From: Bacillota bacterium
Lineage (GTDB): Bacteria > Bacillota > SHA-98 > Ch115 > JABLXJ01
Direction: 5' to 3'
Assembly (NCBI GenBank): GCA_013178125.1
Contig: JABLXJ010000002.1
Location: 186,001-250,000 of the forward strand
Length of the DNA stretch: 64,000 nucleotides
The position numbers were made by a program, and so were the translations under genes. The notes under the pieces were generated by a model that did no database searches, was not told where the DNA came from, and was given only the letters and a program-made list of their open reading frames with translations. This document shows, piece by piece, positions 1 through 64,000 of the stretch. The number at the start of each line of letters is the position of its first letter. The stretch's first letter is position 1.

Positions 1-2
1 CA

Positions 3-491
3 TCGGGGGGGCTCGATATGATGAAACGAGCGGCCCAGTCAGTATCGGGGGCGGTGTCGGAGGCGGCCCTCGGGCCTGTTGTGGGCCTCGGCATGGAGAG
101 GCCGAGGGTGCTCGCGGTCACGGTGCTCACGAGCATCGACGATAGGAGCCTCAGGGGCGAGCTCGGGGTCGCGCGCTCGGCCGCCGAGCAGGTGGTGGTG
201 CTCGCCGGGCTCGCGAAGGAGGCCGGGCTTGATGGGGTTGTCGCCTCCCCGAGGGAGGCGCAGGCGATACGTGAGGCCTGCGGGCCTGAATTCATCATAG
301 TCACCCCGGGTGTAAGGCCGGCCTGGGCCGAGGCGGGCGATCAGAGGCGCGTCGCTTCGCCGGCCGAGGCGTTCAGGGCGGGGGCCGATTACATCGTGGT
401 CGGACGGCCGGTAACGCAGGCACCAGACCCGGCGGGTGCCATGAAGCGCATCATAGAGGAGGTTTCCGGCATCATAGACGCCGGGGAATAG
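3..491 (+). CDS. pyrF: orotidine 5'-phosphate decarboxylase, C-terminal part (cut by window start)
   Basis: Last step of UMP synthesis (OMP to UMP plus CO2), cytosolic TIM barrel. Only the C-terminal part is present; the frame is open to the window edge. The SGGLDMM segment at the edge matches the family region after the catalytic DxK block, which is missing here. The end has the phosphate-binding features: PGVRP, then DQRR, then DYIVVGRPV. An ATG at position 18 lies inside the conserved domain and is not the start. pyrE follows 142 bp downstream, so this is the tail of a pyr operon. Confidence 0.93.
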   Translation, partial: SGGLDMMKRAAQSVSGAVSEAALGPVVGLGMERPRVLAVTVLTSIDDRSLRGELGVARSAAEQVVVLAGLAKEAGLDGVVASPREAQAIREACGPEFIIVTPGVRPAWAEAGDQRRVASPAEAFRAGADYIVVGRPVTQAPDPAGAMKRIIEEVSGIIDAGE

Positions 492-633
492 GTGCAGGCT
501 TATCGGGGGGGAGTAGGCACATCAAGCCGGGGAACCAGTCCGTGAGGTAGAGACAGACTTAGGATAATGTAGATGGTTTAGGCAGATAACCAGAACAGGC
601 CTATGGGAAGGAACAGGAGGCTGTTTTGCGATA

Positions 634-1218
634 ATGGATGGAAGCGAGCTTCTAAGGATATTGAAGGAGACCGGAGCCTATTTGAATGGTCATTTCCTGC
701 TTACGTCAGGGCTGCACAGCGACGCATATGTGGAGAAGTTCAGGGTCCTGGAGAGGCCGGAGTACACGGAGGCGGCCTGCCGGGAGCTGGCGGGGCGGTT
801 TGGCGACCAGGGCGTCGCGGTTGTCGTCGGGCCCACCATGGGCGGCGTAATCCTCGCCTACGAGGTGGCGCGGGCCCTCGGGGCGAGGGCCATCTTCGTG
901 GAGCGCGAGGGCTCAGGACGGACCCTCAGGCGCGGCTTCTCGATCGCGAAAGGGGAACGGACCCTTGTGGTGGAGGATGTTGTGACCACCGGTGGCTCTG
1001 TTCGCGAGGTTATCCAGGTCGTGCAGGATGCCGGCGGCGATCTGGTCGGCGTGGGCCTGCTTATTGATAGGAGCGCTGGGGGGGCCGATTTCGGCGTGCG
1101 GACCGAGAGCCTGTTGAGGTTGCCGCTGGTGACCTACCGGCCGGAGGAGTGCCCGCTGTGCCGCGATGGCATCCCGCTGGTGCGTCCGGGGAGCGTGGTG
1201 AGGCAACATGAGAGCTAA
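634..1218 (+). CDS. pyrE: orotate phosphoribosyltransferase
   Basis: Joins orotate and PRPP to give OMP, the substrate of PyrF. The 194-residue length is normal. The PRPP-binding motif VVEDVVTTGGS lies at residues 112-122. A C-terminal CPLC pair (residues 173-176) is seen in one PyrE clade. The ATG at 634 has GGAGG about 13 bases upstream, somewhat long spacing, but the protein aligns from this Met. The 3' end overlaps purE by 11 bp, so pyrimidine and purine genes are translationally linked here. Confidence 0.95.
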   Translation: MDGSELLRILKETGAYLNGHFLLTSGLHSDAYVEKFRVLERPEYTEAACRELAGRFGDQGVAVVVGPTMGGVILAYEVARALGARAIFVEREGSGRTLRRGFSIAKGERTLVVEDVVTTGGSVREVIQVVQDAGGDLVGVGLLIDRSAGGADFGVRTESLLRLPLVTYRPEECPLCRDGIPLVRPGSVVRQHES

Positions 1219-1726
1219 TTCATCGAATCCTCTGGTGGGAATAATAGCCGGCAGCGAGAGCGACGCCCCGGTCATGAAGGCCGCAATGGATGTGCTTGAG
1301 CAATTCGGCATCCCCTATGAGTTTACCATAGCATCGGCGCACCGGGCGCCGGCGCGCGTCCAGGAATACGCAAGCAGCGCGGCGGGCAGGGGCCTCGAGG
1401 TCATCATTGCAGGCGCAGGCATGGCGGCTCACCTTCCCGGCGTTATCGCCTCCTGGACCGTGCTCCCCGTCATCGGCGTCCCGGTCAAGGGCGGCGCCCT
1501 CGGTGGCGTGGACGCCCTCTACTCCATGGTTCAGATGCCGGGCGGGGTCCCGGTCGCAACCGTGGCAATCGACGGGGCCAAGAACGCCGCCCTGCTCGCG
1601 TGCGAGATCCTGGGGGTCAAGTTCCCCGAAATCCGGGACCGGCTCATAAAATACCGGCAGGACCTCGAGAGACAGGTGGCGAGCGCCGCCGCCAGGGTCG
1701 CGCAGGGCGAACTATCTACGGAATAG
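1208..1726 (+). CDS. purE: PurE, class I-like phosphoribosylaminoimidazole carboxylase/mutase subunit
   Basis: Acts at the AIR-to-CAIR stage of purine synthesis. The N-terminal GSESD motif (residues 15-19), SAHRAP (43-48) and the AGAGMAAHLPG region are the CO2/AIR-binding features of the family. The sequence resembles class I PurE, which isomerises N5-CAIR made by PurK, but no purK lies in this window. In B. subtilis purK follows purE directly; here purB follows after 362 bp. Either PurK is elsewhere or this enzyme carboxylates AIR itself. The start overlaps the end of pyrE, implying translational coupling. Confidence 0.95.
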   Translation: MRANSSNPLVGIIAGSESDAPVMKAAMDVLEQFGIPYEFTIASAHRAPARVQEYASSAAGRGLEVIIAGAGMAAHLPGVIASWTVLPVIGVPVKGGALGGVDALYSMVQMPGGVPVATVAIDGAKNAALLACEILGVKFPEIRDRLIKYRQDLERQVASAAARVAQGELSTE

Positions 1727-1782
1727 GCAGCGGGGCCAGGGAAGGGTCGGGCATGCCGAATATTTATGAGGTTTTGATGAGA

Positions 1783-1795
1783 AACGTTCGGAAAT
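1783..1795 (-). promoter_or_regulatory. PurBox-like site, inverted
   Basis: On the minus strand this reads ATTTCCGAACGTT, matching 12 of 13 positions of the PurR PurBox consensus AWWWCCGAACWWT known from B. subtilis. It lies 3 bp upstream of the purB -35 box. The match is seen in sequence; binding by a PurR is inferred, and no purR gene is in the window. Confidence 0.5.
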
Positions 1796-1798
1796 AGC

Positions 1799-1827
1799 TT
1801 GACAAGATGTCAATCTAGCGTTAGAAT
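1799..1827 (+). promoter_or_regulatory. sigma-A promoter for the purB operon
   Basis: TTGACA (1799-1804), 17-bp spacer, TAGAAT (1822-1827): a near-consensus housekeeping promoter. The -35 box is the left half of an inverted repeat, TTGACA-AGA-TGTCAA (1799-1813), a possible operator that would block RNA polymerase. Transcription should start near 1834, giving a leader of about 255 bases before purB. Confidence 0.75.
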
Positions 1828-1832
1828 TTGGA

Positions 1833-2040
1833 TGGAATACGGTGAAAACCGAATATTCCAGGCCGGGAGATTTCAAACCTTCGGTGGCGCCTCGTAGCCT
1901 TCCCTGCCTCCCCCACATTCAGCGGAGCCTCCGGGCGCCACCTCTTATAATGCTTCCCCCACATGCTTTGTTCGTAATGGAGGTAAGTAAGTCTGCGAGC
2001 GAATTGACCCCTGAGCTCGCAGACTACCTGCTCACCTCCA
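1833..2040 (+). promoter_or_regulatory. structured 5' leader of purB (attenuator or riboswitch candidate)
   Basis: This fills most of the 362-bp gap between purE and purB. It holds three inverted repeats in order. First, 1833-1843 with 1848-1860, closed by a GAAA tetraloop with a two-base bulge. Second, GGTGGCGCC (1883-1891) with GGCGCCACC (1934-1942). Third, AGTCTGCGAGC (1990-2000) with GCTCGCAGACT (2015-2025), nested in an outer pair TGGAGGT (1978-1984) and ACCTCCA (2034-2040). A 10-base direct repeat TCCCCCACAT occurs at 1909 and 1955. I do not recognise the purine, PRPP, T-box or THF riboswitch consensus in it. No T-run follows the last hairpin, so if it regulates, control may be at translation or through an RNA-binding protein. 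Confidence 0.5.
1845..1857 (+). promoter_or_regulatory. PurBox-like site, direct
   Basis: AAAACCGAATATT matches the B. subtilis PurBox consensus at 12 of 13 positions and lies about 11 bases after the predicted transcription start, inside the right arm of the first leader hairpin. With the inverted site at 1783-1795 it brackets the promoter, as a PurR pair would. The 49-bp gap is longer than the usual 16-17 bp, so the pairing is tentative. Confidence 0.4.
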
Positions 2041-2088
2041 CCAGTGCGGCGCCAGTCGGTGATAAGCTATTCAGAGGAGGGACGCCAG

Positions 2089-3381
2089 GTGATTCCGCGA
2101 TACACCTACCCTGAGATGGCAAGGATCTGGAGCGACGAAAACCGCTTTTCCAAATGGCTCGAGATAGAGCTTGCCGCATGCGAGGCCTGGGCCAACCTCG
2201 GCCGGATACCTCCGGACGCGCTTGAGAAAATCAAGAAAAACGCGCGCTTTGACGTCAAAAGGATCGAAGAAATCGAGGAGGTCACGAACCACGACGTCAT
2301 AGCCTTCTTGACCTGCGTCGCGGAGAATGTCGGGGAGGAGTCCAGGTTTATTCATATGGGCATGACATCGTCGGACGTTGTAGATACGGCGATGTCTCTG
2401 CTTATGCTGGATGCGCTGGATATCATCATCGGTGATGTCAAGGTCCTCATAGACGTGATGGTCGAGCGCGCCAGGGAACACAGGCACACGGTCATGATCG
2501 GGAGGACCCACGGCGTCCATGCAGAGCCGGTGACCCTCGGCCTCAAGTTCGCCTTGTGGGTTTCGGAGATGCGACGCAATCTCGCGCGCATAGAGCAGGC
2601 GAGGAAGACGATAGCGTTCGGCAAGATCTCGGGAGCTGTCGGGACCTATGCCAACGTCGACCCCTATGTCGAGGAATATGTCTGTAAGAAGCTCGGGCTC
2701 GCGCGCGCTGACATCTCGACCCAGATACTGCAGCGAGACCGGCACGCCGAGCTCCTCACCACCCTGGCCATCACGGCGGGCTCCATTGAAAAATTCGCAA
2801 CCGAGATCAGGAGCCTCCAGCGGACAGAGATATTCGAGCTCCAGGAGCCATTCAAGAAGGGGCAAAAGGGCTCCTCTGCGATGCCCCACAAGCGCAACCC
2901 CATAATGTGCGAGCGGATGGTCGGGCTCGCCCGCGTGATCCGCGGGAATGCCATGGTTGCCCTGGAGGATATAGCGCTCTGGCACGAGCGGGACATCACA
3001 CATTCATCCGCCGAGAGGATCATCATCCCTGACAGCACCATTCTCATGGACTATATGCTCAGGAAGTTCACAGGCATCGTAAAGGGCCTCGTCGTCCGGC
3101 CCGAGCGGATGAGGGAAAACCTGGAGCGCACGGGAGGCCTCATCTTTTCAGAGCTTGTGCTGCTTGCCCTGGTCGACAAGGGCCTGACGCGGGAGGACGC
3201 CTACGCTATAGTGCAGTCGAACGCGGCGAAGGCCTGGGACGAGGGGCTCAACTTCAAGGAGCTCGTCGCGGGCGACCCCAGGGTGCGCGAACGGCTCACG
3301 GCGCAGGAGATCGAGGCATGTTTCGACCCGTCGCACCATCTCAAGCATGTGGATGAAATATTGGATCGACTGAGCATCTAA
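2089..3381 (+). CDS. purB: adenylosuccinate lyase
   Basis: Catalyses two fumarate-releasing steps: SAICAR to AICAR, and adenylosuccinate to AMP. The superfamily signature GSSAMPHKRNP is at residues 261-271, and the catalytic region MTSSDVVDTA is near residue 90. I chose the GTG at 2089 because AGGAGG ends 8 bp before it and the protein then begins IPRYTYPEM, as in other PurB; an ATG at 2044 would add 15 unrelated residues. At 430 residues the length is typical. First gene of the main pur transcript, behind its own promoter and leader. Confidence 0.96.
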   Translation: MIPRYTYPEMARIWSDENRFSKWLEIELAACEAWANLGRIPPDALEKIKKNARFDVKRIEEIEEVTNHDVIAFLTCVAENVGEESRFIHMGMTSSDVVDTAMSLLMLDALDIIIGDVKVLIDVMVERAREHRHTVMIGRTHGVHAEPVTLGLKFALWVSEMRRNLARIEQARKTIAFGKISGAVGTYANVDPYVEEYVCKKLGLARADISTQILQRDRHAELLTTLAITAGSIEKFATEIRSLQRTEIFELQEPFKKGQKGSSAMPHKRNPIMCERMVGLARVIRGNAMVALEDIALWHERDITHSSAERIIIPDSTILMDYMLRKFTGIVKGLVVRPERMRENLERTGGLIFSELVLLALVDKGLTREDAYAIVQSNAAKAWDEGLNFKELVAGDPRVRERLTAQEIEACFDPSHHLKHVDEILDRLSI

Positions 3382-3500
3382 GACCCACCCCACCCCGTGG
3401 TGATGCAGACCCCGCGGGCCCCTGCAAATGCCCATTCCAGGGGCATTCGCGATGTGATGGTGTAATGATGTAATAAGGTGAATCAGAAGGAGAGGGTATC

Positions 3501-4220
3501 ATGGAGAAGAGGGAGCGGCTTTACGAGGGTAAGGCGAAGATAGCGTTTGCAACGGACGACCCGGGGCTGGTGATATTCGAATTCAAGGATGCCGCAACGG
3601 CCTTCGATGGTAAGAAGAAGGGCACGATACTGGGCAAGGGCGCGGTGAACGCCAGGATATCGGCCGTGCTCTTCAAATATTTGGAGGAAAGGGGCATACC
3701 CACCCACTTCAAGGAGCTCTTGAGCCCCGTGGATATGCTCGCCCTGAAGGTGGAGATCATCCCGGTCGAGGTCGTGATGCGCAATATCGTGGCGGGCAGC
3801 CTCTCCAAGCGGCTGGGCATAGAGGAGGGGCGGTCGCTGGATGAGCCTGTGCTCGAGTTCTATTACAAGTCCGATGAGCTCGGGGACCCCATGATCAACC
3901 AGTATCATGTGAGGGCCATGAAGCTGGCGAGCGACGATGAACTCCTGCGCATCGTCGAGCTCTCGTTTGCCATAGACCGTCATCTCAAGGGCTTTTTTGC
4001 GGCGAGGAAGCTTGAGCTGGTTGATTTCAAGCTCGAATTCGGGCGGCGCGGGGGCGATGTATACCTTGCCGACGAGATATCGCCGGACACATGCAGGCTC
4101 TGGGACATGTCAACCCGTGAGAAGCTGGATAAGGACAGGTTCCGCAGGGACCTCGGAGGGGTAGAGGATGCCTACCAGGAGGTTCTAAGGCGGGTGGAAG
4201 GGCCGGGAGAGCAAAGCTAA
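3501..4220 (+). CDS. purC: SAICAR synthase
   Basis: Condenses CAIR with aspartate using ATP. The 239-residue length is normal. N-terminal LYEGKAK and FKDAATAFDGKK form the nucleotide and substrate-binding part; VVMRNIVAGS and the late DEISPDTCRLWD are family hallmarks. AAGGAG lies 9 bp before the ATG. It follows purB by 119 bp and is separated from purS by 247 bp that contain the large nested inverted repeat. Confidence 0.96.
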   Translation: MEKRERLYEGKAKIAFATDDPGLVIFEFKDAATAFDGKKKGTILGKGAVNARISAVLFKYLEERGIPTHFKELLSPVDMLALKVEIIPVEVVMRNIVAGSLSKRLGIEEGRSLDEPVLEFYYKSDELGDPMINQYHVRAMKLASDDELLRIVELSFAIDRHLKGFFAARKLELVDFKLEFGRRGGDVYLADEISPDTCRLWDMSTREKLDKDRFRRDLGGVEDAYQEVLRRVEGPGEQS

Positions 4221-4249
4221 GTGTGAGTTCGAAGATTATCGCCACTTTT

Positions 4250-4381
4250 CCAGGGGTTGCCGGTGTTGCGCTCCGGGGACGGCGCGCTTGCGGCGCGCCT
4301 CCGTTGAAATTTGGCGCGAGGGCCTTGCCAAATTTCAAAGGCACCGTCGCGCAAACACCGGCAACCCCTAAGACATCCTGG
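4250..4381. repeat. nested inverted repeat (three-way-junction or cruciform element)
   Basis: Outer arms 4252-4271 and 4349-4369 are complementary over 20 bp with one extra A. They enclose GACGG/CCGTC (4278-4282 with 4344-4348), a hairpin with 7-bp stem GGCGCGC/GCGCGCC (4281-4299), and a perfect 12-bp stem TTGAAATTTGGC/GCCAAATTTCAA (4304-4315 with 4327-4338) with an 11-base loop. CCAGG and CCTGG flank the whole. No coding frame is evident. It could be an RNA processing or attenuation structure in the pur mRNA, or a MITE/REP-like element. No second copy was seen in the window. Confidence 0.8.
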
Positions 4382-4467
4382 TAAACTAGCACAAATTAAA
4401 GAACCTGCGCTTAGACATATTGTAGGTGTAGGTATATTGCAAGTGCTATATCGGGGGGTATAGGGAT

Positions 4468-4830
4468 ATGTTGTGGAAAGCCAGGGTCCGCGTGACTTTG
4501 AAAAAGGGGATTCTCGACCCGCAGGGCAAGGTGCTGGAAGGCTCCCTGGACAGGCTCGGCTACAAGGAAGTCAGGGAGGTCCGCGTTGGGAAGTATATGG
4601 AGATCGCGCTCGAGGCGGAGGACGCCCCCGGGGCGCGCGTCAGGGTCGAGGAGATGTGCCGGCGGCTTCTTGCAAACCCGGTTATCGAGAATTTCGCCGT
4701 TGATGTTGATGCGGAGCCGGGCGGTGCGGCGACGACGGCCCAGGCGAAATCTCAGGCGGCGCAGGACGGCGGGGCAGGGGCCGGTGCTGCAGGTACAGGT
4801 ACTGGTACGGGTGCGGGGGTGGGGCGATGA
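4468..4830 (+). CDS. purS: phosphoribosylformylglycinamidine synthase subunit PurS
   Basis: Small subunit that, as a dimer, bridges PurQ and PurL in the bacterial FGAM synthase complex. Residues 1-80 are the PurS fold ([18 protein letters not shown] start; GYKEV..VRVGK). PurS is usually 80-90 residues; this one has about 35 extra C-terminal residues rich in Ala, Gly and Thr, encoded by repetitive GGTACAGGTACT-like DNA, which looks like slippage-born extension. The TGA overlaps the purQ start as ATGA. Confidence 0.93.
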
Positions 4831-5582
4831 GGACTATGAGCGGGGTGAACGCCGTGAAAATGAGGGTAGGGGTTGTGATATTCCCCGGCTCGAACTGCGA
4901 CCACGACTGCCACCATGCGGCGCAGGTCATGGGCATGGATGCCGAATATATCTGGCATGCAACCCGCGATATCTCGGGCTTCGACTGCATAATTCTGCCG
5001 GGCGGTTTCTCCTACGGGGATTACCTCCGCGCGGGCGCGGTTGCCCGCTTTTCGCCTATCATGGAGGCCGTGACGAGGTTTGCCGAGCGGGGAGGGCTCG
5101 TGCTCGGGATATGCAATGGCTTTCAGATCCTCCTGGAGGCGGGGCTCCTGCCCGGCGCCATGATGCGAAACCGCAACCTCAAGTTCATATGCAAGACCAT
5201 CCACCTTCGCGTTGAAAACGCCGGGACCCCGTTCACGGGGGCGTGCGCGCCCGGACAGGTGCTGGCCGTGCCCATAGCCCACGGCGAGGGGAATTACTAT
5301 ATCGACCCCGAGGGGCTCCGCGAGCTCAACGCCAACAAGCAGGTGGTCTTCAGATACTGCGATCCCCATGGCGCGGTCACGGACGAGGCCAACCCCAACG
5401 GGTCGTGCGATAATATAGCTGGGATCATAAACCGCGAGGGAAATGTCCTGGGCATGATGCCCCACCCCGAGCGGTGCGTCGAGCGGGTTTTGGGCGGGGA
5501 GGATGGTCGCTTTGTCTTCGCATCGCTTCTCAGACGCTGGTCGAGAGGGGGCGGCTACGATGCAGGATGCGCCCTGGCGTGA
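4827..5582 (+). CDS. purQ: phosphoribosylformylglycinamidine synthase, glutaminase subunit
   Basis: Class I glutamine amidotransferase that releases ammonia for PurL. The nucleophile Cys96 is in GICNGFQ, and the His/Glu pair is in MMPHPER near the C-terminus. The start at 4827 overlaps the purS stop (ATGA). An ATG at 4860, immediately before [13 protein letters not shown], is an equally plausible start because most PurQ proteins begin there. The 3' end overlaps purL by 23 bp. The S-Q-L order is that of Gram-positive bacteria. Confidence 0.95.
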
Positions 5583-7977
5583 AATGGGCTTGAAAGATTA
5601 TGAGTACGAGAGAATTGTAGAGATCATGGGCAGGGAGCCAACCTACACCGAGCTCGGGATGTTCAGCGCGATGTGGTCGGAGCACTGCGGTTACAAGCAT
5701 TCGAAATCCACGCTGAAGCTGTTTCCGACGAAGGGGGAGAGGGTCCTTCAGGGGCCCGGGGAAAACGCCGGCATCGTGGATATAGGGGGCGGCATGGCCC
5801 TAGTGATGAAGATGGAGAGCCATAACCACCCGTCGGCCATTGAACCCTACCAGGGGGCTGCGACGGGGATCGGCGGGATACTGCGCGATATATTCACCAT
5901 GGGGGCGCGGCCGGTGGCCCTCCTGGATTCCTTGAGGTTTGGGGATTTGAGCAATGACAAGGTGAAGTATCTTTTCGACGGCGTTGTGGCGGGCATAGCG
6001 GGCTACGGCAATTGTATCGGCGTCCCGACCGTGGCGGGGGAGGTATACTTCGAGGAGCCTTACACGCGAAACCCGCTCGTCAACGTCATGTGCGTGGGGA
6101 TCATGAAGACGAGCGAGATCGCCAGGGGCGTCGCCGCGGGCGTCGGGAATGCCGTTATGGTTATAGGCTCGAAGACGGGGCGCGATGGCATTCACGGTGC
6201 TACCTTCGCCTCGGTCGAGCTGGACGAGAGATCGGAGGAGCGCCGGCCGGCGGTCCAGGTGGGGGATCCATTTACGGAGAAGCTCCTGGTCGAGGCGTGC
6301 CTCGAGATCATCAGGGGCGGCTACGTTGTCGGCATCCAGGATATGGGCGCAGCCGGGCTCACGAGCTCCACGGTGGAGATGGCGGCCCGGGCGGGCACGG
6401 GGATGGAGATAGAGCTCTCCCTGGTCCCCAGGCGTGAGGAGGGGATGACCCCTTACGAGATAATGCTCTCGGAATCCCAGGAGCGCATGGTTGCGGTCGT
6501 GGAGCCGGATAAGGTCGATAAGGTGCGCGAGATATTCGCCAAGTGGGGCCTGGATGCTGTGGTCGTCGGCCATGTGACCGGCGACGGGCTCATGCGGGTC
6601 AAGGAGAACGGCAAGGTGGTCGCGGAGATCCCGGCAAAGGTCCTGGCCGAGGCGCCCGTCTACAACCCCGAGGCGAGAAGGCCGGCCCGGATCGACGAGA
6701 TGCATGCCTTCGACCCGGCCACGCTCCCCGAGCCGCAAGATTACAACGAGGTCTTGATGAGGCTCATGTCATCCCCGAGCATCGCCAGTAAGGAATGGGT
6801 CTACGAGCAGTACGATCACATGGTGAGGACGAATACGGCGATCGTGCCGGGCGCGGCTGATGCGGCCGTGTTGCGCGTGAAGGAGCTGGGGACGCCGGGC
6901 CACGAGGTCGGGATCGCCCTGACCGTTGACTGCCAGGGTCGATACTGCTACCTCGATCCCTACCAAGGGGCTGCAATCGCCGTAGCGGAGGCTGGCCGCA
7001 ACCTGGCCTGCGTTGGCGCGGAGCCACTCGCCATCACCGATTGCCTTAATTTTGGGAACCCCGAGAAGCCCGAGATGTTCTGGGAGTTCCAGGAAAGCGT
7101 GAAGGGCATGGCCGATGCCTGCCGCAAGCTGGGCATCCCAGTTATTAGCGGGAATGTAAGTTTCTATAATGAGGCGGAGGGCGTGGCGATCTACCCAACG
7201 CCGGTGGTGGGCATGGCCGGCCTCCTACCGGATGTTGCTCTGAGGATCACACAGGGTTTTAAGAGGGAGGGCGACCTCATCGTGCTGCTGGGCGCGACCG
7301 GCGCGGACATGGGCGGGAGCGATTATCTCGAGGTGATTCACGGGGTCGTTGCAGGCAGCCCACCCAGGCTCGACCTGGAGGCCGAGAGGCGCGTCCAGGC
7401 CTGCTGCCGCGATGCGGTGCGGCGCGGCCTGTTGAGCTCGGCGCACGACTGCGCTGAGGGAGGGCTCGCGGTGGCTCTGGCCGAGAGCTGTATCTCCGGC
7501 AATGTTGGGGCGCACATTGCCATTGTCCATGGCGGCTCCAGCACCAGTGATCATGGTGCTGACGGCCGCGATGCTGGTCACTGCGACGCTGGCGGCTGCG
7601 ACGTTGCTACTGGTGCCCGCGATATTGAATGCTGCGGCAGCTGGAGCTCCGGTATGAGACCTGATTTCTTGCTCTTCAGCGAGAGCCAGGGCAGGATAGT
7701 CGTGTCCCTGCCCGAGGAGAATCGTAAGGAGCTGGAGGAACTGGCCAGCCGCCATGGGATCCCGTTTGAGGTTATCGGCAGGGTCGGCGGGGCCAGGCTG
7801 GTGATGCGGGTAGTCGAGGATGCCGATTCGGGTCCGGTTGGACCCGGCCAGCGCCGGTGGAGGCGCCTCGTAGATCTTGATCTGCATGATCTGGATCGCG
7901 CGTGGAGGACCAGTATAGCAAGGCATATGAGTGATGGCGAATCTGCTGAAGCAGCAGCTGAAATAGCGGCAAGGTAA
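5560..7977 (+). CDS. purL: phosphoribosylformylglycinamidine synthase, large subunit (small-type PurL)
   Basis: ATP-dependent conversion of FGAR to FGAM with ammonia from PurQ. The start at 5560 gives [11 protein letters not shown], the usual family beginning, with GAGGGGG upstream. [12 protein letters not shown] and the MESHNHPS metal/ATP site are intact. At 805 residues it is longer than the usual 720-760. The excess is an insert at about residues 652-700, rich in Gly, Asp, Cys, Ser and Ala with repeated D/C-A/G-G units and unlike any PurL region I know. The stop region begins a short duplication (GGCAAGGTAAG at 7968 and 7988). Confidence 0.95.
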
Positions 7978-8082
7978 GCGGCAAGAAGGCAAGGTAAGAC
8001 GGTGCAGAGCAGTTATGAGGCACTGTAACTAGACATCGTGATGAGGTAGTACGATGAGGCGTTGCGAGGAGACGTTGATGAT

Positions 8083-9591
8083 ATGGCTGCGTATGTGAGT
8101 TGCGAGGGGCCAGGCTGCGGGGGTGCAAGTTGCAAGGGAGCGGGAGCGGTGGGTTGCGCAGCGAGGTGCGCAGGAGGCCGCCCGGATAAGCCCAGGGAGG
8201 AGTGCGGCGTCTTCGGGGTATATGGGAAGAGCCCCGGCATCGATGCCGCGGGCCTCACTTACCTGGGATTATATGCATTGCAGCACAGGGGGCAGGAGAG
8301 CGCGGGGATGGCGACATCCGATGGAGAGGCGCTCATTCTCCACAAGGAGATGGGGCTTGTAGCGAAGGTCTTCCCCGATGAGGTACTGGATGGCCTCAAG
8401 GGCCATATCTCCGTTGGGCACGTCCGGTATTCAACGACAGGCTCGAGCCGCGTGGAAAACGCCCAGCCGCTTCTCGGACGGTGCAAGTACGGCGCGGTCG
8501 CCATCGCCCACAACGGGAATCTCGTGAACACGCTGGAGCTTTTCAAGGAGCTCGAGGCGCAGGGGAGCGTCTTCCAGTCCACCCTTGACACGGAGGTCGT
8601 CCTGCACCTCGTGGCGCGGTCAGAGGCTCAGGATGTCGAGGATGCCGTCAGGATAGCCGCAGGCCGGCTCCAGGGCGCCTATTCCATAGTTGTGCTGGCG
8701 GGCGACAAGCTCATGGCCCTGCGGGACCCCCATGCCATTCGCCCGCTTTGTCTCGGAGAGTCGCGGGATGCCTACTTTATTTCCTCCGAGACGTGCGGCC
8801 TCGATACCGTCGGGGCTCGTCTCATACGCCACGTCGGGCCTGGGGAGATGGTGACGATCGACCGGGGCGGGGTCCGGTTTTCCCAGGCCGTGCCCGCCCG
8901 GAGGCGGGCGGCGTGCGTCTTTGAGTTTATTTATTTCGCCCGGCCGGATAGCGAGATAGATGGGGTGGGTGTGCATACCGCCCGCAAGCGCATGGGGCAG
9001 GCCCTTGCCCGCGAGTTCCCTGTGGATGCGGATATGGTTATAGCGGCGCCGGATTCGGGCATCTCGGCGGCGATCGGGTTTGCCGAGGCATCGGGCATCC
9101 CCTATGATACGGGGCTGACGAAAAACCGGTATGTTGGCAGGACGTTCATCCAGCCAAGCCAGACCATGCGGGAGCTCGGGGTCAGGATAAAGCTGAACCC
9201 CATCGCGGACCTGGTGGCAGGCAAGCGCGTGGTCATGATAGACGATTCCATAGTCCGCGGCACCACCAGCGTCAAGACTATTGAGATGTTGAGGTCCGCC
9301 GGGGCTAAGAAGGTTCACATGTATGTCGCTTCGCCGCCGGTCCGCTACCCCTGCTACTACGGGATAGATACGTCGGCCCGCGGCGAGCTGATAGCCTCCA
9401 ATCACACAATTGACGAGATCAGGGAGCACCTGCGGGCTGACAGCCTCTGTTACCTGAGCCTCGAGGGGCTTATCGGGGCGATGGGGCCGCTCGAGGGCTC
9501 ATTGTGCCTTGCATGCCTCGATGGCGAGTACCCGGTTGAATTGCCGGGTGGTGGGGCCGCGCAAAAGCATGTGCTGGAGTTGAGGGCATGA
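8083..9591 (+). CDS. purF: amidophosphoribosyltransferase
   Basis: First committed purine step (PRPP plus glutamine to phosphoribosylamine). The catalytic Cys41 starts CGVFGVYG, so a 40-residue propeptide must be removed; it is unusually long and Gly/Cys/Ala-rich (B. subtilis has 11). Cys residues in AACVFEF, RYPCYYG and the C-terminal CLAC fit the [4Fe-4S] class. The PRPP motif VVMIDDSIVRGTTS is intact. The ATG at 8083 has GAGGAG 12 bp upstream; a TTG at 8062 is an alternative. Allosteric feedback by AMP/GMP is known for the family. Confidence 0.94.
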   Translation: MAAYVSCEGPGCGGASCKGAGAVGCAARCAGGRPDKPREECGVFGVYGKSPGIDAAGLTYLGLYALQHRGQESAGMATSDGEALILHKEMGLVAKVFPDEVLDGLKGHISVGHVRYSTTGSSRVENAQPLLGRCKYGAVAIAHNGNLVNTLELFKELEAQGSVFQSTLDTEVVLHLVARSEAQDVEDAVRIAAGRLQGAYSIVVLAGDKLMALRDPHAIRPLCLGESRDAYFISSETCGLDTVGARLIRHVGPGEMVTIDRGGVRFSQAVPARRRAACVFEFIYFARPDSEIDGVGVHTARKRMGQALAREFPVDADMVIAAPDSGISAAIGFAEASGIPYDTGLTKNRYVGRTFIQPSQTMRELGVRIKLNPIADLVAGKRVVMIDDSIVRGTTSVKTIEMLRSAGAKKVHMYVASPPVRYPCYYGIDTSARGELIASNHTIDEIREHLRADSLCYLSLEGLIGAMGPLEGSLCLACLDGEYPVELPGGGAAQKHVLELRA

Positions 9592-9673
9592 GGATAAAGG
9601 GCAGGGATAGAGGGGTGATCAGAATTTGGAATTGAGGCGTAAAGGGCAAGGGCAGGAAGGGAAAGGGGAGTCT

Positions 9674-10732
9674 TTGAGCTACAAGGCGGCGGGGGTGGAC
9701 ATCGAGGCGGGCTATGAGGTGGTGCGCCGCATCAAGGGACTGGCGCGATCCACATTCAGGCCCGAGGTCGTCGGAGATATAGGTGGGTTCGGCGGTGGAT
9801 TCGCGCTCAAGGTATCGGGCTCGGGCGCCATGCGAAATCCCGTGCTTGTCTCGGGGACCGACGGCGTCGGGACGAAGCTCAAGATCGCCTTTATGATGAA
9901 TAAGCATGATACCGTCGGCGTGGATGTTGTGGCCTACTGCGTGAACGATATAATCTGCCATGGGGCGGAGCCGCTGTTTTTCCTGGATTATTTCGCCTGC
10001 GGGAAGTTGGATCCTGCGCAGGCCGAGGATGTGGTGAAAGGGGTTGCGGATGGCTGCCGCCAGGCGGGGTGTGCGCTCATCGGCGGGGAGACTGCCGAGA
10101 TGCCCGGGTTTTACCCTGAGGGCGAGTACGACCTGGCGGGCTTTGCTGTAGGCGTGGTCGAACGTAATGAGCTGATAGACGGGTCGAAGGTCGCGCCCGG
10201 CGATGCGATTATAGGCATAGCATCGAGCGGCCTGCAGAGCAGCGGGTTTTCCCTCACGCGGAAGGTCCTCTTTGACGTGGCGGGCTACAGCGTCTTCGAC
10301 GAGGTGCCCGAGCTGGGAACGATCGACGGGCGCGCCAAAACCCTGGGCGAGGAGCTCCTCACGCCGACCCTGGTATATGCCAGGCCGGTCCTGCAGCTCA
10401 GGCGGGACTTCGAGCTCCGCGGGATCGCTAACATAAGCGGCGGCGGGCTTCCCGAAAACCTGCCGAGGGCGATGGCCGAGGGGACCCGCGCCAGGATAGA
10501 GTGGGGCACCTGGCCCGTCCATCCCATATTCGACCTGATCCAGAGGACGGGCAACATCTCGGGCGACGAGATGATCAGGACCTACAACCTCGGGATTGGC
10601 ATAGCAGTGATAGTGGACTCTGAATCCGCGGACGGGGTCGTGGAGGCCCTCGCTCGCATGGGGCACGCGGCGTACATCATAGGCAGGGTCGAGGAGGGGC
10701 CCAAGGGCGTGGAGATAGTGAATTTGGATTAG
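9674..10732 (+). CDS. purM: phosphoribosylformylglycinamidine cyclo-ligase (AIR synthetase)
   Basis: ATP-dependent ring closure of FGAM to AIR. The family start SYKAAGVDIEAGYEVV follows a TTG at 9674, giving 352 residues; a TTG at 9626 would add 16 polar residues. VSGTDGVGTKLKIA is the family signature, and GGETAEMPGFY is part of the active site. The upstream spacer is a purine-rich degenerate repeat (AAAGGGCAGGGA-like), which also obscures the ribosome-binding site. Confidence 0.94.
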   Translation: MSYKAAGVDIEAGYEVVRRIKGLARSTFRPEVVGDIGGFGGGFALKVSGSGAMRNPVLVSGTDGVGTKLKIAFMMNKHDTVGVDVVAYCVNDIICHGAEPLFFLDYFACGKLDPAQAEDVVKGVADGCRQAGCALIGGETAEMPGFYPEGEYDLAGFAVGVVERNELIDGSKVAPGDAIIGIASSGLQSSGFSLTRKVLFDVAGYSVFDEVPELGTIDGRAKTLGEELLTPTLVYARPVLQLRRDFELRGIANISGGGLPENLPRAMAEGTRARIEWGTWPVHPIFDLIQRTGNISGDEMIRTYNLGIGIAVIVDSESADGVVEALARMGHAAYIIGRVEEGPKGVEIVNLD

Positions 10733-10765
10733 CCCTCTGATGGTGTTTTGATGATAGAGCTCTAA

Positions 10766-10820
10766 TTAATGAAGCTTTGATCAATGAAGCTTAGATGATA
10801 ACGCTCTGATGAAGCTTTGG
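10766..10820 (+). repeat. degenerate 15-bp tandem repeat upstream of purN
   Basis: Units ATTAATGAAGCTTTG (10766-10780) and ATCAATGAAGCTTAG (10781-10795) are followed by a diverged unit and then ATGAAGCTTTGG at 10809. The third AATGAAGCTTT-like copy supplies an in-frame ATG for purN, so the repeat has created an alternative start. Confidence 0.75.
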
Positions 10821-10838
10821 GACATAGAGGTGGGGAAC

Positions 10839-11495
10839 GTGCGACGCTTGAGGCTCGGGGTGCTGGTTTCGGGCCGGGGGACCAATCTGCAGTCGATTAT
10901 TGACGCCATTGAGAGGGGCGATCTCGCGGCCGATATCGCCATCGTGATCAGCAACAGGAAGGACGCGCTCGCCCTAAGGCGGGCCAGGGATCATGGCATC
11001 GAGGCCATCTACATGAGCCCGCGGCATTACCCGTCGCGCGAGGCGTATGACGACGCGCTAAAGGCCGAGCTCGAGGGGAGAAATGTCGGCCTGGTCGTGC
11101 TTGCCGGCTATATGCTCGTGTTGTCGCCCGGGTTCGTCAGGCATTTCTACGGGAGGCTGGTGAATATCCACCCGGCCCTCCTGCCGTCCTTCCCGGGCAC
11201 GCACGCGCAGGCCCAGGCCCTCGCGCGCGGGGTCAAGATATCAGGCTGCACCGTTCATTTTGTAGATGAGGGCGTGGATACGGGGCCGATCATCCTCCAG
11301 GCTGCGGTGCCGGTCCTCGAGGACGACACCGAGGAGATACTTTCCGCCAGGATTCTCGAACAGGAGCATATACTATACCCGCGCGCGATCCAGCTTTTTG
11401 CGGAGGGGCGGCTCGTGATCGAGGGCGGGCGGGTCAGGATTCTGCCGGGACCGGTGTCGGGGAATGGCTCCGGCATTGCTGAGTTTGGGTTATAA
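10839..11495 (+). CDS. purN: phosphoribosylglycinamide formyltransferase
   Basis: Transfers formyl from 10-formyl-THF to GAR. Catalytic segments are visible: VLVSGRGTNLQ (ribose-phosphate loop), NIHPALLPSFPG with the catalytic His, and VDEGVDTGPII with the catalytic Asp. I favour the GTG at 10839 (GAGGTGGGG just upstream, protein then begins RRLRLGVLVSG). The in-frame ATG at 10809 comes from the repeat described above and would add 10 residues. About 218 residues, slightly longer than E. coli PurN because of a Gly-rich tail. Confidence 0.93.
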   Translation: MRRLRLGVLVSGRGTNLQSIIDAIERGDLAADIAIVISNRKDALALRRARDHGIEAIYMSPRHYPSREAYDDALKAELEGRNVGLVVLAGYMLVLSPGFVRHFYGRLVNIHPALLPSFPGTHAQAQALARGVKISGCTVHFVDEGVDTGPIILQAAVPVLEDDTEEILSARILEQEHILYPRAIQLFAEGRLVIEGGRVRILPGPVSGNGSGIAEFGL

Positions 11496-11528
11496 GCTAG
11501 ATAATAAGGGACGGGGAGTGAAGTGCAA

Positions 11529-13136
11529 ATGGGAGATTCAAAGGCCATCGCGGGTAATTTTATTGATGATGTCATCAAGGTCAGGAGGGCCCTTGTAAGC
11601 GTATCGGACAAGACGGGCATTATTGATTTCGCCAAGGGGCTCGCAGGGCTCGGGTGCGAGATCATCTCGACGGGCGGGACATTTAAAGCCCTGCGGGACG
11701 CCGGCGTGCCCGCCATTCGTGTGGATGAGGTGACGGGGTTCCCCGAGGTGCTGGACGGCCGGGTGAAGACCTTGCATCCTGCGATTCACGCCGGCATACT
11801 GGCCATCAGGGGCAAGGCCGAGCATGAGGAGCAACTCGCAAAGCTCGATATCAAGCCGATAGACCTGGTTGTCGTAAACCTTTATCCCTTTGAGGCGACG
11901 GTCGCGAAGCCCGGGGTCTCCCTGGAGGACGCGATCGAGAACATCGATATCGGCGGGCCGACCATGATCAGGTCCGCGGCAAAGAATTCGGATGGTGTGG
12001 CGGTCATCACAAGCCCGGCGCGCTACGGCCAGGTCCTCGATGAGCTGCGGGCGACCGGCGGGATCTCCAGGAAGACTCGGATGCAGCTCGCCCTCGAGGC
12101 GTTCCTCCACACGGCGAAATACGATAGCGCCATATACGACTTCCTGAGAAAGCGCCCAGAAATCGCGGGCGCCGCCGCGGCGGGGTTCCCGGAGGTCATG
12201 ACCCTGACATACCGCAAAGCGCAGGACCTCCGCTACGGCGAGAACCCCCACCAGGGGGCCGCGTTTTACGTAGAGCCCAAAATCGCCGTCCCCTGCATAT
12301 CCAATGCCAGGCAGCTCTGGGGCAAGGAGCTTTCCTTCAATAACATCAACGACGCAAACGCCTGCCTGGAGATCCTCGCGGAGTTTGATGAGCCGGCCGC
12401 TGTCGCCGTAAAACATGCGAACCCATGCGGTGTGGGCTGTGGCTCCAGCATCCTGGAGGCCTACCGCAAGGCCTATGAGAGCGATCCAGTATCCATATTC
12501 GGAGGCATCGTCGCGGTGAACCGGCCGATGGATGAGGCGACGGCCAGGGAGTTGAGCTCGATCTTCCTTGAGATTGTGATGGCGCCGTCATTTGACCAGG
12601 CTAGCCTCTCCATCCTGACTCAAAAGAAGAACCTCAGGGTGCTCGAGATAGGGGATATCAGCGCGAGCAGGTCGTATAAGGGCTACGATCTGAAGAAGGT
12701 GGTGGGCGGCCTGCTGGTGCAGGACCGGGACGTTGAGGACTTCAAGCTCGAGGACGCTAAGGTCGTTACGCGCCGCCAGCCCACCGAGGCCGAGTGGAAG
12801 GACATGCTCTTTGGCTGGAAGGTCGTGAAACACGTGAAGTCCAACGCCATAGTGCTGGCCAGGGACGGGGCTACGATAGGCGTCGGGGCCGGCCAGATGA
12901 ACAGGGTCGGTGCCGCGAGGATAGCCATTGAGCAGGCGGGCGAGAAGGCATATGGCTCGGTCCTTGCATCGGATGCCTTCTTCCCCATGCGGGATACCGT
13001 GGACGCAGCGGGCAAGGCGGGCGTAACCGCCATAATCCAGCCCGGTGGGTCAATCAAGGATGAGGATTCTATCGAGGCTGCAAATGAATATGGCATCGCG
13101 ATGGTATTTACGGGCGTGCGGCATTTTCGCCACTAA
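11529..13136 (+). CDS. purH: bifunctional AICAR formyltransferase/IMP cyclohydrolase
   Basis: Last two steps to IMP. The N-terminal cyclohydrolase domain ([26 protein letters not shown]) is followed by the AICAR formyltransferase domain with KHANPCGVG and a C-terminal [10 protein letters not shown] block. ATG at 11529 with GGGGAG 10 bp upstream; a GTG at 11523 is too close to that site. The 535-residue length is normal. Confidence 0.96.
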
Positions 13137-13238
13137 TATCTACTGGCCGGACCCTGTTATCCTGTTATGATAGGTTTGGCGTTGGGCCCGGCTCAATTCT
13201 GGCCGGATAGCGGGATATTTGGTTTGGAGGGACAGGCA

Positions 13239-14552
13239 ATGAAGGTCCTTGTTGTCGGCGGGGGCGGGCGCGAGCACGCCCTCGTCTGGAAGATAGCTCA
13301 AAGCCCAACGGTGGATAAGGTATACTGCGCGCCGGGAAACCCCGGCATAGCTGAGCTTGCAGAGTGCGTAACGCCGGGTGACTCGGTGGGCGCGCTCGCC
13401 GACTTCGCCTGCGAACACGATATTGATCTCACCGTCGTAGGCCCCGAGGCCCCGCTCGTGGCCGGAATTGTGGACGAGTTCAAACATAGGGGCCTTGCAG
13501 TCTTCGGTCCCACCAGAGCGGCCGCGATGCTGGAGTCGAGCAAGGCGTTTGCAAAGGATTTTATGGCTCGCCACGACATACCTACCGCTGAGCACAGGAC
13601 GTTTAACAGGCTCGATGACGCCCTTCGCTTCATAGACGCCTTTGCCGGGTTTGAGGCCGGGCGCCCCCTGGTTGTGAAGGCCGATGGACTCGCGGCCGGC
13701 AAGGGCGTGATTATCGCTGAGAATAGGAAGGATGCTGAGGCCGCGGCGCGGTCCATCATGGCTGAGCGGGCCTTCGGCGCGGCGGGTGACAGGGTTGTGA
13801 TCGAGGAATTCCTAGAGGGCGAGGAGGTTACGGTTCTGGCCTTTAGTGACGGCGCGACGGTGGTTCCTATGGTCTCGTCCCAGGACCACAAACGCCTCAT
13901 GGATGGGGATGCCGGACCCAATACAGGTGGGATGGGCGCATACGCGCCAGTCCCTGCAGTTAGCGAACCGCTCCGGGAGAGGGTGCTCCGCGAGATCCTG
14001 GCGCCGGCCGTCCGGGGCATGGCGGAGGAAGGGACTCCATATGCAGGGGTGCTCTACGCCGGCCTGATCCTGACGGTGGACGGCCCAAAGGTTCTCGAAT
14101 TCAACGCCAGGTTCGGCGACCCCGAGGCCCAGGTGGTTCTCCCGCTCCTCGAGACCGATCTCATATCGATAATCGAGGCCGTGCTCGCAGGGCGACTCGC
14201 ATCCTCCGATATCAGGTGGCGCAAGGGGGCGGCAGCTTGCGTGGTCCTCGTTTCGGGCGGTTATCCAGGGCGCTACGAAACGGGCAAGGAGATTAGGGGC
14301 CTTGAACAGCTCGAGGGCCTTGAGGGCGTCGTGGCATTTCACGCCAGCACGAAGCTCGCAGGGGGCAGGCTCGTCACGGCAGGCGGCAGGGTCCTCGACA
14401 TCACTGCACTGGGCGACTGCGTGGGTGACGCAGTGGCGCGCGCCTATGAGGCATGCGAGAGGGTTGGGTTTGAGGGCGCCTATTACCGCAGGGATATCGG
14501 CTGGCGCGCAGGCGCGCACCGGGACCGGATAGCAGGCCGGAAAAAGTTTTAA
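13239..14552 (+). CDS. purD: phosphoribosylamine-glycine ligase (GAR synthetase)
   Basis: ATP-grasp enzyme joining phosphoribosylamine and glycine. The start at 13239 gives MKVLVVGGGGREHAL, the classic beginning, with GGAGGG 8-13 bp upstream; an ATG at 13167 would add 24 unrelated residues. The signature RFGDPEAQ is present. Last gene of the pur run; a hairpin (14555-14590) follows the stop. Confidence 0.96.
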   Translation: MKVLVVGGGGREHALVWKIAQSPTVDKVYCAPGNPGIAELAECVTPGDSVGALADFACEHDIDLTVVGPEAPLVAGIVDEFKHRGLAVFGPTRAAAMLESSKAFAKDFMARHDIPTAEHRTFNRLDDALRFIDAFAGFEAGRPLVVKADGLAAGKGVIIAENRKDAEAAARSIMAERAFGAAGDRVVIEEFLEGEEVTVLAFSDGATVVPMVSSQDHKRLMDGDAGPNTGGMGAYAPVPAVSEPLRERVLREILAPAVRGMAEEGTPYAGVLYAGLILTVDGPKVLEFNARFGDPEAQVVLPLLETDLISIIEAVLAGRLASSDIRWRKGAAACVVLVSGGYPGRYETGKEIRGLEQLEGLEGVVAFHASTKLAGGRLVTAGGRVLDITALGDCVGDAVARAYEACERVGFEGAYYRRDIGWRAGAHRDRIAGRKKF

Positions 14553-14554
14553 AA

Positions 14555-14624
14555 AACCCCCTACGATTGTATACCTACACTTGTAGGGTTGTCTCGCCTT
14601 GTGGTAAAATGGTTCACAAGGCGA
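14555..14624 (+). promoter_or_regulatory. two inverted repeats and weak promoter in the purD-aspS gap
   Basis: First repeat: AACCCC-CTAC (14555-14564) with GTAGGGTT (14583-14590), one bulged C, 18-base loop. Second: TCGCCTTGTG (14594-14603) with CACAAGGCGA (14615-14624), perfect 10-bp arms. A TAAAAT (14605-14610) lies in the second loop, with TTGTAG 18 bp upstream: a weak sigma-A promoter whose -10 box would be bracketed by the palindrome. If not a promoter, the second hairpin lies 14 bases before the aspS GTG and could gate translation. Confidence 0.4.
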
Positions 14625-14638
14625 AAGAGGTGGCAGCG

Positions 14639-16006
14639 GTGGAAACATCAGAGACTCTGGAAACGATAAAAGCAGCAAGGACAGCGACGGGAACGATGGA
14701 GAGGATTCTGGCAGGGGATACTGCAAATTACATAGGCAGGGATGTGGTGCTCGAGGGCTGGGTTCATAATGTCAGGTCGCTGGGCGGCCTTTCATTTTTG
14801 ATCCTGCGGGATAGGACCGGGATTGTACAGTGTGTTGGCGATGCCTGCGGGTGCGCGGATGAGATAGACGGGCTCCCGACTGAGTCGGTTGTGAGGGTTC
14901 GCGGCAAGGTCCGCGCCGATGGCCGGGCCCCGGGCGGGGTCGAGGTCGAAGTAGCCGGGGTTGAGGTTATAAACCCCGCCATCGAGAATATACCTTTCGA
15001 GATAAACAAGAACGGGATCAATGCCGGCCTCGACGTCCAGCTCGATAACAGGGTGATCAGCCTGCGCCACGCGACCTCCCAGGCGATATTCCGCGTGGCG
15101 GCCGAGATCGTGCGCATCTTCAGGGAATACCTCGGGAGCCAGGGATTCATCGAGGTTTTCACCCCCAAGATCGTGGCGTCCGGCACCGAGGGAGGGTCGG
15201 CCCTCTTCCCCGTCGATTATTTCGGCAGGAGGGCATTTCTGGCCCAGAGCCCCCAATTTTACAAGCAGATGGCTGTGGGGGCCGGTTTCGAGCGTGTATT
15301 CGAGGTGGGGCACGCCTACCGGGCCGAGGAGCACAACACCTCGCGCCATCTCAACGAGTACGTCAGCCTCGACCTGGAGATGGGCTTCATCAAAGACGAG
15401 GGCGATGTGATGGATGTGGAGGAGGGGTTCATAAGGTCCCTCCTATCCGAGTTGGAGCGGACGCGCAAGGCCGATTTCGATGCCTGCGGGGCGAAGATCC
15501 CCGTGCTTCCGCCGGGGGCGTGCATACCGCGCCTGCGCTTCAGCGAGGTCGTGGCGATACTCAGGGATGAACACGGCCTTGATCTCTCGCGCCGGAGCGA
15601 CCTCGACCCGGAGAGCGAGCGCCTCATATGCGACTATTGCGCTGAGAGACTGGGATCGGAGTTTGTTTTCGTTACGCATTTCCCGCGGAGCGCACGGCCC
15701 ATGTACGCCATGCCGGATAGGGATGACCCGAAGCTGAGCCGGAGCTTTGACCTCCTTTTCAGGGGGCTCGAGGTGACCACCGGCGGGCAGCGGATACACA
15801 AGCATGACATGCTGGTGGAGAGCATCAAGGCCCGGGGCCTCGATCCCGCGACGTTTGAGCACTATCTCAAGGCATTCACCCACGGCATGCCGCCCCACGG
15901 AGGGCTTGCGATCGGGCTCGAACGCATTACAGCGAGGCTCATGGGCCTCGGCAATGTGAGGGAGGCATCCCTCTTCCCGCGCGACAGGGACCGGCTCACC
16001 CCGTAG
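14639..16006 (+). CDS. aspS: aspartyl-tRNA synthetase, archaeal (AspRS2) type
   Basis: Class II synthetase. An N-terminal OB fold (VVLEGWVHNVRSLGG) binds the anticodon; motif 2 has FRVAAEIVRIFREYL and the RAEEHNTSRHLNEY block, and motif 3 is GLAIGLERITARLMG. The PHGGLAIGLER and FPRDRDRLTP ends are archaeal-type, and the GAD insertion of ordinary bacterial AspRS is absent. Enzymes of this type are often non-discriminating and also charge tRNA-Asn for GatCAB transamidation; that role is inferred. GTG at 14639 with AGAGGTG upstream gives 455 residues; ATG at 14693 is also possible. Confidence 0.88.
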   Translation: METSETLETIKAARTATGTMERILAGDTANYIGRDVVLEGWVHNVRSLGGLSFLILRDRTGIVQCVGDACGCADEIDGLPTESVVRVRGKVRADGRAPGGVEVEVAGVEVINPAIENIPFEINKNGINAGLDVQLDNRVISLRHATSQAIFRVAAEIVRIFREYLGSQGFIEVFTPKIVASGTEGGSALFPVDYFGRRAFLAQSPQFYKQMAVGAGFERVFEVGHAYRAEEHNTSRHLNEYVSLDLEMGFIKDEGDVMDVEEGFIRSLLSELERTRKADFDACGAKIPVLPPGACIPRLRFSEVVAILRDEHGLDLSRRSDLDPESERLICDYCAERLGSEFVFVTHFPRSARPMYAMPDRDDPKLSRSFDLLFRGLEVTTGGQRIHKHDMLVESIKARGLDPATFEHYLKAFTHGMPPHGGLAIGLERITARLMGLGNVREASLFPRDRDRLTP

Positions 16007-16031
16007 CATAGTCCTCTAAGTGCTAGCCGTC

Positions 16032-18083
16032 CTAGCCGTTATCATGATCGGGCGCGGAGGGCATGAGGCGCGGTGGGACCGCGAGCGTCTGCTGCCTTTC
16101 GTATATCACCATGCCCGGTTTCGCGCCCCTGGGCTTCCGGACGTAGCGGCGCCGTGTGTAGTCGATATCCACGTTTGTGCTCTGCCTCCCCTTGCTAAAA
16201 TACGCCGCGAGCCCGGCCGCGTCGAGGAGCGCTCTCTCTGATACATTCCCCTTATCATCGGCGCGGATTATGACGTGCGCGCCCGGTATGCCCTTTGCAT
16301 GGAGCCAGATATCATCCGGGGCTGCCTGCCTCATCGTCAGGAAGTCGTTTTCGCGATTATTGCGCCCCACGAGTATCTCGTAGCCGTCCTCGGACTTGAA
16401 CCGCATGGGGCGGGGCCTGTTTGCGGCCGCCACGGGGCCCGCCCGGCGGCTCCGGTTGCGGGCCCGCACGTCCCGGGCATGCCCGTCCTGCCGGGCGCGC
16501 CGTCCGTCCTGAACCCCATCCGGCAGGCCTTCCGCATAGCCTGAGGCAATGAGCTCTTCCCTGATTTCATCGACCGCATCCAGCGATTGCGCCTGCTCAA
16601 GGGTCAGCGCCACCTGTTCCAGGTATTCGATGTCGCTCTTAGTCCTGTCCCTTTGCTCCCTTGTCACCTCGAGGCTCCTCTTGGCCTTGGCGTACTTCGC
16701 GAAATATGCCTGAGCATTCTCGCTCGGCGCCAGCGCCGGGTCGAGCTCTATCTTTACGGGTTTGAGCTCCGGGTCGAAGTAGTTTATGACCCGGGCTTCT
16801 GTATCTCCCTTCTTCAAAACCCCCATATTCGCCTTGATGAGCTCCCCCATGAGCTTGTAGCTCTCGGCGTTCTCGGCATCGCACAGGGCCTCCTCTTGGC
16901 GGTCGAGCTTCCGCCGGGCCCGGGAGAGGTTGCCTTCGATCACCCTCACCAGGCGGCTCTTTGCCTCGGCCAGGGAGATCTGTATGTCCCGGGGGGTGTA
17001 GACGTAGTCGAGCATCTCCGAGATGCTTGCGAATTCCCTCGCTACAGCTTCGGCAGGGGGGCCAGCGGCTTCGTCGCCGGGATTTGGGCGCTGGATGAGG
17101 GGGAAGGGCGCAAATGCCAGGATCCTCCCGGTCCCTGAGTCCTCCACGACCGTAGGCCGTGTGAATCGCCCCTCCTTTATAATCTCCGCCATATCTGAAA
17201 GCGACGCAGCGAGTCGCCCGGCGATGCGCTCGACCGCCCCGGCCCCGGTGCCGGCCCTGGTGCCAGCATCCGGGGCCTCGGCATCTGGGGCCGCTGCGAC
17301 CGCTGCGCGGACTGGCGCATCAGGATCAAGCCCGGCGCGCTCGACGATCTCCCGCGCGAGCGTGGGCCCGAAGCCTATGAAGGTATTCATCACCCACCTG
17401 CTGACGGAAACCCCGGCGGTTTCGGTGGAGAAGGATTCCTCCACGAGGCGTGCAAGGGATTCCCGTGTCTCGCCGAGAAGGTCCCTCTTGTCCCCGGCAG
17501 GCGGCGGGGAGTAGGGGCGGCCCGGGAGGACCTCCCGGTACCGGCTCATCGCCCTGGTGACGTGTTTTATAGAATCCATTATGGTCGTGCCATCGCCGTT
17601 CAGGAGGATGATGTTGCTGTGTTTACCCATTATCTCGACCACGAGGGTCCGGGTCCTGGCCCTGGTAGCGGGTCCGCCCGCGGCCCTGAGCTGGTCGTCT
17701 CCGTGGCTATCGCCATCATAGTCGTTATAGTTATTATCGCTGTAGTAATCCGGATAGTAATCCGGCTCGCGGACCGATATCCTGAGTATCCTGTCGAGGC
17801 CCACCTGCTCGACACGGTCTATCCTCCCGTCGACGAGGTGTTTCCGGAGGAGCATGCAGAACGCGGGAGGGCTTTCGGGGTTCTCCTTCGCGACGCCTGT
17901 TATGTGGATGCGGGGTGTCTCAGCCGCAGCGGAGATGAGAAGACGCAACGCCTCACCGGCCTGTCTCGCGATGATTACGATTTCATGCCGTGATGGCTGG
18001 TATATCCTGTCGATCCTGGCCCCGGTGAGTCTCGCCGATAGCTCCTGGCGCACAGCCCTCATCATGACGCCGTCAAATGCCAT
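16032..18083 (-). CDS. rqcH: RqcH/NFACT-family ribosome quality-control protein
   Basis: Rqc2 homologue that binds the split 50S-peptidyl-tRNA complex and directs alanine tailing. The N-terminal NFACT domain starts MAFDGVMMRAV; the functional Asp-Arg pair is at residues 97-98, the same numbers as in B. subtilis RqcH. A coiled-coil middle precedes a C-terminal NFACT-R domain (GYEILVGRNNRENDFLT, DDIWLHAKGIPGAHVII). Odd features: a Tyr/Asp/Asn-rich insert near residues 108-130 and an Ala/Asp/Gly stretch near 265-290. At 683 residues it is longer than usual (about 570). Convergent with aspS. Confidence 0.93.
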   Translation of the reverse strand: MAFDGVMMRAVRQELSARLTGARIDRIYQPSRHEIVIIARQAGEALRLLISAAAETPRIHITGVAKENPESPPAFCMLLRKHLVDGRIDRVEQVGLDRILRISVREPDYYPDYYSDNNYNDYDGDSHGDDQLRAAGGPATRARTRTLVVEIMGKHSNIILLNGDGTTIMDSIKHVTRAMSRYREVLPGRPYSPPPAGDKRDLLGETRESLARLVEESFSTETAGVSVSRWVMNTFIGFGPTLAREIVERAGLDPDAPVRAAVAAAPDAEAPDAGTRAGTGAGAVERIAGRLAASLSDMAEIIKEGRFTRPTVVEDSGTGRILAFAPFPLIQRPNPGDEAAGPPAEAVAREFASISEMLDYVYTPRDIQISLAEAKSRLVRVIEGNLSRARRKLDRQEEALCDAENAESYKLMGELIKANMGVLKKGDTEARVINYFDPELKPVKIELDPALAPSENAQAYFAKYAKAKRSLEVTREQRDRTKSDIEYLEQVALTLEQAQSLDAVDEIREELIASGYAEGLPDGVQDGRRARQDGHARDVRARNRSRRAGPVAAANRPRPMRFKSEDGYEILVGRNNRENDFLTMRQAAPDDIWLHAKGIPGAHVIIRADDKGNVSERALLDAAGLAAYFSKGRQSTNVDIDYTRRRYVRKPRGAKPGMVIYERQQTLAVPPRLMPSAPDHDNG

Positions 18084-18176
18084 GATAGCTCACCCCGCCC
18101 TTTTTTGTTCTCGTTTGATGTAGTTTATGTAGCATTCACTGCTTCTCCTGTCCTCGGGATGTTCCTTCCATGCTCC

Positions 18177-18206
18177 ATTATATCCTATCCCATCTTTGAA
18201 AGACAA
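18177..18206 (-). promoter_or_regulatory. rqcH promoter (minus strand)
   Basis: On the minus strand: TTGTCT (18206-18201), 18-bp spacer, TATAAT (18182-18177), about 95 bp before the rqcH start. The -35 box lies within the first unit of the 11-bp tandem repeat at 18196-18217. Confidence 0.55.
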
Positions 18207-18217
18207 TTGAAAGACAA
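18196..18217 (+). repeat. perfect tandem repeat TTGAAAGACAA x2 in the rqcH/ATPase divergent region
   Basis: Two adjacent perfect copies of an 11-bp unit (one helical turn), overlapping the rqcH -35 box and about 150 bp upstream of the Ca2+-ATPase gene. Head-to-tail sites spaced by one turn suit cooperative regulator binding, but simple slippage is also possible. The rest of the 286-bp divergent gap shows no clear promoter for the ATPase. Confidence 0.6.
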
Positions 18218-18369
18218 CTCAAGGGCATTTTTGATGGTGCCGGGGAATATCAATGTATATATGGTAGATGTGACAAGCCCGGTGGACAGCCCCGGCCCGC
18301 CAGACGGCGCGCCTCACACAAAGGTCACGCCGGGGCGGTCTACCTCGCCGGAGGGGAGGGTAAGCTCAA

Positions 18370-21297
18370 ATGGCCCGAAATGGAAAAGAGTTTCACTGGC
18401 ACTCCATGACTATTAAGGAAGTAGAGGCGGCCCTCAGGACCGACGTGGAACGTGGCCTGTCAAGGCGAGACGCAGAGAAGAGGCTCTCCAGGTACGGCCC
18501 GAACGTCCTCCGCAAGACGCGGCACCGCTCCCCGGTCCGCATGCTAATCAGCCAATTCACAGACTTCATGGTGCTCGTGCTTCTTGGCGCCATCGCAGCC
18601 TCGGCCGCCCTCGGCGAGATGGGGGACGCCCTTGCGATCATGACGATAGTCCTCATGAACGCCTTCCTCGGGTTCATCCAGGAATACAGGGCTGAGCGAT
18701 CGCTCGAGGCCCTGAAGGAGCTGTCGGCCCCCGAGGCCAGGGTCCTGCGGGACGGCAGCTTGAAGTCGGTTCCAGCATCCCAGGTGGTGCCGGGCGATAT
18801 CCTCCTCCTGGAGGTTGGCGACAGGGTTGCAGCTGATTGCAGGCTTATCGAGGCCTTCAGCCTCGAGATGAATGAATCGGCTCTGACAGGTGAATCAATC
18901 CCCAGCTCGAAGCAGGCATCGGGCGTGCTGCCCGCCGCTATAGAGCTCGCCGAGAGACGCAACATGATCTATATGGGGACGACGGCCACGAGGGGACGCG
19001 GGCGGGCGATCGTGGTGGCGACCGGCATGGACAGCGAGATAGGGAGGATCACCGGCCTCATCCAGGAGGTCCGGGATGAGACGACGCCGCTCCAGCGCAG
19101 GCTCGAGCACCTCGGGAAATGGCTCGTGGCGGCCTGCATTGCTATCTGTGTATTGATCTCGGCCATGGGTATCCTGCGCGGGGAGGGCCTCATCCCTATG
19201 TTCCTGGCCGGCGTGAGCCTCGCCGTCGCGGCGATCCCCGAGGGCCTCCCCGCCATCGTGACCATCGCCCTGGCCATAGGGGTCCAGAGGATGAGCGCGC
19301 GTCATGCTATAGTCCGGCGGCTCATGGCTGTTGAGACCCTGGGATGCACGACTGTTATATGCTCAGACAAGACCGGGACACTGACCCGGAACGAGATGAC
19401 AGTATGCGAGCTAAACCTCATGGGCCGGGTGATAGAGATCTCCGGGACAGGATACGACCCCAAGGGAGAATTCACTGAGCGCGGCAGGCCTATCGACCCT
19501 CAAAAGGACCCCGGCCTGGTGACGGCCCTGGAGGTAGGGGTGCTGTGCAACAACGCAAGGCTGGAACGGGATGGGGTCGCTCTCGGGCCCAAGTGGCGGG
19601 AGAAGCGAGGCGCGAACCGGGACCGGGAGGAGGCGGCGCGCCCGCGCGCTGGCCACCCGCGCGCGGGCGCGGATAGGAATAGGGGCCGTGGGACCGGGGG
19701 CCGATGGGGTGTGATCGGTGATCCCACGGAAGGAGCCCTTGTCGTCGCTGGGGCGAAGGCGGGGCTCTGGAAGGATGATCTTGCGCGCAGGCTCGAATGG
19801 CTCGGCGAGATCCCGTTCGATTCAGACCGGAAGAGGATGACCGTGGTCTTCAAGAGGGGTGAGGATGTCGTCGCCTACGTAAAGGGTGCCCCCGACTTCC
19901 TGGTGGAGCTATGTTCGAGCGTTATGAAATCCGCCACGGTTACGGTCACAGCCGCGGCTATATCGAATACCGCCGCCGCGAGCCCCCTGACACCGGGCAC
20001 CCGCCGCGCGGTGCTCGAGCAGAATATGAAGATGGCAGGCCGCGGGTTGAGGGTCCTCGGGCTGGCTTACAGGGTGCTGCCGCGTGGACTCAAGGTTGAT
20101 AAGATCGGGCTCGAGGACGCCGAATGGATAGAGAGGGATCTTACATTTATCGGGCTGGCTGGCATGATAGACCCGCCGCGGGAGGAATCGAAGAAGGCCC
20201 TCGACTCCGCCCGCCGGGCTGGCGTGAGGACCATAATGATCACGGGCGACCACGAAGGGACCGCGGCGGCTGTCGCCAGGGAGCTCGGGCTCCTCGGGGA
20301 TGGGGATGGTAATGAGGATGGTGATGGTGGACGGGTGGTAACAGGTTCAATCCTAGAAAGCATGTCGGACGCCAGGCTCGACCGCGAGGTGGATCATATA
20401 AACGTATTCGCCCGCGTCGCGCCGAGACACAAGCTCAGGATCGTCCGTTCGCTGAAGCGGCGTGGCGAGATCGTCGCGATGACGGGCGATGGCGTCAATG
20501 ATGCCCCGGCCATAAAAGAGGCGGATATAGGGATCGCTATGGGGCGTTCGGGCACCGACGTTGCCAAGGAGGCGTCGTCGATGATTCTCGCTGATGATAA
20601 TTATGCGACTATAGTTGCGGCCATAGAAGAAGGGAGGGCTATTTACGATAATATAAGGAAATTCATACGGTATCTCCTCGCATGCAACGTGGGTGAGGTT
20701 CTCACAATGCTCCTCACCGTCCTCACCGGGCTTCCTCTGCCTCTCCTGCCCATTCAGATTCTCTGGATAAACCTTGTAACCGATGGGCTCCCTGCCCTGG
20801 CCCTCGGGATAGACCCCACAGAACCGGGAGTGATGAACCGGAAACCGCGCAGTCCGAAGGAGAGCATATTCGCCCGCGGCCTGGGCCTGAAGATCATATC
20901 CCAGGGGGTCTTCATAGGCCTGTGCACGGTGGCGGTCTTCGTGGCGGAGCTTTACCTCTCGAGCGGGGACCTTATCCGCTCGCGTTCCGCGGCCTTTACA
21001 ACCCTGGTCCTCTCCCAGCTATTTTACGTCTTCCTGTGCAGGTCGGAAACCCGGTCCATCCCGGACATGAGTTTTGGAGGCAACCCCTATCTTACGGGGG
21101 CAGTGCTGGTATCGTGCGCTATGCAGCTCCTTGCAATCTACCTGCCGGCGCTGAGGCTGGTCTTCAGGACGGCCACCCTCGGCCTCCTGGACTGGGTCCT
21201 GGTGCTTACCCTCTCAGGGTGGTCAAGCGCGCTTTCCGTGATGGCACGCGGTGTTAAACGGATAGTGGTGCGAAAGCTCTCCGTATTGAGAGTTTAA
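18370..21297 (+). CDS. calcium-transporting P-type ATPase (P2A, SERCA/PMR1-like)
   Basis: Membrane pump exporting Ca2+ at the cost of ATP. Phosphorylation site CSDKTGTLT with Asp333; TGES dephosphorylation loop; KGAPD in the nucleotide domain; MTGDGVNDAPA hinge. Ca2+ ligands known from SERCA are present in M4 (PEGLPA), M5 (NVGE) and M6 (NLVTDG), so calcium is likelier than other cations. At 975 residues it carries two low-complexity inserts in the cytosolic domains: an Arg/Gly/Ala-rich one near 415-450 and a Gly/Asp/Asn one near 640-650. GGAGGGGAGGG precedes the ATG. Monocistronic by position. Confidence 0.92.
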   Translation: MARNGKEFHWHSMTIKEVEAALRTDVERGLSRRDAEKRLSRYGPNVLRKTRHRSPVRMLISQFTDFMVLVLLGAIAASAALGEMGDALAIMTIVLMNAFLGFIQEYRAERSLEALKELSAPEARVLRDGSLKSVPASQVVPGDILLLEVGDRVAADCRLIEAFSLEMNESALTGESIPSSKQASGVLPAAIELAERRNMIYMGTTATRGRGRAIVVATGMDSEIGRITGLIQEVRDETTPLQRRLEHLGKWLVAACIAICVLISAMGILRGEGLIPMFLAGVSLAVAAIPEGLPAIVTIALAIGVQRMSARHAIVRRLMAVETLGCTTVICSDKTGTLTRNEMTVCELNLMGRVIEISGTGYDPKGEFTERGRPIDPQKDPGLVTALEVGVLCNNARLERDGVALGPKWREKRGANRDREEAARPRAGHPRAGADRNRGRGTGGRWGVIGDPTEGALVVAGAKAGLWKDDLARRLEWLGEIPFDSDRKRMTVVFKRGEDVVAYVKGAPDFLVELCSSVMKSATVTVTAAAISNTAAASPLTPGTRRAVLEQNMKMAGRGLRVLGLAYRVLPRGLKVDKIGLEDAEWIERDLTFIGLAGMIDPPREESKKALDSARRAGVRTIMITGDHEGTAAAVARELGLLGDGDGNEDGDGGRVVTGSILESMSDARLDREVDHINVFARVAPRHKLRIVRSLKRRGEIVAMTGDGVNDAPAIKEADIGIAMGRSGTDVAKEASSMILADDNYATIVAAIEEGRAIYDNIRKFIRYLLACNVGEVLTMLLTVLTGLPLPLLPIQILWINLVTDGLPALALGIDPTEPGVMNRKPRSPKESIFARGLGLKIISQGVFIGLCTVAVFVAELYLSSGDLIRSRSAAFTTLVLSQLFYVFLCRSETRSIPDMSFGGNPYLTGAVLVSCAMQLLAIYLPALRLVFRTATLGLLDWVLVLTLSGWSSALSVMARGVKRIVVRKLSVLRV

Positions 21298-21318
21298 GCG
21301 AATTTCGATGGAAACCCC

Positions 21319-21348
21319 TTGTTAAGCCCGCAGGAAATGTAGTAGAAT
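21319..21348 (+). promoter_or_regulatory. sigma-A promoter for yicC
   Basis: TTGTTA (21319-21324), 18-bp spacer, TAGAAT (21343-21348), 23 bp upstream of the yicC start, so the leader is very short. It probably drives the yicC-mihF-remA-gmk-rpoZ run. Confidence 0.6.
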
Positions 21349-21371
21349 ATGGGGCAGGAGTGGATATCCTG

Positions 21372-22316
21372 ATGATACGCAGCATGACGGGCTACGGGTG
21401 CGGCACCGTATGCCAGGACGGGATACGCGTCACCGCCGAAGCGCGCTCGGTCAATCACAGGTACAGTGAGATCTCGGTCCGGATGCCCAGGGAGTTCGCC
21501 TCCCTCGAGGATCGAGTGCGAGGTCTCGCCCGGTCGAGGATCGAGCGCGGGCATGTGGACATCCTCATCTCAGTAGGCTCGGTAGACCCGGTGGGTCCGC
21601 CTGGCGCGGCCGGGGACGATGATATTGGCGAGGGCGGTGGCAAATGGCCCGGCGTAGATATCAAGATCAATGAACCCCTTGCCAGGGCGTATCTTGATGG
21701 CGCGAGGAATCTCGCGGCGCGCCTCGGCCTTGATGCTGATATTGATCTCAGCTTTCTCCTGATGCTTCCAGACATTCTTTCCTGCGAGCAGAAAGCGCCT
21801 GACATTGAGTTTCTATGGGCATCGCTCATGGAGCCTGCCGTGGCCAGAGCCATGGACGCCCTCGTGGCGATGAGAACGACGGAGGGCATGCGACTCTATG
21901 AGGATATTATACATAGAACGGGGAAAATTGAGCAATGTATAAAGAGAATTGGCGAACGAGCGCCACAGCTTGCGGAGGAATACCGGGTTCGCCTCGAAAG
22001 GAGGGTCGCTGAGCTCTTAGGGGATTTGCCTTTAGACCCCTCTCGCATCGCAGCCGAGGTAGTGCTGTTTGCCGAGCGCAGCAGCATCGCCGAGGAACTG
22101 GTGCGCCTTGGGAGCCATGTGAATCAGATTCGCAATACCATGGAGTCCGAGTCTGAGGGGGCGGTTGGGAGGAAGCTTGACTTCCTGCTTCAGGAGATCA
22201 ACAGGGAGGCTAACACGATAGCATCGAAGGCGCTGGACATTGAGATTTCAGGCCATGTTGTAGCCATCAAGAGCGAGCTCGAAAAGATGAGGGAGCAGGT
22301 TCAAAACATCGAGTGA
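21372..22316 (+). CDS. yicC: YicC/YloC family endoribonuclease
   Basis: 314 residues from the ATG at 21372 (MIRSMTGYG, the hallmark start; AGGAG 11 bp upstream). The family YicC_N domain, with SVNHRYSEISVRMP, and the C-terminal DUF1732 block, with EINREANTIASKA, are both present. YicC/YloC are reported endoribonucleases. An insert of Gly/Asp residues near 75-95 is not conserved. First gene of the classical Clostridia cluster yicC-remA-gmk-rpoZ-coaBC. Confidence 0.9.
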   Translation: MIRSMTGYGCGTVCQDGIRVTAEARSVNHRYSEISVRMPREFASLEDRVRGLARSRIERGHVDILISVGSVDPVGPPGAAGDDDIGEGGGKWPGVDIKINEPLARAYLDGARNLAARLGLDADIDLSFLLMLPDILSCEQKAPDIEFLWASLMEPAVARAMDALVAMRTTEGMRLYEDIIHRTGKIEQCIKRIGERAPQLAEEYRVRLERRVAELLGDLPLDPSRIAAEVVLFAERSSIAEELVRLGSHVNQIRNTMESESEGAVGRKLDFLLQEINREANTIASKALDIEISGHVVAIKSELEKMREQVQNIE

Positions 22317-22367
22317 AAACCTGGCGGTAGAACCTGACATGAGAACTTGGCGTGAGAACCTGGCGAG
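22316..22367 (+). repeat. four 13-bp tandem repeats directly after the yicC stop
   Basis: Units AAAACCTGGCGGT, AGAACCTGACATG, AGAACTTGGCGTG and AGAACCTGGCGAG run head to tail, beginning at the last base of the yicC stop codon. Later bases up to 22457 contain further decayed CTGG-containing units. Not coding. Confidence 0.85.
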
Positions 22368-22457
22368 GGTCCGGAAATCTGGCGGGAATTCAATCTGGTT
22401 GGATAGGTTCTGGGATTCTGGATGAGACCATGGAAAATTTCTAGGAGGTGGGCGAAG

Positions 22458-22769
22458 GTGCCTTTACCTAAATTGACGCCGGAAGAGAAGAGGGCGGCCC
22501 TGGAAAAGGCCCAGGAGATGCGCAGCAAGAGGGCGCAGCTGAGACAGAGCCTCAAACAGGGCAAGATAACCCTCGAGAAGATTCTCAATCACCCGGAGGA
22601 TGACGTGGTATCCAAGATGAGAGTTGCTTACCTTTTGGAATCGCTCCCGCGGATAGGGAGGGTGCGCACTCGCAAGATCATGGAGGAGGTCGGCATACAC
22701 GAATCCCGGCGGATTCAGGGGCTTGGGGTGAGGCAGAAGGAAGCTCTCCTGAAACGGCTCGCAAAGTGA
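22458..22769 (+). CDS. mihF: integration host factor, actinobacterial type (mIHF)
   Basis: Nucleoid-associated DNA-bending protein known mainly from actinobacteria. The start PLPKLTPEEKRAALEKA, the middle DDVVSKMRVAYLLESLPRIG (helix-two-turn-helix), and the end HESRRIQGLGVRQKEALL match mIHF throughout. GTG at 22458 with AGGAGGTG 7 bp upstream gives 103 residues, the usual size. Its position beside gmk parallels actinobacterial genomes, where mihF precedes gmk. Here it sits with remA, another DNA-binding regulator. Confidence 0.9.
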   Translation: MPLPKLTPEEKRAALEKAQEMRSKRAQLRQSLKQGKITLEKILNHPEDDVVSKMRVAYLLESLPRIGRVRTRKIMEEVGIHESRRIQGLGVRQKEALLKRLAK

Positions 22770-22825
22770 AGCGATGAAGACCGCCGCGTCAAATGGGCCT
22801 GTAAAGTTAAAAAGAGGTGACTTGA

Positions 22826-23089
22826 ATGGACATAAAACTAATCAACATAGGCTTTGGGAATATCGTCGCCGCAAACAGGATCGTCGCCATCGTGAGCCCT
22901 GAATCCGCTCCAATTAAAAGGATCATCCAGGAGGCGCGTGAGCGTGGCATGCTTATAGACGCCACTTACGGCCGGCGGACGCGCGCTGTGGTGATGACCG
23001 ACAGCGATCATGTCATTCTCTCAGCTGTTCAGCCCGAAACGGTTGCCCACAGGTTAACGGGCAAAGATGCTGCCGATGGCGGAGAGTAG
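22826..23089 (+). CDS. remA: RemA family extracellular matrix regulator
   Basis: 87-residue DUF370 protein. [25 protein letters not shown] matches B. subtilis RemA, a DNA-binding activator of biofilm matrix operons that wraps DNA as a ring. [17 protein letters not shown] includes the Arg-rich DNA-contact region. AAAGAGGTGA lies 7 bp before the ATG. The large exopolysaccharide locus 4 kb downstream is an obvious possible target (inference). Confidence 0.93.
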
Positions 23090-23095
23090 GGTGAT

Positions 23096-23788
23096 GTGGT
23101 AGCCGGAATGAACAAGACAGAGACAGGAGAAGGGGGACTCAAGAGGAGCCAGGGTTTCCTGATTGTACTATCCGGGCCGTCCGGGTCGGGAAAGAATACC
23201 CTGGTAAACGAGATCCTCAGGGTCTTGCCGGGTATCAGGTATTCGGTCTCGGCCACGACAAGGCCTCAGGGTCCCGGGGAGATCGATGGAAGGGATTATT
23301 ATTTCGTGACCCCCGAACGTTTTGATGAGATGATAAAGAACGATGATCTGCTAGAATGGGCTACCGTCTATGGCCATCGCTATGGGACTCCCCGGAGACC
23401 GATAGAGGAGAATGTAGGGTCGGGGCTCGATGTGATCCTTGATATTGATATCCAGGGGGCTCGACAGGTGCGGGCCAGGTGGCCCAATGGCGTTTTTATC
23501 TTCCTCCTGCCACCTTCCCTGGACGAGCTCAGGCGGCGCATAATGAGGCGATCCAGGGACTCCCGGGAATCTATCGAACTGAGGTTGCGTTCGGCCTATG
23601 ATGAGCTGAAGGCCGTGACCGAGTACGACTATGTTATTGTGAACGATACAATTGAGGAGGCGGCTCGGAAGCTTGCGGCGGTGATAACGGCTGAACGTCT
23701 CAGGGTAAAGAGGTACGAATGGGTGCCTGCCCGTTGGCCACGTCAGCTTGGGAGGGATAAGATAGACCATGATGCACCCTTCACTTGA
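23096..23788 (+). CDS. gmk: guanylate kinase
   Basis: Phosphorylates GMP to GDP. P-loop [10 protein letters not shown]: the Lys is present, but the usual Gly or Ser before Thr is Asn. [20 protein letters not shown] is the GMP-binding region. GTG at 23096 with GAGAGTAGGG close by; ATG at 23108 is an alternative. 230 residues, with about 20 extra C-terminal residues. Overlaps rpoZ by 20 bp, so supply of GDP and the RNA polymerase omega subunit are co-translated. Confidence 0.95.
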
Positions 23789-23975
23789 TAAACTCTTCGA
23801 CAAGGTAGATAGTCGCTATACCCTGGTCGTGGCCGCAGCGAAACGTGCGCGGCAGTTGATGGAGGGGAAAAAACCACTCGTCAATTCCGGCACGGATAAG
23901 CCTGTAACGGTCGCCCTCGAGGAGATATATGAGGGGAAGGTCAAGTACGAGAGGACTAAATCGGGAATAAAGTAG
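23769..23975 (+). CDS. rpoZ: RNA polymerase omega subunit
   Basis: 68-residue omega chain; [16 protein letters not shown] and [15 protein letters not shown] are the conserved parts that clamp the beta' subunit. The start lies within the end of gmk. A strong hairpin follows 16 bp after the stop. Confidence 0.94.
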
Positions 23976-23991
23976 AAACAAGGGATAGAGG

Positions 23992-24027
23992 AATTCTGGC
24001 GGCCAGGCAAGTGGCCGCCAGAATTTT
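23992..24027 (+). terminator. strong hairpin between rpoZ and coaBC
   Basis: Perfect 14-bp stem AATTCTGGCGGCCA/TGGCCGCCAGAATT with a 6-base loop, ending in only TTTT. Likely an intrinsic terminator or a transcript-stabilising hairpin that separates the gmk-rpoZ message from coaBC. coaBC starts 38 bp later. Confidence 0.55.
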
Positions 24028-24064
24028 AGGAGAGCCGGCAGGGGCCGGGGTGGGAGGGGTTAGC

Positions 24065-25381
24065 ATGGATGTTGTCATAAATAGCGCCAGCGCGGGCGGC
24101 GGCAGGGAGGCCGGCGGCTCCACCAGATCTATCACCAGCTCTATCAGCGGGAAGGTCGTAGTCCTGGGCGTTACCGGCGGGATAGCCGCGTACAAGGCCG
24201 CGGAGCTGGTGCGCAGGCTCGTAAAGCTCGAGGCCGAGGTTCACGTCATCATGACGGAGGCTGCACAGAGATTTGTATCGCCGCTCACCTTCAGGACCCT
24301 TTCACTGAACCCCGTGATAACCGACATGTTCAGTGAGCCGGGCGCTTGGAACGTCATGCACATCTCCCTCGCCCGGAAGGCTGACATCATGGTGGTCGCG
24401 CCTGCTACGGCCAACTGTGTCGGGAAGATCGCGTCGGGGATCGCCGATGATATGCTCACGACGACCATTATGGCCACGGCGACGCGGGCGCCTGTGCTCC
24501 TGGCGCCATCCATGAATACCCAGATGTTCCTGAATCCGGTCGTTCAGGGCAATCTCAGGAAGCTCGCAGACCTCGGCTATATCATCATGGAGCCGGCGAA
24601 GGGCGACCTCGCGTGCGGCGACGTAGGCAAGGGGAGGATGCCCGAGCCCGGCGAGATTCTCGAGAGGATCTGTCACATCCTGTCGAATAGCTCGCCCGGC
24701 GGGCGGGCTCGCGACCTGGATGGCATCAGGGTCCTCATCACCGCAGGCCCGACCCAGGAGGCGCTGGACCCTGTTAGGTACATTACCAACAGGTCGTCGG
24801 GTAAGATGGGATACGCCCTGGCCCAAGCCGCGCGCGACAGGGGAGCCAGGGTGTGTCTCATAAGCGGCCCGACTTGCCTGCCCGAGCCGGGCGGCGTGGA
24901 TTTCGTGCGCGTGCGTTCAGCCCAGGAGATGTTTGAGGCCGTGATGGCCAGGTTTGAGGGCTCCGATGTCGTGATCAAGGCGGCCGCCGTCGCCGACTAC
25001 AGGCCGGCCCGGGTGTCTGAGCAGAAGATCAAGAAGGGCGACGGGCCCCTGGTCCTGGAGCTGGAAAGGACCCCGGATATCCTGGGCGAGCTCGGCAGGC
25101 GAAAGGGCGGCAGGCTCCTGGTTGGCTTTGCGGCTGAGACCCGGGATGTGGTGGAGTCTGCCAGGGATAAGCTCGCCCGCAAGAACTTGGATATGATCAT
25201 CGCAAACGATGTCTCGAAGGAAGATGCGGGCTTCAACGCTGAAACCAACGCCGTAACTATCATTAAGAAGGATGGGTCCATCGAGGAGGTGCCCCTCTTA
25301 CCGAAGCGACAGGTTGCGGAGAGGGTGCTCGACGCCGTGGCGCAGCTTATGCGGGCGAGATCTAAGCCAATTAGTACATAG
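24065..25381 (+). CDS. coaBC: CoaBC: phosphopantothenoylcysteine synthetase/decarboxylase
   Basis: Bifunctional coenzyme A enzyme. The N-terminal CoaC flavoprotein domain has GGIAAYKAAELVRRL, the catalytic His in MHISLARKAD, APATANCVGK and the lid motif PSMNTQM. The C-terminal CoaB domain has ITAGPTQEALDPVR and NRSSGKMGYALA. ATG at 24065 follows GGGAGGGG; about 30 extra N-terminal residues are Gly/Ser/Ala-rich. 438 residues. Followed by a clear terminator at 25446. Confidence 0.95.
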   Translation: MDVVINSASAGGGREAGGSTRSITSSISGKVVVLGVTGGIAAYKAAELVRRLVKLEAEVHVIMTEAAQRFVSPLTFRTLSLNPVITDMFSEPGAWNVMHISLARKADIMVVAPATANCVGKIASGIADDMLTTTIMATATRAPVLLAPSMNTQMFLNPVVQGNLRKLADLGYIIMEPAKGDLACGDVGKGRMPEPGEILERICHILSNSSPGGRARDLDGIRVLITAGPTQEALDPVRYITNRSSGKMGYALAQAARDRGARVCLISGPTCLPEPGGVDFVRVRSAQEMFEAVMARFEGSDVVIKAAAVADYRPARVSEQKIKKGDGPLVLELERTPDILGELGRRKGGRLLVGFAAETRDVVESARDKLARKNLDMIIANDVSKEDAGFNAETNAVTIIKKDGSIEEVPLLPKRQVAERVLDAVAQLMRARSKPIST

Positions 25382-25690
25382 CGCGCCTGCCACGTGAGCG
25401 CGGGGTTCAACGTTGTGTCGATAAATGTCGTGCCAGGTGGCGAGCCGGGGCCAAAAGGCCCCGTTTTTTAAATTTTAGAATCATTTTCCTCAATCTTATA
25501 GAGGATTTTCTTGGGTTAGGTAGAATAAAAATGGAAGTAGAATCGTGACGAAAGATGTAGCCTCCAAGAGCGAGGTTTGAGGCGTGGCATTTGCGGCGAT
25601 GGGAAACGTGATAGGAAACGGGAAGAGATACAGGCTGGGCGAGTTCCTCGCCACCTGATTTGAGTTTTAGCGTAGAAGGGGCAAAGATTT
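25382..25690. other. 309-bp gap between coaBC and the pilT-like gene
   Basis: Holds the coaBC terminator (25446-25469) and a TAGAAT at 25521 with no good -35 box. No coding frame with a ribosome-binding site is evident, and I recognise nothing else in it. Confidence 0.6.
25446..25469 (+). terminator. intrinsic terminator after coaBC
   Basis: Stem CGGGGCC (25446-25452), AAAA loop, GGCCCCG (25457-25463), then six T residues: textbook rho-independent terminator. Confidence 0.9.
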
Positions 25691-26788
25691 ATGAGCACCA
25701 ACGTAGACGTGGAGACAGGTAAGCTGGAGATGGACAAGCTCCTCGAGATCGCCGTCCGGCACGATGCCTCGGACCTGCACCTCACAACCGGCGTCCCTCC
25801 CATGTTGCGTGTGGCGGGTCGGCTCGTCCCGGTCGATGGCGCCAGGCCTCTCTCCTTTGAGGATGCAGAGAATCTGACATCGGGCATCATGCCCGAGGAG
25901 GCGCGAGCCAGGTTCCGCGAAAAAGGCGAGGTAGACTTCTCCTACGGAATACACGGCGTGGGCAGGTTCCGCGTGAATATCTACCGCCAGCGCGGCGCGG
26001 CGGCCGCGGCCATACGGGTAATTCCCTGGCGAATTCTCGGGATAGAGGAGCTGGGGCTCCCACCGGTCGTAAAGGACCTGTGCCAGATGAACCGTGGCTT
26101 CATTCTCGTCACGGGCCCGACGGGCAGCGGGAGGTCCACGACCCTTGCAGCCATGATAGATTTCATAAATTCCCAGAGGAGCTGCCATATAGTTACGCTC
26201 GAGGATCCCATCGAATATCTGTACCGGCATGGCAAGTCCATAGTAAACCAGCGCGAGATCGGCTCGGACTCGCAGTCCTTTGCGGCCGGCCTGAGAGCCG
26301 CCCTTCGCGAGGATCCTGATGTCATAATGGTCGGGGAGATGCGGGATCTCGAGACGATCAGCACCGCCATCATGGCGGCAGAGACCGGTCATCTCGTCTT
26401 TGCCGCCCTTCACACGGGCGATAGCGTGCAGACGATCGATAGGATCATTGATGTATTCCCACCTTACCAGCAGCAACAGGTTCGCATCCAGTTGGCTGGG
26501 ACCCTTGTGGCCATAATAGCGCAGCAGCTCGTGCCGCGCGCTGACGGCTGTGGGCGAGCGGCGGCGGTTGAGGTCATGGTGGCTACGCCTGCCATACGAA
26601 GCCTTATCCGCGAGGGGAAGACCCACCAGATAAGGTCGATGATCCAGACGGGGGCGAGGTTTGGCATGCAAACGATGGACTCGGCCCTGAGGGCGTTGCA
26701 GGACAAGGGGATAATCAGCGGTGAGGAGGCGCTTGCGCGGGCGCTGGACAGGGAGGAATTCCGCCGGCTCGCCAGGCTTCCAGGCTGA
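25691..26788 (+). CDS. PilT-like secretion/twitching ATPase with altered Walker A
   Basis: GspE/PilT superfamily hexameric ATPase, 365 residues. N-terminal PAS-like domain (ASDLHLTTGVPPMLRVAGRL), GRFRVNIYRQRG, Walker A at 142-150, and Walker B region with VGEMRDLET and AALHTGD. Closest in layout to PilT, the type IV pilus retraction motor. The Walker A reads GPTGSGRST: the invariant Lys is Arg148 (AGG instead of AAG), which normally abolishes ATP binding. All other motifs are intact. No pilus genes are near. It could be a regulatory pseudo-ATPase or a recent loss-of-function allele. Confidence 0.88.
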   Translation: MSTNVDVETGKLEMDKLLEIAVRHDASDLHLTTGVPPMLRVAGRLVPVDGARPLSFEDAENLTSGIMPEEARARFREKGEVDFSYGIHGVGRFRVNIYRQRGAAAAAIRVIPWRILGIEELGLPPVVKDLCQMNRGFILVTGPTGSGRSTTLAAMIDFINSQRSCHIVTLEDPIEYLYRHGKSIVNQREIGSDSQSFAAGLRAALREDPDVIMVGEMRDLETISTAIMAAETGHLVFAALHTGDSVQTIDRIIDVFPPYQQQQVRIQLAGTLVAIIAQQLVPRADGCGRAAAVEVMVATPAIRSLIREGKTHQIRSMIQTGARFGMQTMDSALRALQDKGIISGEEALARALDREEFRRLARLPG

Positions 26789-26920
26789 TCGGGCTGAGGG
26801 GAGCCAGGTGAGGTGGATAGGAATCAAGGCGGGTATTTTGTCACTTCCATCCGGGAGGATGCCCCCGCGGGGATGGGGGCCGGACCCATGCGAGCTACGC
26901 AAGAGTGTAGCCTCAGTGCA

Positions 26921-26954
26921 TTGACAAGGGAAGCTATCTGTGATATGGTATAAT
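26921..26954 (+). promoter_or_regulatory. promoter of the exopolysaccharide locus
   Basis: TTGACA at 26921-26926 with TATGGT 17 bp later, or the extended -10 TGGTATAAT (26946-26954). Either gives a start near 26955-26961, about 35 bp before the PelF-like gene. The same TGGTATAATTA string occurs before the HD-GYP gene (43871). Upstream 26789-26920 contains GC hairpins such as GCCCCC (26861-26866) with GGGGGC (26875-26880). Confidence 0.65.
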
Positions 26955-26991
26955 TACTATAATTTTAAGAAAAAATGGAAGCGATGGCCGA

Positions 26992-28737
26992 TTGTCCAAG
27001 AGTATCAAGGTGATGCTGGCCACGGAAGGGACTTATCCATTTCATAGGGGAGGGGTTAGCACCTGGTGTGATATTTTGATCAAGTGTCTCTCCTCCGTAG
27101 ACTTCGTGGTTTATAGCATCCTGATGAACCCTTTTGTCCGACAGAAATTTGAACTCCCTCCCAGATGCAAGCTGGTTAAGGTGCCTTTATGGGGCACCGA
27201 GGAGCCGAGCGAGCATCTTACAGATATCCCATTCTCCCAGGTGTATCTGGCCAAGCGCCGGACAAATGAGGAGGTGGTGAGGGAGCATTTCTTGCCACTC
27301 TTCAGGGATATGGTGGAGGAGATTCTCTCGCCCCTTAAGAGCGGTAAGAAATTGGGCCGGACACTGCATGAGATGTACAGGTATTTCCGTGAGTACGACT
27401 ACCATCGCACACTCAAGTCCCAGATTCTCTGGGATGCCTTTAAGCAAATGATAATCGTAAGGGCACAGCAAGGCCAGGACGGGCTTGAAATGCCCAATAT
27501 CTTCGACCTCATCCAGAGCATGGGGTGGATTTATCGTTTTTTTATAGTGCTCAACACCCCTGTGCCTAGGGTGGATGTGGCTCATTCGGCGGCTGCCGCC
27601 ATTTGTGGTATACCCTGCGTGCTCGCTAAGCTCGAAAGCGGCACGCCCTTCCTTTTGACGGAACACGGCGTGTACCTCCGCGAGCAGTACATATCGGTGG
27701 CGCGGCAAAACATGTCTTCATACAGCAAAAACTTCCTGATCAATCTTGTAACTTCCGTGGTCAAAGTGAGTTATGATCTCGCTGACCAGGTATCGCCGGT
27801 CTGTGCCTATAATAGCCGCTGGGAACGGGAGATGGGTGTTCCACAGGAACGGATCAAGGTGATATATAACGGCGTAGACCCGGCGGTGTTTGCAAAGACG
27901 CCTCCGGTTTTGACCCCGAGGTCGAATCCTACGGTAGTCACGGTGGCTCGTGTGGACCCCATAAAAGATATGGAGACGCTGATTCGAGCAGCGGCCATTG
28001 TCCGGGAGCATATTCCGGATGTCCGCTTTATAATATATGGAAGCGTAAGTGTTCCCTCGTACTACGAGAAATGCCTTAACCTCAGAGAGTCGCTAGGGCT
28101 CAAGGAGACGGTGATATTCGCGGGCCATACCGATGATGTAGTCTCGGCTTACAGGTCTGGTGATGTGGTAGCCCTTTCCAGCATCTCAGAGGCGTTCCCC
28201 TACTCGGTTATCGAGGCGATGATGTCAGGAAAGGCTGTGGTGGCTACCGATGTGGGCGGGGTCAAGGAGGCACTGGAAGGCTGCGGCCTCCTGGTGAGGC
28301 CCCGTAAGCCCGAGGACCTGGCAGCCGCCTTGATAAAGCTTCTGCTGGACGACAAATTAAGGGCTACGCTGGCTGATGAAGCGCGTAATAAGGCTTTAAC
28401 CTATTTTTCTATTTCAAGGGCAATAGATCTCTATCTCGAGTCCTATATGACGCTTTACGAGCGTCAGGGTGCCAGAATGCTTGTGGTTGACCTCCGGAGG
28501 TGGCAGGTGCTGTATGCCCAGAGGGGTTATGCTTTTGCGGAGGCAGGCATGTGGCAAAAGGCCATAGGTCAGTTTCGTCAGGCTATCGAGGTAGACGTTA
28601 ATAGTCCCGCCGTTCCCGTATTGCTTGTTGAGATATCTCGAGCATATAATGAGTTGGGGCTATTCCCACAAGCCATTAACGAGTTGGAGAAGGCGGAGGC
28701 CATGGCATCAGTTCTTGAAAGAGGTCTTGTCGCGTAA
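26992..28737 (+). CDS. PelF-like GT4 glycosyltransferase with C-terminal TPR
   Basis: Cytosolic GT-B fold transferase. The N-terminal DUF3492-type region (TEGTYPFHRGGVSTWCD, LLTEHGVYLREQY) is the PelF hallmark. The C-terminal GT4 half has VARVDPIKDMETLI and the E-x7-E motif in EAFPYSVIE near residue 400. About 70 C-terminal residues form two TPR-like repeats not usual in PelF. PelF polymerises the Pel polysaccharide from UDP-sugars and works with PelG. Start TTG at 26992 is uncertain (weak ribosome-binding site; ATG at 27013 is possible). First gene of the locus, behind a good promoter. Confidence 0.82.
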   Translation: MSKSIKVMLATEGTYPFHRGGVSTWCDILIKCLSSVDFVVYSILMNPFVRQKFELPPRCKLVKVPLWGTEEPSEHLTDIPFSQVYLAKRRTNEEVVREHFLPLFRDMVEEILSPLKSGKKLGRTLHEMYRYFREYDYHRTLKSQILWDAFKQMIIVRAQQGQDGLEMPNIFDLIQSMGWIYRFFIVLNTPVPRVDVAHSAAAAICGIPCVLAKLESGTPFLLTEHGVYLREQYISVARQNMSSYSKNFLINLVTSVVKVSYDLADQVSPVCAYNSRWEREMGVPQERIKVIYNGVDPAVFAKTPPVLTPRSNPTVVTVARVDPIKDMETLIRAAAIVREHIPDVRFIIYGSVSVPSYYEKCLNLRESLGLKETVIFAGHTDDVVSAYRSGDVVALSSISEAFPYSVIEAMMSGKAVVATDVGGVKEALEGCGLLVRPRKPEDLAAALIKLLLDDKLRATLADEARNKALTYFSISRAIDLYLESYMTLYERQGARMLVVDLRRWQVLYAQRGYAFAEAGMWQKAIGQFRQAIEVDVNSPAVPVLLVEISRAYNELGLFPQAINELEKAEAMASVLERGLVA

Positions 28738-28759
28738 GAATTGTAAGGGAGAGTTGCGC

Positions 28760-29245
28760 GTGGAAGAGCAAATTCGTTTTCATACTGCTTTTTGGGGGTA
28801 TCGGAGGGCCCATGTCCATGAATACCTCTCCCAGTTGAGACGCGATTTCGAGGCTAAGAGAGAGGAACTTATTACCAAAAATAGGGAGCTTATAGCTCAA
28901 AACGAAGCGCTTGCCGCAAAACTGGCGGAGTTAGAGGCTCAACTGGCAAAGTACCAGGAACAGGAGCAAGTTATAGCCCAGGTTCTTGTAGATGCCCAGG
29001 TCAGGGCCGCTGCCATCGAGCGGGAGGCCAGGGAAGGGGCAGAGAGGATAAAGGAGGAGATAATGGCTGAGATAGCCATTAGGAGGACAGAGTTGAGGGA
29101 TATCAATGCCCGCGTTGAGGAGTTTAAGAAGGATTTCATGCGTATGCTCGATGATTACAAGGCTTCGCTTTCTGTCCATGATGCACGTTTTACGGAGGAT
29201 GAGGGGTCGATCTTTGAGGCCGGGGCCAAATTAAAGGAAGATTGA
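28760..29245 (+). CDS. short DivIVA-like coiled-coil protein
   Basis: 161 residues. N-terminal RFHTAFWGYRRAHVHEYLSQL resembles the DivIVA membrane-binding start (F..GY....V..YL), followed by about 110 residues of heptad-rich coiled coil with many Glu, Lys, Ala and Leu. GTG at 28760 with AAGGGAGAG 7 bp upstream. No enzyme motif. DivIVA-type proteins gather at curved membrane and recruit partners; here one sits between PelF-like and PelG-like genes, so a scaffold for the glycan machine is a fair inference. Confidence 0.65.
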   Translation: MEEQIRFHTAFWGYRRAHVHEYLSQLRRDFEAKREELITKNRELIAQNEALAAKLAELEAQLAKYQEQEQVIAQVLVDAQVRAAAIEREAREGAERIKEEIMAEIAIRRTELRDINARVEEFKKDFMRMLDDYKASLSVHDARFTEDEGSIFEAGAKLKED

Positions 29246-29267
29246 TTCCCTTGTGGGGTGGGGGAGG

Positions 29268-30365
29268 ATGTCTTGCGGAGGACTCCGTAAATGGTTCCTG
29301 GGGTATAATGTGACCCAGGTAGATAAACATATTGCGGAGCTTTTGGCTAGATACAGACAAGAGCTCGATGAGCTTGGAGCTCGGAAGGGTGCTTCTTTGT
29401 CTGAAAATCAGCGTTTATCAAGGGAAGTTAGCATGGCTTTGGATAAGGTATCGGCGTATGAGACTAAGAGGGAGGCTGCCCTTGCAGCCCACGCAAATGC
29501 TCTTAGATCTGCGCAGTACCTGGAGGAGATGGCCAGGTACAAGGCTGAACAGATAATCGCGGCAGCAGAGAGAGAGGTCCAGACGCATAAGGCATATCTC
29601 GCTACCCTCTCAATTCAGATAGACAAATCAAGGCAGGAATTCGAGAAGTTGGTGGATTCTATTCGGTCATTCCTGGATCAGGCGGCTTCAAAGGCAAACG
29701 ATGCTACATCCCTACCTTCGGCACCAGTCAAGGTAGCAGGGCGGATTCTTGCCGGAGGGAATGCGGAGGATACCTTTGTGACCAGGGGCCGGGACGGATT
29801 CTTGCGAGTCAACGTCGCCCCCCAAAACCTAAAAATGGTGGCTCAGGACGGCACACCAGTGGGACAGGTATCAAATCTGGTCCTTGATGGGGTGAGCGGG
29901 ACTACGATCGGCTACGAGATTACGGGAAGCGCTATTCCAGGCTCTGTCCCGGACGGTTCTGTTATCCCAGCGTCATGCGTGCTGGCGATGCGGTCTGACC
30001 GTCTTATTGTGACTTCTTCCCTACTTGAGGGGCTTCCCAGCTTGGATCTCGAAGTGTATGGAGCTCAGGCACCACCCGATCAGGCACCACCCGATAAGAA
30101 GGAAAATCGCGAACCTTCGAGCCGTGTCAGACAAGATATCGAGAAAAAGGAGATGCGGTATGTGGTGGGCAAGATAGCGGGCAGAGACCTTGTGGGAGAT
30201 GACGGTGTGTCGATCGTGGCCAAAGGAGACGAGATCACCCAGGAGGTCGTGGAGAAAGCCAGGGCTCAGGGCAAGCTGGCCGAACTTATCGTTCACATGG
30301 TGATGCCGGGTATGAGCCCGGACGAGATAGAGGCCGACCCTACTGTCAAACAGAACATTTCATAG
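29268..30365 (+). CDS. DivIVA-like coiled coil fused to a PRC-barrel-like region
   Basis: 366 residues. Residues 1-30 (LRKWFLGYNVTQVDKHIAELL) repeat the DivIVA-type start of the preceding gene. A coiled coil runs to about 135. Residues 155-265 (VAGRILAGGN, VAQDGTPVGQVSNLVLDG, VIPASCVLAMRSDRLIV) look like a PRC-barrel. The C-terminus (VVGKIAGRDLVGDDG, AKGDEITQEVVEKARAQGKL) is a second small domain often paired with PRC-barrels. Paralogue of the preceding gene at its N-terminus. The function is unknown; it could link membrane curvature to another protein or to a glycan precursor. Confidence 0.6.
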   Translation: MSCGGLRKWFLGYNVTQVDKHIAELLARYRQELDELGARKGASLSENQRLSREVSMALDKVSAYETKREAALAAHANALRSAQYLEEMARYKAEQIIAAAEREVQTHKAYLATLSIQIDKSRQEFEKLVDSIRSFLDQAASKANDATSLPSAPVKVAGRILAGGNAEDTFVTRGRDGFLRVNVAPQNLKMVAQDGTPVGQVSNLVLDGVSGTTIGYEITGSAIPGSVPDGSVIPASCVLAMRSDRLIVTSSLLEGLPSLDLEVYGAQAPPDQAPPDKKENREPSSRVRQDIEKKEMRYVVGKIAGRDLVGDDGVSIVAKGDEITQEVVEKARAQGKLAELIVHMVMPGMSPDEIEADPTVKQNIS

Positions 30366-30401
30366 CCGGAAGAATTCGTGGGATTTTTGTGAGGGGTCGC
30401 G

Positions 30402-31979
30402 ATGGTGGGGGAACGAGAATCGCTCGGCGGTTTGGCCACGGAGGTTATGGAAAAGAGCAGGTCGCCGAGGGACTTTTACGAAGTTGCGGCGCTTCTCGAG
30501 AGTATGGGCTGGACAGACAGCCAGGCGAGGAGCGTTTTCGGATACGACAATGTATTCGAACTCGCCAAAGATGTATTGGATCTCTGCAGGAAAAACGTGA
30601 TAACGAAGCCGGTTGTCCGGGAGAAGCGATTCCCCTTTTTTATTATTCTCTGGGATTTTATCAAGAGTTACCTCCGAGGCATCATGTTCGCCATGCCGAT
30701 GGCGGTTTCGATCTTCGCCATGTTGACTATAAGATATTCCCTTTGGTCCTACCAGTATTTTTCAGTGGAGATCGCTACAGCCATAGCTATCGGCACCATC
30801 TTGAGTTTTCTTGTTACAGGCGGATTTACTCAGGCTATTGCCCGCCGTGGTCTGATGTATATCGGTCAAAACGAGTACAACCTGGCAAGGCGTTTCTCTT
30901 TCCTGATGATCCGGGTGGGGCTTATTGTGATAATTCTTGCGGCGCTTGCGGCCCTTGCCTTTAATCTCGTATTTGAGATATTTCCTCTGAAGATGATGTC
31001 TTACATCCTGATTTATTATTTTTTTCTATCATGCATATGGCTCACCACAACGGTGCTATATATGCTCAGGCACGAACTTCTATTTACTGGTATAACCGTG
31101 ATTGGAATGATAACAGTGATTCTGTTGCACGAATTATTTAGGCTTGATATCATGCTTTCTCAAGCGATAGGTCTAACGATAACAGCACTCCTCATTTTTG
31201 CGATGGCAGCATGGCTCTTCCATCAGCATGAGCGTCGGGCCGAGCAGGGTGTGGAGCTTGCACCGGTGCCCCGCATGTCGCTGGTGGTGTATACGGTTAT
31301 CCCGTATTTTATATATGGCCTCCTCTATTTCGGCTTCATATACATCGACCGGGTTATAGCCTGGTCGGCAAACAGCCTCTTCATGCCCTATGTGATCTGG
31401 TTCCGAGGCGAGTACGAGCTGGGCCTCGATTGGGCGCTTTTGACCTTGATCTTGCCCATGGGCGTGGTTGAAGTTTTGATCAATAACTTTTGGATGAATC
31501 TTACAGCCAGGCAGAAATCCTTTCTCGCCCGGGATTCTACAAGGTTCAATCAGATCTACGTGAGCACTTACCGCAGGCAGATGGCGCTTTATGCTGCAAC
31601 AGCCGGGGCGAGCGGAATCGCGGTATATTTCGGGATGAGGCTCATCGATGCTTACAGGTTGCTCGACCTTCATCTTTTCCAGAACAGGGTGACCTACTTT
31701 GTATTCGCCTGGGGGGTGGTTAGTTATGCGCTTATAGCTGCCGGCCTGCTCAACTCCTTGTATCTATTTTCGCTCTCGCGGCCTGAGCCGGTAGTGAGGG
31801 CGGTTCTGTATGCCTCAGGGGCGGACATGCTTCTGGGGTTTGTGCTGAGCCGCGAGATCGATTATTATTATGCTGTTCTCGGGCTGGTTGGTGGAGCTCT
31901 GGTGTTCTTCGTGTTGACCTCGCGTTACGCGGTCGAGGCCCTGGGTGCTTTGGATTTCCATGTTTATTCCTCGGTTTAG
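30402..31979 (+). CDS. PelG-like polytopic polysaccharide transporter
   Basis: 525 residues with about 12 predicted membrane helices after a 70-residue soluble N-terminus (a helical region with GWTDSQARSVFGYDNVFELA). GLLYFGFIYIDRVIAW and the C-terminal YYYAVLGLVGG..SRYAVEAL correspond to conserved PelG parts (MOP superfamily flippase-like). PelG moves the Pel polymer across the membrane with PelF, whose homologue is three genes upstream. GAGGGG precedes the ATG. Assigned by partial motif likeness and context; a distant MOP-family exporter is the alternative. Confidence 0.65.
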   Translation: MVGERESLGGLATEVMEKSRSPRDFYEVAALLESMGWTDSQARSVFGYDNVFELAKDVLDLCRKNVITKPVVREKRFPFFIILWDFIKSYLRGIMFAMPMAVSIFAMLTIRYSLWSYQYFSVEIATAIAIGTILSFLVTGGFTQAIARRGLMYIGQNEYNLARRFSFLMIRVGLIVIILAALAALAFNLVFEIFPLKMMSYILIYYFFLSCIWLTTTVLYMLRHELLFTGITVIGMITVILLHELFRLDIMLSQAIGLTITALLIFAMAAWLFHQHERRAEQGVELAPVPRMSLVVYTVIPYFIYGLLYFGFIYIDRVIAWSANSLFMPYVIWFRGEYELGLDWALLTLILPMGVVEVLINNFWMNLTARQKSFLARDSTRFNQIYVSTYRRQMALYAATAGASGIAVYFGMRLIDAYRLLDLHLFQNRVTYFVFAWGVVSYALIAAGLLNSLYLFSLSRPEPVVRAVLYASGADMLLGFVLSREIDYYYAVLGLVGGALVFFVLTSRYAVEALGALDFHVYSSV

Positions 31980-32030
31980 GTCCCACGTAAAGATGGAAAG
32001 GGGGTGTCGTAACTTACGTACACACCGGGA

Positions 32031-34019
32031 GTGATTTGCCTGTCAATGCTCCGGATCTGCCTGGCTTTTCTTTTCGTATTCGTGTGGCTGCCTTGCCGGC
32101 TTTTCCCGCAGCAAGAGGGCGAAGGCTTCCTGGATGTTTTCTTTGCAAATATCGTTCAAATGAGCTTCTGGAGCATCCTCGCCGTGTACCTCCTGGCTGC
32201 GTTGAGGCTTTATGAGCTAATCTCGCTGGGGGCGATCTATCTTATCATCTATCTGATACGCCTGAGGAGTCTCTACTCCAGTGAAAGCTTGAAAGCAACC
32301 CTTGCCAACATGGCTCAGTTGAGCTTTGACATGCTGGATGGGGCGGTTTCCTTGAGGTTGAGCGTGGCACGCTACCTGCGCCAGGGGATGGAAGCAGTGC
32401 GGAGAACGCTCCAAGGGGTTTTTGTGTCTTGGCTTTCCGTTTTGCAGGCCGCTAGTTTCCTTGGCATATTCTCGTATGCAGTATATCTCAGGTTCATAGA
32501 TGCCGTAAGGCATGCTGCCCCTGCACTCTCTGACTCATATGTGACCCTGGCATGGATGAAATATGTAGAAAGGCGCCAACTGTTCCACGATGGCATATAT
32601 CCTCACGGATTCCATATATACCTTTCCATATTGCGAAAGTTTTCCGCGGTCGACCCCCTGCTGGTACTGAAATACGTGGGGCCCTTCAACGGGGTGCTGA
32701 TCACTCTTTCGGTGTATTATGTTTTGTCCAGGCTTACCAGGCAAAAGACTCCAGCCCTGGTGGGGGCCTTTGCCTACGGCGTTTTGGGCCGGGACCTGCC
32801 GTGCGAATTCGTGCGCCAGGCAGCCACCAACTCCCAGGAGTTTGCCCTTGTGTTCCTTTTACCGACACTGTGGTTTGGCCTGCGCTTTCTTCAAAAAGGG
32901 AATAAAAGGGATGTGTATCTTGCTAGCGAGGGGCTTGCGGTGATGGGCCTGAGCCACGTCATGGTGGCCTTTTTTGCCGCTGCAGGGATGTTGGCAGTGG
33001 CTGGTGCTGCTATCCTGGCTTTCTCGGTAAACTGGCGCAGGTTGGCCAATTTGACCGTGGGTTCGCTCTTATCTGGCCTGGTATCAGGAGCACCCCTTGC
33101 AGTTGGACTTGCTTTGGGGAAGAGTTTGCACGGGAGTTCTGCAGAGTTTGCCGCAGCTACGGCAGCTATCCCTCCGCCGCCGTTGACGGAGGCGATCCTT
33201 GCAGGATTGGTTGTGGCTCTTGCAGCAGGATTATATGGCTTGATCCTGGTTCAAGATAGAAGTCAGAGATCATCTCTCTATTTCGTCACACTCCTTGTTG
33301 GTGGGTCCACCGCGCTTTATGAGGCTCCCCGGTTTGGACTCCAAAGCGTGGCCCTTGCTGCGCGGGCTGGTGAATTCCTGGCGCTAGCCTTGTGTCTCGG
33401 ATACGGGCTTTTTTGGCGCTGCCTCGACCCAGCACCCAATCAGGTGGCTCAATGGAGAAGCAGCAATAGCCGTATGACAGCCCTGCTGACAGTGTTGGCG
33501 ATAGCATCCATGGCAGCAGTGTTATATTACCGGGCCCCTACGCCTCCGGAACCATACAAGATGCAGTGGGATGAGGAGGTTGAGCAGTACCTGAGGATAG
33601 CACATACTAATTTGCCTACTGATTGGCTCATCGTATCAAACGAAGAAGACTATGCGTTGGTCCTTGGTCGCGGCTGGCACTTGTCGGTATCGGACTTTCT
33701 TGCCAGATACTCCCCGACGGCGCCTGTTTTGGCTATCCGGAATCAAACCGGTAAGAGGGAGAGGCTATTGATGTCGGATATATTCATTTTTTACGAGAAG
33801 GAGCCCTATCCTGTACCCCTGGATGATCCGAAGGTTCAAGAAACTTATCGGCGTCGATTAAGGGAGGGTAAGCATCTCAGACAATGGGTGGAGGAATATA
33901 TGAGAACCCATAAAAATATGAGCCTATATTATCAGGGCAAGCATCTCGTGGTCTACCAGATTCATCAGGAGAAGACAAAGAGGCAGCTCTTCCGCGAGGT
34001 ATGGGGGGAGGAGAGGTAA
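32031..34019 (+). CDS. multi-pass membrane protein, GT-C-like family, copy 1
   Basis: 662 residues with about 12-14 hydrophobic segments and a soluble C-terminal tail. No family recognised with certainty. The loop SDSYVTLAWMKY (167-178) then DGIYPHG (187-193), between membrane segments, resembles the first-loop acidic motif of GT-C lipid-linked sugar transferases. The same motif is kept in copies at 34001 and 41735. The C-terminal motif W..EYMRTHKNMSLYYQGKHLVVYQI is also shared. GTG at 32031 or ATG at 32046 could be the start. The 3' end overlaps the broken copy that follows. Confidence 0.6.
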   Translation: MICLSMLRICLAFLFVFVWLPCRLFPQQEGEGFLDVFFANIVQMSFWSILAVYLLAALRLYELISLGAIYLIIYLIRLRSLYSSESLKATLANMAQLSFDMLDGAVSLRLSVARYLRQGMEAVRRTLQGVFVSWLSVLQAASFLGIFSYAVYLRFIDAVRHAAPALSDSYVTLAWMKYVERRQLFHDGIYPHGFHIYLSILRKFSAVDPLLVLKYVGPFNGVLITLSVYYVLSRLTRQKTPALVGAFAYGVLGRDLPCEFVRQAATNSQEFALVFLLPTLWFGLRFLQKGNKRDVYLASEGLAVMGLSHVMVAFFAAAGMLAVAGAAILAFSVNWRRLANLTVGSLLSGLVSGAPLAVGLALGKSLHGSSAEFAAATAAIPPPPLTEAILAGLVVALAAGLYGLILVQDRSQRSSLYFVTLLVGGSTALYEAPRFGLQSVALAARAGEFLALALCLGYGLFWRCLDPAPNQVAQWRSSNSRMTALLTVLAIASMAAVLYYRAPTPPEPYKMQWDEEVEQYLRIAHTNLPTDWLIVSNEEDYALVLGRGWHLSVSDFLARYSPTAPVLAIRNQTGKRERLLMSDIFIFYEKEPYPVPLDDPKVQETYRRRLREGKHLRQWVEEYMRTHKNMSLYYQGKHLVVYQIHQEKTKRQLFREVWGEER

Positions 34020-34784
34020 TAATAGGACCCTGGTACAGTTACCTTACAGCACTCAAGGTCATAATCTTTTTTCTACTCATCTTTTATTACCTTCCCAGCC
34101 GCATCGTGAGCTTTCGGGAAGGGGAGGATGGGCTTGACCGTTTCTTTATCAGCTTTATTCACATGGTGAGCATTACAATCATTTTGGTTCATCTTCTTGC
34201 CTTTCTGCGGCTCTACGACTATTTCTCACTGGTTGTGGGTTACATCGGCATCATTGCCCTGGTCGTCTGGCGACAGGGGCAATCCCCGATTCGGCTCGTG
34301 GAGCAGCTTGGGATGGGATTCGTAACCGCCTTGCTGGACGCGGCGGAGGGGACCGGAGGGCTTGGGGCGGCCATCCGAGGGTATATGGAGAGTCAGAGAC
34401 GCGCATTAATCTCCGCACTATCGTCGTGGCTGAGATGGGCGGTCAACCCTATGGAGGGCTTGCTACCTTTGGGGGTGCTTATCTATTCCGCCTATCTCCG
34501 ATTCCACCATTCGCTCACTCATTCATACCTCGGCGCATCTGATGCCTATCTCCACCTTGCCTGGACCAAGTATATCGGTTCAAATCAGATATATAAAGAT
34601 GGAAGGTACCCCTACGGCGGGATAGTATTACATGAACCCGGGGAACCGGGCCATAATCCAAGCCAAGATCATCGCGTGGGCCGAAGCCTATATGAAGAGC
34701 CATGGCAATATGTCAGTGTTTTATGAAGACAGGAAGATGGTGGTCTACATGATCAAACATGCTCCGAAAGTTAAGAGAAGTTAG
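34001..34784 (+). pseudogene. internally deleted third copy of the GT-C-like membrane family
   Basis: Residues 1-206 match the N-terminus of the copies at 32031 and 41735, including LPSRIVSFRE and SDAYLHLAWTKY then DGRYPYG. Near 34618-34628 the match stops. From 34626, in another frame, the sequence reads YYMNPGNRA and on to HGNMSVFYEDRKMVVYMI, matching the extreme C-terminus of the intact copies, ending at TAG 34782-34784. About 400 codons are therefore deleted with a frameshift. The open frame itself ends at 34726. It may still yield a 240-residue N-terminal membrane fragment. Confidence 0.85.
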
Positions 34785-34813
34785 ATTAGAATCTGTAACC
34801 GCTGAAATGGGGG

Positions 34814-35662
34814 ATGAGCTTGAGGGAAGGGGTTTTGGAGAAAAAGGTCTTGGTAATGCCCCAGTTTAATGAGGCTAGAACCGTCGTAGAAGTGCTCAAC
34901 CGGGCCTACAGGTATGTGGATATCATTGTGGTCGTGGATGATGGCTCTACGGATACGTCCTATGGTCTTATCGAGGCGTGGATGCGAGATAAAGAGAAGG
35001 TTTGTCTAATTCGCCTCGGAAAGAATAGAGGTATGTCGGGGGCCCTCCTTGCGGGTTTCTGCTATGTCTATGGGCTTCTTGAGAAAGGCATGGTGGATCC
35101 AGAGGATATCGTGATTAACATCGATGCGGATGGCCAACACCGCGCTGAGGAGATCCCGTCAGCGATTGAATTCATGAAGAGACATGGCTATGATATCGTG
35201 CTCACCAGAAGGGACCTTTCTGGCTATCCACGGCTGAAACAAATAGGTAATTGGGGTCTCTCTCTTTGGGCAAGTTTCTTGGGGGGCGTAAAGTACCATG
35301 ACGTGGAATGTGGGTTCAGGTTCATGGGGGCTGCGGTAATCCCTCACCTCCTTAAGTATTTTACGGGCCGCCGATATGGCTGCGCCCAGGAGATCGGCAT
35401 TATTACAGCACTCCTGGATTTCAAGATTAACAACGAATTGCCCACGCGTATAAATTACTACCGTGAAGGCGCAAGGGTGAGGGATGGCCTTACTAATCTG
35501 GGGATGGGATTGCTTGCCTTTTTACGCGTAAAGCTTGGCATTCGAAATGACCTGTCGAAGCTATTGAGGAGGGTATTCAGGGATGCTTTTGTGTGGGACC
35601 CCGGGATAGAAGGTGCCCCTGTCGTTGATTCTCTAGAGTCTCCGAGATCTGCTATTTCATGA
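34814..35662 (+). CDS. GT2 glycosyltransferase, DPM/polyprenyl-phosphate sugar synthase-like
   Basis: 282 residues, GT-A fold, no membrane helix. MPQFNEARTVVEVL, VDDGSTDTS (nucleotide/metal site) and NIDADGQH (DxD) are intact. The layout is that of dolichyl- or polyprenyl-phosphate mannose synthases, which make the lipid-linked donors used by GT-C transferases; adjacent GT-C-like genes fit that pairing (inference). ATG at 34814 has weak G-rich spacing; a TTG near 34838 after GGAAGGGG is an alternative. Confidence 0.8.
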   Translation: MSLREGVLEKKVLVMPQFNEARTVVEVLNRAYRYVDIIVVVDDGSTDTSYGLIEAWMRDKEKVCLIRLGKNRGMSGALLAGFCYVYGLLEKGMVDPEDIVINIDADGQHRAEEIPSAIEFMKRHGYDIVLTRRDLSGYPRLKQIGNWGLSLWASFLGGVKYHDVECGFRFMGAAVIPHLLKYFTGRRYGCAQEIGIITALLDFKINNELPTRINYYREGARVRDGLTNLGMGLLAFLRVKLGIRNDLSKLLRRVFRDAFVWDPGIEGAPVVDSLESPRSAIS

Positions 35663-35706
35663 AAACCTTCTGACACATACGAGGGGGAAGACGCGGGGAT
35701 TTGGGG

Positions 35707-36891
35707 GTGCGAGCAACGAGAAGTGTATTTCTTACAGACGCTCAACAGCGTAAGACTCTGGCTGCAGTGCGTTCCCTGGGGAGGAAAGGGATATACATCG
35801 GTGCTGGTGAAGAGACCAGAATGGCCACAGCCCTATTCTCCAAATATTGCCGTAGATCTCTGGTCTATCCCTCCCCACGTCGCTATCCGGAAGGATTTCT
35901 GAAGAGTCTTCTCAAATTCTTACGTGCCAACCCTTTCGAGGTAGTCTTCCCCATGGATGACGAGGCATTATTACACATTGCTAGACATAAGGAGGAATTC
36001 GAATCACTCACCCGGATTCCAATACCAGGCCACGCTACGCTCCTCCTCGCAAGGGACAAGGCCAAGACACTGGAGCTGGCAAGAGAGGCGGGTCTTGTAT
36101 GCCCTCGAACGATGACACCTCACAGCCTTGAGGATGAGGAACTAAAAGAACTGGCCAACAGCCTGGATTTCCCTGTAGTTATAAAGCCCAGGGAAAGCTC
36201 GGGCTCCAGGGGGATATGCTATGTATTCTCAAAGGAGGATCTGATCCCTGTTTATCATCAGGTACATAACAACTACCCGTTTCCCATGATACAGGAATAT
36301 GTGCCCCCGGGTGAAAAGTACGATGTGTGCCTGCTTTTTAACCCTAATTCAGTGGTGCGGGCGGCTTTTGTCCAAAAGGAGCTGCGGGAATATCCACTAA
36401 CAGGGGGACCAAGCACCCTACAGGAAAGCGTGAAACGTCCTGAGCTGGTGAATATGGCCGTGGCACTGATGCAGCGTATAGGGTGGTACGGGGTTTGTGA
36501 GGTGGAATTTATGATTGATCCGCGGGATGGCCGGCCAATGTTTATGGAAGTAAATCCGAGGTTTTGGGCATCTCTTCAGATGGCTATTGACTGCGGGGTT
36601 GATTTTCCATATCTGCTTTACCGGATGGCTATGGATGGCGACGTGGAGCCAGTCTTTGAGTATGAAGTAGGACTCCGGTGCCGGTGGCTGCTTCCTGGGG
36701 ACATACTTCATTTTCTTGCCAACCCAAAACGGTGGGAGATGAAGCCGGGATTCTTCAACTTTTGGGATCCTAAAACCAAAGATGATATTATTTCTCTAAG
36801 CGACCCGGGACCCACCCTCGGGTTTTTCCTGGCGTGTTGTAGGTATATCTTTGATCCCGTGATGTGGAGATTTGTGGTAACCCGTAGATAG
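35707..36891 (+). CDS. ATP-grasp carboxylate-amine ligase-like protein
   Basis: About 394 residues. ATP-grasp core: RDKAKTLELAREAGL, FPVVIKPRESSGSRGICYV (ATP Lys and Gly-rich loop), IQEYVPPGEKYDVCLLF, and the Mg2+ ligands in EVEFMIDP and FMEVNPRFWASL. Such ligases join a carboxylate to an amine or other nucleophile through an acyl-phosphate. In a glycan locus it may attach an amino acid to a sugar or link precursors; substrate unknown. GTG at 35707 (GGGGA upstream) is preferred to TTG at 35701. Confidence 0.78.
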   Translation: MRATRSVFLTDAQQRKTLAAVRSLGRKGIYIGAGEETRMATALFSKYCRRSLVYPSPRRYPEGFLKSLLKFLRANPFEVVFPMDDEALLHIARHKEEFESLTRIPIPGHATLLLARDKAKTLELAREAGLVCPRTMTPHSLEDEELKELANSLDFPVVIKPRESSGSRGICYVFSKEDLIPVYHQVHNNYPFPMIQEYVPPGEKYDVCLLFNPNSVVRAAFVQKELREYPLTGGPSTLQESVKRPELVNMAVALMQRIGWYGVCEVEFMIDPRDGRPMFMEVNPRFWASLQMAIDCGVDFPYLLYRMAMDGDVEPVFEYEVGLRCRWLLPGDILHFLANPKRWEMKPGFFNFWDPKTKDDIISLSDPGPTLGFFLACCRYIFDPVMWRFVVTRR

Positions 36892-36907
36892 ATAGAAGGA
36901 GAAGAAT

Positions 36908-37780
36908 ATGCAACCTGGAATACTCAACGCCCTTACGATAGACGTGGAAGACTGGTATCACGGAAACGATTTTAATATAGATTTTGGGCGCTGGGATGCT
37001 TATGAAGATAGAGTTTCTAATAATACAAAGAGGGTGCTCGAGATTCTGGCCCATCACCAGGTTAAGGCCACGTTCTTTATCCTGGGGTACGTGGCAGAAA
37101 GACATCCTCGACTCGTAGGGGAGATCTGTCAATGCGGGCACGAGATCGGGACGCACGGTTATCGCCATAGGCTCATTTACACTCAGCGGCCCGTGGAATA
37201 TAGAGAGGAACTCCTGCGTTCGAAGAGAATGATAGAAGATATAACGGGGCGAGGTGTATGGGCTCACCGGGCGCCCTCCTGGTCCATAACTCACAAAAGC
37301 CTATGGGCCCTGGACATCCTTGAGGAAGAAGGTTTCCTCTATGACTCTAGTATCTTCCCGTTCCTTACACCCCTCTTCGGGCTTCAAGGGGCGCCTCGTT
37401 TCCCGTATAAACCCCGATTCGGACGGGCCTATGCTATAACTGAGTTCCCTCCGTCAGTCCTGAAGGTTTTAGGAGGGGCTATCAGAATACCCTTCTCAGG
37501 AGGGTTCTTTTTGCGGGCCCTCCCCTATAGTTTCATCCGGAGAGCGCTCAAATCCTTAAATGCAATGGGGTTCCCAGCGATGATATATATTCACCCCTGG
37601 GAGCTCGATGTGGGGCAGCCGATATTGCATGCGCCTCTTACAAAGCGATTTGTACATTATCATAATCTGGGGACCACTGAGAAGAAACTCCGGATGCTCC
37701 TTCGCGAATTCCGCTTCGCGCCGGCGGGGGAGGTCCTCGCCCACATAAACCTTGACTCAATAAATATCGGCGTACCATAG
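36908..37780 (+). CDS. polysaccharide deacetylase, XrtA/DUF3473-like subgroup
   Basis: 290 residues, NodB-type fold. LTIDVEDWYHG carries the base and metal Asp pair; HEIGTHGYRH carries the zinc His pair; RAPSWSIT and the late YIHPWELD complete the site. This subgroup is found in exopolysaccharide loci. No signal peptide is evident, as is usual for this subgroup. AGAAGGAGAAG precedes the ATG. It would deacetylate N-acetyl sugars, a modification needed for Pel-type polymers to become cationic. Confidence 0.85.
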   Translation: MQPGILNALTIDVEDWYHGNDFNIDFGRWDAYEDRVSNNTKRVLEILAHHQVKATFFILGYVAERHPRLVGEICQCGHEIGTHGYRHRLIYTQRPVEYREELLRSKRMIEDITGRGVWAHRAPSWSITHKSLWALDILEEEGFLYDSSIFPFLTPLFGLQGAPRFPYKPRFGRAYAITEFPPSVLKVLGGAIRIPFSGGFFLRALPYSFIRRALKSLNAMGFPAMIYIHPWELDVGQPILHAPLTKRFVHYHNLGTTEKKLRMLLREFRFAPAGEVLAHINLDSINIGVP

Positions 37781-37820
37781 GTACTGGTGAAATGCCTGCC
37801 ACTTAGGAGATAAGATTAAG

Positions 37821-39020
37821 ATGAGGATAATGCTGGTTACAAACGTTACGCCTTCTCCCGGCGGGGTTGGTTCTTACATCAACACCTTGGCTTCTGCGTT
37901 TAGAGAATTAGGACACCAGGTGGATATTGTTTCGGCATTTGGAATCACTAGAGACTTTTGGACTATTGAGGGCGGCGTTCTGAGAAAGTTTAAATTTGTC
38001 GCTGGTCGATCGTTAGGATTTATGGTGACCTATTATTTGACAAGAAGATTGCTTTTGGCAAGAATTGGTCAGGCTATTAGACACCGCCGATATGATATTA
38101 TACACGCTCAGGACGTATGTGCGCTAAATCAAGCTCATCGCTGTGTCTTAGCGGACGGGATACCGTTAATTCTAACAGTACACGGGTACCTCACGCGTGA
38201 AGCCCTGAGTAAGGGCAATATCGTCAAGGGGGGGCATGCCGAACGTTACTTGATTCAAGAAGAACGGATTGCATATCGCGATGCAGATTATATAATAACT
38301 GTTGATAAGAGTCTGTGCTCGTACGTGAAGTCTTTTGGAGCAGATTCCAATAAGATATCTATAATTCCAAATTTCGTTGATACCACGCTTTTTTCGCCTC
38401 GTGAGTCGGTGAGTTCTGAGTCGGACAAGTTCAGTGGGGGGGTAACTATTCTTTGTCCCAGAAGGCTGGTTAAGAAGAACGGGGTAATCTACGCAATATT
38501 AGCAGTCAAGGAGCTCAGATCGGAGTACCAAATAAATGCCAGGTTAATAATCGCCGGTGACGGCCCTGAACGACCTGAAATCGAGCGATGTATTCGTGAA
38601 TGCCAACTCGATAATGTGATATTATTGGGCGACGTTCCTAGAGACCAAATGATTGGCCTGTATCGCTCGGTAGATATAGTAGTGATCCCCTCCATAACAA
38701 CCGAAGGAATCGTGGAGGCTACTTCTATAGCAGCCTTGGAGGCTATGGCCTGCGGTGTTCCAATAGTAGCGTCGAATATTGGTGGTTTGACTGAGTTAAT
38801 TGAGGACGGAGAGAATGGCCTTCTTGTCCCAGAAGCCTCACCCGTGGCAATTGCCCAGTCCATTCACAAATTGGCAAGTGATAAGGACTTGAGACGAAGT
38901 ATCATAGAGAATGCCCTTAAAAGAGTAAAAACCCTTTATTCCAAGCAAAAGGCTGTTCTTGAATACCTTACAATATATAATAACCTGTTAAGTGACAGGA
39001 GAAATAGGGAATGGCTATAA
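37821..39020 (+). CDS. GT4 glycosyltransferase
   Basis: 399 residues, GT-B fold. N-terminal TNVTPSPGGVGSYINTLASAF acceptor loop; C-terminal donor site GDVPRDQMIGLYRS and EATSIAALEAMACGVPIVASNIGG (E-x7-E). The gene is markedly AT-richer than its neighbours, with many ATA and AGA codons, suggesting transfer. It overlaps the next GT4 gene by 10 bp, so they act together. Donor and acceptor unknown. Confidence 0.85.
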   Translation: MRIMLVTNVTPSPGGVGSYINTLASAFRELGHQVDIVSAFGITRDFWTIEGGVLRKFKFVAGRSLGFMVTYYLTRRLLLARIGQAIRHRRYDIIHAQDVCALNQAHRCVLADGIPLILTVHGYLTREALSKGNIVKGGHAERYLIQEERIAYRDADYIITVDKSLCSYVKSFGADSNKISIIPNFVDTTLFSPRESVSSESDKFSGGVTILCPRRLVKKNGVIYAILAVKELRSEYQINARLIIAGDGPERPEIERCIRECQLDNVILLGDVPRDQMIGLYRSVDIVVIPSITTEGIVEATSIAALEAMACGVPIVASNIGGLTELIEDGENGLLVPEASPVAIAQSIHKLASDKDLRRSIIENALKRVKTLYSKQKAVLEYLTIYNNLLSDRRNREWL

Positions 39021-40138
39021 AGGTTTTGCACACCATCACAAATCTCGGAGTGGGTGGAACTGAAACCGTCGTCTGTGATATATTGCGCAGGCTTGACCGG
39101 GAGAAATTCGAACCAATGCTATGTGTATTAGGGAGGGAAAGGCCCGACGGCATGGCGGAAGTGCTCAGGCAAGACGGGATACCAGTGTACCATTTGGATA
39201 CCCTTACGCCTTATGCTATATGGAAGCTGGCGAGACTGTATCGCCGGCTGCGCCCAGACATTGTCCATACACATCTTTATCGGGCGGACCAATATGGACG
39301 GATCGCTGCTCGTCTTGCCGGGATAGAGCCGTGTATAACTACCCTTCACAACGTAGATCCTGAACGTGCCGGCTGGCGTTGGAGCAATATCATAGACAGG
39401 GTGAGTTTACGTTGGTGTCATGGTTTGATCGCGGTCTCCTTACCCGTAAAAGAGCATTGCATCAAGAATAGCAATATACCACCGGAAAGAATCTGGATAA
39501 ACCCCAATGGCGTTGATTGTTCACGGTTTTCCGAGATCCGAAAGGGTACAACAGAATACATTATAGAATTTCGAAAGGAATTGGGTATACCACATGGGTG
39601 CCCCATACTTGGATTAGTAGCAAACTTCACCGTGCAGAAAGGACACCCCTACCTGATCAGGGCGGTTGGCCATCTACGTAAAGATTTCCCAAATCTTCGT
39701 CTGTTGCTGATTGGACATGGTTCGGAAGAAGAAAACCTACGGAATTTAGTAAATAATCTCGGTCTAAAAGAGCAAGTCATTTTCCTCGGAAAACGTCGAG
39801 ACATACCGGAGATTCTCGCCGCTATCGATATATTTGTGTTTCCATCCTTATGGGAAGGACTTCCAGTGGCGTTGCTAGAAGCTGCCGCTGCAGGGGTACC
39901 AATCGTGGCCACTGATATTCCCATGAATAGGCAAGTTCTATCTAGTCAACATGCCTGGCTCGTACGCCCCCAACATGTCAACGCCCTTGCTCTGGCTATA
40001 GCCGAAGCCGTTCGAAATCCTGTAGAGAGCCGTAACAAGGCCATCGCAGCCCAAGAGCATGTCCGCATAAATTTTTCTATAGACCAGTCAGTATCACGCT
40101 TAGAGAGTTATTATCTGAGCCTGATGAATTGGAAATAG
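39011..40138 (+). CDS. GT4 glycosyltransferase
   Basis: 375 residues, GT-B fold. HTITNLGVGGTETVVCDILRRL at the N-terminus, then HTHLYRADQYGR, and the donor site GKRRDIPEILAAIDIFVFPSLWEGLPVALLEA. Its start lies within the end of the preceding GT4 gene. Composition is again lower in G+C than the pur region. Product unknown; the G-[GT]-E-x-V start is typical of exopolysaccharide chain-building enzymes. Confidence 0.85.
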   Translation: MAIKVLHTITNLGVGGTETVVCDILRRLDREKFEPMLCVLGRERPDGMAEVLRQDGIPVYHLDTLTPYAIWKLARLYRRLRPDIVHTHLYRADQYGRIAARLAGIEPCITTLHNVDPERAGWRWSNIIDRVSLRWCHGLIAVSLPVKEHCIKNSNIPPERIWINPNGVDCSRFSEIRKGTTEYIIEFRKELGIPHGCPILGLVANFTVQKGHPYLIRAVGHLRKDFPNLRLLLIGHGSEEENLRNLVNNLGLKEQVIFLGKRRDIPEILAAIDIFVFPSLWEGLPVALLEAAAAGVPIVATDIPMNRQVLSSQHAWLVRPQHVNALALAIAEAVRNPVESRNKAIAAQEHVRINFSIDQSVSRLESYYLSLMNWK

Positions 40139-40151
40139 ACAAGGAATAAAG

Positions 40152-41711
40152 ATGGAAATTTCTAGTCGACAAATAAGCAAATCGATCGTGATAGTCGCTA
40201 TCGCAAATATCGTCCTGGCTATCATAGCACTGGTGCGGGAATCGCGGCTTGCGGCCTTCGCCGGGACTACGGGAACCGCGGACGCATTTATGCTGGCATT
40301 GTACCTCCCCGACCTGGTGGGTAACACCGTGCTTGCTGGCGGCATCACTTTTGCGGCAGTCCCTGTCCTGTCTACCTATCGGGCGAACGGCGATCCGGAG
40401 GGGTTCAAACGGACACTTGGAGCTACCACTGGCCTGCTCCTGATGCTTACTTTGGCACTTTCGGCACTGGGCTGGTTTGCGGCTCCGTTTCTTATAGCCC
40501 GGGTTGGAGCAGGGCTCAGTGAGGCCACCAGAAGCCTGACTGGCATGTTATTCAGTTGCCTTTTACCAGGAGTGCCTTTCTTTGTGCTCACAGCGCTCTT
40601 CAATTCAGCGCTATATGTATTGGGACGTTTCGCTTTTCCGGCCTTCGGCCCGGTGGTACAGAACCTGGTATTCCTTTCTGGACTGCTATTCCTTGCGCCA
40701 ATTTTGGGGGTAGAGATACTCGCAATCTCCTTTACGATAGGGACGGTAGCAATGTTTCTATTGCAATTGCTGCCGCTGATGAAAAGCGGGCATCTGGATA
40801 TGCCAACGGCAGACTGGACCGACCCAGGGTTGAGAGGTATAGTGCATAAGAGCTGGCCGGTGATGGCGGGGATCCTTTTGACACAACCGGGTGGCATCGT
40901 GGAGAAGATGTTGGCGTCGAACCTGGTTGAGGGGAGTATCGCAGGCTTGAGTTATGCCTTTAAGCTTTCCCAGTTCCCCATATGGGTTTTCGCTGCGGCC
41001 ATAGGTACCGTGATCTTCCCAGCTCTCGCCCTCTCGGCTGGGGAAAGAGACTTTCTGCAGTTTAGGAGAGTACTTACTGAAGGTCTGGTTCTGACAATGT
41101 TCATCTGTCTTCCATTCACAGTTGTCTTCGTAATTCTGGGAAGGCCAATCGTATCCTTGCTATTTCAGCACGGAGCCTTTGATATCAATTCCCTTGGGCT
41201 GACCTCCAGTGTGTTGTCTACCTATGCCCTGGGGCTTGGAGCCCAGGGACTTGCGTATCTTTTCCTACGGGCTTTCTATTCGTTAGGTGACATGATAACG
41301 CCTATGAATGTAGCCGTAGTGAGTACCATTGTCACGGTGGCATCAGATATGTTCTTCGTTCGGCGATGGGGGTTACCGGGTCTCGGTCTGGGGACCTCGA
41401 TAGGGACCATAGTACAGGCCATGGCATTGGGCCATTTTCTTTCTAGGAGGGTCGGGTATCTGGGCAGAGGCATCGTCCATTCGATCTGGCGGATAGGCGT
41501 GGCATCTTTCTCTCTTGCAGCGATGGCTTACTTTTTAAATAGGCTCTTATTACGCCGCGTAGAAGGGTTAGACCTGCCGACCAAAGTCTGGCGCGTCGGT
41601 CTCGTGCTCGGAATTGGTGGATTGGTTTATATAGCCATTTGTCTCGCATTGAGAGTGCCCAAGGTGAGGATGTTTTGGCCTGAGGTAAGACCGGGAATAC
41701 GTTCTGAATAA
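40152..41711 (+). CDS. MurJ/MviN-family lipid-linked precursor flippase
   Basis: 519 residues, about 14 membrane helices. RESRLAAFAGTTGTADAFMLALYLPDLVGN is the MurJ/MVF signature; FQHGAFD and the late AYFLN region fit too. MurJ flips lipid II, but family members inside glycan loci (Wzx-like role) flip other lipid-linked units. Placed between GT4 and GT-C-like genes, the second role is more likely here. Starts 14 bp after the GT4 gene. Confidence 0.82.
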   Translation: MEISSRQISKSIVIVAIANIVLAIIALVRESRLAAFAGTTGTADAFMLALYLPDLVGNTVLAGGITFAAVPVLSTYRANGDPEGFKRTLGATTGLLLMLTLALSALGWFAAPFLIARVGAGLSEATRSLTGMLFSCLLPGVPFFVLTALFNSALYVLGRFAFPAFGPVVQNLVFLSGLLFLAPILGVEILAISFTIGTVAMFLLQLLPLMKSGHLDMPTADWTDPGLRGIVHKSWPVMAGILLTQPGGIVEKMLASNLVEGSIAGLSYAFKLSQFPIWVFAAAIGTVIFPALALSAGERDFLQFRRVLTEGLVLTMFICLPFTVVFVILGRPIVSLLFQHGAFDINSLGLTSSVLSTYALGLGAQGLAYLFLRAFYSLGDMITPMNVAVVSTIVTVASDMFFVRRWGLPGLGLGTSIGTIVQAMALGHFLSRRVGYLGRGIVHSIWRIGVASFSLAAMAYFLNRLLLRRVEGLDLPTKVWRVGLVLGIGGLVYIAICLALRVPKVRMFWPEVRPGIRSE

Positions 41712-41734
41712 TTGCTGATTGGAGGGTTATTACT

Positions 41735-43783
41735 GTGGTAAGCCCTTTCTATTCGTGGATGCTAGCAGGTAAAGTCTTGATATTTTTCTTTCTCTTGTAT
41801 ATTTTCATTCCCAGTCGCCTTATCTACTTCCGAGAGGAAGCTAGTTTGCTTGATAAATTCTTTATTGGCCTCACTTATATGGTGATCGTAAATGTTATCG
41901 TAGTCTACATTCTGGCTTTTCTTAAATTGTATGAGGCGCTTTCTCTGATAATCGTATACTTTCTTTTATATATTTTTTTACTCCAAAGGCGGGACCGCTC
42001 GCCGGATAAAGTAGCTAGAGCTTTGGGAATGAATATCGTAATTGGGCTACTGGACATGGCTGATAGCAGAGGAGGCATTAAAGGAGCTATCTACCAGGAC
42101 ATCAAAAGTCGCAAAGATATACTAGTAGCTAATCTTTTGGGTATCGTTAAGCGCCCATATATCTTGGCAGTCCTATTGCCTCTTTCATACATTGCGACTC
42201 TCCGTATAGCGCTAGTTGTAAGGACATGCATTTTGGGAGGTGCCCAGATGGCTGACCCTTATGTTCATCTGGTTTGGGCTAAATACCTTCAACGAAGTAG
42301 ACTTTTTGTTGACCAGTTATATCCTATGGGATACCATGCCATTTTGGCTACTATTGGTACACTTTCTTTCATGGATCTTTACCACGTGATACGCTTTACT
42401 GGTCCTGTGGCCGGTATCTTATTCATCCTCACAATTTTCTATGTGGCCCGAAGCCTAGGTGTACCTGACATGGTTGCAATACTGGTGACAGTTATTTTTG
42501 GATTGGATATGCATCGATGGCTTCCTGCCGATTTTGACCGGCAACTGAGGGGGTTACCCATGGAGTTCTCAAGCATCTTCGTCCTACCCGGTCTATTGTT
42601 CCTGGTTCGCTACATATTTACCCCGCGCAAGGAAAATCTATATTACTTTTTCGGAACAGTTGCTGCCACTTCATTTATCCATCCATACAGCACCGGATAT
42701 TTGGCACTTGGAACTCTTCCTATTGTATCTATGGGATGTTTGCTAAGGAAGTTGACTTTTAAAAATTTGGCTAGTCTTTGCCTGGCAAGTCTAGGCGGCA
42801 TAGTATTGGGCAATCTGCCAGTCCTCCTCGGCTTTATTGGCGGCATCCCCACAGAGGGTTCTCTTACCTGGGCTACCTCTACAGTTGTACTCCCGGGCGG
42901 GGCCCCTGCCCCTAAGTCTATAAAGATATTGCCATTCATCGCAGGGTTTATCAAGGGTCCTTCTTGGTACCTTTTAGGCTTAGGTACAGCGGTTTTTGTT
43001 ATCATATGCAATGGCCTACGCATGCTGATTCTCGGTAAGAATTCTTGGCAATCCGCCGCTCGCCTTTCCTGGGGATTTGCGGCAATTATAATGCTCATCT
43101 TCTACCGGCTCTCTGAGCTTTCTATCATAGCAATTATGGATATCTATCGTCTTTCTCTAGGGATAACCTTGGTATTGTGTGTTTTATTTGCATTTGCAAT
43201 TAGTGAACTCGTGATGCTTTCATCCCTTTTGATAGACCATCGATTCATTACTGTGCTAGTCGGAATTACCATGGCCTACACAATTGTTTCACTTCCGCCA
43301 TACTATCCACCTGTTACCTTGATTGAATACCCGGCTGCAGCAGAAAACTACTTTCGAATTAAGGCCCAGTTTCCCAAATTTGAATGGACTCTGGTAGCCC
43401 CTGTCGAGCAGTTTGAAGAATCATTGGGTTATGGTTATCATGTAGAACTATGGAAATTTTTTCGAAGGTATAGGATCGAACACGCCGAGGACCCGGATTT
43501 CGACCCTCCTATACCAACTAAATATGTCTTTTTTTTCATAGAGAAAGTACCATTAAAAATTTGGGAACGCGGGCTTAATCCGGATGATTTCCCCGGCCCT
43601 ACAGAAAAATATTATAGAATCCCCGAGATGCGGGCAAATCTTGAACAGGAGGCTTATGTTTGGTGTAAAATTTTCCATAAGACCCATAAAAATGTTACTG
43701 TGTTCTACGAAGATTCCGAGCTAATAATATATCAGTACGAACATGACCCAACGCCATATATTGGTAAAGCCCCTCAAATCTAG
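41735..43783 (+). CDS. multi-pass membrane protein, GT-C-like family, copy 2
   Basis: 682 residues, paralogue of the product of 32031-34019. N-terminal IPSRLIYFRE matches the broken copy almost exactly. ADPYVHLVWAKY (173-184) then DQLYPMG (193-199) is the shared loop motif; many hydrophobic segments follow. The soluble tail ends with HKTHKNVTVFYEDSELIIYQY. GTG at 41735 with GGAGGG 8 bp upstream. The gene is AT-rich compared with copy 1, so the copies have different histories. Likely a lipid-linked sugar transferase, not proven. Confidence 0.6.
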   Translation: MVSPFYSWMLAGKVLIFFFLLYIFIPSRLIYFREEASLLDKFFIGLTYMVIVNVIVVYILAFLKLYEALSLIIVYFLLYIFLLQRRDRSPDKVARALGMNIVIGLLDMADSRGGIKGAIYQDIKSRKDILVANLLGIVKRPYILAVLLPLSYIATLRIALVVRTCILGGAQMADPYVHLVWAKYLQRSRLFVDQLYPMGYHAILATIGTLSFMDLYHVIRFTGPVAGILFILTIFYVARSLGVPDMVAILVTVIFGLDMHRWLPADFDRQLRGLPMEFSSIFVLPGLLFLVRYIFTPRKENLYYFFGTVAATSFIHPYSTGYLALGTLPIVSMGCLLRKLTFKNLASLCLASLGGIVLGNLPVLLGFIGGIPTEGSLTWATSTVVLPGGAPAPKSIKILPFIAGFIKGPSWYLLGLGTAVFVIICNGLRMLILGKNSWQSAARLSWGFAAIIMLIFYRLSELSIIAIMDIYRLSLGITLVLCVLFAFAISELVMLSSLLIDHRFITVLVGITMAYTIVSLPPYYPPVTLIEYPAAAENYFRIKAQFPKFEWTLVAPVEQFEESLGYGYHVELWKFFRRYRIEHAEDPDFDPPIPTKYVFFFIEKVPLKIWERGLNPDDFPGPTEKYYRIPEMRANLEQEAYVWCKIFHKTHKNVTVFYEDSELIIYQYEHDPTPYIGKAPQI

Positions 43784-43870
43784 GAATCTTTCTACCAGCC
43801 ATGCCTGCAGAAGGGTGCTGGTGAAGAACACGTATCGTCGAATCATCTGGCCAGAGATCCAATAAGAATG

Positions 43871-43879
43871 TGGTATAAT
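43871..43879 (+). promoter_or_regulatory. extended -10 promoter before the HD-GYP gene
   Basis: TGGTATAAT, an extended -10 element with no good -35 box. TGGTATAATTA is identical to the sequence before the PelF-like gene, so the two transcripts may share control. Confidence 0.5.
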
Positions 43880-43940
43880 TAACAATATGAAACCTCAGGA
43901 AGGGGAGTAAAAAAGCAGGGAAGATTGGGGGAACGCTCCA

Positions 43941-45800
43941 TTGCCAGCATCGTATATATCGGCAGTCTTGGCTCTATTACTAGTAGCTATCATTCTGGCT
44001 ATTCTCCAGATTGCAAGAATGAGGGCGTTAACCGCCAAAATAAGGTCTGACAAACAGATGTGGCAGGAGCTGGCCTCGATAGTTGATATCAGGCTGAGCT
44101 TTGAGGAAGCCCTAGTCCGGATTATGGACATAGTAGCAGGTATCGTGGAGGCTGATGGCTACTATTTCTATATTCGTGAAGAAAAAGAGAATACCTTGGT
44201 GCTGAAGGCTGTGAAAAGCGTACCCACAGACGTGGAAGTGGGGCCCAGTTATTCTGGCCTGGTAGCCTCGAATAGAGAGGCATACAATCCGCCATTGGGA
44301 CTTTCTCTAGATTCTCTACCGGACAGGGTGGCCATTGTGGGTGAGCAAACGGCGCCATTGCTCTCTATCCCACTCCGAGGCGAGAGGCTTGTGGGCGTGA
44401 TCCATGTGGGGCCTTTAGCCTCGAGGAAGGTCGCTCCCAAACAGGTACAAGCCCTATCCGAATTGGCGTTTTTGTGTGCCAACATGGTAGCTTTGCTGGC
44501 CGAGCGGGATGGCTTGAGGCTCCGGATGGAGGAGTTTTCTGCCCAGTCGCAGATTTCAGCTACGATGATGCGCTCCACTTTTGAGGGCGAGGCTGCGATT
44601 GGGCTTTTTCTAAATCTGGGTTCCGGCCTGGTTGGCGCCGATGGCGGATTTGTGATTGTAAAAGGCGAACCAGGGAAGACCCCATGGGTGCCCGCATGCT
44701 GGGGATTATTGGAGGATGTCTATAGGAGCCTTTCTAGAGACCCTGCCGTGGCTAGTGAACTTCTCATGAAGAGGGATAGGCCTGAAATACTGACTGCTGA
44801 GGAAGGTGGCCGCAGTCGCATATCTTCCTGGCTGGCAGCTAGGGATATAAATTGCCTCTGGGTTATTCCGTTTGTCGCGGAGGGTCGCCCTGGCACCCTG
44901 GGTTACCTGTTTAAGTCCTTTAAGAAGATGGAGAACTATACGCGTCCTGCCCTGGAGGTCATAGCCCGGCGAATCGCTTCAACCATCCGGGACATCAAGA
45001 TATACGAGGAAATGTTGCAGTCGTACCTGGAAACGCTCAGGTCCATTGTTGATTTATTGGATTCTCAGGAGCCGAGCACCGTCAACCATTCCACGCTCAT
45101 AGCCAAGTATGCCAGGGAGATATCACTTATGATGGGATTATCCTCTGAGGAAGTGGAGACCATTTCACTGGCTGCTTACTTACATGACGTTGGCATGATG
45201 GGTCTGGGTGAAGATATACTCTTCAAAAAGGGCAAACTGAGCAGTAGCGAATACGAAAAGATTAAGGGTCACGCTCAACTAGGGGCCACGCTTGTTGAGC
45301 CATTGAGCAAACCCTTGCCCATTGCTCCACTTATAAGGCATCACCATGAGCGTTATGACGGCTGGGGGTATCCCGCCGGGTTGAAGGGTGAGGAGATACC
45401 GCTTGGAGCGAGGATCATCGCGGTTGCAGATACTTTCAATGCAAAGGTATCTTCCCGGGGTTACCGGGGGGCCCTGCCCTATGAAAGAGCCATAGCTGAT
45501 ATCAAGGCGGCTGCAGGGAGCCAATTGGATCCAAAGGTTGTGGATGCCTTTATCAAATTGTGGGATATAAAGCAACAGAAGCCTGAACGCAGGGGGAAGG
45601 CACTTGAGGATTGCTGGGTCATGAGACAGTGTCCGCCCCAGATTGCAGCCACGTGTCCTGCCTTTAAGTCTGGAGGTAATTGTTGGGAGATTCCCGGTGT
45701 GAAATGCCACATGCACGGGGATACCTGTGAGAGCTGTTTGGTGTATACAGAGTACCAATTTCGGCAACGGCGTCCCAAGCTCTCCGAGATCCTGCGGTAG
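43941..45800 (+). CDS. membrane-anchored GAF/HD-GYP protein with two-CW domain
   Basis: 619 residues. One N-terminal membrane helix (residues 5-25), two GAF-like domains (about 45-185 and 200-350), HD-GYP domain with HD at 415-416, HHHERYDGWGYP and GYP at 476-478, and a C-terminal Cys-rich two-CW-type domain (CWVMRQCPP, CWEIPG, CESCLVY). HD-GYP enzymes degrade cyclic di-GMP. Placement at the end of a Pel-like locus suggests local control of polymer output. Pel systems usually use PelD, a GAF/GGDEF receptor; this may take that place (inference). TTG start with GGGGGAAC upstream. Confidence 0.85.
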   Translation: MPASYISAVLALLLVAIILAILQIARMRALTAKIRSDKQMWQELASIVDIRLSFEEALVRIMDIVAGIVEADGYYFYIREEKENTLVLKAVKSVPTDVEVGPSYSGLVASNREAYNPPLGLSLDSLPDRVAIVGEQTAPLLSIPLRGERLVGVIHVGPLASRKVAPKQVQALSELAFLCANMVALLAERDGLRLRMEEFSAQSQISATMMRSTFEGEAAIGLFLNLGSGLVGADGGFVIVKGEPGKTPWVPACWGLLEDVYRSLSRDPAVASELLMKRDRPEILTAEEGGRSRISSWLAARDINCLWVIPFVAEGRPGTLGYLFKSFKKMENYTRPALEVIARRIASTIRDIKIYEEMLQSYLETLRSIVDLLDSQEPSTVNHSTLIAKYAREISLMMGLSSEEVETISLAAYLHDVGMMGLGEDILFKKGKLSSSEYEKIKGHAQLGATLVEPLSKPLPIAPLIRHHHERYDGWGYPAGLKGEEIPLGARIIAVADTFNAKVSSRGYRGALPYERAIADIKAAAGSQLDPKVVDAFIKLWDIKQQKPERRGKALEDCWVMRQCPPQIAATCPAFKSGGNCWEIPGVKCHMHGDTCESCLVYTEYQFRQRRPKLSEILR

Positions 45801-45865
45801 TGACATGGGGAGAAGCGATCCCCCTGAGCTTCACTTGAGGGTGAAGATGTTTGAGGAGGGTGGCC

Positions 45866-46672
45866 ATGATTGATGATTCGGTACGCCAGCGATTGGCTTC
45901 GGCCGCTAATTTTGCCATTTACTATGGCTTCGGCCAAGAGGAGTTATTGGCCAGTTTTGACCTGGTCATCCTGGAGCCAGCGGCATACTCTGAAGGGGAT
46001 ATCCAACGGATTCGCAGTCGCGGCACACTTGTGTGCGGGTATCTTAGCGTGCTGGAGATAAATCACTCCTTTGATTTCTGTCATGTTGAGCCCAGGGATT
46101 ACCTGGTGATTGAGGGTCGCAGGAAAACCAATCCTGCATACTCTAACTGGATAATGGATCCACGCTCAGAGCATTGGACGCGGGTAGTTATAGAAATGGC
46201 GGAACGATGCGTAATGGCCAAGGGGTGTGACGGCGTCTTTTTAGATACCATTGGTGATGTAGAAGACCCCCTTTTACCGAGATCTCTGGCCGCTCAATTG
46301 GTGCCTGCTGCAGCTCTACTCACTAAGAAGATCAGAGAACGCTTCCCGCATGCGCTCTTGATCCAGAATTCGGGTATTGATACCCTCTACCGGTTTACCA
46401 CTCCGTATCTCGATGGGATTTTGTGGGAGAACTTCCCACTGAAATGGCCTACGGATTATTGGTCCCTTAACAAACTCAATGAATTTGAGAAGATATCCAG
46501 CAAGACCGGTTTACGTGTACTCCTGTTGGCAAAGGTGAGAGAACCTATACCTCATGACATATCGTGGGAGGTTCTTAAGGAACTGCAAACCCTCGCATTG
46601 AAGCGCGGCTTCCTGTTTTATGCTGCTCCAGGAGACTATACACGGGGGGTAATCTTACTACGCGGGGAGTAA
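45866..46672 (+). CDS. GH114/TM1410-like glycoside hydrolase
   Basis: 268 residues, TIM-barrel family with ANFAIYYGF, VCGYLSVLEIN, WIMDPRSEHW and GCDGVFLDTIGDVED, the strand-end acidic motif of GH114/TM1410-type enzymes (polygalactosaminidase-related). PelA carries a hydrolase domain of related fold plus a deacetylase; here hydrolase and deacetylase (36908) are separate genes. No signal peptide from the ATG at 45866, which has GAGGAGGG 5 bp upstream, so location is unclear. Confidence 0.75.
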   Translation: MIDDSVRQRLASAANFAIYYGFGQEELLASFDLVILEPAAYSEGDIQRIRSRGTLVCGYLSVLEINHSFDFCHVEPRDYLVIEGRRKTNPAYSNWIMDPRSEHWTRVVIEMAERCVMAKGCDGVFLDTIGDVEDPLLPRSLAAQLVPAAALLTKKIRERFPHALLIQNSGIDTLYRFTTPYLDGILWENFPLKWPTDYWSLNKLNEFEKISSKTGLRVLLLAKVREPIPHDISWEVLKELQTLALKRGFLFYAAPGDYTRGVILLRGE

Positions 46673-46747
46673 TATACGGGGTCGAGGGAGGAAAAGCCAT
46701 GTGAACATCGAAAAAATAAAAAGATAGTTCGTCATGGAGGGGGAAGC

Positions 46748-47806
46748 TTGGTTTTGAACACGGTTGAGGTGCGTTTTGGCTCCGTGTGTCACAAGATTTA
46801 TCTTGCCGACGATCTTATCGAGCAGGCGGGCAGGATCTTACAGCGCTATAATTTCGAGCGGCACGCCTTGATTGTGACTGATAGCAGGGTAGGGGGAATA
46901 TACAGTGGCATACTGGAAGGAAGCCTGTCAGGGGCGAGATACAGGGTTGATGTGGCGGAGCTCCCGGGGAGGACGGCTGAGAATGTTGCCGAGGCTGCAA
47001 GGATCGTGATCGATAAGGCCGGCGCCTGTGCCTTCAAGCCAGGTGGTGCGATCATCGCCCTGGGCGGCTCCACGATCACTCGCGTTGTGAGGTCATGCAT
47101 CACCACACATTTCAAAGAAGCCTTCTTTGTCAAGGTGCCGACGACATTGTTTGACCAGGTCGATAGCTCGGCCATGAGATCGGATATAGCGCCGCGCGTG
47201 GTCCTTATTGATTTTACTACGCTGGAGACGCTGCCGGGACGGGAGCTCAGCAACGGCATGGCTGAAGTAATAAAATACGGGATAATCAGGGATAAATACT
47301 TCTGTGAGTTCCTCCAGGAAAACGCGGGCGCGATAAAGCGCCAGGACCAGGAGATGCTCAAGAGGATCGTCACCCGGGCGTGCGAGATCGAGGCGGCGGT
47401 ATTCCAGGAGATTCCCGATTCTCAGGATGCCGAGCGTATCCTGAGCGTCGGGTGTGCCATCGCTGAGGCTGTGCAAGGTAGCGACGAGTCAGGGCAGTAT
47501 AAGTATGGGGATGCCCTTGCCATTGCGATGGCGAGGCTTGTCGAGATCGGTGCGCGGATAGGGATCACTCCCCCTGAAGTAAAGGCGAAGGTTCACCGGA
47601 TATTGAAGGCATTTGACCTACCAGTCCTCCCGGATAGCATCGACACCTCGCGAATCATGAGCGCGCTTAGCGAGATCCTCCCGGTGCATGAGAGTGAGAC
47701 GGCCGGCGGCCCGGCTGTGGGCCTTATGGTGCCAAGGGCTATGGGCAAGGTGGAATTTGTCCCGGATATCCCGCTCCCGGTGATCGAGGCATCCCTGGCT
47801 GGATAG
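46748..47806 (+). CDS. degenerate 3-dehydroquinate synthase (AroB)-like protein
   Basis: 352 residues, clearly related to AroB along its length: IVTDSRVGGIYSG, KVPTTLFDQVDSS (129-141), LPGRELSNGMAEVIKYG. Key residues are gone. The NAD-loop GGGxxxD is GGSTIT (106-111). The SVGGKTG block and about 20 following residues are missing after 141. The zinc His of GHTxGHA is lost (GCAIAEAV, 235-242), and the His of HGxA is Tyr (YKYGDALA, 251-258). Only Glu173 of the metal site remains. It cannot be an ordinary DHQ synthase. TTG start after GGAGGGGG. The frame is intact, so selection for another role is likely. Confidence 0.75.
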   Translation: MVLNTVEVRFGSVCHKIYLADDLIEQAGRILQRYNFERHALIVTDSRVGGIYSGILEGSLSGARYRVDVAELPGRTAENVAEAARIVIDKAGACAFKPGGAIIALGGSTITRVVRSCITTHFKEAFFVKVPTTLFDQVDSSAMRSDIAPRVVLIDFTTLETLPGRELSNGMAEVIKYGIIRDKYFCEFLQENAGAIKRQDQEMLKRIVTRACEIEAAVFQEIPDSQDAERILSVGCAIAEAVQGSDESGQYKYGDALAIAMARLVEIGARIGITPPEVKAKVHRILKAFDLPVLPDSIDTSRIMSALSEILPVHESETAGGPAVGLMVPRAMGKVEFVPDIPLPVIEASLAG

Positions 47807-47830
47807 ACTGGGAACTAGTGTGAGAATGGG

Positions 47831-47866
47831 CGCGGGTAGATACGCGGGTAGATAGGGATAGGGATA
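47831..47866 (+). repeat. tandem repeats between the AroB-like gene and pepP
   Basis: CGCGGGTAGATA occurs twice, perfectly, head to tail (47831-47854), followed by GGGATA twice (47855-47866). Non-coding spacer. Confidence 0.8.
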
Positions 47867-47926
47867 AATGCGCTGGATGTGAGCGAGATATGTGAGATAT
47901 GAGATAATGGACAGGGGGTTGGGGTC

Positions 47927-49003
47927 TTGCAGGGGGTGGAGGCGAGGCTTGAGAAGGTTCGCGGGCTTCTTCGCGATAAGGGTATCGACGCGATTCTTGT
48001 GATGCAGCCCGAGAACCGCCGCTATCTGAGCGGCTTTACGGGGTCTGCCGGCGTCCTCCTTATAGGCGCCGAGTATGCGCTTCTCATAACGGACTTTCGC
48101 TACGTCGAACAGGCTCAAGAAGAGGCACCGGCCTTCAAGGTCATAAAATGCGGCCAGAAGATCTCCGATACCATAGCGGAAGTTGCGCAAAACCAGAACA
48201 TCAGGTCGCTCGGCTTCGAATCCGATTTCATCACCTACCGCCAGCACGTCATGCTTTCCGAAAATCTGGGATTCCTCGACTTCATCCCGTATGATGGCAC
48301 AGTAGAGGGTTTGAGGATGGTAAAAAATGAGGACGAGCTGGCCATGATAGCTCAAGCATGCGCCCTGGGCGACAGCGCCTTTTCGCATATCCTGGGGATG
48401 ATAAGACCCGGCGTATCTGAGCTGGATGTGGCCCTTGAGCTTGAGTGGCACATGAGGAAGAAGGGCGCAGAGGGGGTTGCGTTTGATATAATCGTTGCCT
48501 CCGGGGCGCGGAGTGCCTTGCCTCATGGCCGCGCTTCCGGGAAGAGGATCGAGGCCGGGGATCTCGTCGTGATCGACCTCGGCGCCAGGTTTAATGGCTA
48601 CTGCGGGGATATGACCCGGACTATTATGATCGGGCGCGCCACAGAGGAACAGCGAAGAGTCTACGAGATTGTCCTGAGCGCCCAGTTGGCGGCCCTGGAG
48701 GCCGTCGCCCCCGGGAAGAAGGGTTCGGAGGTCGATGCCGTGGCGCGGGACCGAATCGCACGCGAGGGCTACGCCGAGGCCTTCGGCCACGGGCTCGGGC
48801 ATGGCGTCGGGCTCGCCGTCCATGAGGAGCCGAGGCTCTCCCCGTCCGGCGAGGTCGCGCTCGAGCCAGGAATGGTTGTAAGCGTTGAGCCCGGGGTTTA
48901 CCTGCCGGACTGGGGCGGGGTGAGGATTGAGGACCTGGTGGCCGTTACCGGGGATGGTTGCAGCGTTTTCACTCGTTCTGACAAGGCGCTGATTGAGATT
49001 TGA
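47927..49003 (+). CDS. pepP: Xaa-Pro aminopeptidase (M24B)
   Basis: 358 residues. Creatinase-like N-domain (ENRRYLSGFTGSAGVLLI), then the pita-bread catalytic domain with metal ligands in DLGARFNGYCGDMTRT, FGHGLGHGVGLAVHEEP, VSVEPGVYLPDWGGVRIED. Removes N-terminal residues before proline. It stands before efp, an order common in Firmicutes; EF-P helps ribosomes make proline-rich stretches. TTG start at 47927 (AGGGGGTTGGGG upstream). The 3' end runs into GATTGAGATT repeats that include the stop codon. Confidence 0.93.
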   Translation: MQGVEARLEKVRGLLRDKGIDAILVMQPENRRYLSGFTGSAGVLLIGAEYALLITDFRYVEQAQEEAPAFKVIKCGQKISDTIAEVAQNQNIRSLGFESDFITYRQHVMLSENLGFLDFIPYDGTVEGLRMVKNEDELAMIAQACALGDSAFSHILGMIRPGVSELDVALELEWHMRKKGAEGVAFDIIVASGARSALPHGRASGKRIEAGDLVVIDLGARFNGYCGDMTRTIMIGRATEEQRRVYEIVLSAQLAALEAVAPGKKGSEVDAVARDRIAREGYAEAFGHGLGHGVGLAVHEEPRLSPSGEVALEPGMVVSVEPGVYLPDWGGVRIEDLVAVTGDGCSVFTRSDKALIEI

Positions 49004-49023
49004 GATTGAGAGATTGAGATTTA
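48991..49023 (+). repeat. GATTGAGATT repeats across the pepP stop codon
   Basis: Three to four copies of a GATTGAGA(TT) unit start inside the last codons of pepP, include its TGA (49001-49003), and continue 20 bp into the spacer. Confidence 0.8.
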
Positions 49024-49047
49024 ATAGTTTCCGCGGGCTGATGGAAA

Positions 49048-49056
49048 TGATATAAT
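49048..49056 (+). promoter_or_regulatory. extended -10 promoter for efp
   Basis: TGATATAAT (49048-49056) is an extended -10 box 60 bp before efp; the -35 region (TTTCCG) is weak. Confidence 0.45.
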
Positions 49057-49115
49057 AGGGTTGTTGGTTTCTATAATTGGAAGTTTTTGTATTTACATGG
49101 GGGTGCAGTGCGGGC

Positions 49116-49673
49116 ATGATCTCGACCAATGATTTCAGGACAGGCCTCACCATCGAGGTCGATGGGGAGCTTTACACTGTCGTTGATTTCCAGCATGTGA
49201 AGCCCGGCAAAGGCTCGGCATTTGTCAGGTCAAGACTCAAAAACCTGAAGACAGGCTACGTTATTGAAAAGACATTTCGCGCGGGCGAGAAGCTTCCGAA
49301 GGCGCACATAGAGTACAGGGAGATGCAGTACCTCTATAGCTCGGGCGATGATTACTTTTTCATGGATATGACTACATACGAGCAGCTTTCCTTGAATAAA
49401 GAGAAGCTCGGGGATAATGTAAAATATTTGAAGGAGAATATGGTCCTCGGCGTGCTCATGTATGAGGGGACGCCGATCGGGGCGGAGCTCCCGAATTTTG
49501 TTGAGTTGAAGGTTGTAGAGACAGACCCGGGCATCAAGGGCGATACCGCCACGGGCGGGTCCAAGCCCGCCAAGCTGGAGACGGGCGCGGTTGTGCAGGT
49601 GCCCCTCTTCGTTAACATCGGCGATGTAATACGTGTCGATACGAGAACGGGCCAGTACCTCGAGAGGGTCTGA
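49116..49673 (+). CDS. efp: elongation factor P
   Basis: Relieves stalling at polyproline. The start at 49116 ([20 protein letters not shown]) is the family N-terminus; a TTG at 49077 would add 13 unrelated residues. [17 protein letters not shown] contains the loop whose tip residue is modified or bare in different lineages. The C-terminal [22 protein letters not shown] type ending is complete. 185 residues. Followed by a strong terminator. Confidence 0.95.
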
Positions 49674-49751
49674 GGTTTGATTGATGGCACGGTGGGGCAG
49701 CCAGGCAGGACAGGTTTTGAGGTCAGGATAGGTCCCAGATAGGTACTAAGG

Positions 49752-49795
49752 TCAGGACAGGTTTTAAGGTATTGAAGGCCTGTCCTGATTTTTTT
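49752..49795 (+). terminator. intrinsic terminator after efp
   Basis: Stem TCAGGACAGG (49752-49761) with CCTGTCCTGA (49779-49788), 17-base loop, then seven T residues. The preceding spacer (49675-49750) repeats AGGTCAGGA-like units, so the terminator arm itself grew from a repeat. Confidence 0.85.
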
Positions 49796-49848
49796 GTCAT
49801 AAAATTCGTCTACAGCAATATCTATATAGGTACAGGGGGGGACGTGCC

Positions 49849-50928
49849 TTGGCAGTGCCTGGAGCACCGTTGCCTGCGTCCATCGACCAGGTTGCCGCGA
49901 TCGTGCCCAATCGGGTCCGCGCCCTCCTGGCGGGCGTTGAGCCGGCGGTCGTGGCCGAGCTCGAGGAGATCCGGTTGAGGCTCGGGAGGCCCGTCATGCT
50001 GGTTACGCCGCGAGGGGACCTCTACCTTGCGAGGAGCGGCGGCGTTAGCGCGGACCCCGGTGAGGCCTATATATTCAGCCGTGATGATGCCGGCAAGACC
50101 CTGCAGTTGATGTGCTCAGGCTCGGTCTATGCTGTGGAGGAGGAGCTCAGGAACGGCTATCTCACGCTTCCCGGAGGACACAGGGTCGGCATCACCGGCC
50201 GCGCCGTGCTCGAAGGGGGACGCGTGAAGACTCAAAGGGACGTAACCGGGTTCTGCATCAGGATATCGAGGCAGGTCATCGGGGCAGCAGATAAGGTGAT
50301 GCCCCACTGCGTCCAGCGGGGCGCGCGGGGCCGGGAGCGGTTTCTCCACACGTTGATTATCTCGCCGCCGAGGTGCGGCAAGACTACGCTCCTGCGCGAT
50401 ATGATACGCCAGCTGAGCAACGGGTTCAGGATCCCTGACGGCTCCGGTGGCGCTGGTGGCGCGAGTAGCGCGAGTAGCGCGAGTGGTACGAGCGGCGCGG
50501 GCTCGAGTATACGGGGTTTCAAGGTTGCTGTGGTGGATGAGCGGTCCGAGATAGCAGCCTGCTACCAGGGTGAGCCGCAAAATGACATGGGAGTGCGGAC
50601 AGATGTGCTCGATTCATGCCCGAAGGCCGAAGGGATAATGATGCTCATCAGGGCGATGTCGCCGGATGTGATCGCCACGGACGAGCTGGGGAGGGCCGAA
50701 GATGCTGAGAGCATCGAGGAGGCTGTAAACGCCGGCGTGAGCATCCTTGCGACGGCCCATGGTTCATCCCTCGAGGAGCTCGCGAGGCGCCCCACCCTGA
50801 ATAAGCTCCTGGGGTGGAAGGCGTTTGAGCGGCTCATCTTCCTGGGCCAGACCCTGGGTCCCGGGACCGTGGAGAGGATCGTTGATGGAATATCGGGCGC
50901 CGTCATCCTGAATGGTCCCGTCCGGTAG
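49849..50928 (+). CDS. spoIIIAA: stage III sporulation protein AA
   Basis: ATPase of the mother-cell channel complex that feeds the forespore. Walker A in IISPPRCGKTTLLRD, Walker B region with VAVVDERSEIAACYQG, then ATDELGR. 359 residues, longer than usual (about 305), because of a Gly/Ala/Ser insert near residues 200-222 encoded by repeated GCGAGTAGC units. TTG start at 49849 after AGGGGGGGACG. First gene of the spoIIIA operon; sigma-E control is known elsewhere, but I could not define a sigma-E promoter here. Confidence 0.94.
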   Translation: MAVPGAPLPASIDQVAAIVPNRVRALLAGVEPAVVAELEEIRLRLGRPVMLVTPRGDLYLARSGGVSADPGEAYIFSRDDAGKTLQLMCSGSVYAVEEELRNGYLTLPGGHRVGITGRAVLEGGRVKTQRDVTGFCIRISRQVIGAADKVMPHCVQRGARGRERFLHTLIISPPRCGKTTLLRDMIRQLSNGFRIPDGSGGAGGASSASSASGTSGAGSSIRGFKVAVVDERSEIAACYQGEPQNDMGVRTDVLDSCPKAEGIMMLIRAMSPDVIATDELGRAEDAESIEEAVNAGVSILATAHGSSLEELARRPTLNKLLGWKAFERLIFLGQTLGPGTVERIVDGISGAVILNGPVR

Positions 50929-50950
50929 GCGGAGGCAGGAGGCTTGTTTC

Positions 50951-51472
50951 ATGGTGGTGAAGTTGCTTGGCGTCGCGCTCGTTGTGCTTGCGTCGTGGCT
51001 TACCGGCAATGCCATAGCCAGTAACCTGCAGAGGAGGGTGCAGGAACTCAGGAGCTTGAGGCGCTGTTTTGCATTGCTCGAGACCGAGATCGCATATACA
51101 GCCACCCCGCTTCCCGAGGCCTTTCTCCGGATTGCACGGGGGGCGCCGCCTCAGATAGGCGCCATATTTGCGGGCGTGAGGGAGCTCCTGGTATCCTCCC
51201 AGGGTTATACGGCGGGCGAGGCCTGGGAGGCTACACTGAACCGAGCTTATGATTTTACGGCTTTGGATCGTGAAGACAGGGAGGTCCTCGAATCGCTCGG
51301 GAGATTTCTCGGGGCGTCTGGCAGGGATGACCAGGTGCGGCATATCAGGTTGGTTTGTGAGCAGTTGAGGGACCGCGAGGCGAGGGCGGTGGAGGAGGCT
51401 GAGAAGGGGGCTCGGATGTGGAGGTTCCTGGCCCTCGGCTCGGGGCTCATCGTGGTCTTGCTCCTGTATTGA
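50951..51472 (+). CDS. spoIIIAB: stage III sporulation protein AB
   Basis: 173 residues with an N-terminal membrane helix (LLGVALVVLASWLTGN), a soluble helical middle (RSLRRCFALLETEIAY, TPLPEAFLRIA) and a C-terminal hydrophobic anchor (FLALGSGLIVVLLLY). ATG at 50951 with GGAGGCAGGAGG 8 bp upstream. Component of the SpoIIIA-SpoIIQ channel, distantly GspF-like. The following 126-bp gap has decayed repeats (GACAATTGATGACCGTTGACG). Confidence 0.93.
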   Translation: MVVKLLGVALVVLASWLTGNAIASNLQRRVQELRSLRRCFALLETEIAYTATPLPEAFLRIARGAPPQIGAIFAGVRELLVSSQGYTAGEAWEATLNRAYDFTALDREDREVLESLGRFLGASGRDDQVRHIRLVCEQLRDREARAVEEAEKGARMWRFLALGSGLIVVLLLY

Positions 51473-51598
51473 CCATCGGCGACAATTGATGACCGTTGAC
51501 GACTATTGGCGCCCCCACCTGTCGCCATTCCGTATGGAGGATAGGTAGGCCGTAAGCCAGCCATTCCGTGAAAGCCGCACCGTGAAAGGGGCAGGGAC

Positions 51599-51799
51599 AT
51601 GTCGGAGATCGACCTGATTCTAAAGATAACGGGCATCGGGATTCTCGTTGCCGTTATACACATGATCCTGGAGCAGGTGGGCAAGAAGGACTATGCATTC
51701 ATTGCGACCCTGGCCGGGACCTTGATTGTCCTTGCAATGGTGATGCAGAAAATAGGTGCGCTATTTGAACAGGTAATCGGCGTATTCCGGTTGTGGTAG
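51599..51799 (+). CDS. spoIIIAC: stage III sporulation protein AC
   Basis: 66-residue two-helix membrane protein (LILKITGIGILVAVIHMILEQ, FIATLAGTLIVLAMVM), normal size, with the conserved GKKDYA link between helices. Confidence 0.94.
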   Translation: MSEIDLILKITGIGILVAVIHMILEQVGKKDYAFIATLAGTLIVLAMVMQKIGALFEQVIGVFRLW

Positions 51800-51928
51800 T
51801 AGTAGATGAATTATTCTGGAATAGTGGTTCTGGAACCCGTTGTTACCGGTTATGGCGCTGGCTGCGGCGCTAGTTATGGCGCTGGTTGTGACACCCGGCA
51901 GCTGCGCTGGAGGGGAGGGGCGCGCGCT

Positions 51929-52315
51929 ATGGAGATACTCAGGATCGTCGGCATATGTCTCATCGGAACGATCCTGACCGTCATAGTTCGCAGCAAGAAA
52001 CCCGAGATTGCAATGCAGCTCAGCATCGTCATAGGCCTCATAATCTTCTCGATGATGCTGCCCAGGATAGGAGAGCTCATATCGATTCTCTCGGCGCTCG
52101 TCTCCCGGGCAGGCGTGGATAACATCTACTTCGTCACGGTGCTAAAGGTCATCGGCGTTGCATACATCGTCGGGTTCGGGGCGGAGGTCTCGCGGGATGC
52201 CGGTGAGAACGCTATCGCCTCCAAGATCGAATTTGCCGGCAAGGTTCTGATTATGGTGATGGCCCTCCCTATCATGATCGCCATACTCGAGACTATTACG
52301 CGGTTGATACCATGA
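51929..52315 (+). CDS. spoIIIAD: stage III sporulation protein AD
   Basis: 128 residues from the ATG at 51929 (MEILRIVGICLIGT; GGAGGGGAGG upstream). Four membrane helices; FGAEVSRDAGENAIASKIEFAGK is the conserved block. An upstream in-frame ATG at 51806 would add 41 residues from Gly/Ala/Cys-rich repetitive DNA (GGCGCTGGTTGTG units) and is probably not used. The stop lies inside a 14-bp duplication (52306-52333). Confidence 0.93.
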   Translation: MEILRIVGICLIGTILTVIVRSKKPEIAMQLSIVIGLIIFSMMLPRIGELISILSALVSRAGVDNIYFVTVLKVIGVAYIVGFGAEVSRDAGENAIASKIEFAGKVLIMVMALPIMIAILETITRLIP

Positions 52316-52333
52316 TTATGATGCCATGATTAT
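52306..52333 (+). repeat. 14-bp duplication at the spoIIIAD stop
   Basis: GATACCATGATTAT (52306-52319, containing the TGA stop) is followed directly by GATGCCATGATTAT (52320-52333), one mismatch. Confidence 0.85.
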
Positions 52334-52431
52334 ATGGAAATCGAGGCCGTCTGGCGGGATGCAGACGCCCCGCCTTGCCAGCATGGAGCGGCTATTTGAT
52401 GTAATTACAAGCGGTAGCCCGGGAGTTGGCC

Positions 52432-53661
52432 ATGATGCTTCACTCCATAATGCTTCACCCTAGGATTCACTCTGGAGCTTGCCACAGAACCCTCTGCATT
52501 ATCCCCTTTGCAGCGGCCTTGATTATGGCCGGATGGATAGTGGTCGCGCCCTCCGCCTGTCTGGCCTGGGATGATGTGGTAAATGAGCAGCTCAAAACGC
52601 TGGACATGACCGGCCTTGAGAGCTTCCTGCGAGATATCGATCAGAGTATGAGGGACTACTTCCCCAACCTGTCTCTGGCGGAAATCCTTCAGGCGCCGGG
52701 GGAGGGTAATAGGATCAATCTCAGCATCTCCTCTGTCTTTAGCGGGATCCTGCGCATGTTGGCCAGGGAGGTTGTGGCAAACCTCCGCCTGCTGGGGCAG
52801 CTTATCGTCCTGGCCGTGCTGTGCACCCTGCTTATGACATTCTCATCGGGCTTTGAGGCCCAGACGGTAACATCGCTCGCCCACGGAATGGCCTTTGCAG
52901 TGCTGGCCATAATGGGGCTCAATAGCTTCCACGTGGCGACGACACTGGCGGTAGCGACCATAGAAAACATGACGTCGCTGATGTATGTCCTCATGCCGGT
53001 TCTCTTCACGGCCCTCGCGGCCGTTGGCGGAGTTGCGACCGTGGCCGCCGTCAATCCCATTGTTGTCATGGTGGCGGGCGGGGTGGGCACGTTGATCAAG
53101 AACATAGTGTTCCCCCTGATCCTCCTCTCCATAACCGTCGATATTGTCGGCAGGGTCTTCGAGCGCGTTCAAGTCGGGAGGCTGGCCGGCCTGTTACGGG
53201 ATGCGGCCGTGATGTCGCTGGGCTTTGCCCTTTGTATCTTTCTGGGGATCATGTCGATTCGGGGGATTGGGGCGTCGGTCGGTGACGGGGTGTCCATCAG
53301 GGCCGCGAAGTTTGTGAGCAATACATTTGTGCCCGTCGTGGGCAAGATGTTTTCGGATGCCGTCGGCGTCGTGGCAGGCTGTTCGCTCCTGATCCAGAGC
53401 GCCGCAAGCATAGCCGGCCTCCTCGGCATTGTGATGGTCTGTCTTCATCCCATCATGAAGCTGCTCGCGGTGGTCGTGATGTATAAGGTAGCCGGGGCGG
53501 TTACACAACCCCTTGGGGATGAAAGGCTGTCAGGCGCCCTAAACGCCCTGGGAAACGGGCTCATGCTGGTCCTCGTCACCGTGGCCAGCGTGGCGCTGGT
53601 GTTCTTTGTCTGCATCGCCGTTGTTGTCGCTCTCAGCAACATTACAGTGGCAATAAGATGA
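52432..53661 (+). CDS. spoIIIAE: stage III sporulation protein AE
   Basis: About 410 residues. N-terminal signal peptide-like helix (TLCIIPFAAALIMAGWIVV...SACLAW), then a soluble region, then eight membrane helices. MPVLFTALAAVGGVATVAAVNPI and FGALCIFLGIMSIRG-like parts are conserved in SpoIIIAE, the polytopic channel component. ATG at 52432 with GGGAG 7 bp upstream; 52435 is equally possible. Confidence 0.93.
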   Translation: MMLHSIMLHPRIHSGACHRTLCIIPFAAALIMAGWIVVAPSACLAWDDVVNEQLKTLDMTGLESFLRDIDQSMRDYFPNLSLAEILQAPGEGNRINLSISSVFSGILRMLAREVVANLRLLGQLIVLAVLCTLLMTFSSGFEAQTVTSLAHGMAFAVLAIMGLNSFHVATTLAVATIENMTSLMYVLMPVLFTALAAVGGVATVAAVNPIVVMVAGGVGTLIKNIVFPLILLSITVDIVGRVFERVQVGRLAGLLRDAAVMSLGFALCIFLGIMSIRGIGASVGDGVSIRAAKFVSNTFVPVVGKMFSDAVGVVAGCSLLIQSAASIAGLLGIVMVCLHPIMKLLAVVVMYKVAGAVTQPLGDERLSGALNALGNGLMLVLVTVASVALVFFVCIAVVVALSNITVAIR

Positions 53662-53665
53662 TGAG

Positions 53666-54376
53666 GTGGCTGTAACCGTGATCCTCGAGGCCCTTAAGTC
53701 GTGGATAAGGGATGTCATCATAATGGTCTTCTCCCTCGCAATGCTGGAGGCGCTCCTCCCCCGGGGGGAAATCAAGAAGGCGGCGCGCATCGCTGTCGGG
53801 CTGGCTATAATAGCCGTTATCCTGGCCCCGCTCACGAGAATCCGTGATGCCGGCTGGGGGGCCTCCGCGCCGTTGCAGCTCCGGGAGGAGTGGCTTAATG
53901 GGGATGCCGGGCGCTTATCCCCGGGCATGGGCATGGACACAGGATCGGGCCCGGGCCGCGATGTGGATCCGGCCATGGCCATGAGCCAGGAATACATAGC
54001 CCGCGGTGAGGCGATGCGGGCCGCCGGCGAACGCCGGCTGACGGAGGAGGCAAGGAGGCGCATGGAGCGTCAGGTGGAGGCGCTTGTCGGGCTCGGGATG
54101 TCGCCCGGTGCCGGCGGCGCGCGTGGCGGCGCACGCGGCAGGAGCGATGGCGGCGAGGCCAGCCAGGGGAATATGCCTGCGGATATATCGGCAAGGGTTG
54201 AAATCGCCCCCTCCTCGGGCGGCCTGGCTGCGATAGAGGTTTCTATCAAGTGCGATAGGGCGGGATATGCCGGGGGGATAGCTGGTGGGAGAGATATAGA
54301 TACGGAGAGGCTCAGGAGCCTCGTGGCCGACTTTTACGGGCTAGACCGCGAACGGGTGGCGGTCACAATTGAGTAA
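53666..54376 (+). CDS. spoIIIAF: stage III sporulation protein AF
   Basis: 236 residues with two N-terminal membrane helices (WIRDVIIMVFSLAMLEALLP, ARIAVGLAIIAVILAPL) and a soluble ring-building-like domain ending VADFYGLDRERVAVTIE. A Gly/Arg/Ala linker near 155-175 looks like a slippage insert. Starts 5 bp after spoIIIAE (GTG). Confidence 0.92.
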   Translation: MAVTVILEALKSWIRDVIIMVFSLAMLEALLPRGEIKKAARIAVGLAIIAVILAPLTRIRDAGWGASAPLQLREEWLNGDAGRLSPGMGMDTGSGPGRDVDPAMAMSQEYIARGEAMRAAGERRLTEEARRRMERQVEALVGLGMSPGAGGARGGARGRSDGGEASQGNMPADISARVEIAPSSGGLAAIEVSIKCDRAGYAGGIAGGRDIDTERLRSLVADFYGLDRERVAVTIE

Positions 54377-54385
54377 CTACCGTTT

Positions 54386-54491
54386 GGGCACTAACCCCGG
54401 GTGCTAAACCTGAGCGCTAAACCTGGGAGCTGAAGCCGGGCGCTGAATCTGAGAGTGATAGCCTGGGAGCAATAACCTGGAAGCGATAAGG
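54386..54491 (+). repeat. about eight 13-14 bp tandem repeats between spoIIIAF and spoIIIAG
   Basis: Consensus near GGGCGCTAAACCT. Units start at 54386, 54399, 54412, 54425, 54438, 54451, 54465 and 54479, with the last two gaps 14 bp. They fill nearly the whole 127-bp spacer. Non-coding; the clearest of the stop-proximal arrays in this window. Confidence 0.9.
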
Positions 54492-54503
54492 AAGTGAAGT
54501 TAA

Positions 54504-55169
54504 ATGCCCTTCAACCTGCCCTTCAATTTTAAGGAGCCCCAGATTAAACCCCTATTTTTGATAATCCTTCTAGGGCTGATCGGGATATCCCTCCTGATCG
54601 CCGGGAGCAGCGTGCCCAGGTCTGGATCTGGCCCCGGCTCCGGCGAGATGGAGCGTCCCACCTCCCCGGGACGGACTATCATCGGGGGCGCCGGCCGGGG
54701 CCCGGAGGTGGATGGGAGCTTGCAGAGCTTCCAGTACGCCACCTCAGGCTTCTCAGGATCCGAACTGGATCGAAAGGCCCAGCTCGAAAGGAACGTGGCT
54801 GCTGCGCTCTCTGATATAAGGGGGGCTGGCAGGGTGACCGTGAGCATATCGTTTGCCGGGACGAGGGCGAATAAATATGCCTCGAATCTTACCAGGGAGA
54901 AGAAGACGACTGAAGAAAAGGATAGAGAGGGAGTGATGAGGATCACAACGGATGCCCGGGACTCGGACCAGCTGGCCCTAATACGCGGTGGGCCGCAGGG
55001 GCAGGAGACCCCTATATTGCTGGAAACGCGCGAACCCGAGATAAGGGGCGTGGTCGTCGTGGCTGATGGGGCGGGGAACCCTGGCGTGAAGCTCACCATG
55101 GCGAGGGCGGTGGAGACGCTCCTGGGTGTGCCTCCCCATAAGGTCCTTGTGCTTCCGAGGAGAGAGTAG
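54504..55169 (+). CDS. spoIIIAG: stage III sporulation protein AG
   Basis: 221 residues: membrane helix (KPLFLIILLGLIGISLLIAGS), linker, then a ring-building-motif domain (ELDRKAQLERNVAAALSDIRGAGRVTVSISF; EPEIRGVVVVADGAGNPGVKLTMARAVETLLGV). SpoIIIAG forms the large ring of the mother-cell channel. The Thr/Glu/Lys segment REKKTTEEKDREG fits the variable loop. Confidence 0.94.
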   Translation: MPFNLPFNFKEPQIKPLFLIILLGLIGISLLIAGSSVPRSGSGPGSGEMERPTSPGRTIIGGAGRGPEVDGSLQSFQYATSGFSGSELDRKAQLERNVAAALSDIRGAGRVTVSISFAGTRANKYASNLTREKKTTEEKDREGVMRITTDARDSDQLALIRGGPQGQETPILLETREPEIRGVVVVADGAGNPGVKLTMARAVETLLGVPPHKVLVLPRRE

Positions 55170-55207
55170 AGGACGAAGACGGGTTGAGATGGGGTAGGTG
55201 AGCAGGC

Positions 55208-55798
55208 GTGAGGGTTCTGACCAGGAAAAGGATTTTTGCCTGGGTTGCCTTTATCGCGGCAGTGATAGGGATGATCGCAGGTGCGAGGATCATGGCCCCT
55301 CGCTGGCCGGGCGCGGCCGGCAAGACTGGTGGCGACGCTATCGGCGACGCTGTCGTGGATAGGACCGGCATGGTACAAGAGGAATCCAAGGCGCCGGGGG
55401 AACCCGAGGCGATAATGGCGATGGCGGCCGGGCCCCGCGACTTCTTCGCAGAGTCCCGCCTCGAGAGGGACCGGGCCCGTTCGAGGCGCATGGAATTACT
55501 ACAGGATATGCTCGAGAGCTCGCCCGAGGGGTCCCAGGAGCGCGCCGCCATCCAGCGGGAGTTGCTGAGGATGTCGGCTGCGATGGAGAACGAGGAACGG
55601 ATCGAGGCGCTGATCAGGGCCAGGGGCTACGTTGACGCCGTCGTCTTTGTCTCAGACAATTCATGTGATATCATAGTTGAGACGTCATCGGGCCTGACCC
55701 AGGTTGACGCCCGGCAGATCGGGGATATGGCCGCGCGCACGACGGGCCTTGCGCCCCAGACTATCACCATAACGGAGAGAAGGCCGGGCCAGGGTTGA
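55208..55798 (+). CDS. spoIIIAH: stage III sporulation protein AH
   Basis: 196 residues: N-terminal membrane helix (FAWVAFIAAVIGMIAGA), linker, YscJ/ring-building-like domain (FFAESRLERDRARSRRMELL; ARGYVDAVVFVSDNSCDIIVE). SpoIIIAH pairs with SpoIIQ across the intermembrane space. GTG start at 55208. Last spoIIIA gene. Confidence 0.94.
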   Translation: MRVLTRKRIFAWVAFIAAVIGMIAGARIMAPRWPGAAGKTGGDAIGDAVVDRTGMVQEESKAPGEPEAIMAMAAGPRDFFAESRLERDRARSRRMELLQDMLESSPEGSQERAAIQRELLRMSAAMENEERIEALIRARGYVDAVVFVSDNSCDIIVETSSGLTQVDARQIGDMAARTTGLAPQTITITERRPGQG

Positions 55799-55918
55799 TG
55801 ACAGGAATAATCAGCGAAAGCAGGAAATACTATGTTCGCGGTGAATATACGAAGACATGGGACGAAAACTATGCTTGGATCGGAAGATTTTCCCGACCGG
55901 GAGGTATTGAGTCTTCAC

Positions 55919-56443
55919 ATGGGTTTAGAGGATGTTCGCCGCGAACTTAAAGAGATTATAAGGGTGCTAAAGGGAACAGATGTTTCCGAGTTAGATATCG
56001 AGACCGAGGGCCTGAAGATCACCATAAAACGCGGCTTCGCGGAGGCGCAGGCCGGCGCGCAGCCCAGGCCTGCGCCGCCTGTGATGGTCAGCCAGGAACC
56101 GCCCGTCGTTAAAGCCCCGGCTGGCGAGGTTGAGCCCGCTCCTGAAAGGCTTGCCCCGCCGGCCGGGAGGGGTGCGGGCGCTGAGGAACCGGGGAAGAAG
56201 GATTACCTGACGATAATTGCCCCGATGGTCGGCACTTTCTACCGGGCCCCCTCTCCAGAGGAACCCCCGTATGTGGAGGTCGGCGACATTGTTGAGCATG
56301 GCCAGACGGTCTGCATTATTGAGGCCATGAAGCTCATGAACGAAATACAGTCCGAGGTCAGGGGGAGGGTGGTCGAGATATCCGTTGAGAATGGTGAGCC
56401 CGTTGAATATGGCCAGGTGCTTTTCAGGCTGGAGCGATTGTAG
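55919..56443 (+). CDS. accB: biotin carboxyl carrier protein of acetyl-CoA carboxylase
   Basis: Carries biotin for malonyl-CoA synthesis. GLEDVRRELKEIIRVLKGTDVSELDIE is the usual N-terminus; a Pro/Ala linker follows; biotinylation site EAMKLMNEI. I prefer the ATG at 55919 (174 residues). An upstream in-frame ATG at 55832 would add 29 residues that are not family-like, but its ribosome-binding site is no worse, so the start is open. No accA or accD in the window. Confidence 0.93.
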   Translation: MGLEDVRRELKEIIRVLKGTDVSELDIETEGLKITIKRGFAEAQAGAQPRPAPPVMVSQEPPVVKAPAGEVEPAPERLAPPAGRGAGAEEPGKKDYLTIIAPMVGTFYRAPSPEEPPYVEVGDIVEHGQTVCIIEAMKLMNEIQSEVRGRVVEISVENGEPVEYGQVLFRLERL

Positions 56444-56465
56444 ACAGGCCCAGGCTGGATTGGAC

Positions 56466-56504
56466 AACATTACTCTAACATTATTACTCTAACATTATTA
56501 CTCT
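56466..56504 (+). repeat. AACATTATTACTCT tandem repeat between accB and accC
   Basis: An 11-bp partial unit (56466-56476) and two perfect 14-bp units (56477-56490 and 56491-56504) end exactly before an ATG (56505) in frame with accC. AT-rich, unlike its surroundings. Confidence 0.9.
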
Positions 56505-56528
56505 ATGGATGGCGAGGTACATGAAGCA

Positions 56529-57893
56529 GTGTTTGACAAGATCCTGATTGCCAATCGTGGCGAGATCGCTTTGAGGATCATGAGGGCGTGCTGGGAACTG
56601 GGCGTAAAAACCGTGGCAGTCTATTCCGAGGCCGACGTGGACTCCCTTCACGTCCGGTTGGCGGATGAGGCCTACTGCATCGGCCCGGCCCCCAGCGCCA
56701 GGAGCTACTTAAACATCCCCAACATAATCAGCGCGGCGGTGCTCTCGGGGGCGGATGCCATCCACCCGGGTTACGGGTTTCTAGCGGAAAATGCATATTT
56801 TGCTGAAATATGCGCTTCGCATGACATCAAGTTCATAGGGCCGGCGGCGGGGGCTATTGAGGCCATGGGGGACAAGGCGGAAGCCAAGAGGACGATGAAG
56901 GCCGCGGGGCTCCCGATAATACCAGGCACGGATGGGGTCGTTGAGGATGAGAGGGAAGCCATGCGTTTCGCGGGTGAGATTGGGTACCCCGTAATAGTCA
57001 AGGCGGCCGGCGGCGGGGGCGGCAAGGGCATGAGGATAGCCCGGAGTAGGGAGGAGCTGGAAAAGGCCATAAAGGTCGCCCAGGTCGAGGCCAACGCCGC
57101 ATTCGGGACCCCCGCCGTATACGTGGAGAAGTTCATCGAGAAGCCAAGGCATATAGAGGTCCAGCTCCTCATCGACGAGAAGGGGAACGCGATTCACCTC
57201 GGCGAGCGCGATTGTTCTCTGCAAAGGAAGCACCAGAAGGTGCTGGAGGAGGCGCCCTCACCTGTCGTCACCAGCAGCCTCCGGAAAAAGCTCGGGGAGC
57301 TTGCGATAAAGGGGGCCCGGGCCGCCGGTTACACGAGCGCCGGGACCATTGAGTTTCTTGTAGACAGGGATGGCAATTTTTATTTTATGGAGATGAATAC
57401 GCGCATTCAGGTGGAACACCCTGTCACCGAGTTCATCACCGGCATCGACCTGGTGAAACACCAAATCCGCATTGCAGCCGGCGAGGAGCTCGGCCTCTCC
57501 CAGTCTGACATCAAGATCACGGGCCATGCCATTGAATGCAGGATCAACGCGGAGGACCCTGCCCGGGGTTTCTTGCCCTCGCCGGGCACCGTCGATTTTT
57601 ATCATGTCCCCGGCGGCCCGGGCCTCAGGGTTGACAGCGCCCTCTACCAGGGCTACACCGTGGTCCCATTTTACGATTCCATGGTCGCAAAGGTTGTGGC
57701 CTGGGGGAAGGACCGGGAGGAGGCTATAGCGAGGATGGACCGCGCGCTGGATGAAGTCATAATCGACGGGATAGCAACCAACCTGGATTTCCAGAAGAGG
57801 ATCGTGAAGAGCCGGGCCTTCCGGGCGGCGAGGATTTACTCCGATGATGATATTCTATCCATTCTTGGCAGGGAGGGCCGTTCGTTGTCATAA
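56529..57893 (+). CDS. accC: biotin carboxylase subunit of acetyl-CoA carboxylase
   Basis: ATP-dependent carboxylation of biotin on Acc[19 protein letters not shown] start, [12 protein letters not shown]-grasp Gly loop [11 protein letters not shown], and [20 protein letters not shown] at 56529 with GCGAGGT 10 bp upstream gives the family start [13 protein letters not shown] at 56505 would add 8 residues from the repeat edge. 455 residues. Confidence 0.95.
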
Positions 57894-57913
57894 AAAACAA
57901 AGACTGGTATAAT
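57885..57913 (+). promoter_or_regulatory. sigma-A promoter for asp23
   Basis: TTGTCA (57885-57890), 17-bp spacer, TATAAT (57908-57913) with extended TGG. The -35 box overlaps the last codons of accC. Near consensus; likely drives asp23-amaP-nusB-xse-ispA. Confidence 0.8.
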
Positions 57914-57966
57914 ATACTTGATAGGATGGGATGCTTTCCAGTAAACCCTATTGGGGGGTGGCGAAG

Positions 57967-58374
57967 GTGGAGAACGAGACCAGCATAGAAGCGGTCGGCC
58001 GGGGGGAAGAGCTAGGTAGCGTACGCATAGCAAACGAAGTCGTCGGGGTCATTGCCGGCCTGGCGGCCACGGAGGTTGAAGGGATCGCCGGGATGAGCGG
58101 CGGCGTTGTGGGTGGGATAGCGGAGATCCTGGGCAGGCGCAACCTTGCTAAGGGCGTCAAAGTCGAGGTGGGGGAGAAGGAGGCAGCTGTTGATCTCTTC
58201 GTGATCGTGGATTACGGCGTGAGAATCCCCGATGTGGCCTGGAAGGTCCAGGAGAACGTCAAGAGGGCTATTGAGAGCATGACGGGCCGGGAGGTTGTTG
58301 AGGTAAACGTCCACGTGCAGGGCGTGCATTTCTCGCAGGAGGAGAAGGGCGAGCCACAGCAGCGCGTGCGGTAG
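57967..58374 (+). CDS. Asp23/Gls24 family envelope stress protein
   Basis: 135 residues from GTG at 57967 (GGGGGGTGG upstream). GSVRIANEVVGVIAGLAATEVEGIAGMSGG and DLFVIVDYGVRIPDVAWKVQENVKRAIESMTG are the family core. Asp23 attaches to the membrane through AmaP, encoded next. In many Firmicutes it sits between accC and nusB, as here. Confidence 0.93.
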   Translation: MENETSIEAVGRGEELGSVRIANEVVGVIAGLAATEVEGIAGMSGGVVGGIAEILGRRNLAKGVKVEVGEKEAAVDLFVIVDYGVRIPDVAWKVQENVKRAIESMTGREVVEVNVHVQGVHFSQEEKGEPQQRVR

Positions 58375-58384
58375 CGGGAGCGGG

Positions 58385-58414
58385 ATCGACCGGTACGACA
58401 TCGACCGGTATGAC
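58385..58414 (+). repeat. 15-bp duplication after asp23
   Basis: ATCGACCGGTACGAC (58385-58399) followed directly by ATCGACCGGTATGAC (58400-58414), one mismatch; further decayed GGAGATGA units continue to 58455. Confidence 0.85.
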
Positions 58415-58526
58415 GGGATCGGGATATGGAATGGAGATGATCAGTGGAGATGACCAGATTGTAATGGCCGGGTTGCGATGAGTTTGATGAGTTTTCTAAT
58501 GTGTTTAAGGAAAGGAGCGCACCCCT

Positions 58527-59066
58527 ATGAGGACCCTGGATAGGCTCATAGTAATCTTGGCTGGTCTTGTTTTAGCAGCATTCGCGCTTGTCATGTTTGG
58601 TCTTATCTCAAACGGGTACTTTCTCGATAGGGCCCTGGTATTGATTGAGGCATGGGGAAGGGGAGCGCGCGGGGGTCTTGCCGCCATAGCTTTTGTGGCG
58701 CTTTTGATCGGCGTTTACCTCTTGGAGCTCGGCTTTCGCACGAGGCGCGGTCCTCGTGCGATCGTAAGAGGGACAAGCCTCGGTGATGTGAGCATCTCGC
58801 TCGCGGCGATAGAAAACCTCGTGAGGCGGGCGGCAAGGCAGGTAAGGGGAATACGGGAGGTTGACACGTTTGTCAACGCATCGTCGGAAGGCATTGAGGT
58901 GGTGCTATCGGTGCTTGTAGCCCCGGACCTGAATATCCCCGAGATATGTGACGAAACCCAGGCGCGCCTTGAACAGTACATCCGGGAGACGGTTGGCGTG
59001 GAAGCGACCAGGATTAAAGTCAACGTGCGAAACATCGCCGCCGAGAATAGGGCCCGGGTTGAGTAG
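58527..59066 (+). CDS. amaP: alkaline shock response membrane anchor protein AmaP
   Basis: 179 residues with two N-terminal membrane helices (LDRLIVILAGLVLAAFALVMFG; GLAAIAFVALLIGVYLLELGF) and an Asp23-like cytosolic domain (GDVSISLAAIENLVRRAARQVRGI). AAGGAAAGGAG lies upstream of the ATG. Anchors Asp23 at the membrane. Confidence 0.9.
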   Translation: MRTLDRLIVILAGLVLAAFALVMFGLISNGYFLDRALVLIEAWGRGARGGLAAIAFVALLIGVYLLELGFRTRRGPRAIVRGTSLGDVSISLAAIENLVRRAARQVRGIREVDTFVNASSEGIEVVLSVLVAPDLNIPEICDETQARLEQYIRETVGVEATRIKVNVRNIAAENRARVE

Positions 59067-59131
59067 AGGACATGGGAAACGCATGGGATAGGGAAGCATG
59101 GCAGGGAAGCACGGAAAGAGGTGTAGGCAGG

Positions 59132-59362
59132 ATGCGCCCTGAGATCGTCGAGTTGATTCGCATCCTTATCGAGCACCGTGGTAAGGTTTTCGGCACCTTT
59201 TTGGGTTTTATCGTGGGCATTATCGTGATTTTTTACGGGTGGTTCGATGCAATCTCCTTTGCCATCTGCGTGATGGTTGGCTACCTCCTCGGGAGGCAGG
59301 CTGACAAGAAGGAGACCTTGAAGGAGTTCTTCGAAAGGGTGCTCCCACCAATAGAGAGATAG
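59132..59362 (+). CDS. DUF2273 small membrane protein
   Basis: 76 residues from ATG at 59132 (GAGGTGTAGGCAGG upstream). Hydrophobic core GKVFGTFLGFIVGIIVIFYGWFDAISFAICVMVGYLLG and a charged end. DUF2273 proteins regularly follow amaP. An in-frame GTG/ATG at 59072 lies in spacer repeats (ATGGGAAACGC-like) and is probably not used. Function unknown. Confidence 0.88.
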   Translation: MRPEIVELIRILIEHRGKVFGTFLGFIVGIIVIFYGWFDAISFAICVMVGYLLGRQADKKETLKEFFERVLPPIER

Positions 59363-59374
59363 GGTGAGGAGTCT

Positions 59375-59812
59375 GTGACAAGGCGTGAAATAAGAGAGGT
59401 GGCGCTAAAGGCGCTTTACCAGGTTGATATCGCTCGCACCCCGGTCGAGGATGCCCTGAAGTGTGCCTTATCGTCGGAGCCGGGTGGGCGCAGAATCCCC
59501 GAGGCGAACGAGAGGTTTCTCACGACCCTGGTATCGGGCACCGCGCAGAACCTCGCGAGCCTCGATGAGATCATATCCAGGTTTGCGCGCGGGTGGGCTA
59601 TCGAGCGGATGGGATCTATCGACCGGAATGTCCTGCGCATGGCGGTGTATGAGATGCTCTATATGGATGAGACCTCTCATGGGGTTGCTATAAATGAGGC
59701 CGTGGAGCTTGCCAAGAAATACGGCGATCAGGACTCCGGCAAGTTCGTAAACGGGATCCTGGCGAGCGTTGCACGGGAGATGGTTGACAATAGGGACAAT
59801 GCCGGGAATTAG
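59375..59812 (+). CDS. nusB: transcription antitermination factor NusB
   Basis: 145 residues, all-helical; REIREVALKALYQVDIARTP start and SIDRNVLRMAVYEMLYMDETSHGVAINEAVELAKKYG are typical. Binds boxA RNA with S10. GTG start at 59375. Overlaps xseA by 14 bp. folD, often between nusB and xseA in OLE-containing genomes, is absent. Confidence 0.95.
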   Translation: MTRREIREVALKALYQVDIARTPVEDALKCALSSEPGGRRIPEANERFLTTLVSGTAQNLASLDEIISRFARGWAIERMGSIDRNVLRMAVYEMLYMDETSHGVAINEAVELAKKYGDQDSGKFVNGILASVAREMVDNRDNAGN

Positions 59813-61028
59813 GGTTTACACGGTAAGCGAAGTGAATCGCTACATAGGTGCGCTCCTCGAGAGCGACGATATCCTCTCGGGCATATGGGTAAGGGGAGAG
59901 ATATCCAATTTCAACCACCACACTTCGGGGCACATGTACTTCAGCCTCAAGGACGATGCAGGCAGGCTCAAGTGCGTGATGTTCAGGACCTGGAATAGCA
60001 AGCTCTCATGTAAGCTCGGGGACGGGATGTCGGTATTTGCCTATGGCTCGATAAGGGTATACGATAGGAATGGGGATTACCAGCTCTATGTCGAAGAGAT
60101 CGAGCCTGCGGGGCTTGGTTCGCTCTACCTGGCTTTCCTGCAGCTGAAGGAGAAGCTCGAGAGGGAGGGCCTGCTCGCCCCAGGGCGAAAGAGGCCCCTG
60201 CCGGCCTTTCCTTCCGTGGTTGGAGTGGTGACGTCCCCCACGGGCGCAGCTATCCGGGATATCGTGACCGTGCTGCGCCGGCGCTGGCCTGGCGTCACGG
60301 TGGTGTTGTCGCCGGCGCTGGTCCAGGGCGATGGCGCCCCTGAGAGCATTGTAAACGCTATAGATGCTATAAATGAGTATTCAGAGGAGCAGCATGCTGT
60401 CGATGTCCTGATTGTGGGACGCGGTGGCGGGGCGATCGAGGAACTGTGGGCGTTCAATGATGAGAGGGTTGCCAGGTCCATCGCCGGCTCGAGGATACCG
60501 GTCATATCAGCCGTCGGCCACGAGACGGATTTCACCATAGCCGATTTCGTTGCGGATAAGAGGGCTCCAACCCCGTCCGCCGCAGCGGAAATGGCCGTCC
60601 CGGATGTGATCGAGCTTGCCAGGCGGCTCGGGGTGAGCGCGGCCCGCATGCGCGGCGCCGTTGAGGAGAGGCTACGCGCGTACAGGCAGGCCGTGGATGA
60701 AGAGATAAGGGCCATCATGGCCTCTGTTGACTATTCCATAAGGTTGCGGCGCGAGAGGCTTGCGGCCCTCGCAGGCAGGCTGCATGCTCTGAGCCCGCTC
60801 GCAACCCTGGCGAGGGGCTACGCCATCTGCCGGACCCTGCCGGGGCGCGTTGTTGTCCGGGCTGCGCGCGAGGTTGCCGTTGGCTCGGATGTCGAGGTCA
60901 TCCTGGCTGATGGCCGGATAGAGTGCGGGGTCAAGTTCGTCGAGGAGGTGTGTGCGTATGGCATTGGAAACGAAAAGGCCGGTGCCGGATTCAAGCAGCC
61001 TGAGCGATTTAAGCGGTCCGAGCTTTGA
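59799..61028 (+). CDS. xseA: exonuclease VII large subunit
   Basis: 409 residues from ATG at 59799. N-terminal OB domain (RVYTVSEVNRYIGALLE, GEISNFNHHTSGHMYFSLKD), catalytic part with VVTSPTGAAIRDI and LIVGRGGGAIEELWAFND, VGHETDFTIADFVADKRAPTPSAAAE, then a coiled coil. Overlaps xseB by 71 bp, unusually long. Confidence 0.95.
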   Translation: MPGIRVYTVSEVNRYIGALLESDDILSGIWVRGEISNFNHHTSGHMYFSLKDDAGRLKCVMFRTWNSKLSCKLGDGMSVFAYGSIRVYDRNGDYQLYVEEIEPAGLGSLYLAFLQLKEKLEREGLLAPGRKRPLPAFPSVVGVVTSPTGAAIRDIVTVLRRRWPGVTVVLSPALVQGDGAPESIVNAIDAINEYSEEQHAVDVLIVGRGGGAIEELWAFNDERVARSIAGSRIPVISAVGHETDFTIADFVADKRAPTPSAAAEMAVPDVIELARRLGVSAARMRGAVEERLRAYRQAVDEEIRAIMASVDYSIRLRRERLAALAGRLHALSPLATLARGYAICRTLPGRVVVRAAREVAVGSDVEVILADGRIECGVKFVEEVCAYGIGNEKAGAGFKQPERFKRSEL

Positions 61029-61254
61029 AGAGGCGATGAAGAGGATCGAGGAGATCGTCGCGGCGCTCGAGGATGGACAGGCTGATCTTGATAAATCCCT
61101 GGCTCTTTTTGAGGAAGGGATGGGGCTTTTTCGGTTTTGCACGCAGAAGCTCGATGAGGCCGAGGGCAGGATTCTCATGCTGGTCAGGGATGCCGACGAC
61201 GGCGATAGGAAGCCTCTTGTGAGGCCCTTTGAGGTCGAGGAAAGCGCAGGTTAA
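60958..61254 (+). CDS. xseB: exonuclease VII small subunit
   Basis: 98 residues from ATG at 60958 (GAGGAGGTG 7 bp upstream). FEEAMKRIEEIVAALEDGQADLDKSLALFEEGM is the family core; the Ser/Pro N-terminus is extra. The stop codon lies in an 18-bp duplication (61239-61279). Confidence 0.94.
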   Translation: MALETKRPVPDSSSLSDLSGPSFEEAMKRIEEIVAALEDGQADLDKSLALFEEGMGLFRFCTQKLDEAEGRILMLVRDADDGDRKPLVRPFEVEESAG

Positions 61255-61289
61255 TGTTGCTGGAAAGCGCGGGTTGATGCGGGTTGATG
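61239..61289 (+). repeat. duplication across the xseB stop that supplies the ispA start
   Basis: GGAAAGCGCAGGTTAATG (61239-61256, containing the xseB TAA) is repeated as GGAAAGCGCGGGTTGATG (61262-61279); CGGGTTGATG then repeats at 61280-61289, giving the first ATG of ispA. Confidence 0.85.
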
Positions 61290-62231
61290 CCGGTAATGAA
61301 GGATTTCTCATCGAGTTTCTTATCGAGTTATGTAGCGGACAGGGTGGAGGCCATCAATTCGGCCCTCGCGGAGTTCATTGCGGACCTCAAGACCGGCGGG
61401 TCCCCGGTTTACGATGCCATACACTACAGCCTGTTCCCCGGGGGTAAGCGGCTCAGGCCCATACTGACCCTGGCTGCGGCCGAAGCGCTCGGCGCTGCCT
61501 ATAGCCGGGCGATACGCCCGGCGTGCGCCCTGGAGCTCATCCACTCATACTCCCTCATTCACGATGACCTTCCCTGTATGGACGATGATGATTTCCGCAG
61601 GGGGCGATACACAGTCCACAAGGCGTTTGGCGAGGCCATGGCCCTTCTCGCCGGTGATTCCCTCATCTCCCTCGCCTTTGAGATATTATCCTCACCCGGG
61701 GCCGTTGCCGAGCTCGGGGCTGAAACATGCGTGAGGCTAGTTGAGGAATTGGCCCGGGCCTCGGGCGGGCTCGGCATGGCCGGCGGACAGGCCATGGAGC
61801 TTTTGTATACCAGTGGCAGCGGCAGCGGCGACGGTGCTGTAACTGAAGCGGGGCAGGGAAGCGAGGCGGTGCGCTCCGAAAAACTCGGAAAGATTGAAAC
61901 GCTTGAGACTGTGGCCCGGTTCAAGACGGGGGCGCTTTTCAAGGCATGCCTCCGGTGTGGGGCAATAGCAGCAGGCTCGAATGAGCGCGCGCTCGAGGCG
62001 CTGAGCAGATTTGCCGAATACTTCGGCCTTGGTTTTCAGGCCGCGGACGATCTTGCGGATATGAACTCGGACGAAGACAGCATCTCGCTGGCAAGGGCAT
62101 ACGGGGCTGACAGGACGCGCTCGCTGATCCGGGAGCTCAGGGATCGCGCCGTATCGGAGCTTGATTTCCTGGGCGAGCGGGCGAGGGTTCTCCGTTCGCT
62201 AGCAGACTATTTGCTCATTGCCTCTGCGTAA
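61287..62231 (+). CDS. ispA: farnesyl/geranyl diphosphate synthase
   Basis: 314 residues, all-helical trans-prenyltransferase. First Asp-rich motif HDDLPCMDDDDFRRG; second AADDLADMNSDED; GGKRLRPIL binds diphosphate. The DDLPCMDDDD form and size fit farnesyl diphosphate synthase. A Gly/Ser/Glu-rich insert lies near residues 170-195. Start uncertain (61287 or 61296). Precedes OLE RNA and dxs, as in other OLE loci. Confidence 0.93.
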   Translation: MPVMKDFSSSFLSSYVADRVEAINSALAEFIADLKTGGSPVYDAIHYSLFPGGKRLRPILTLAAAEALGAAYSRAIRPACALELIHSYSLIHDDLPCMDDDDFRRGRYTVHKAFGEAMALLAGDSLISLAFEILSSPGAVAELGAETCVRLVEELARASGGLGMAGGQAMELLYTSGSGSGDGAVTEAGQGSEAVRSEKLGKIETLETVARFKTGALFKACLRCGAIAAGSNERALEALSRFAEYFGLGFQAADDLADMNSDEDSISLARAYGADRTRSLIRELRDRAVSELDFLGERARVLRSLADYLLIASA

Positions 62232-62247
62232 TGTTCATTGCCTCTGC
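62215..62247 (+). repeat. 13-bp duplication across the ispA stop
   Basis: TCATTGCCTCTGC at 62215-62227 (in the last ispA codons) and again at 62235-62247, period 20, with the TAA between. Confidence 0.85.
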
Positions 62248-62373
62248 CTGATGCCGTGCTGCGCAAGAGCGAGTCGCACGGGGGCAGGGGACTTTTGATT
62301 CGTCTGGCCTCAGCTATCACCGGTCCCTGGCTCCCGGCCCGGCTCTGGCTTGCTCCGGCTGGCTCTGGCAAAC
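62248..62373. other. spacer upstream of the OLE RNA promoter
   Basis: 126 bp with GGCTCTGGC-type short repeats (GGCTCTGGCTTGCTCCGGCTGG at about 62340-62365, decayed units). No gene or other signal seen. Confidence 0.5.
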
Positions 62374-62402
62374 TTGCAGTGCAGGCGGGTTTATGTTATA
62401 AT
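62374..62402 (+). promoter_or_regulatory. promoter of OLE RNA
   Basis: TTGCAG (62374-62379), 17-bp spacer, extended -10 TGTTATAAT ending at 62402. Predicted start 62409-62411, directly before the first RNA helix. Confidence 0.75.
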
Positions 62403-62408
62403 CTGAAA

Positions 62409-62990
62409 TGCTAACGGCAGGTGGCACAGTATCCTAGTCGGCATGCCCATCTTTGAGGACGGGCCTAAAAATCCGTCGAGGGCACATCGATGAAGTCCCT
62501 GGTGCCGGCTGCCGACGCCCAGTCGGGGGTCGGTGCTGGGGGTTAAGGAGATAGGGCGATCTACAATGGCATGTAGGCGTTGACCCTGTCTCCGTGGAGG
62601 CCCAAGTACGTGGGGGGTCGCAGTTCCCGCGCGTTGCGCTGGGACGCGTAACTACGGCTTGGGGTTAACCTGCACAGCGGTGCGAGCGTGTGCGTTCGAT
62701 AGGACCGTACATATCGCGCTGGGTGCAGTGTAGCCTGCCTTGAGTGGCCAGAGTGGGATAGCGGCATCTTGCAGCTTGAAACCCTGGCTGCAAAAGAGGC
62801 TAGAGGATGGAGCGTGTTGGTGGGGAAAACTCCTAGGCTGTCCACAGCAAGTGGGGCACGCTGGGGATTACAGTGTGGACTAAGTGGTAATCTAGCATCC
62901 CTGGTGGCGACACGGGGAAACGATCGTAAAGGGAAACCGCCTGGCGGCAACGCGCAGGAGAATCGTTCTGGGAAAACCAGCTAGACCTCA
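62409..62990 (+). ncRNA. ole: OLE RNA (ornate, large, extremophilic RNA)
   Basis: About 580 bases without a credible reading frame, with a strong promoter at its head, lying between ispA and an OapA-like gene followed by dxs. That is the known address and length (about 600) of OLE RNA, which forms a membrane-bound ribonucleoprotein with OapA. Seen pairings include GTCGGCA (62437-62443) with TGCCGAC (62510-62516), GTCCACA (62840-62846) with TGTGGAC (62874-62880), and AACGAT (about 62919) with ATCGTT (about 62962). GNRA-like GGGAAA and GGCGAC loops occur in the 3' half. The ends are approximate. Not RNase P RNA or tmRNA: their core motifs are absent. Confidence 0.85.
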
Positions 62991-63137
62991 AGCCACAATA
63001 TTTACTCAGCGTGGGGCCACCTGCACCTTGTTTTTCTTTTATATTCGTTTCATTCTATTCTATTCAGGTCTAACCTGCGCAGGTCTTGATCTGGGTTTCG
63101 CCTGGATTTTATGTTTTATTTTGCTTGAACACTGGAG

Positions 63138-63761
63138 GTGCGTAGGAACCTGTTGCGCCGCATTAAGCAAGTTTTAAAGGTCGGGCTGCTGACCTTTTTT
63201 TTATCGATGAGCATGAATCTTGTTTCGCGGCTCCTCCTCGCTCATGTCGGTCTGGTTTTAAGCTTCCTGATTCTTTTTATTATTGTCTTGATCGGGATCG
63301 TTTTTGATATAATTGGAACGGCAGCCGCAGCGGCCAGCGAGAAGCCTTTTCATGCCATGGCGGCTAACAGGGTCTACGGCGCCAGGGAGGCGCTGCGCGT
63401 CATCCGGAACGCTGACAAGGTTGCGAACTTCTGTAATGATGTCATAGGCGATATCTCGGGGACCGTCAGCGGCGCAGTCGGGGCGAGCATTGTATTCAGG
63501 CTCATAGTCTCCAGGTCTGCTGTTAACGAGGTTATCGCTGGCGTCCTTATGACGGGCCTGATTGCCGCCATCACTGTCGGGGGGAAATCCTTCAGCAAGG
63601 GATTTGCAATCAACGAAGCAAGCAGGGTTATACTCCTGGTCGGCGAGGCCCTGCGGTGGTTTCAGGGGGTAACGGGCATAGCCATCCTGGAGGATAAGAG
63701 GGGAAAGAACAATTCGAAAGCGACAAGAAGCAGGCGCGGAAAGCGGAGCGGGAGTGAATGA
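63138..63761 (+). CDS. oapA: OLE-associated membrane protein A
   Basis: 207 residues: basic N-terminus (RRNLLRRIKQ), two close membrane helices (VGLLTFFLSMSMNLVSRLLL; LSFLILFIIVLIGIVFDIIG), a cytosolic stretch with GAREALRVIRNADKVANFCNDVIGD and SGTVSGAVGASIVF, and a third and fourth hydrophobic segment. OapA binds OLE RNA and holds it at the membrane. A basic C-terminus (KATRSRRGKRSG) may contact RNA. GTG at 63138 overlaps GGAGGTG, so the true start may be the TTG at 63153. Confidence 0.85.
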   Translation: MRRNLLRRIKQVLKVGLLTFFLSMSMNLVSRLLLAHVGLVLSFLILFIIVLIGIVFDIIGTAAAAASEKPFHAMAANRVYGAREALRVIRNADKVANFCNDVIGDISGTVSGAVGASIVFRLIVSRSAVNEVIAGVLMTGLIAAITVGGKSFSKGFAINEASRVILLVGEALRWFQGVTGIAILEDKRGKNNSKATRSRRGKRSGSE

Positions 63762-63767
63762 TACAAT

Positions 63768-64000
63768 ATGGGTGGACCACACGAGAGATTAAGGTCCCTG
63801 AGCAATCGCGAGCTTGCCAAGCTCGCCGACGCGCTCAGGGCCACAATAATAGAGACGACTGCGGCTACAGGAGGGCACCTCGCCCCCAACCTCGGTGTCG
63901 TCGAGCTGACCATCGCCCTCCACGCGGCGCTGGAGAGCCCGCGGGATAAAATCATATGGGATGTTGGACACCAGTGCTACGCCCACAAGCTCCTGACCGG
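63768..64000 (+). CDS. dxs: 1-deoxy-D-xylulose-5-phosphate synthase, N-terminal part (cut by window end)
   Basis: First enzyme of the MEP isoprenoid pathway. From ATG 63768 (GGGAGTGA about 10 bp upstream) the frame is open to the window end. It shows [20 protein letters not shown], then [18 protein letters not shown] and [17 protein letters not shown], the thiamine diphosphate domain start of DXS. It follows oapA by 6 bp, so the OLE partner and isoprenoid synthesis are co-transcribed. Confidence 0.95.

Follow-up and report, generated by a model that had tools for sequence, protein, structure and literature searches.

The window analysed here is a stretch of 64,000 nucleotides, and it contains a one-direction cluster on the + strand (26992-46672), with genes for PelF, two DivIVA-type proteins and a remote PelG at its head and genes for GT-C, GT2, ATP-grasp, deacetylase, two GT4, MurJ-like, GAF/HD-GYP and hydrolase proteins making up the remainder. 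PelF, DivIVA (copy 1), GT2, ATP-grasp, the deacetylase, both GT4, the MurJ-like protein and GAF/HD-GYP were confirmed by Pfam and NCBIfam. An earlier note on this DNA had described PelF- and PelG-type genes around a DivIVA-type pair, followed by glycan enzymes, and both the gene order and the family assignments agreed with this description; the genes that it named are present at its coordinates on a single strand with mostly short gaps. The only longer gaps are 87 bases past the remnant ORF at 34001 and 157 bases ahead of the GAF/HD-GYP gene. The G+C content is 47-53% inside the region, against 57-62% in the flanks. Position 26921, taken as the start of the locus in that note, is the start of a sigma-70-type promoter, with 10/12 matches against 0.2 expected in shuffles. 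The features are as follows:

26921-26949, +, sigma-70-type promoter at the head of the cassette (TTGACA-17-TATGGT, TG before the -10)
26992-28737, +, pelF, GT4 polymer synthase with a C-terminal TPR tail (about residues 500-581), NF038011
28760-29245, +, div1, DivIVA-type N-terminal domain and coiled coil (PF05103, hhalign and PDB matches)
29253-30365, +, div2, DivIVA-type N-terminus, coiled coil, PRC barrel and 65-residue C-terminal tail (hhalign, AF2/Foldseek)
30402-31979, +, pelG-like exporter, extended N-terminally by an extra domain (about 80 residues), about 12 TM segments
32031-34019, +, gtcA, GT-C-fold membrane glycosyltransferase (AF2 pLDDT 90.7)
34001-34790 (end approximate; ORF 34001-34726), +, remnant of a further GT-C gene (three-frame translation)
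34814-35662, +, GT2, polyprenyl-phosphate sugar transferase-like (PF00535; no TM segments)
35701-36891, +, ATP-grasp ligase, carbamoyl-phosphate-synthase-like
36908-37780, +, polysaccharide deacetylase, XrtA/DUF3473 type (TIGR03006, 295.5 bits against a cut-off of 276.2)
37821-39020, +, GT4 glycosyltransferase
39011-40138, +, GT4 glycosyltransferase
40152-41711, +, MurJ-like flippase (PF03023, 263 bits)
41735-43783, +, gtcC, paralogue of gtcA (24% identity to gtcA in the family alignment)
43941-45800, +, GAF/HD-GYP protein, membrane-anchored, with HDxGM and a Cys-rich tail
45851-46672, +, PelA-type glycoside hydrolase (family profile, phmmer)

The window PelF reached 155 bits with the NCBIfam equivalog model NF038011 (cut-off 100), which identifies it as the PelF of a Pel operon, and the EX7E glutamates are conserved. 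Its TPR tail (TPR_11, 8e-4) is an extension not found in non-Bacillota relatives, whose match stops near residue 490. The window PelG-like protein matched no Pfam model and stayed below the PF16933 cut-off, and a PDB sequence search with it gave nothing useful. PF16933 (PelG) was matched by 12/25 members of its family (best 1.4e-7), and the family profile aligned over 374 columns with classical PelG, represented by four proteins (hhalign, 85%, E 6e-6); the gene beside pelF is thus a predicted PelG exporter by remote homology. Its additional N-terminal domain is conserved. Kinship with MurJ was rejected, as the family profile found none. The assignment of the two proteins to PelF and PelG, rather than to groups outside them, holds by NF038011 and the family profile.

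The div1 ORF was called from 28625, and GTG 28760 is the likelier start. Div1 scored 39.2 bits with PF05103, above the cut-off of 28, while div2 reached only 18.7 bits with the DivIVA model, under the Pfam cut-off. When compared with canonical DivIVA N-termini by hhalign, div1 gave 97.6% and div2 94%, with scores of 67.7 and 48.3; the maxima in 30 block-shuffled controls, which preserve composition and heptad blocks, were 40.7 and 29.0, and reversed sequences gave 15 and 21. A chance coiled-coil match as the source of the DivIVA signal was rejected by these controls. The best PDB matches of both profiles were GpsB N-terminal domains, with DivIVA lower. Both proteins are therefore assigned a putative DivIVA N-terminal membrane-binding domain, div1 by the family cut-off and div2 by hhalign with its controls. 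This N-terminus is divergent. We take the tip of B. subtilis DivIVA to be F17-R18-G19-Y20; in 36/39 div1 proteins, and with the motif retained in many div2 proteins too, the tip stands a few residues from the N-terminus and reads F/L/I, then usually W/F/I, then G-Y, so that R18 is replaced (mostly by W/F/I) and the pre-tip segment is missing. Div1 diverges fast, and identity to the copy in the window is 13-35%. In div2, what never varies is the 65-residue C-terminal tail (53/53) rather than the DivIVA domain, and the PRC barrel occurs in 20/53; its fold was confirmed on the AF2 model, with archaeal CdpB1/CdpB2 as the best Foldseek match (1e-4).

The GT-C-like call of the earlier note is supported for gtcA, whose confident model had GT-C proteins (OST/PglB, DPY19, AftA, ALG12, Pmt, ArnT) as all of its best 25 Foldseek PDB matches, at modest TM-scores near 0.4. 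A PDB sequence search with the GT-C proteins gave nothing useful, and the fold is known from the model alone. The remnant downstream arose by deletion between paralogues, with an internal deletion and a C-terminal piece in another frame. The NCBIfam relatives of the GT2 are of ArnC/PpgS type, under cut-off. The gene at 45851 had been called GH114-like; this was replaced by a PelA hydrolase, because the best PDB match of its family was PelA at 1.7e-18, against only 7e-5 for GH114 structures, and phmmer returned PelA alone. A PelA hydrolase domain, as in Pel operons, is thus predicted in the cluster, and the deacetylase is of TIGR03006/DUF3473 type, compared with the PelA-type deacetylase expected of a Pel operon. 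No export signal was found by hydropathy in the hydrolase (45851-46672) or the deacetylase (36908-37780); both look cytoplasmic, unlike PelA. In about 10 loci, a GalE-like gene that scores under the GalE cut-off lies directly upstream of pelF, which may hint at a partially deacetylated GalNAc polymer.

When GTDB genomes were scanned with a PelF alignment, 77 loci were recovered. The order pelF-div1-div2-pelG-gtcA was present in about 50 loci of distant Bacillota genomes, with the halves divergent in Sulfobacillus types, and the arrangement is therefore not unique to the window genome. In the distant genomes, PelF was 43-62% and PelG 33-48% identical, and in a search of 299 phylum genomes four more families proved to have the PelG-like protein (36-48% identity), each time with the cassette around it. 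Only pelF, div2, pelG and gtcA are near-constant across loci and the other genes vary; since many loci are cut off, either by the end of the contig or at a distance of 10 kb from pelF, the absence of distal genes cannot be counted. In the PelF tree, all Bacillota cassette PelFs formed one clade (98/86) in which every member has div genes, and the sister PelFs, in Acidobacteria and Cyanobacteria, are without them; the arrangement therefore probably arose once. One locus (L030) was considered as a div-less exception and rejected, as its div genes are broken across frames near an ambiguous base. Deinococcus and Streptomyces plasmids (L122-L124) carry another type of PelF operon, with pelF, a PelG-like gene, three nucleotide-sugar genes and a polygalactosaminidase.

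G003, a genome from the same genus, resembles the window at DNA level up to the pilT stop codon (26788) and again from 46687, and its interval between these points holds pilC, pilin, prepilin peptidase, pilM, pilN, pilO and pilQ-like genes, as named from reading their translations. Because the similarity breaks exactly there, the cassette (26789-46686) occupies the place of the type IV pilus operon of its congener, and the PilM of G003 had no match in the window's genome. The pilB gene between coaBC and pilT is also missing in the window, and pilT is left without pilus partners. In a distant UBA3570 genome (L016, 8200-9900) pilT again lies directly ahead of pelF, which suggests that the type IV pilus/aro locus may be a preferred site of the cassette. 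The window also holds a full-length OLE RNA (RF01071, 445 bits) at 62405-63036 (+).

With models built from classical operons, neither PelD nor PelE was found in the 77 loci, and a held-out Fusobacterium PelD (6e-5) and a held-out Cupriavidus PelE (2e-48) were recovered. A genome-wide search with PF16963 (PelD) was silent, but its controls were silent likewise, and it is uninformative. The proposal that PelD and PelE are replaced by other parts and PelA is split into separate genes was therefore borne out locally, by the 77 loci and the PelA-type hydrolase gene. In the place of PelD and PelE stand the DivIVA-type pair, the PelF TPR tail and the membrane GAF/HD-GYP protein. The lysine of HDxGK is missing in 19/19 GAF/HD-GYP proteins and the HD dyad in 8/19, with HHE..DG.GYP retained; the window motif is HDVGM. 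By its motifs, the protein appears to fall outside the HD-GYP phosphodiesterase set (HDxGK and HHExxDGxGYP), and this points to a receptor role in place of catalysis, at least for the HD-less subset; some family members may have stayed enzymes, because 11/19 keep the HD dyad. The gene was not seen in many of the sampled stretches, many of them being cut off as described above. The GAF/HD-GYP proteins have a Cys-rich C-terminal tail (C..CP..CWE..C..HG..C..C), which is absent from the Sulfobacillus-type members. A c-di-GMP-II riboswitch lies upstream of the cassette operon of C. algoriphilum (L025, 5491-5574), and it is no general feature, as only 1/25 loci scanned has one.

Considering these results, we regard it as moderately probable that the cassette encodes a Bacillota machine for Pel-type synthesis and export, with scaffold proteins derived from DivIVA in place of the PelD/PelE part. 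In the proposed model, PelF would build the chain inside the cytoplasm, for export by the PelG-like protein. Div1 and Div2 would be membrane-bound via the DivIVA-type tip and self-assembled via their coiled coils, and the invariant C-terminal tail of div2 may dock on the synthase or exporter, so that the machine would collect where the membrane is curved, at a pole or septum. Drawing on polyprenyl-linked donors, the GT2 and GT-C enzymes could attach side sugars at the outer face, and the hydrolase and deacetylase could trim the chain or its precursors inside the cell. The GAF/HD-GYP protein, its catalytic motif largely lost, would provide the signal input, probably as a c-di-GMP receptor comparable with the degenerate GGDEF of PelD. 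A DivIVA-type pair placed between the core genes and conserved in distant Bacillota means that the polymer may be made at a fixed place on the cell. DivIVA proteins are markers of cell poles and division sites and go to negatively curved membrane, and polar or septal placement of the polymer machine is what the DivIVA-type N-terminus would predict. The fuller proposal, a distinct Pel-type branch whose synthase is brought to poles or septa by dedicated DivIVA-derived proteins and switched on by a catalytically dead HD-GYP that serves, instead of PelD, as the c-di-GMP receptor, is offered tentatively.

Localisation cannot be a universal role, because the div2 proteins of C. algoriphilum and Alicyclobacillus have no recognisable DivIVA domain and the tail part alone remains. 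Since that tail is also the sole invariant part of div2, the two proteins might be assembly adaptors only, coiled coils in the place of PelD/PelE that link PelF with PelG and choose no site; the fast divergence of div1 fits this, as does a separate canonical DivIVA for polar functions in 23/26 carrier genomes (none was detected by the model in the window's own genome). The tip motif, retained in nearly all div1 and many div2 proteins, is more than an adaptor needs, and we consider this alternative rather doubtful. Somewhat less likely still, the cluster could be a general capsule or secondary wall polymer system with lipid-linked units, a MurJ-like flippase and OST-like transfer, in which PelF and PelG make one component. 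The GT2, the two GT4, the MurJ-like protein and GT-C enzymes with OST/PglB as closest folds would suit such a system, and the C. algoriphilum operon begins with a WbaP-like sugar transferase, but these genes vary between loci while the near-constant set is confined to pelF, div2, pelG and gtcA. A sporulation system, with the polymer as a coat of the spore or of the asymmetric septum, is very improbable; the earlier note had raised a spore or septal coat as a possibility. The div-gene carriers are all Bacillota, most with Spo0A, and spoIIIAA/AB lie downstream in the window, but carriers have Spo0A no more often (45/51) than the genomes of the phylum sample (257/299), one genome 97% complete (G217) has the cassette without Spo0A and SpoIVA, with sister MAGs in agreement, the window cassette promoter is of the sigma-A/housekeeping type, and sporulation sigma motifs showed no enrichment in 58 upstream regions. 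The cassette is thus not restricted to sporulators, and the spore coat was rejected as the best explanation by the base-rate and non-sporulator tests.

The scaffolded Pel-type machine that we favour would join two fields that seldom meet, the export of biofilm polymers and the scaffolds of pole and septum. Should the synthase be placed by the scaffolds, Bacillota would have in the cassette a genetically portable module with which a glycan can be made at a selected site, with culturable hosts such as Paenibacillus, Psychrobacillus and Tumebacillus. The degenerate HD-GYP would offer another, independent route to a c-di-GMP receptor in a Pel-type machine. Searches that require PelD miss this whole group of Pel-type loci.

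Compared with the DivIVA/GpsB family, the cassette proteins share the N-terminal GY-tip and coiled coil, and differ in the replaced R18, the missing first segment and, in div2, a new tail and PRC barrel. The PRC domain of div2 has its best structural match in archaeal division proteins, with the likeness limited to the PRC fold. The P. aeruginosa pelABCDEFG operon shares PelF, PelG and the PelA hydrolase domain with the cassette, whereas no PelD or PelE was found here, separate genes encode a hydrolase and a deacetylase that lack export signals, and PelG has an extra N-terminal domain. PelB and PelC are outer-membrane parts and are not expected in the cassette. The pelDEADAFG operon of B. cereus ATCC 10987 (PMC7112168) is alike in PelF, PelG, separate PelA-hydrolase-like and GalE accessory genes and a link to c-di-GMP; in contrast, the cassette is without local PelD/PelE and has the DivIVA-type pair between pelF and pelG, GT-C enzymes and an XrtA-type deacetylase. 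DivIVA is unmentioned in that report (PMC7112168). The earlier note had called the arrangement undescribed, and no earlier description of PelF and DivIVA together in this sense was found in the literature searched, where the Gram-positive Pel papers are silent (most subscription journals and all preprints lay outside the search). In Streptomyces, DivIVA interacts with CslA and a glycan is made at the hyphal tip by CslA-GlxA (PMC12585849, PMC9040799). There too DivIVA is tied to a polysaccharide synthase, a contact that in the cassette we infer, but the enzyme is cellulose-synthase-like and its DivIVA is the essential general one, not a dedicated operon gene. The Streptomyces DivIVA-CslA interaction (PMC12585849) is the nearest precedent for the cassette.
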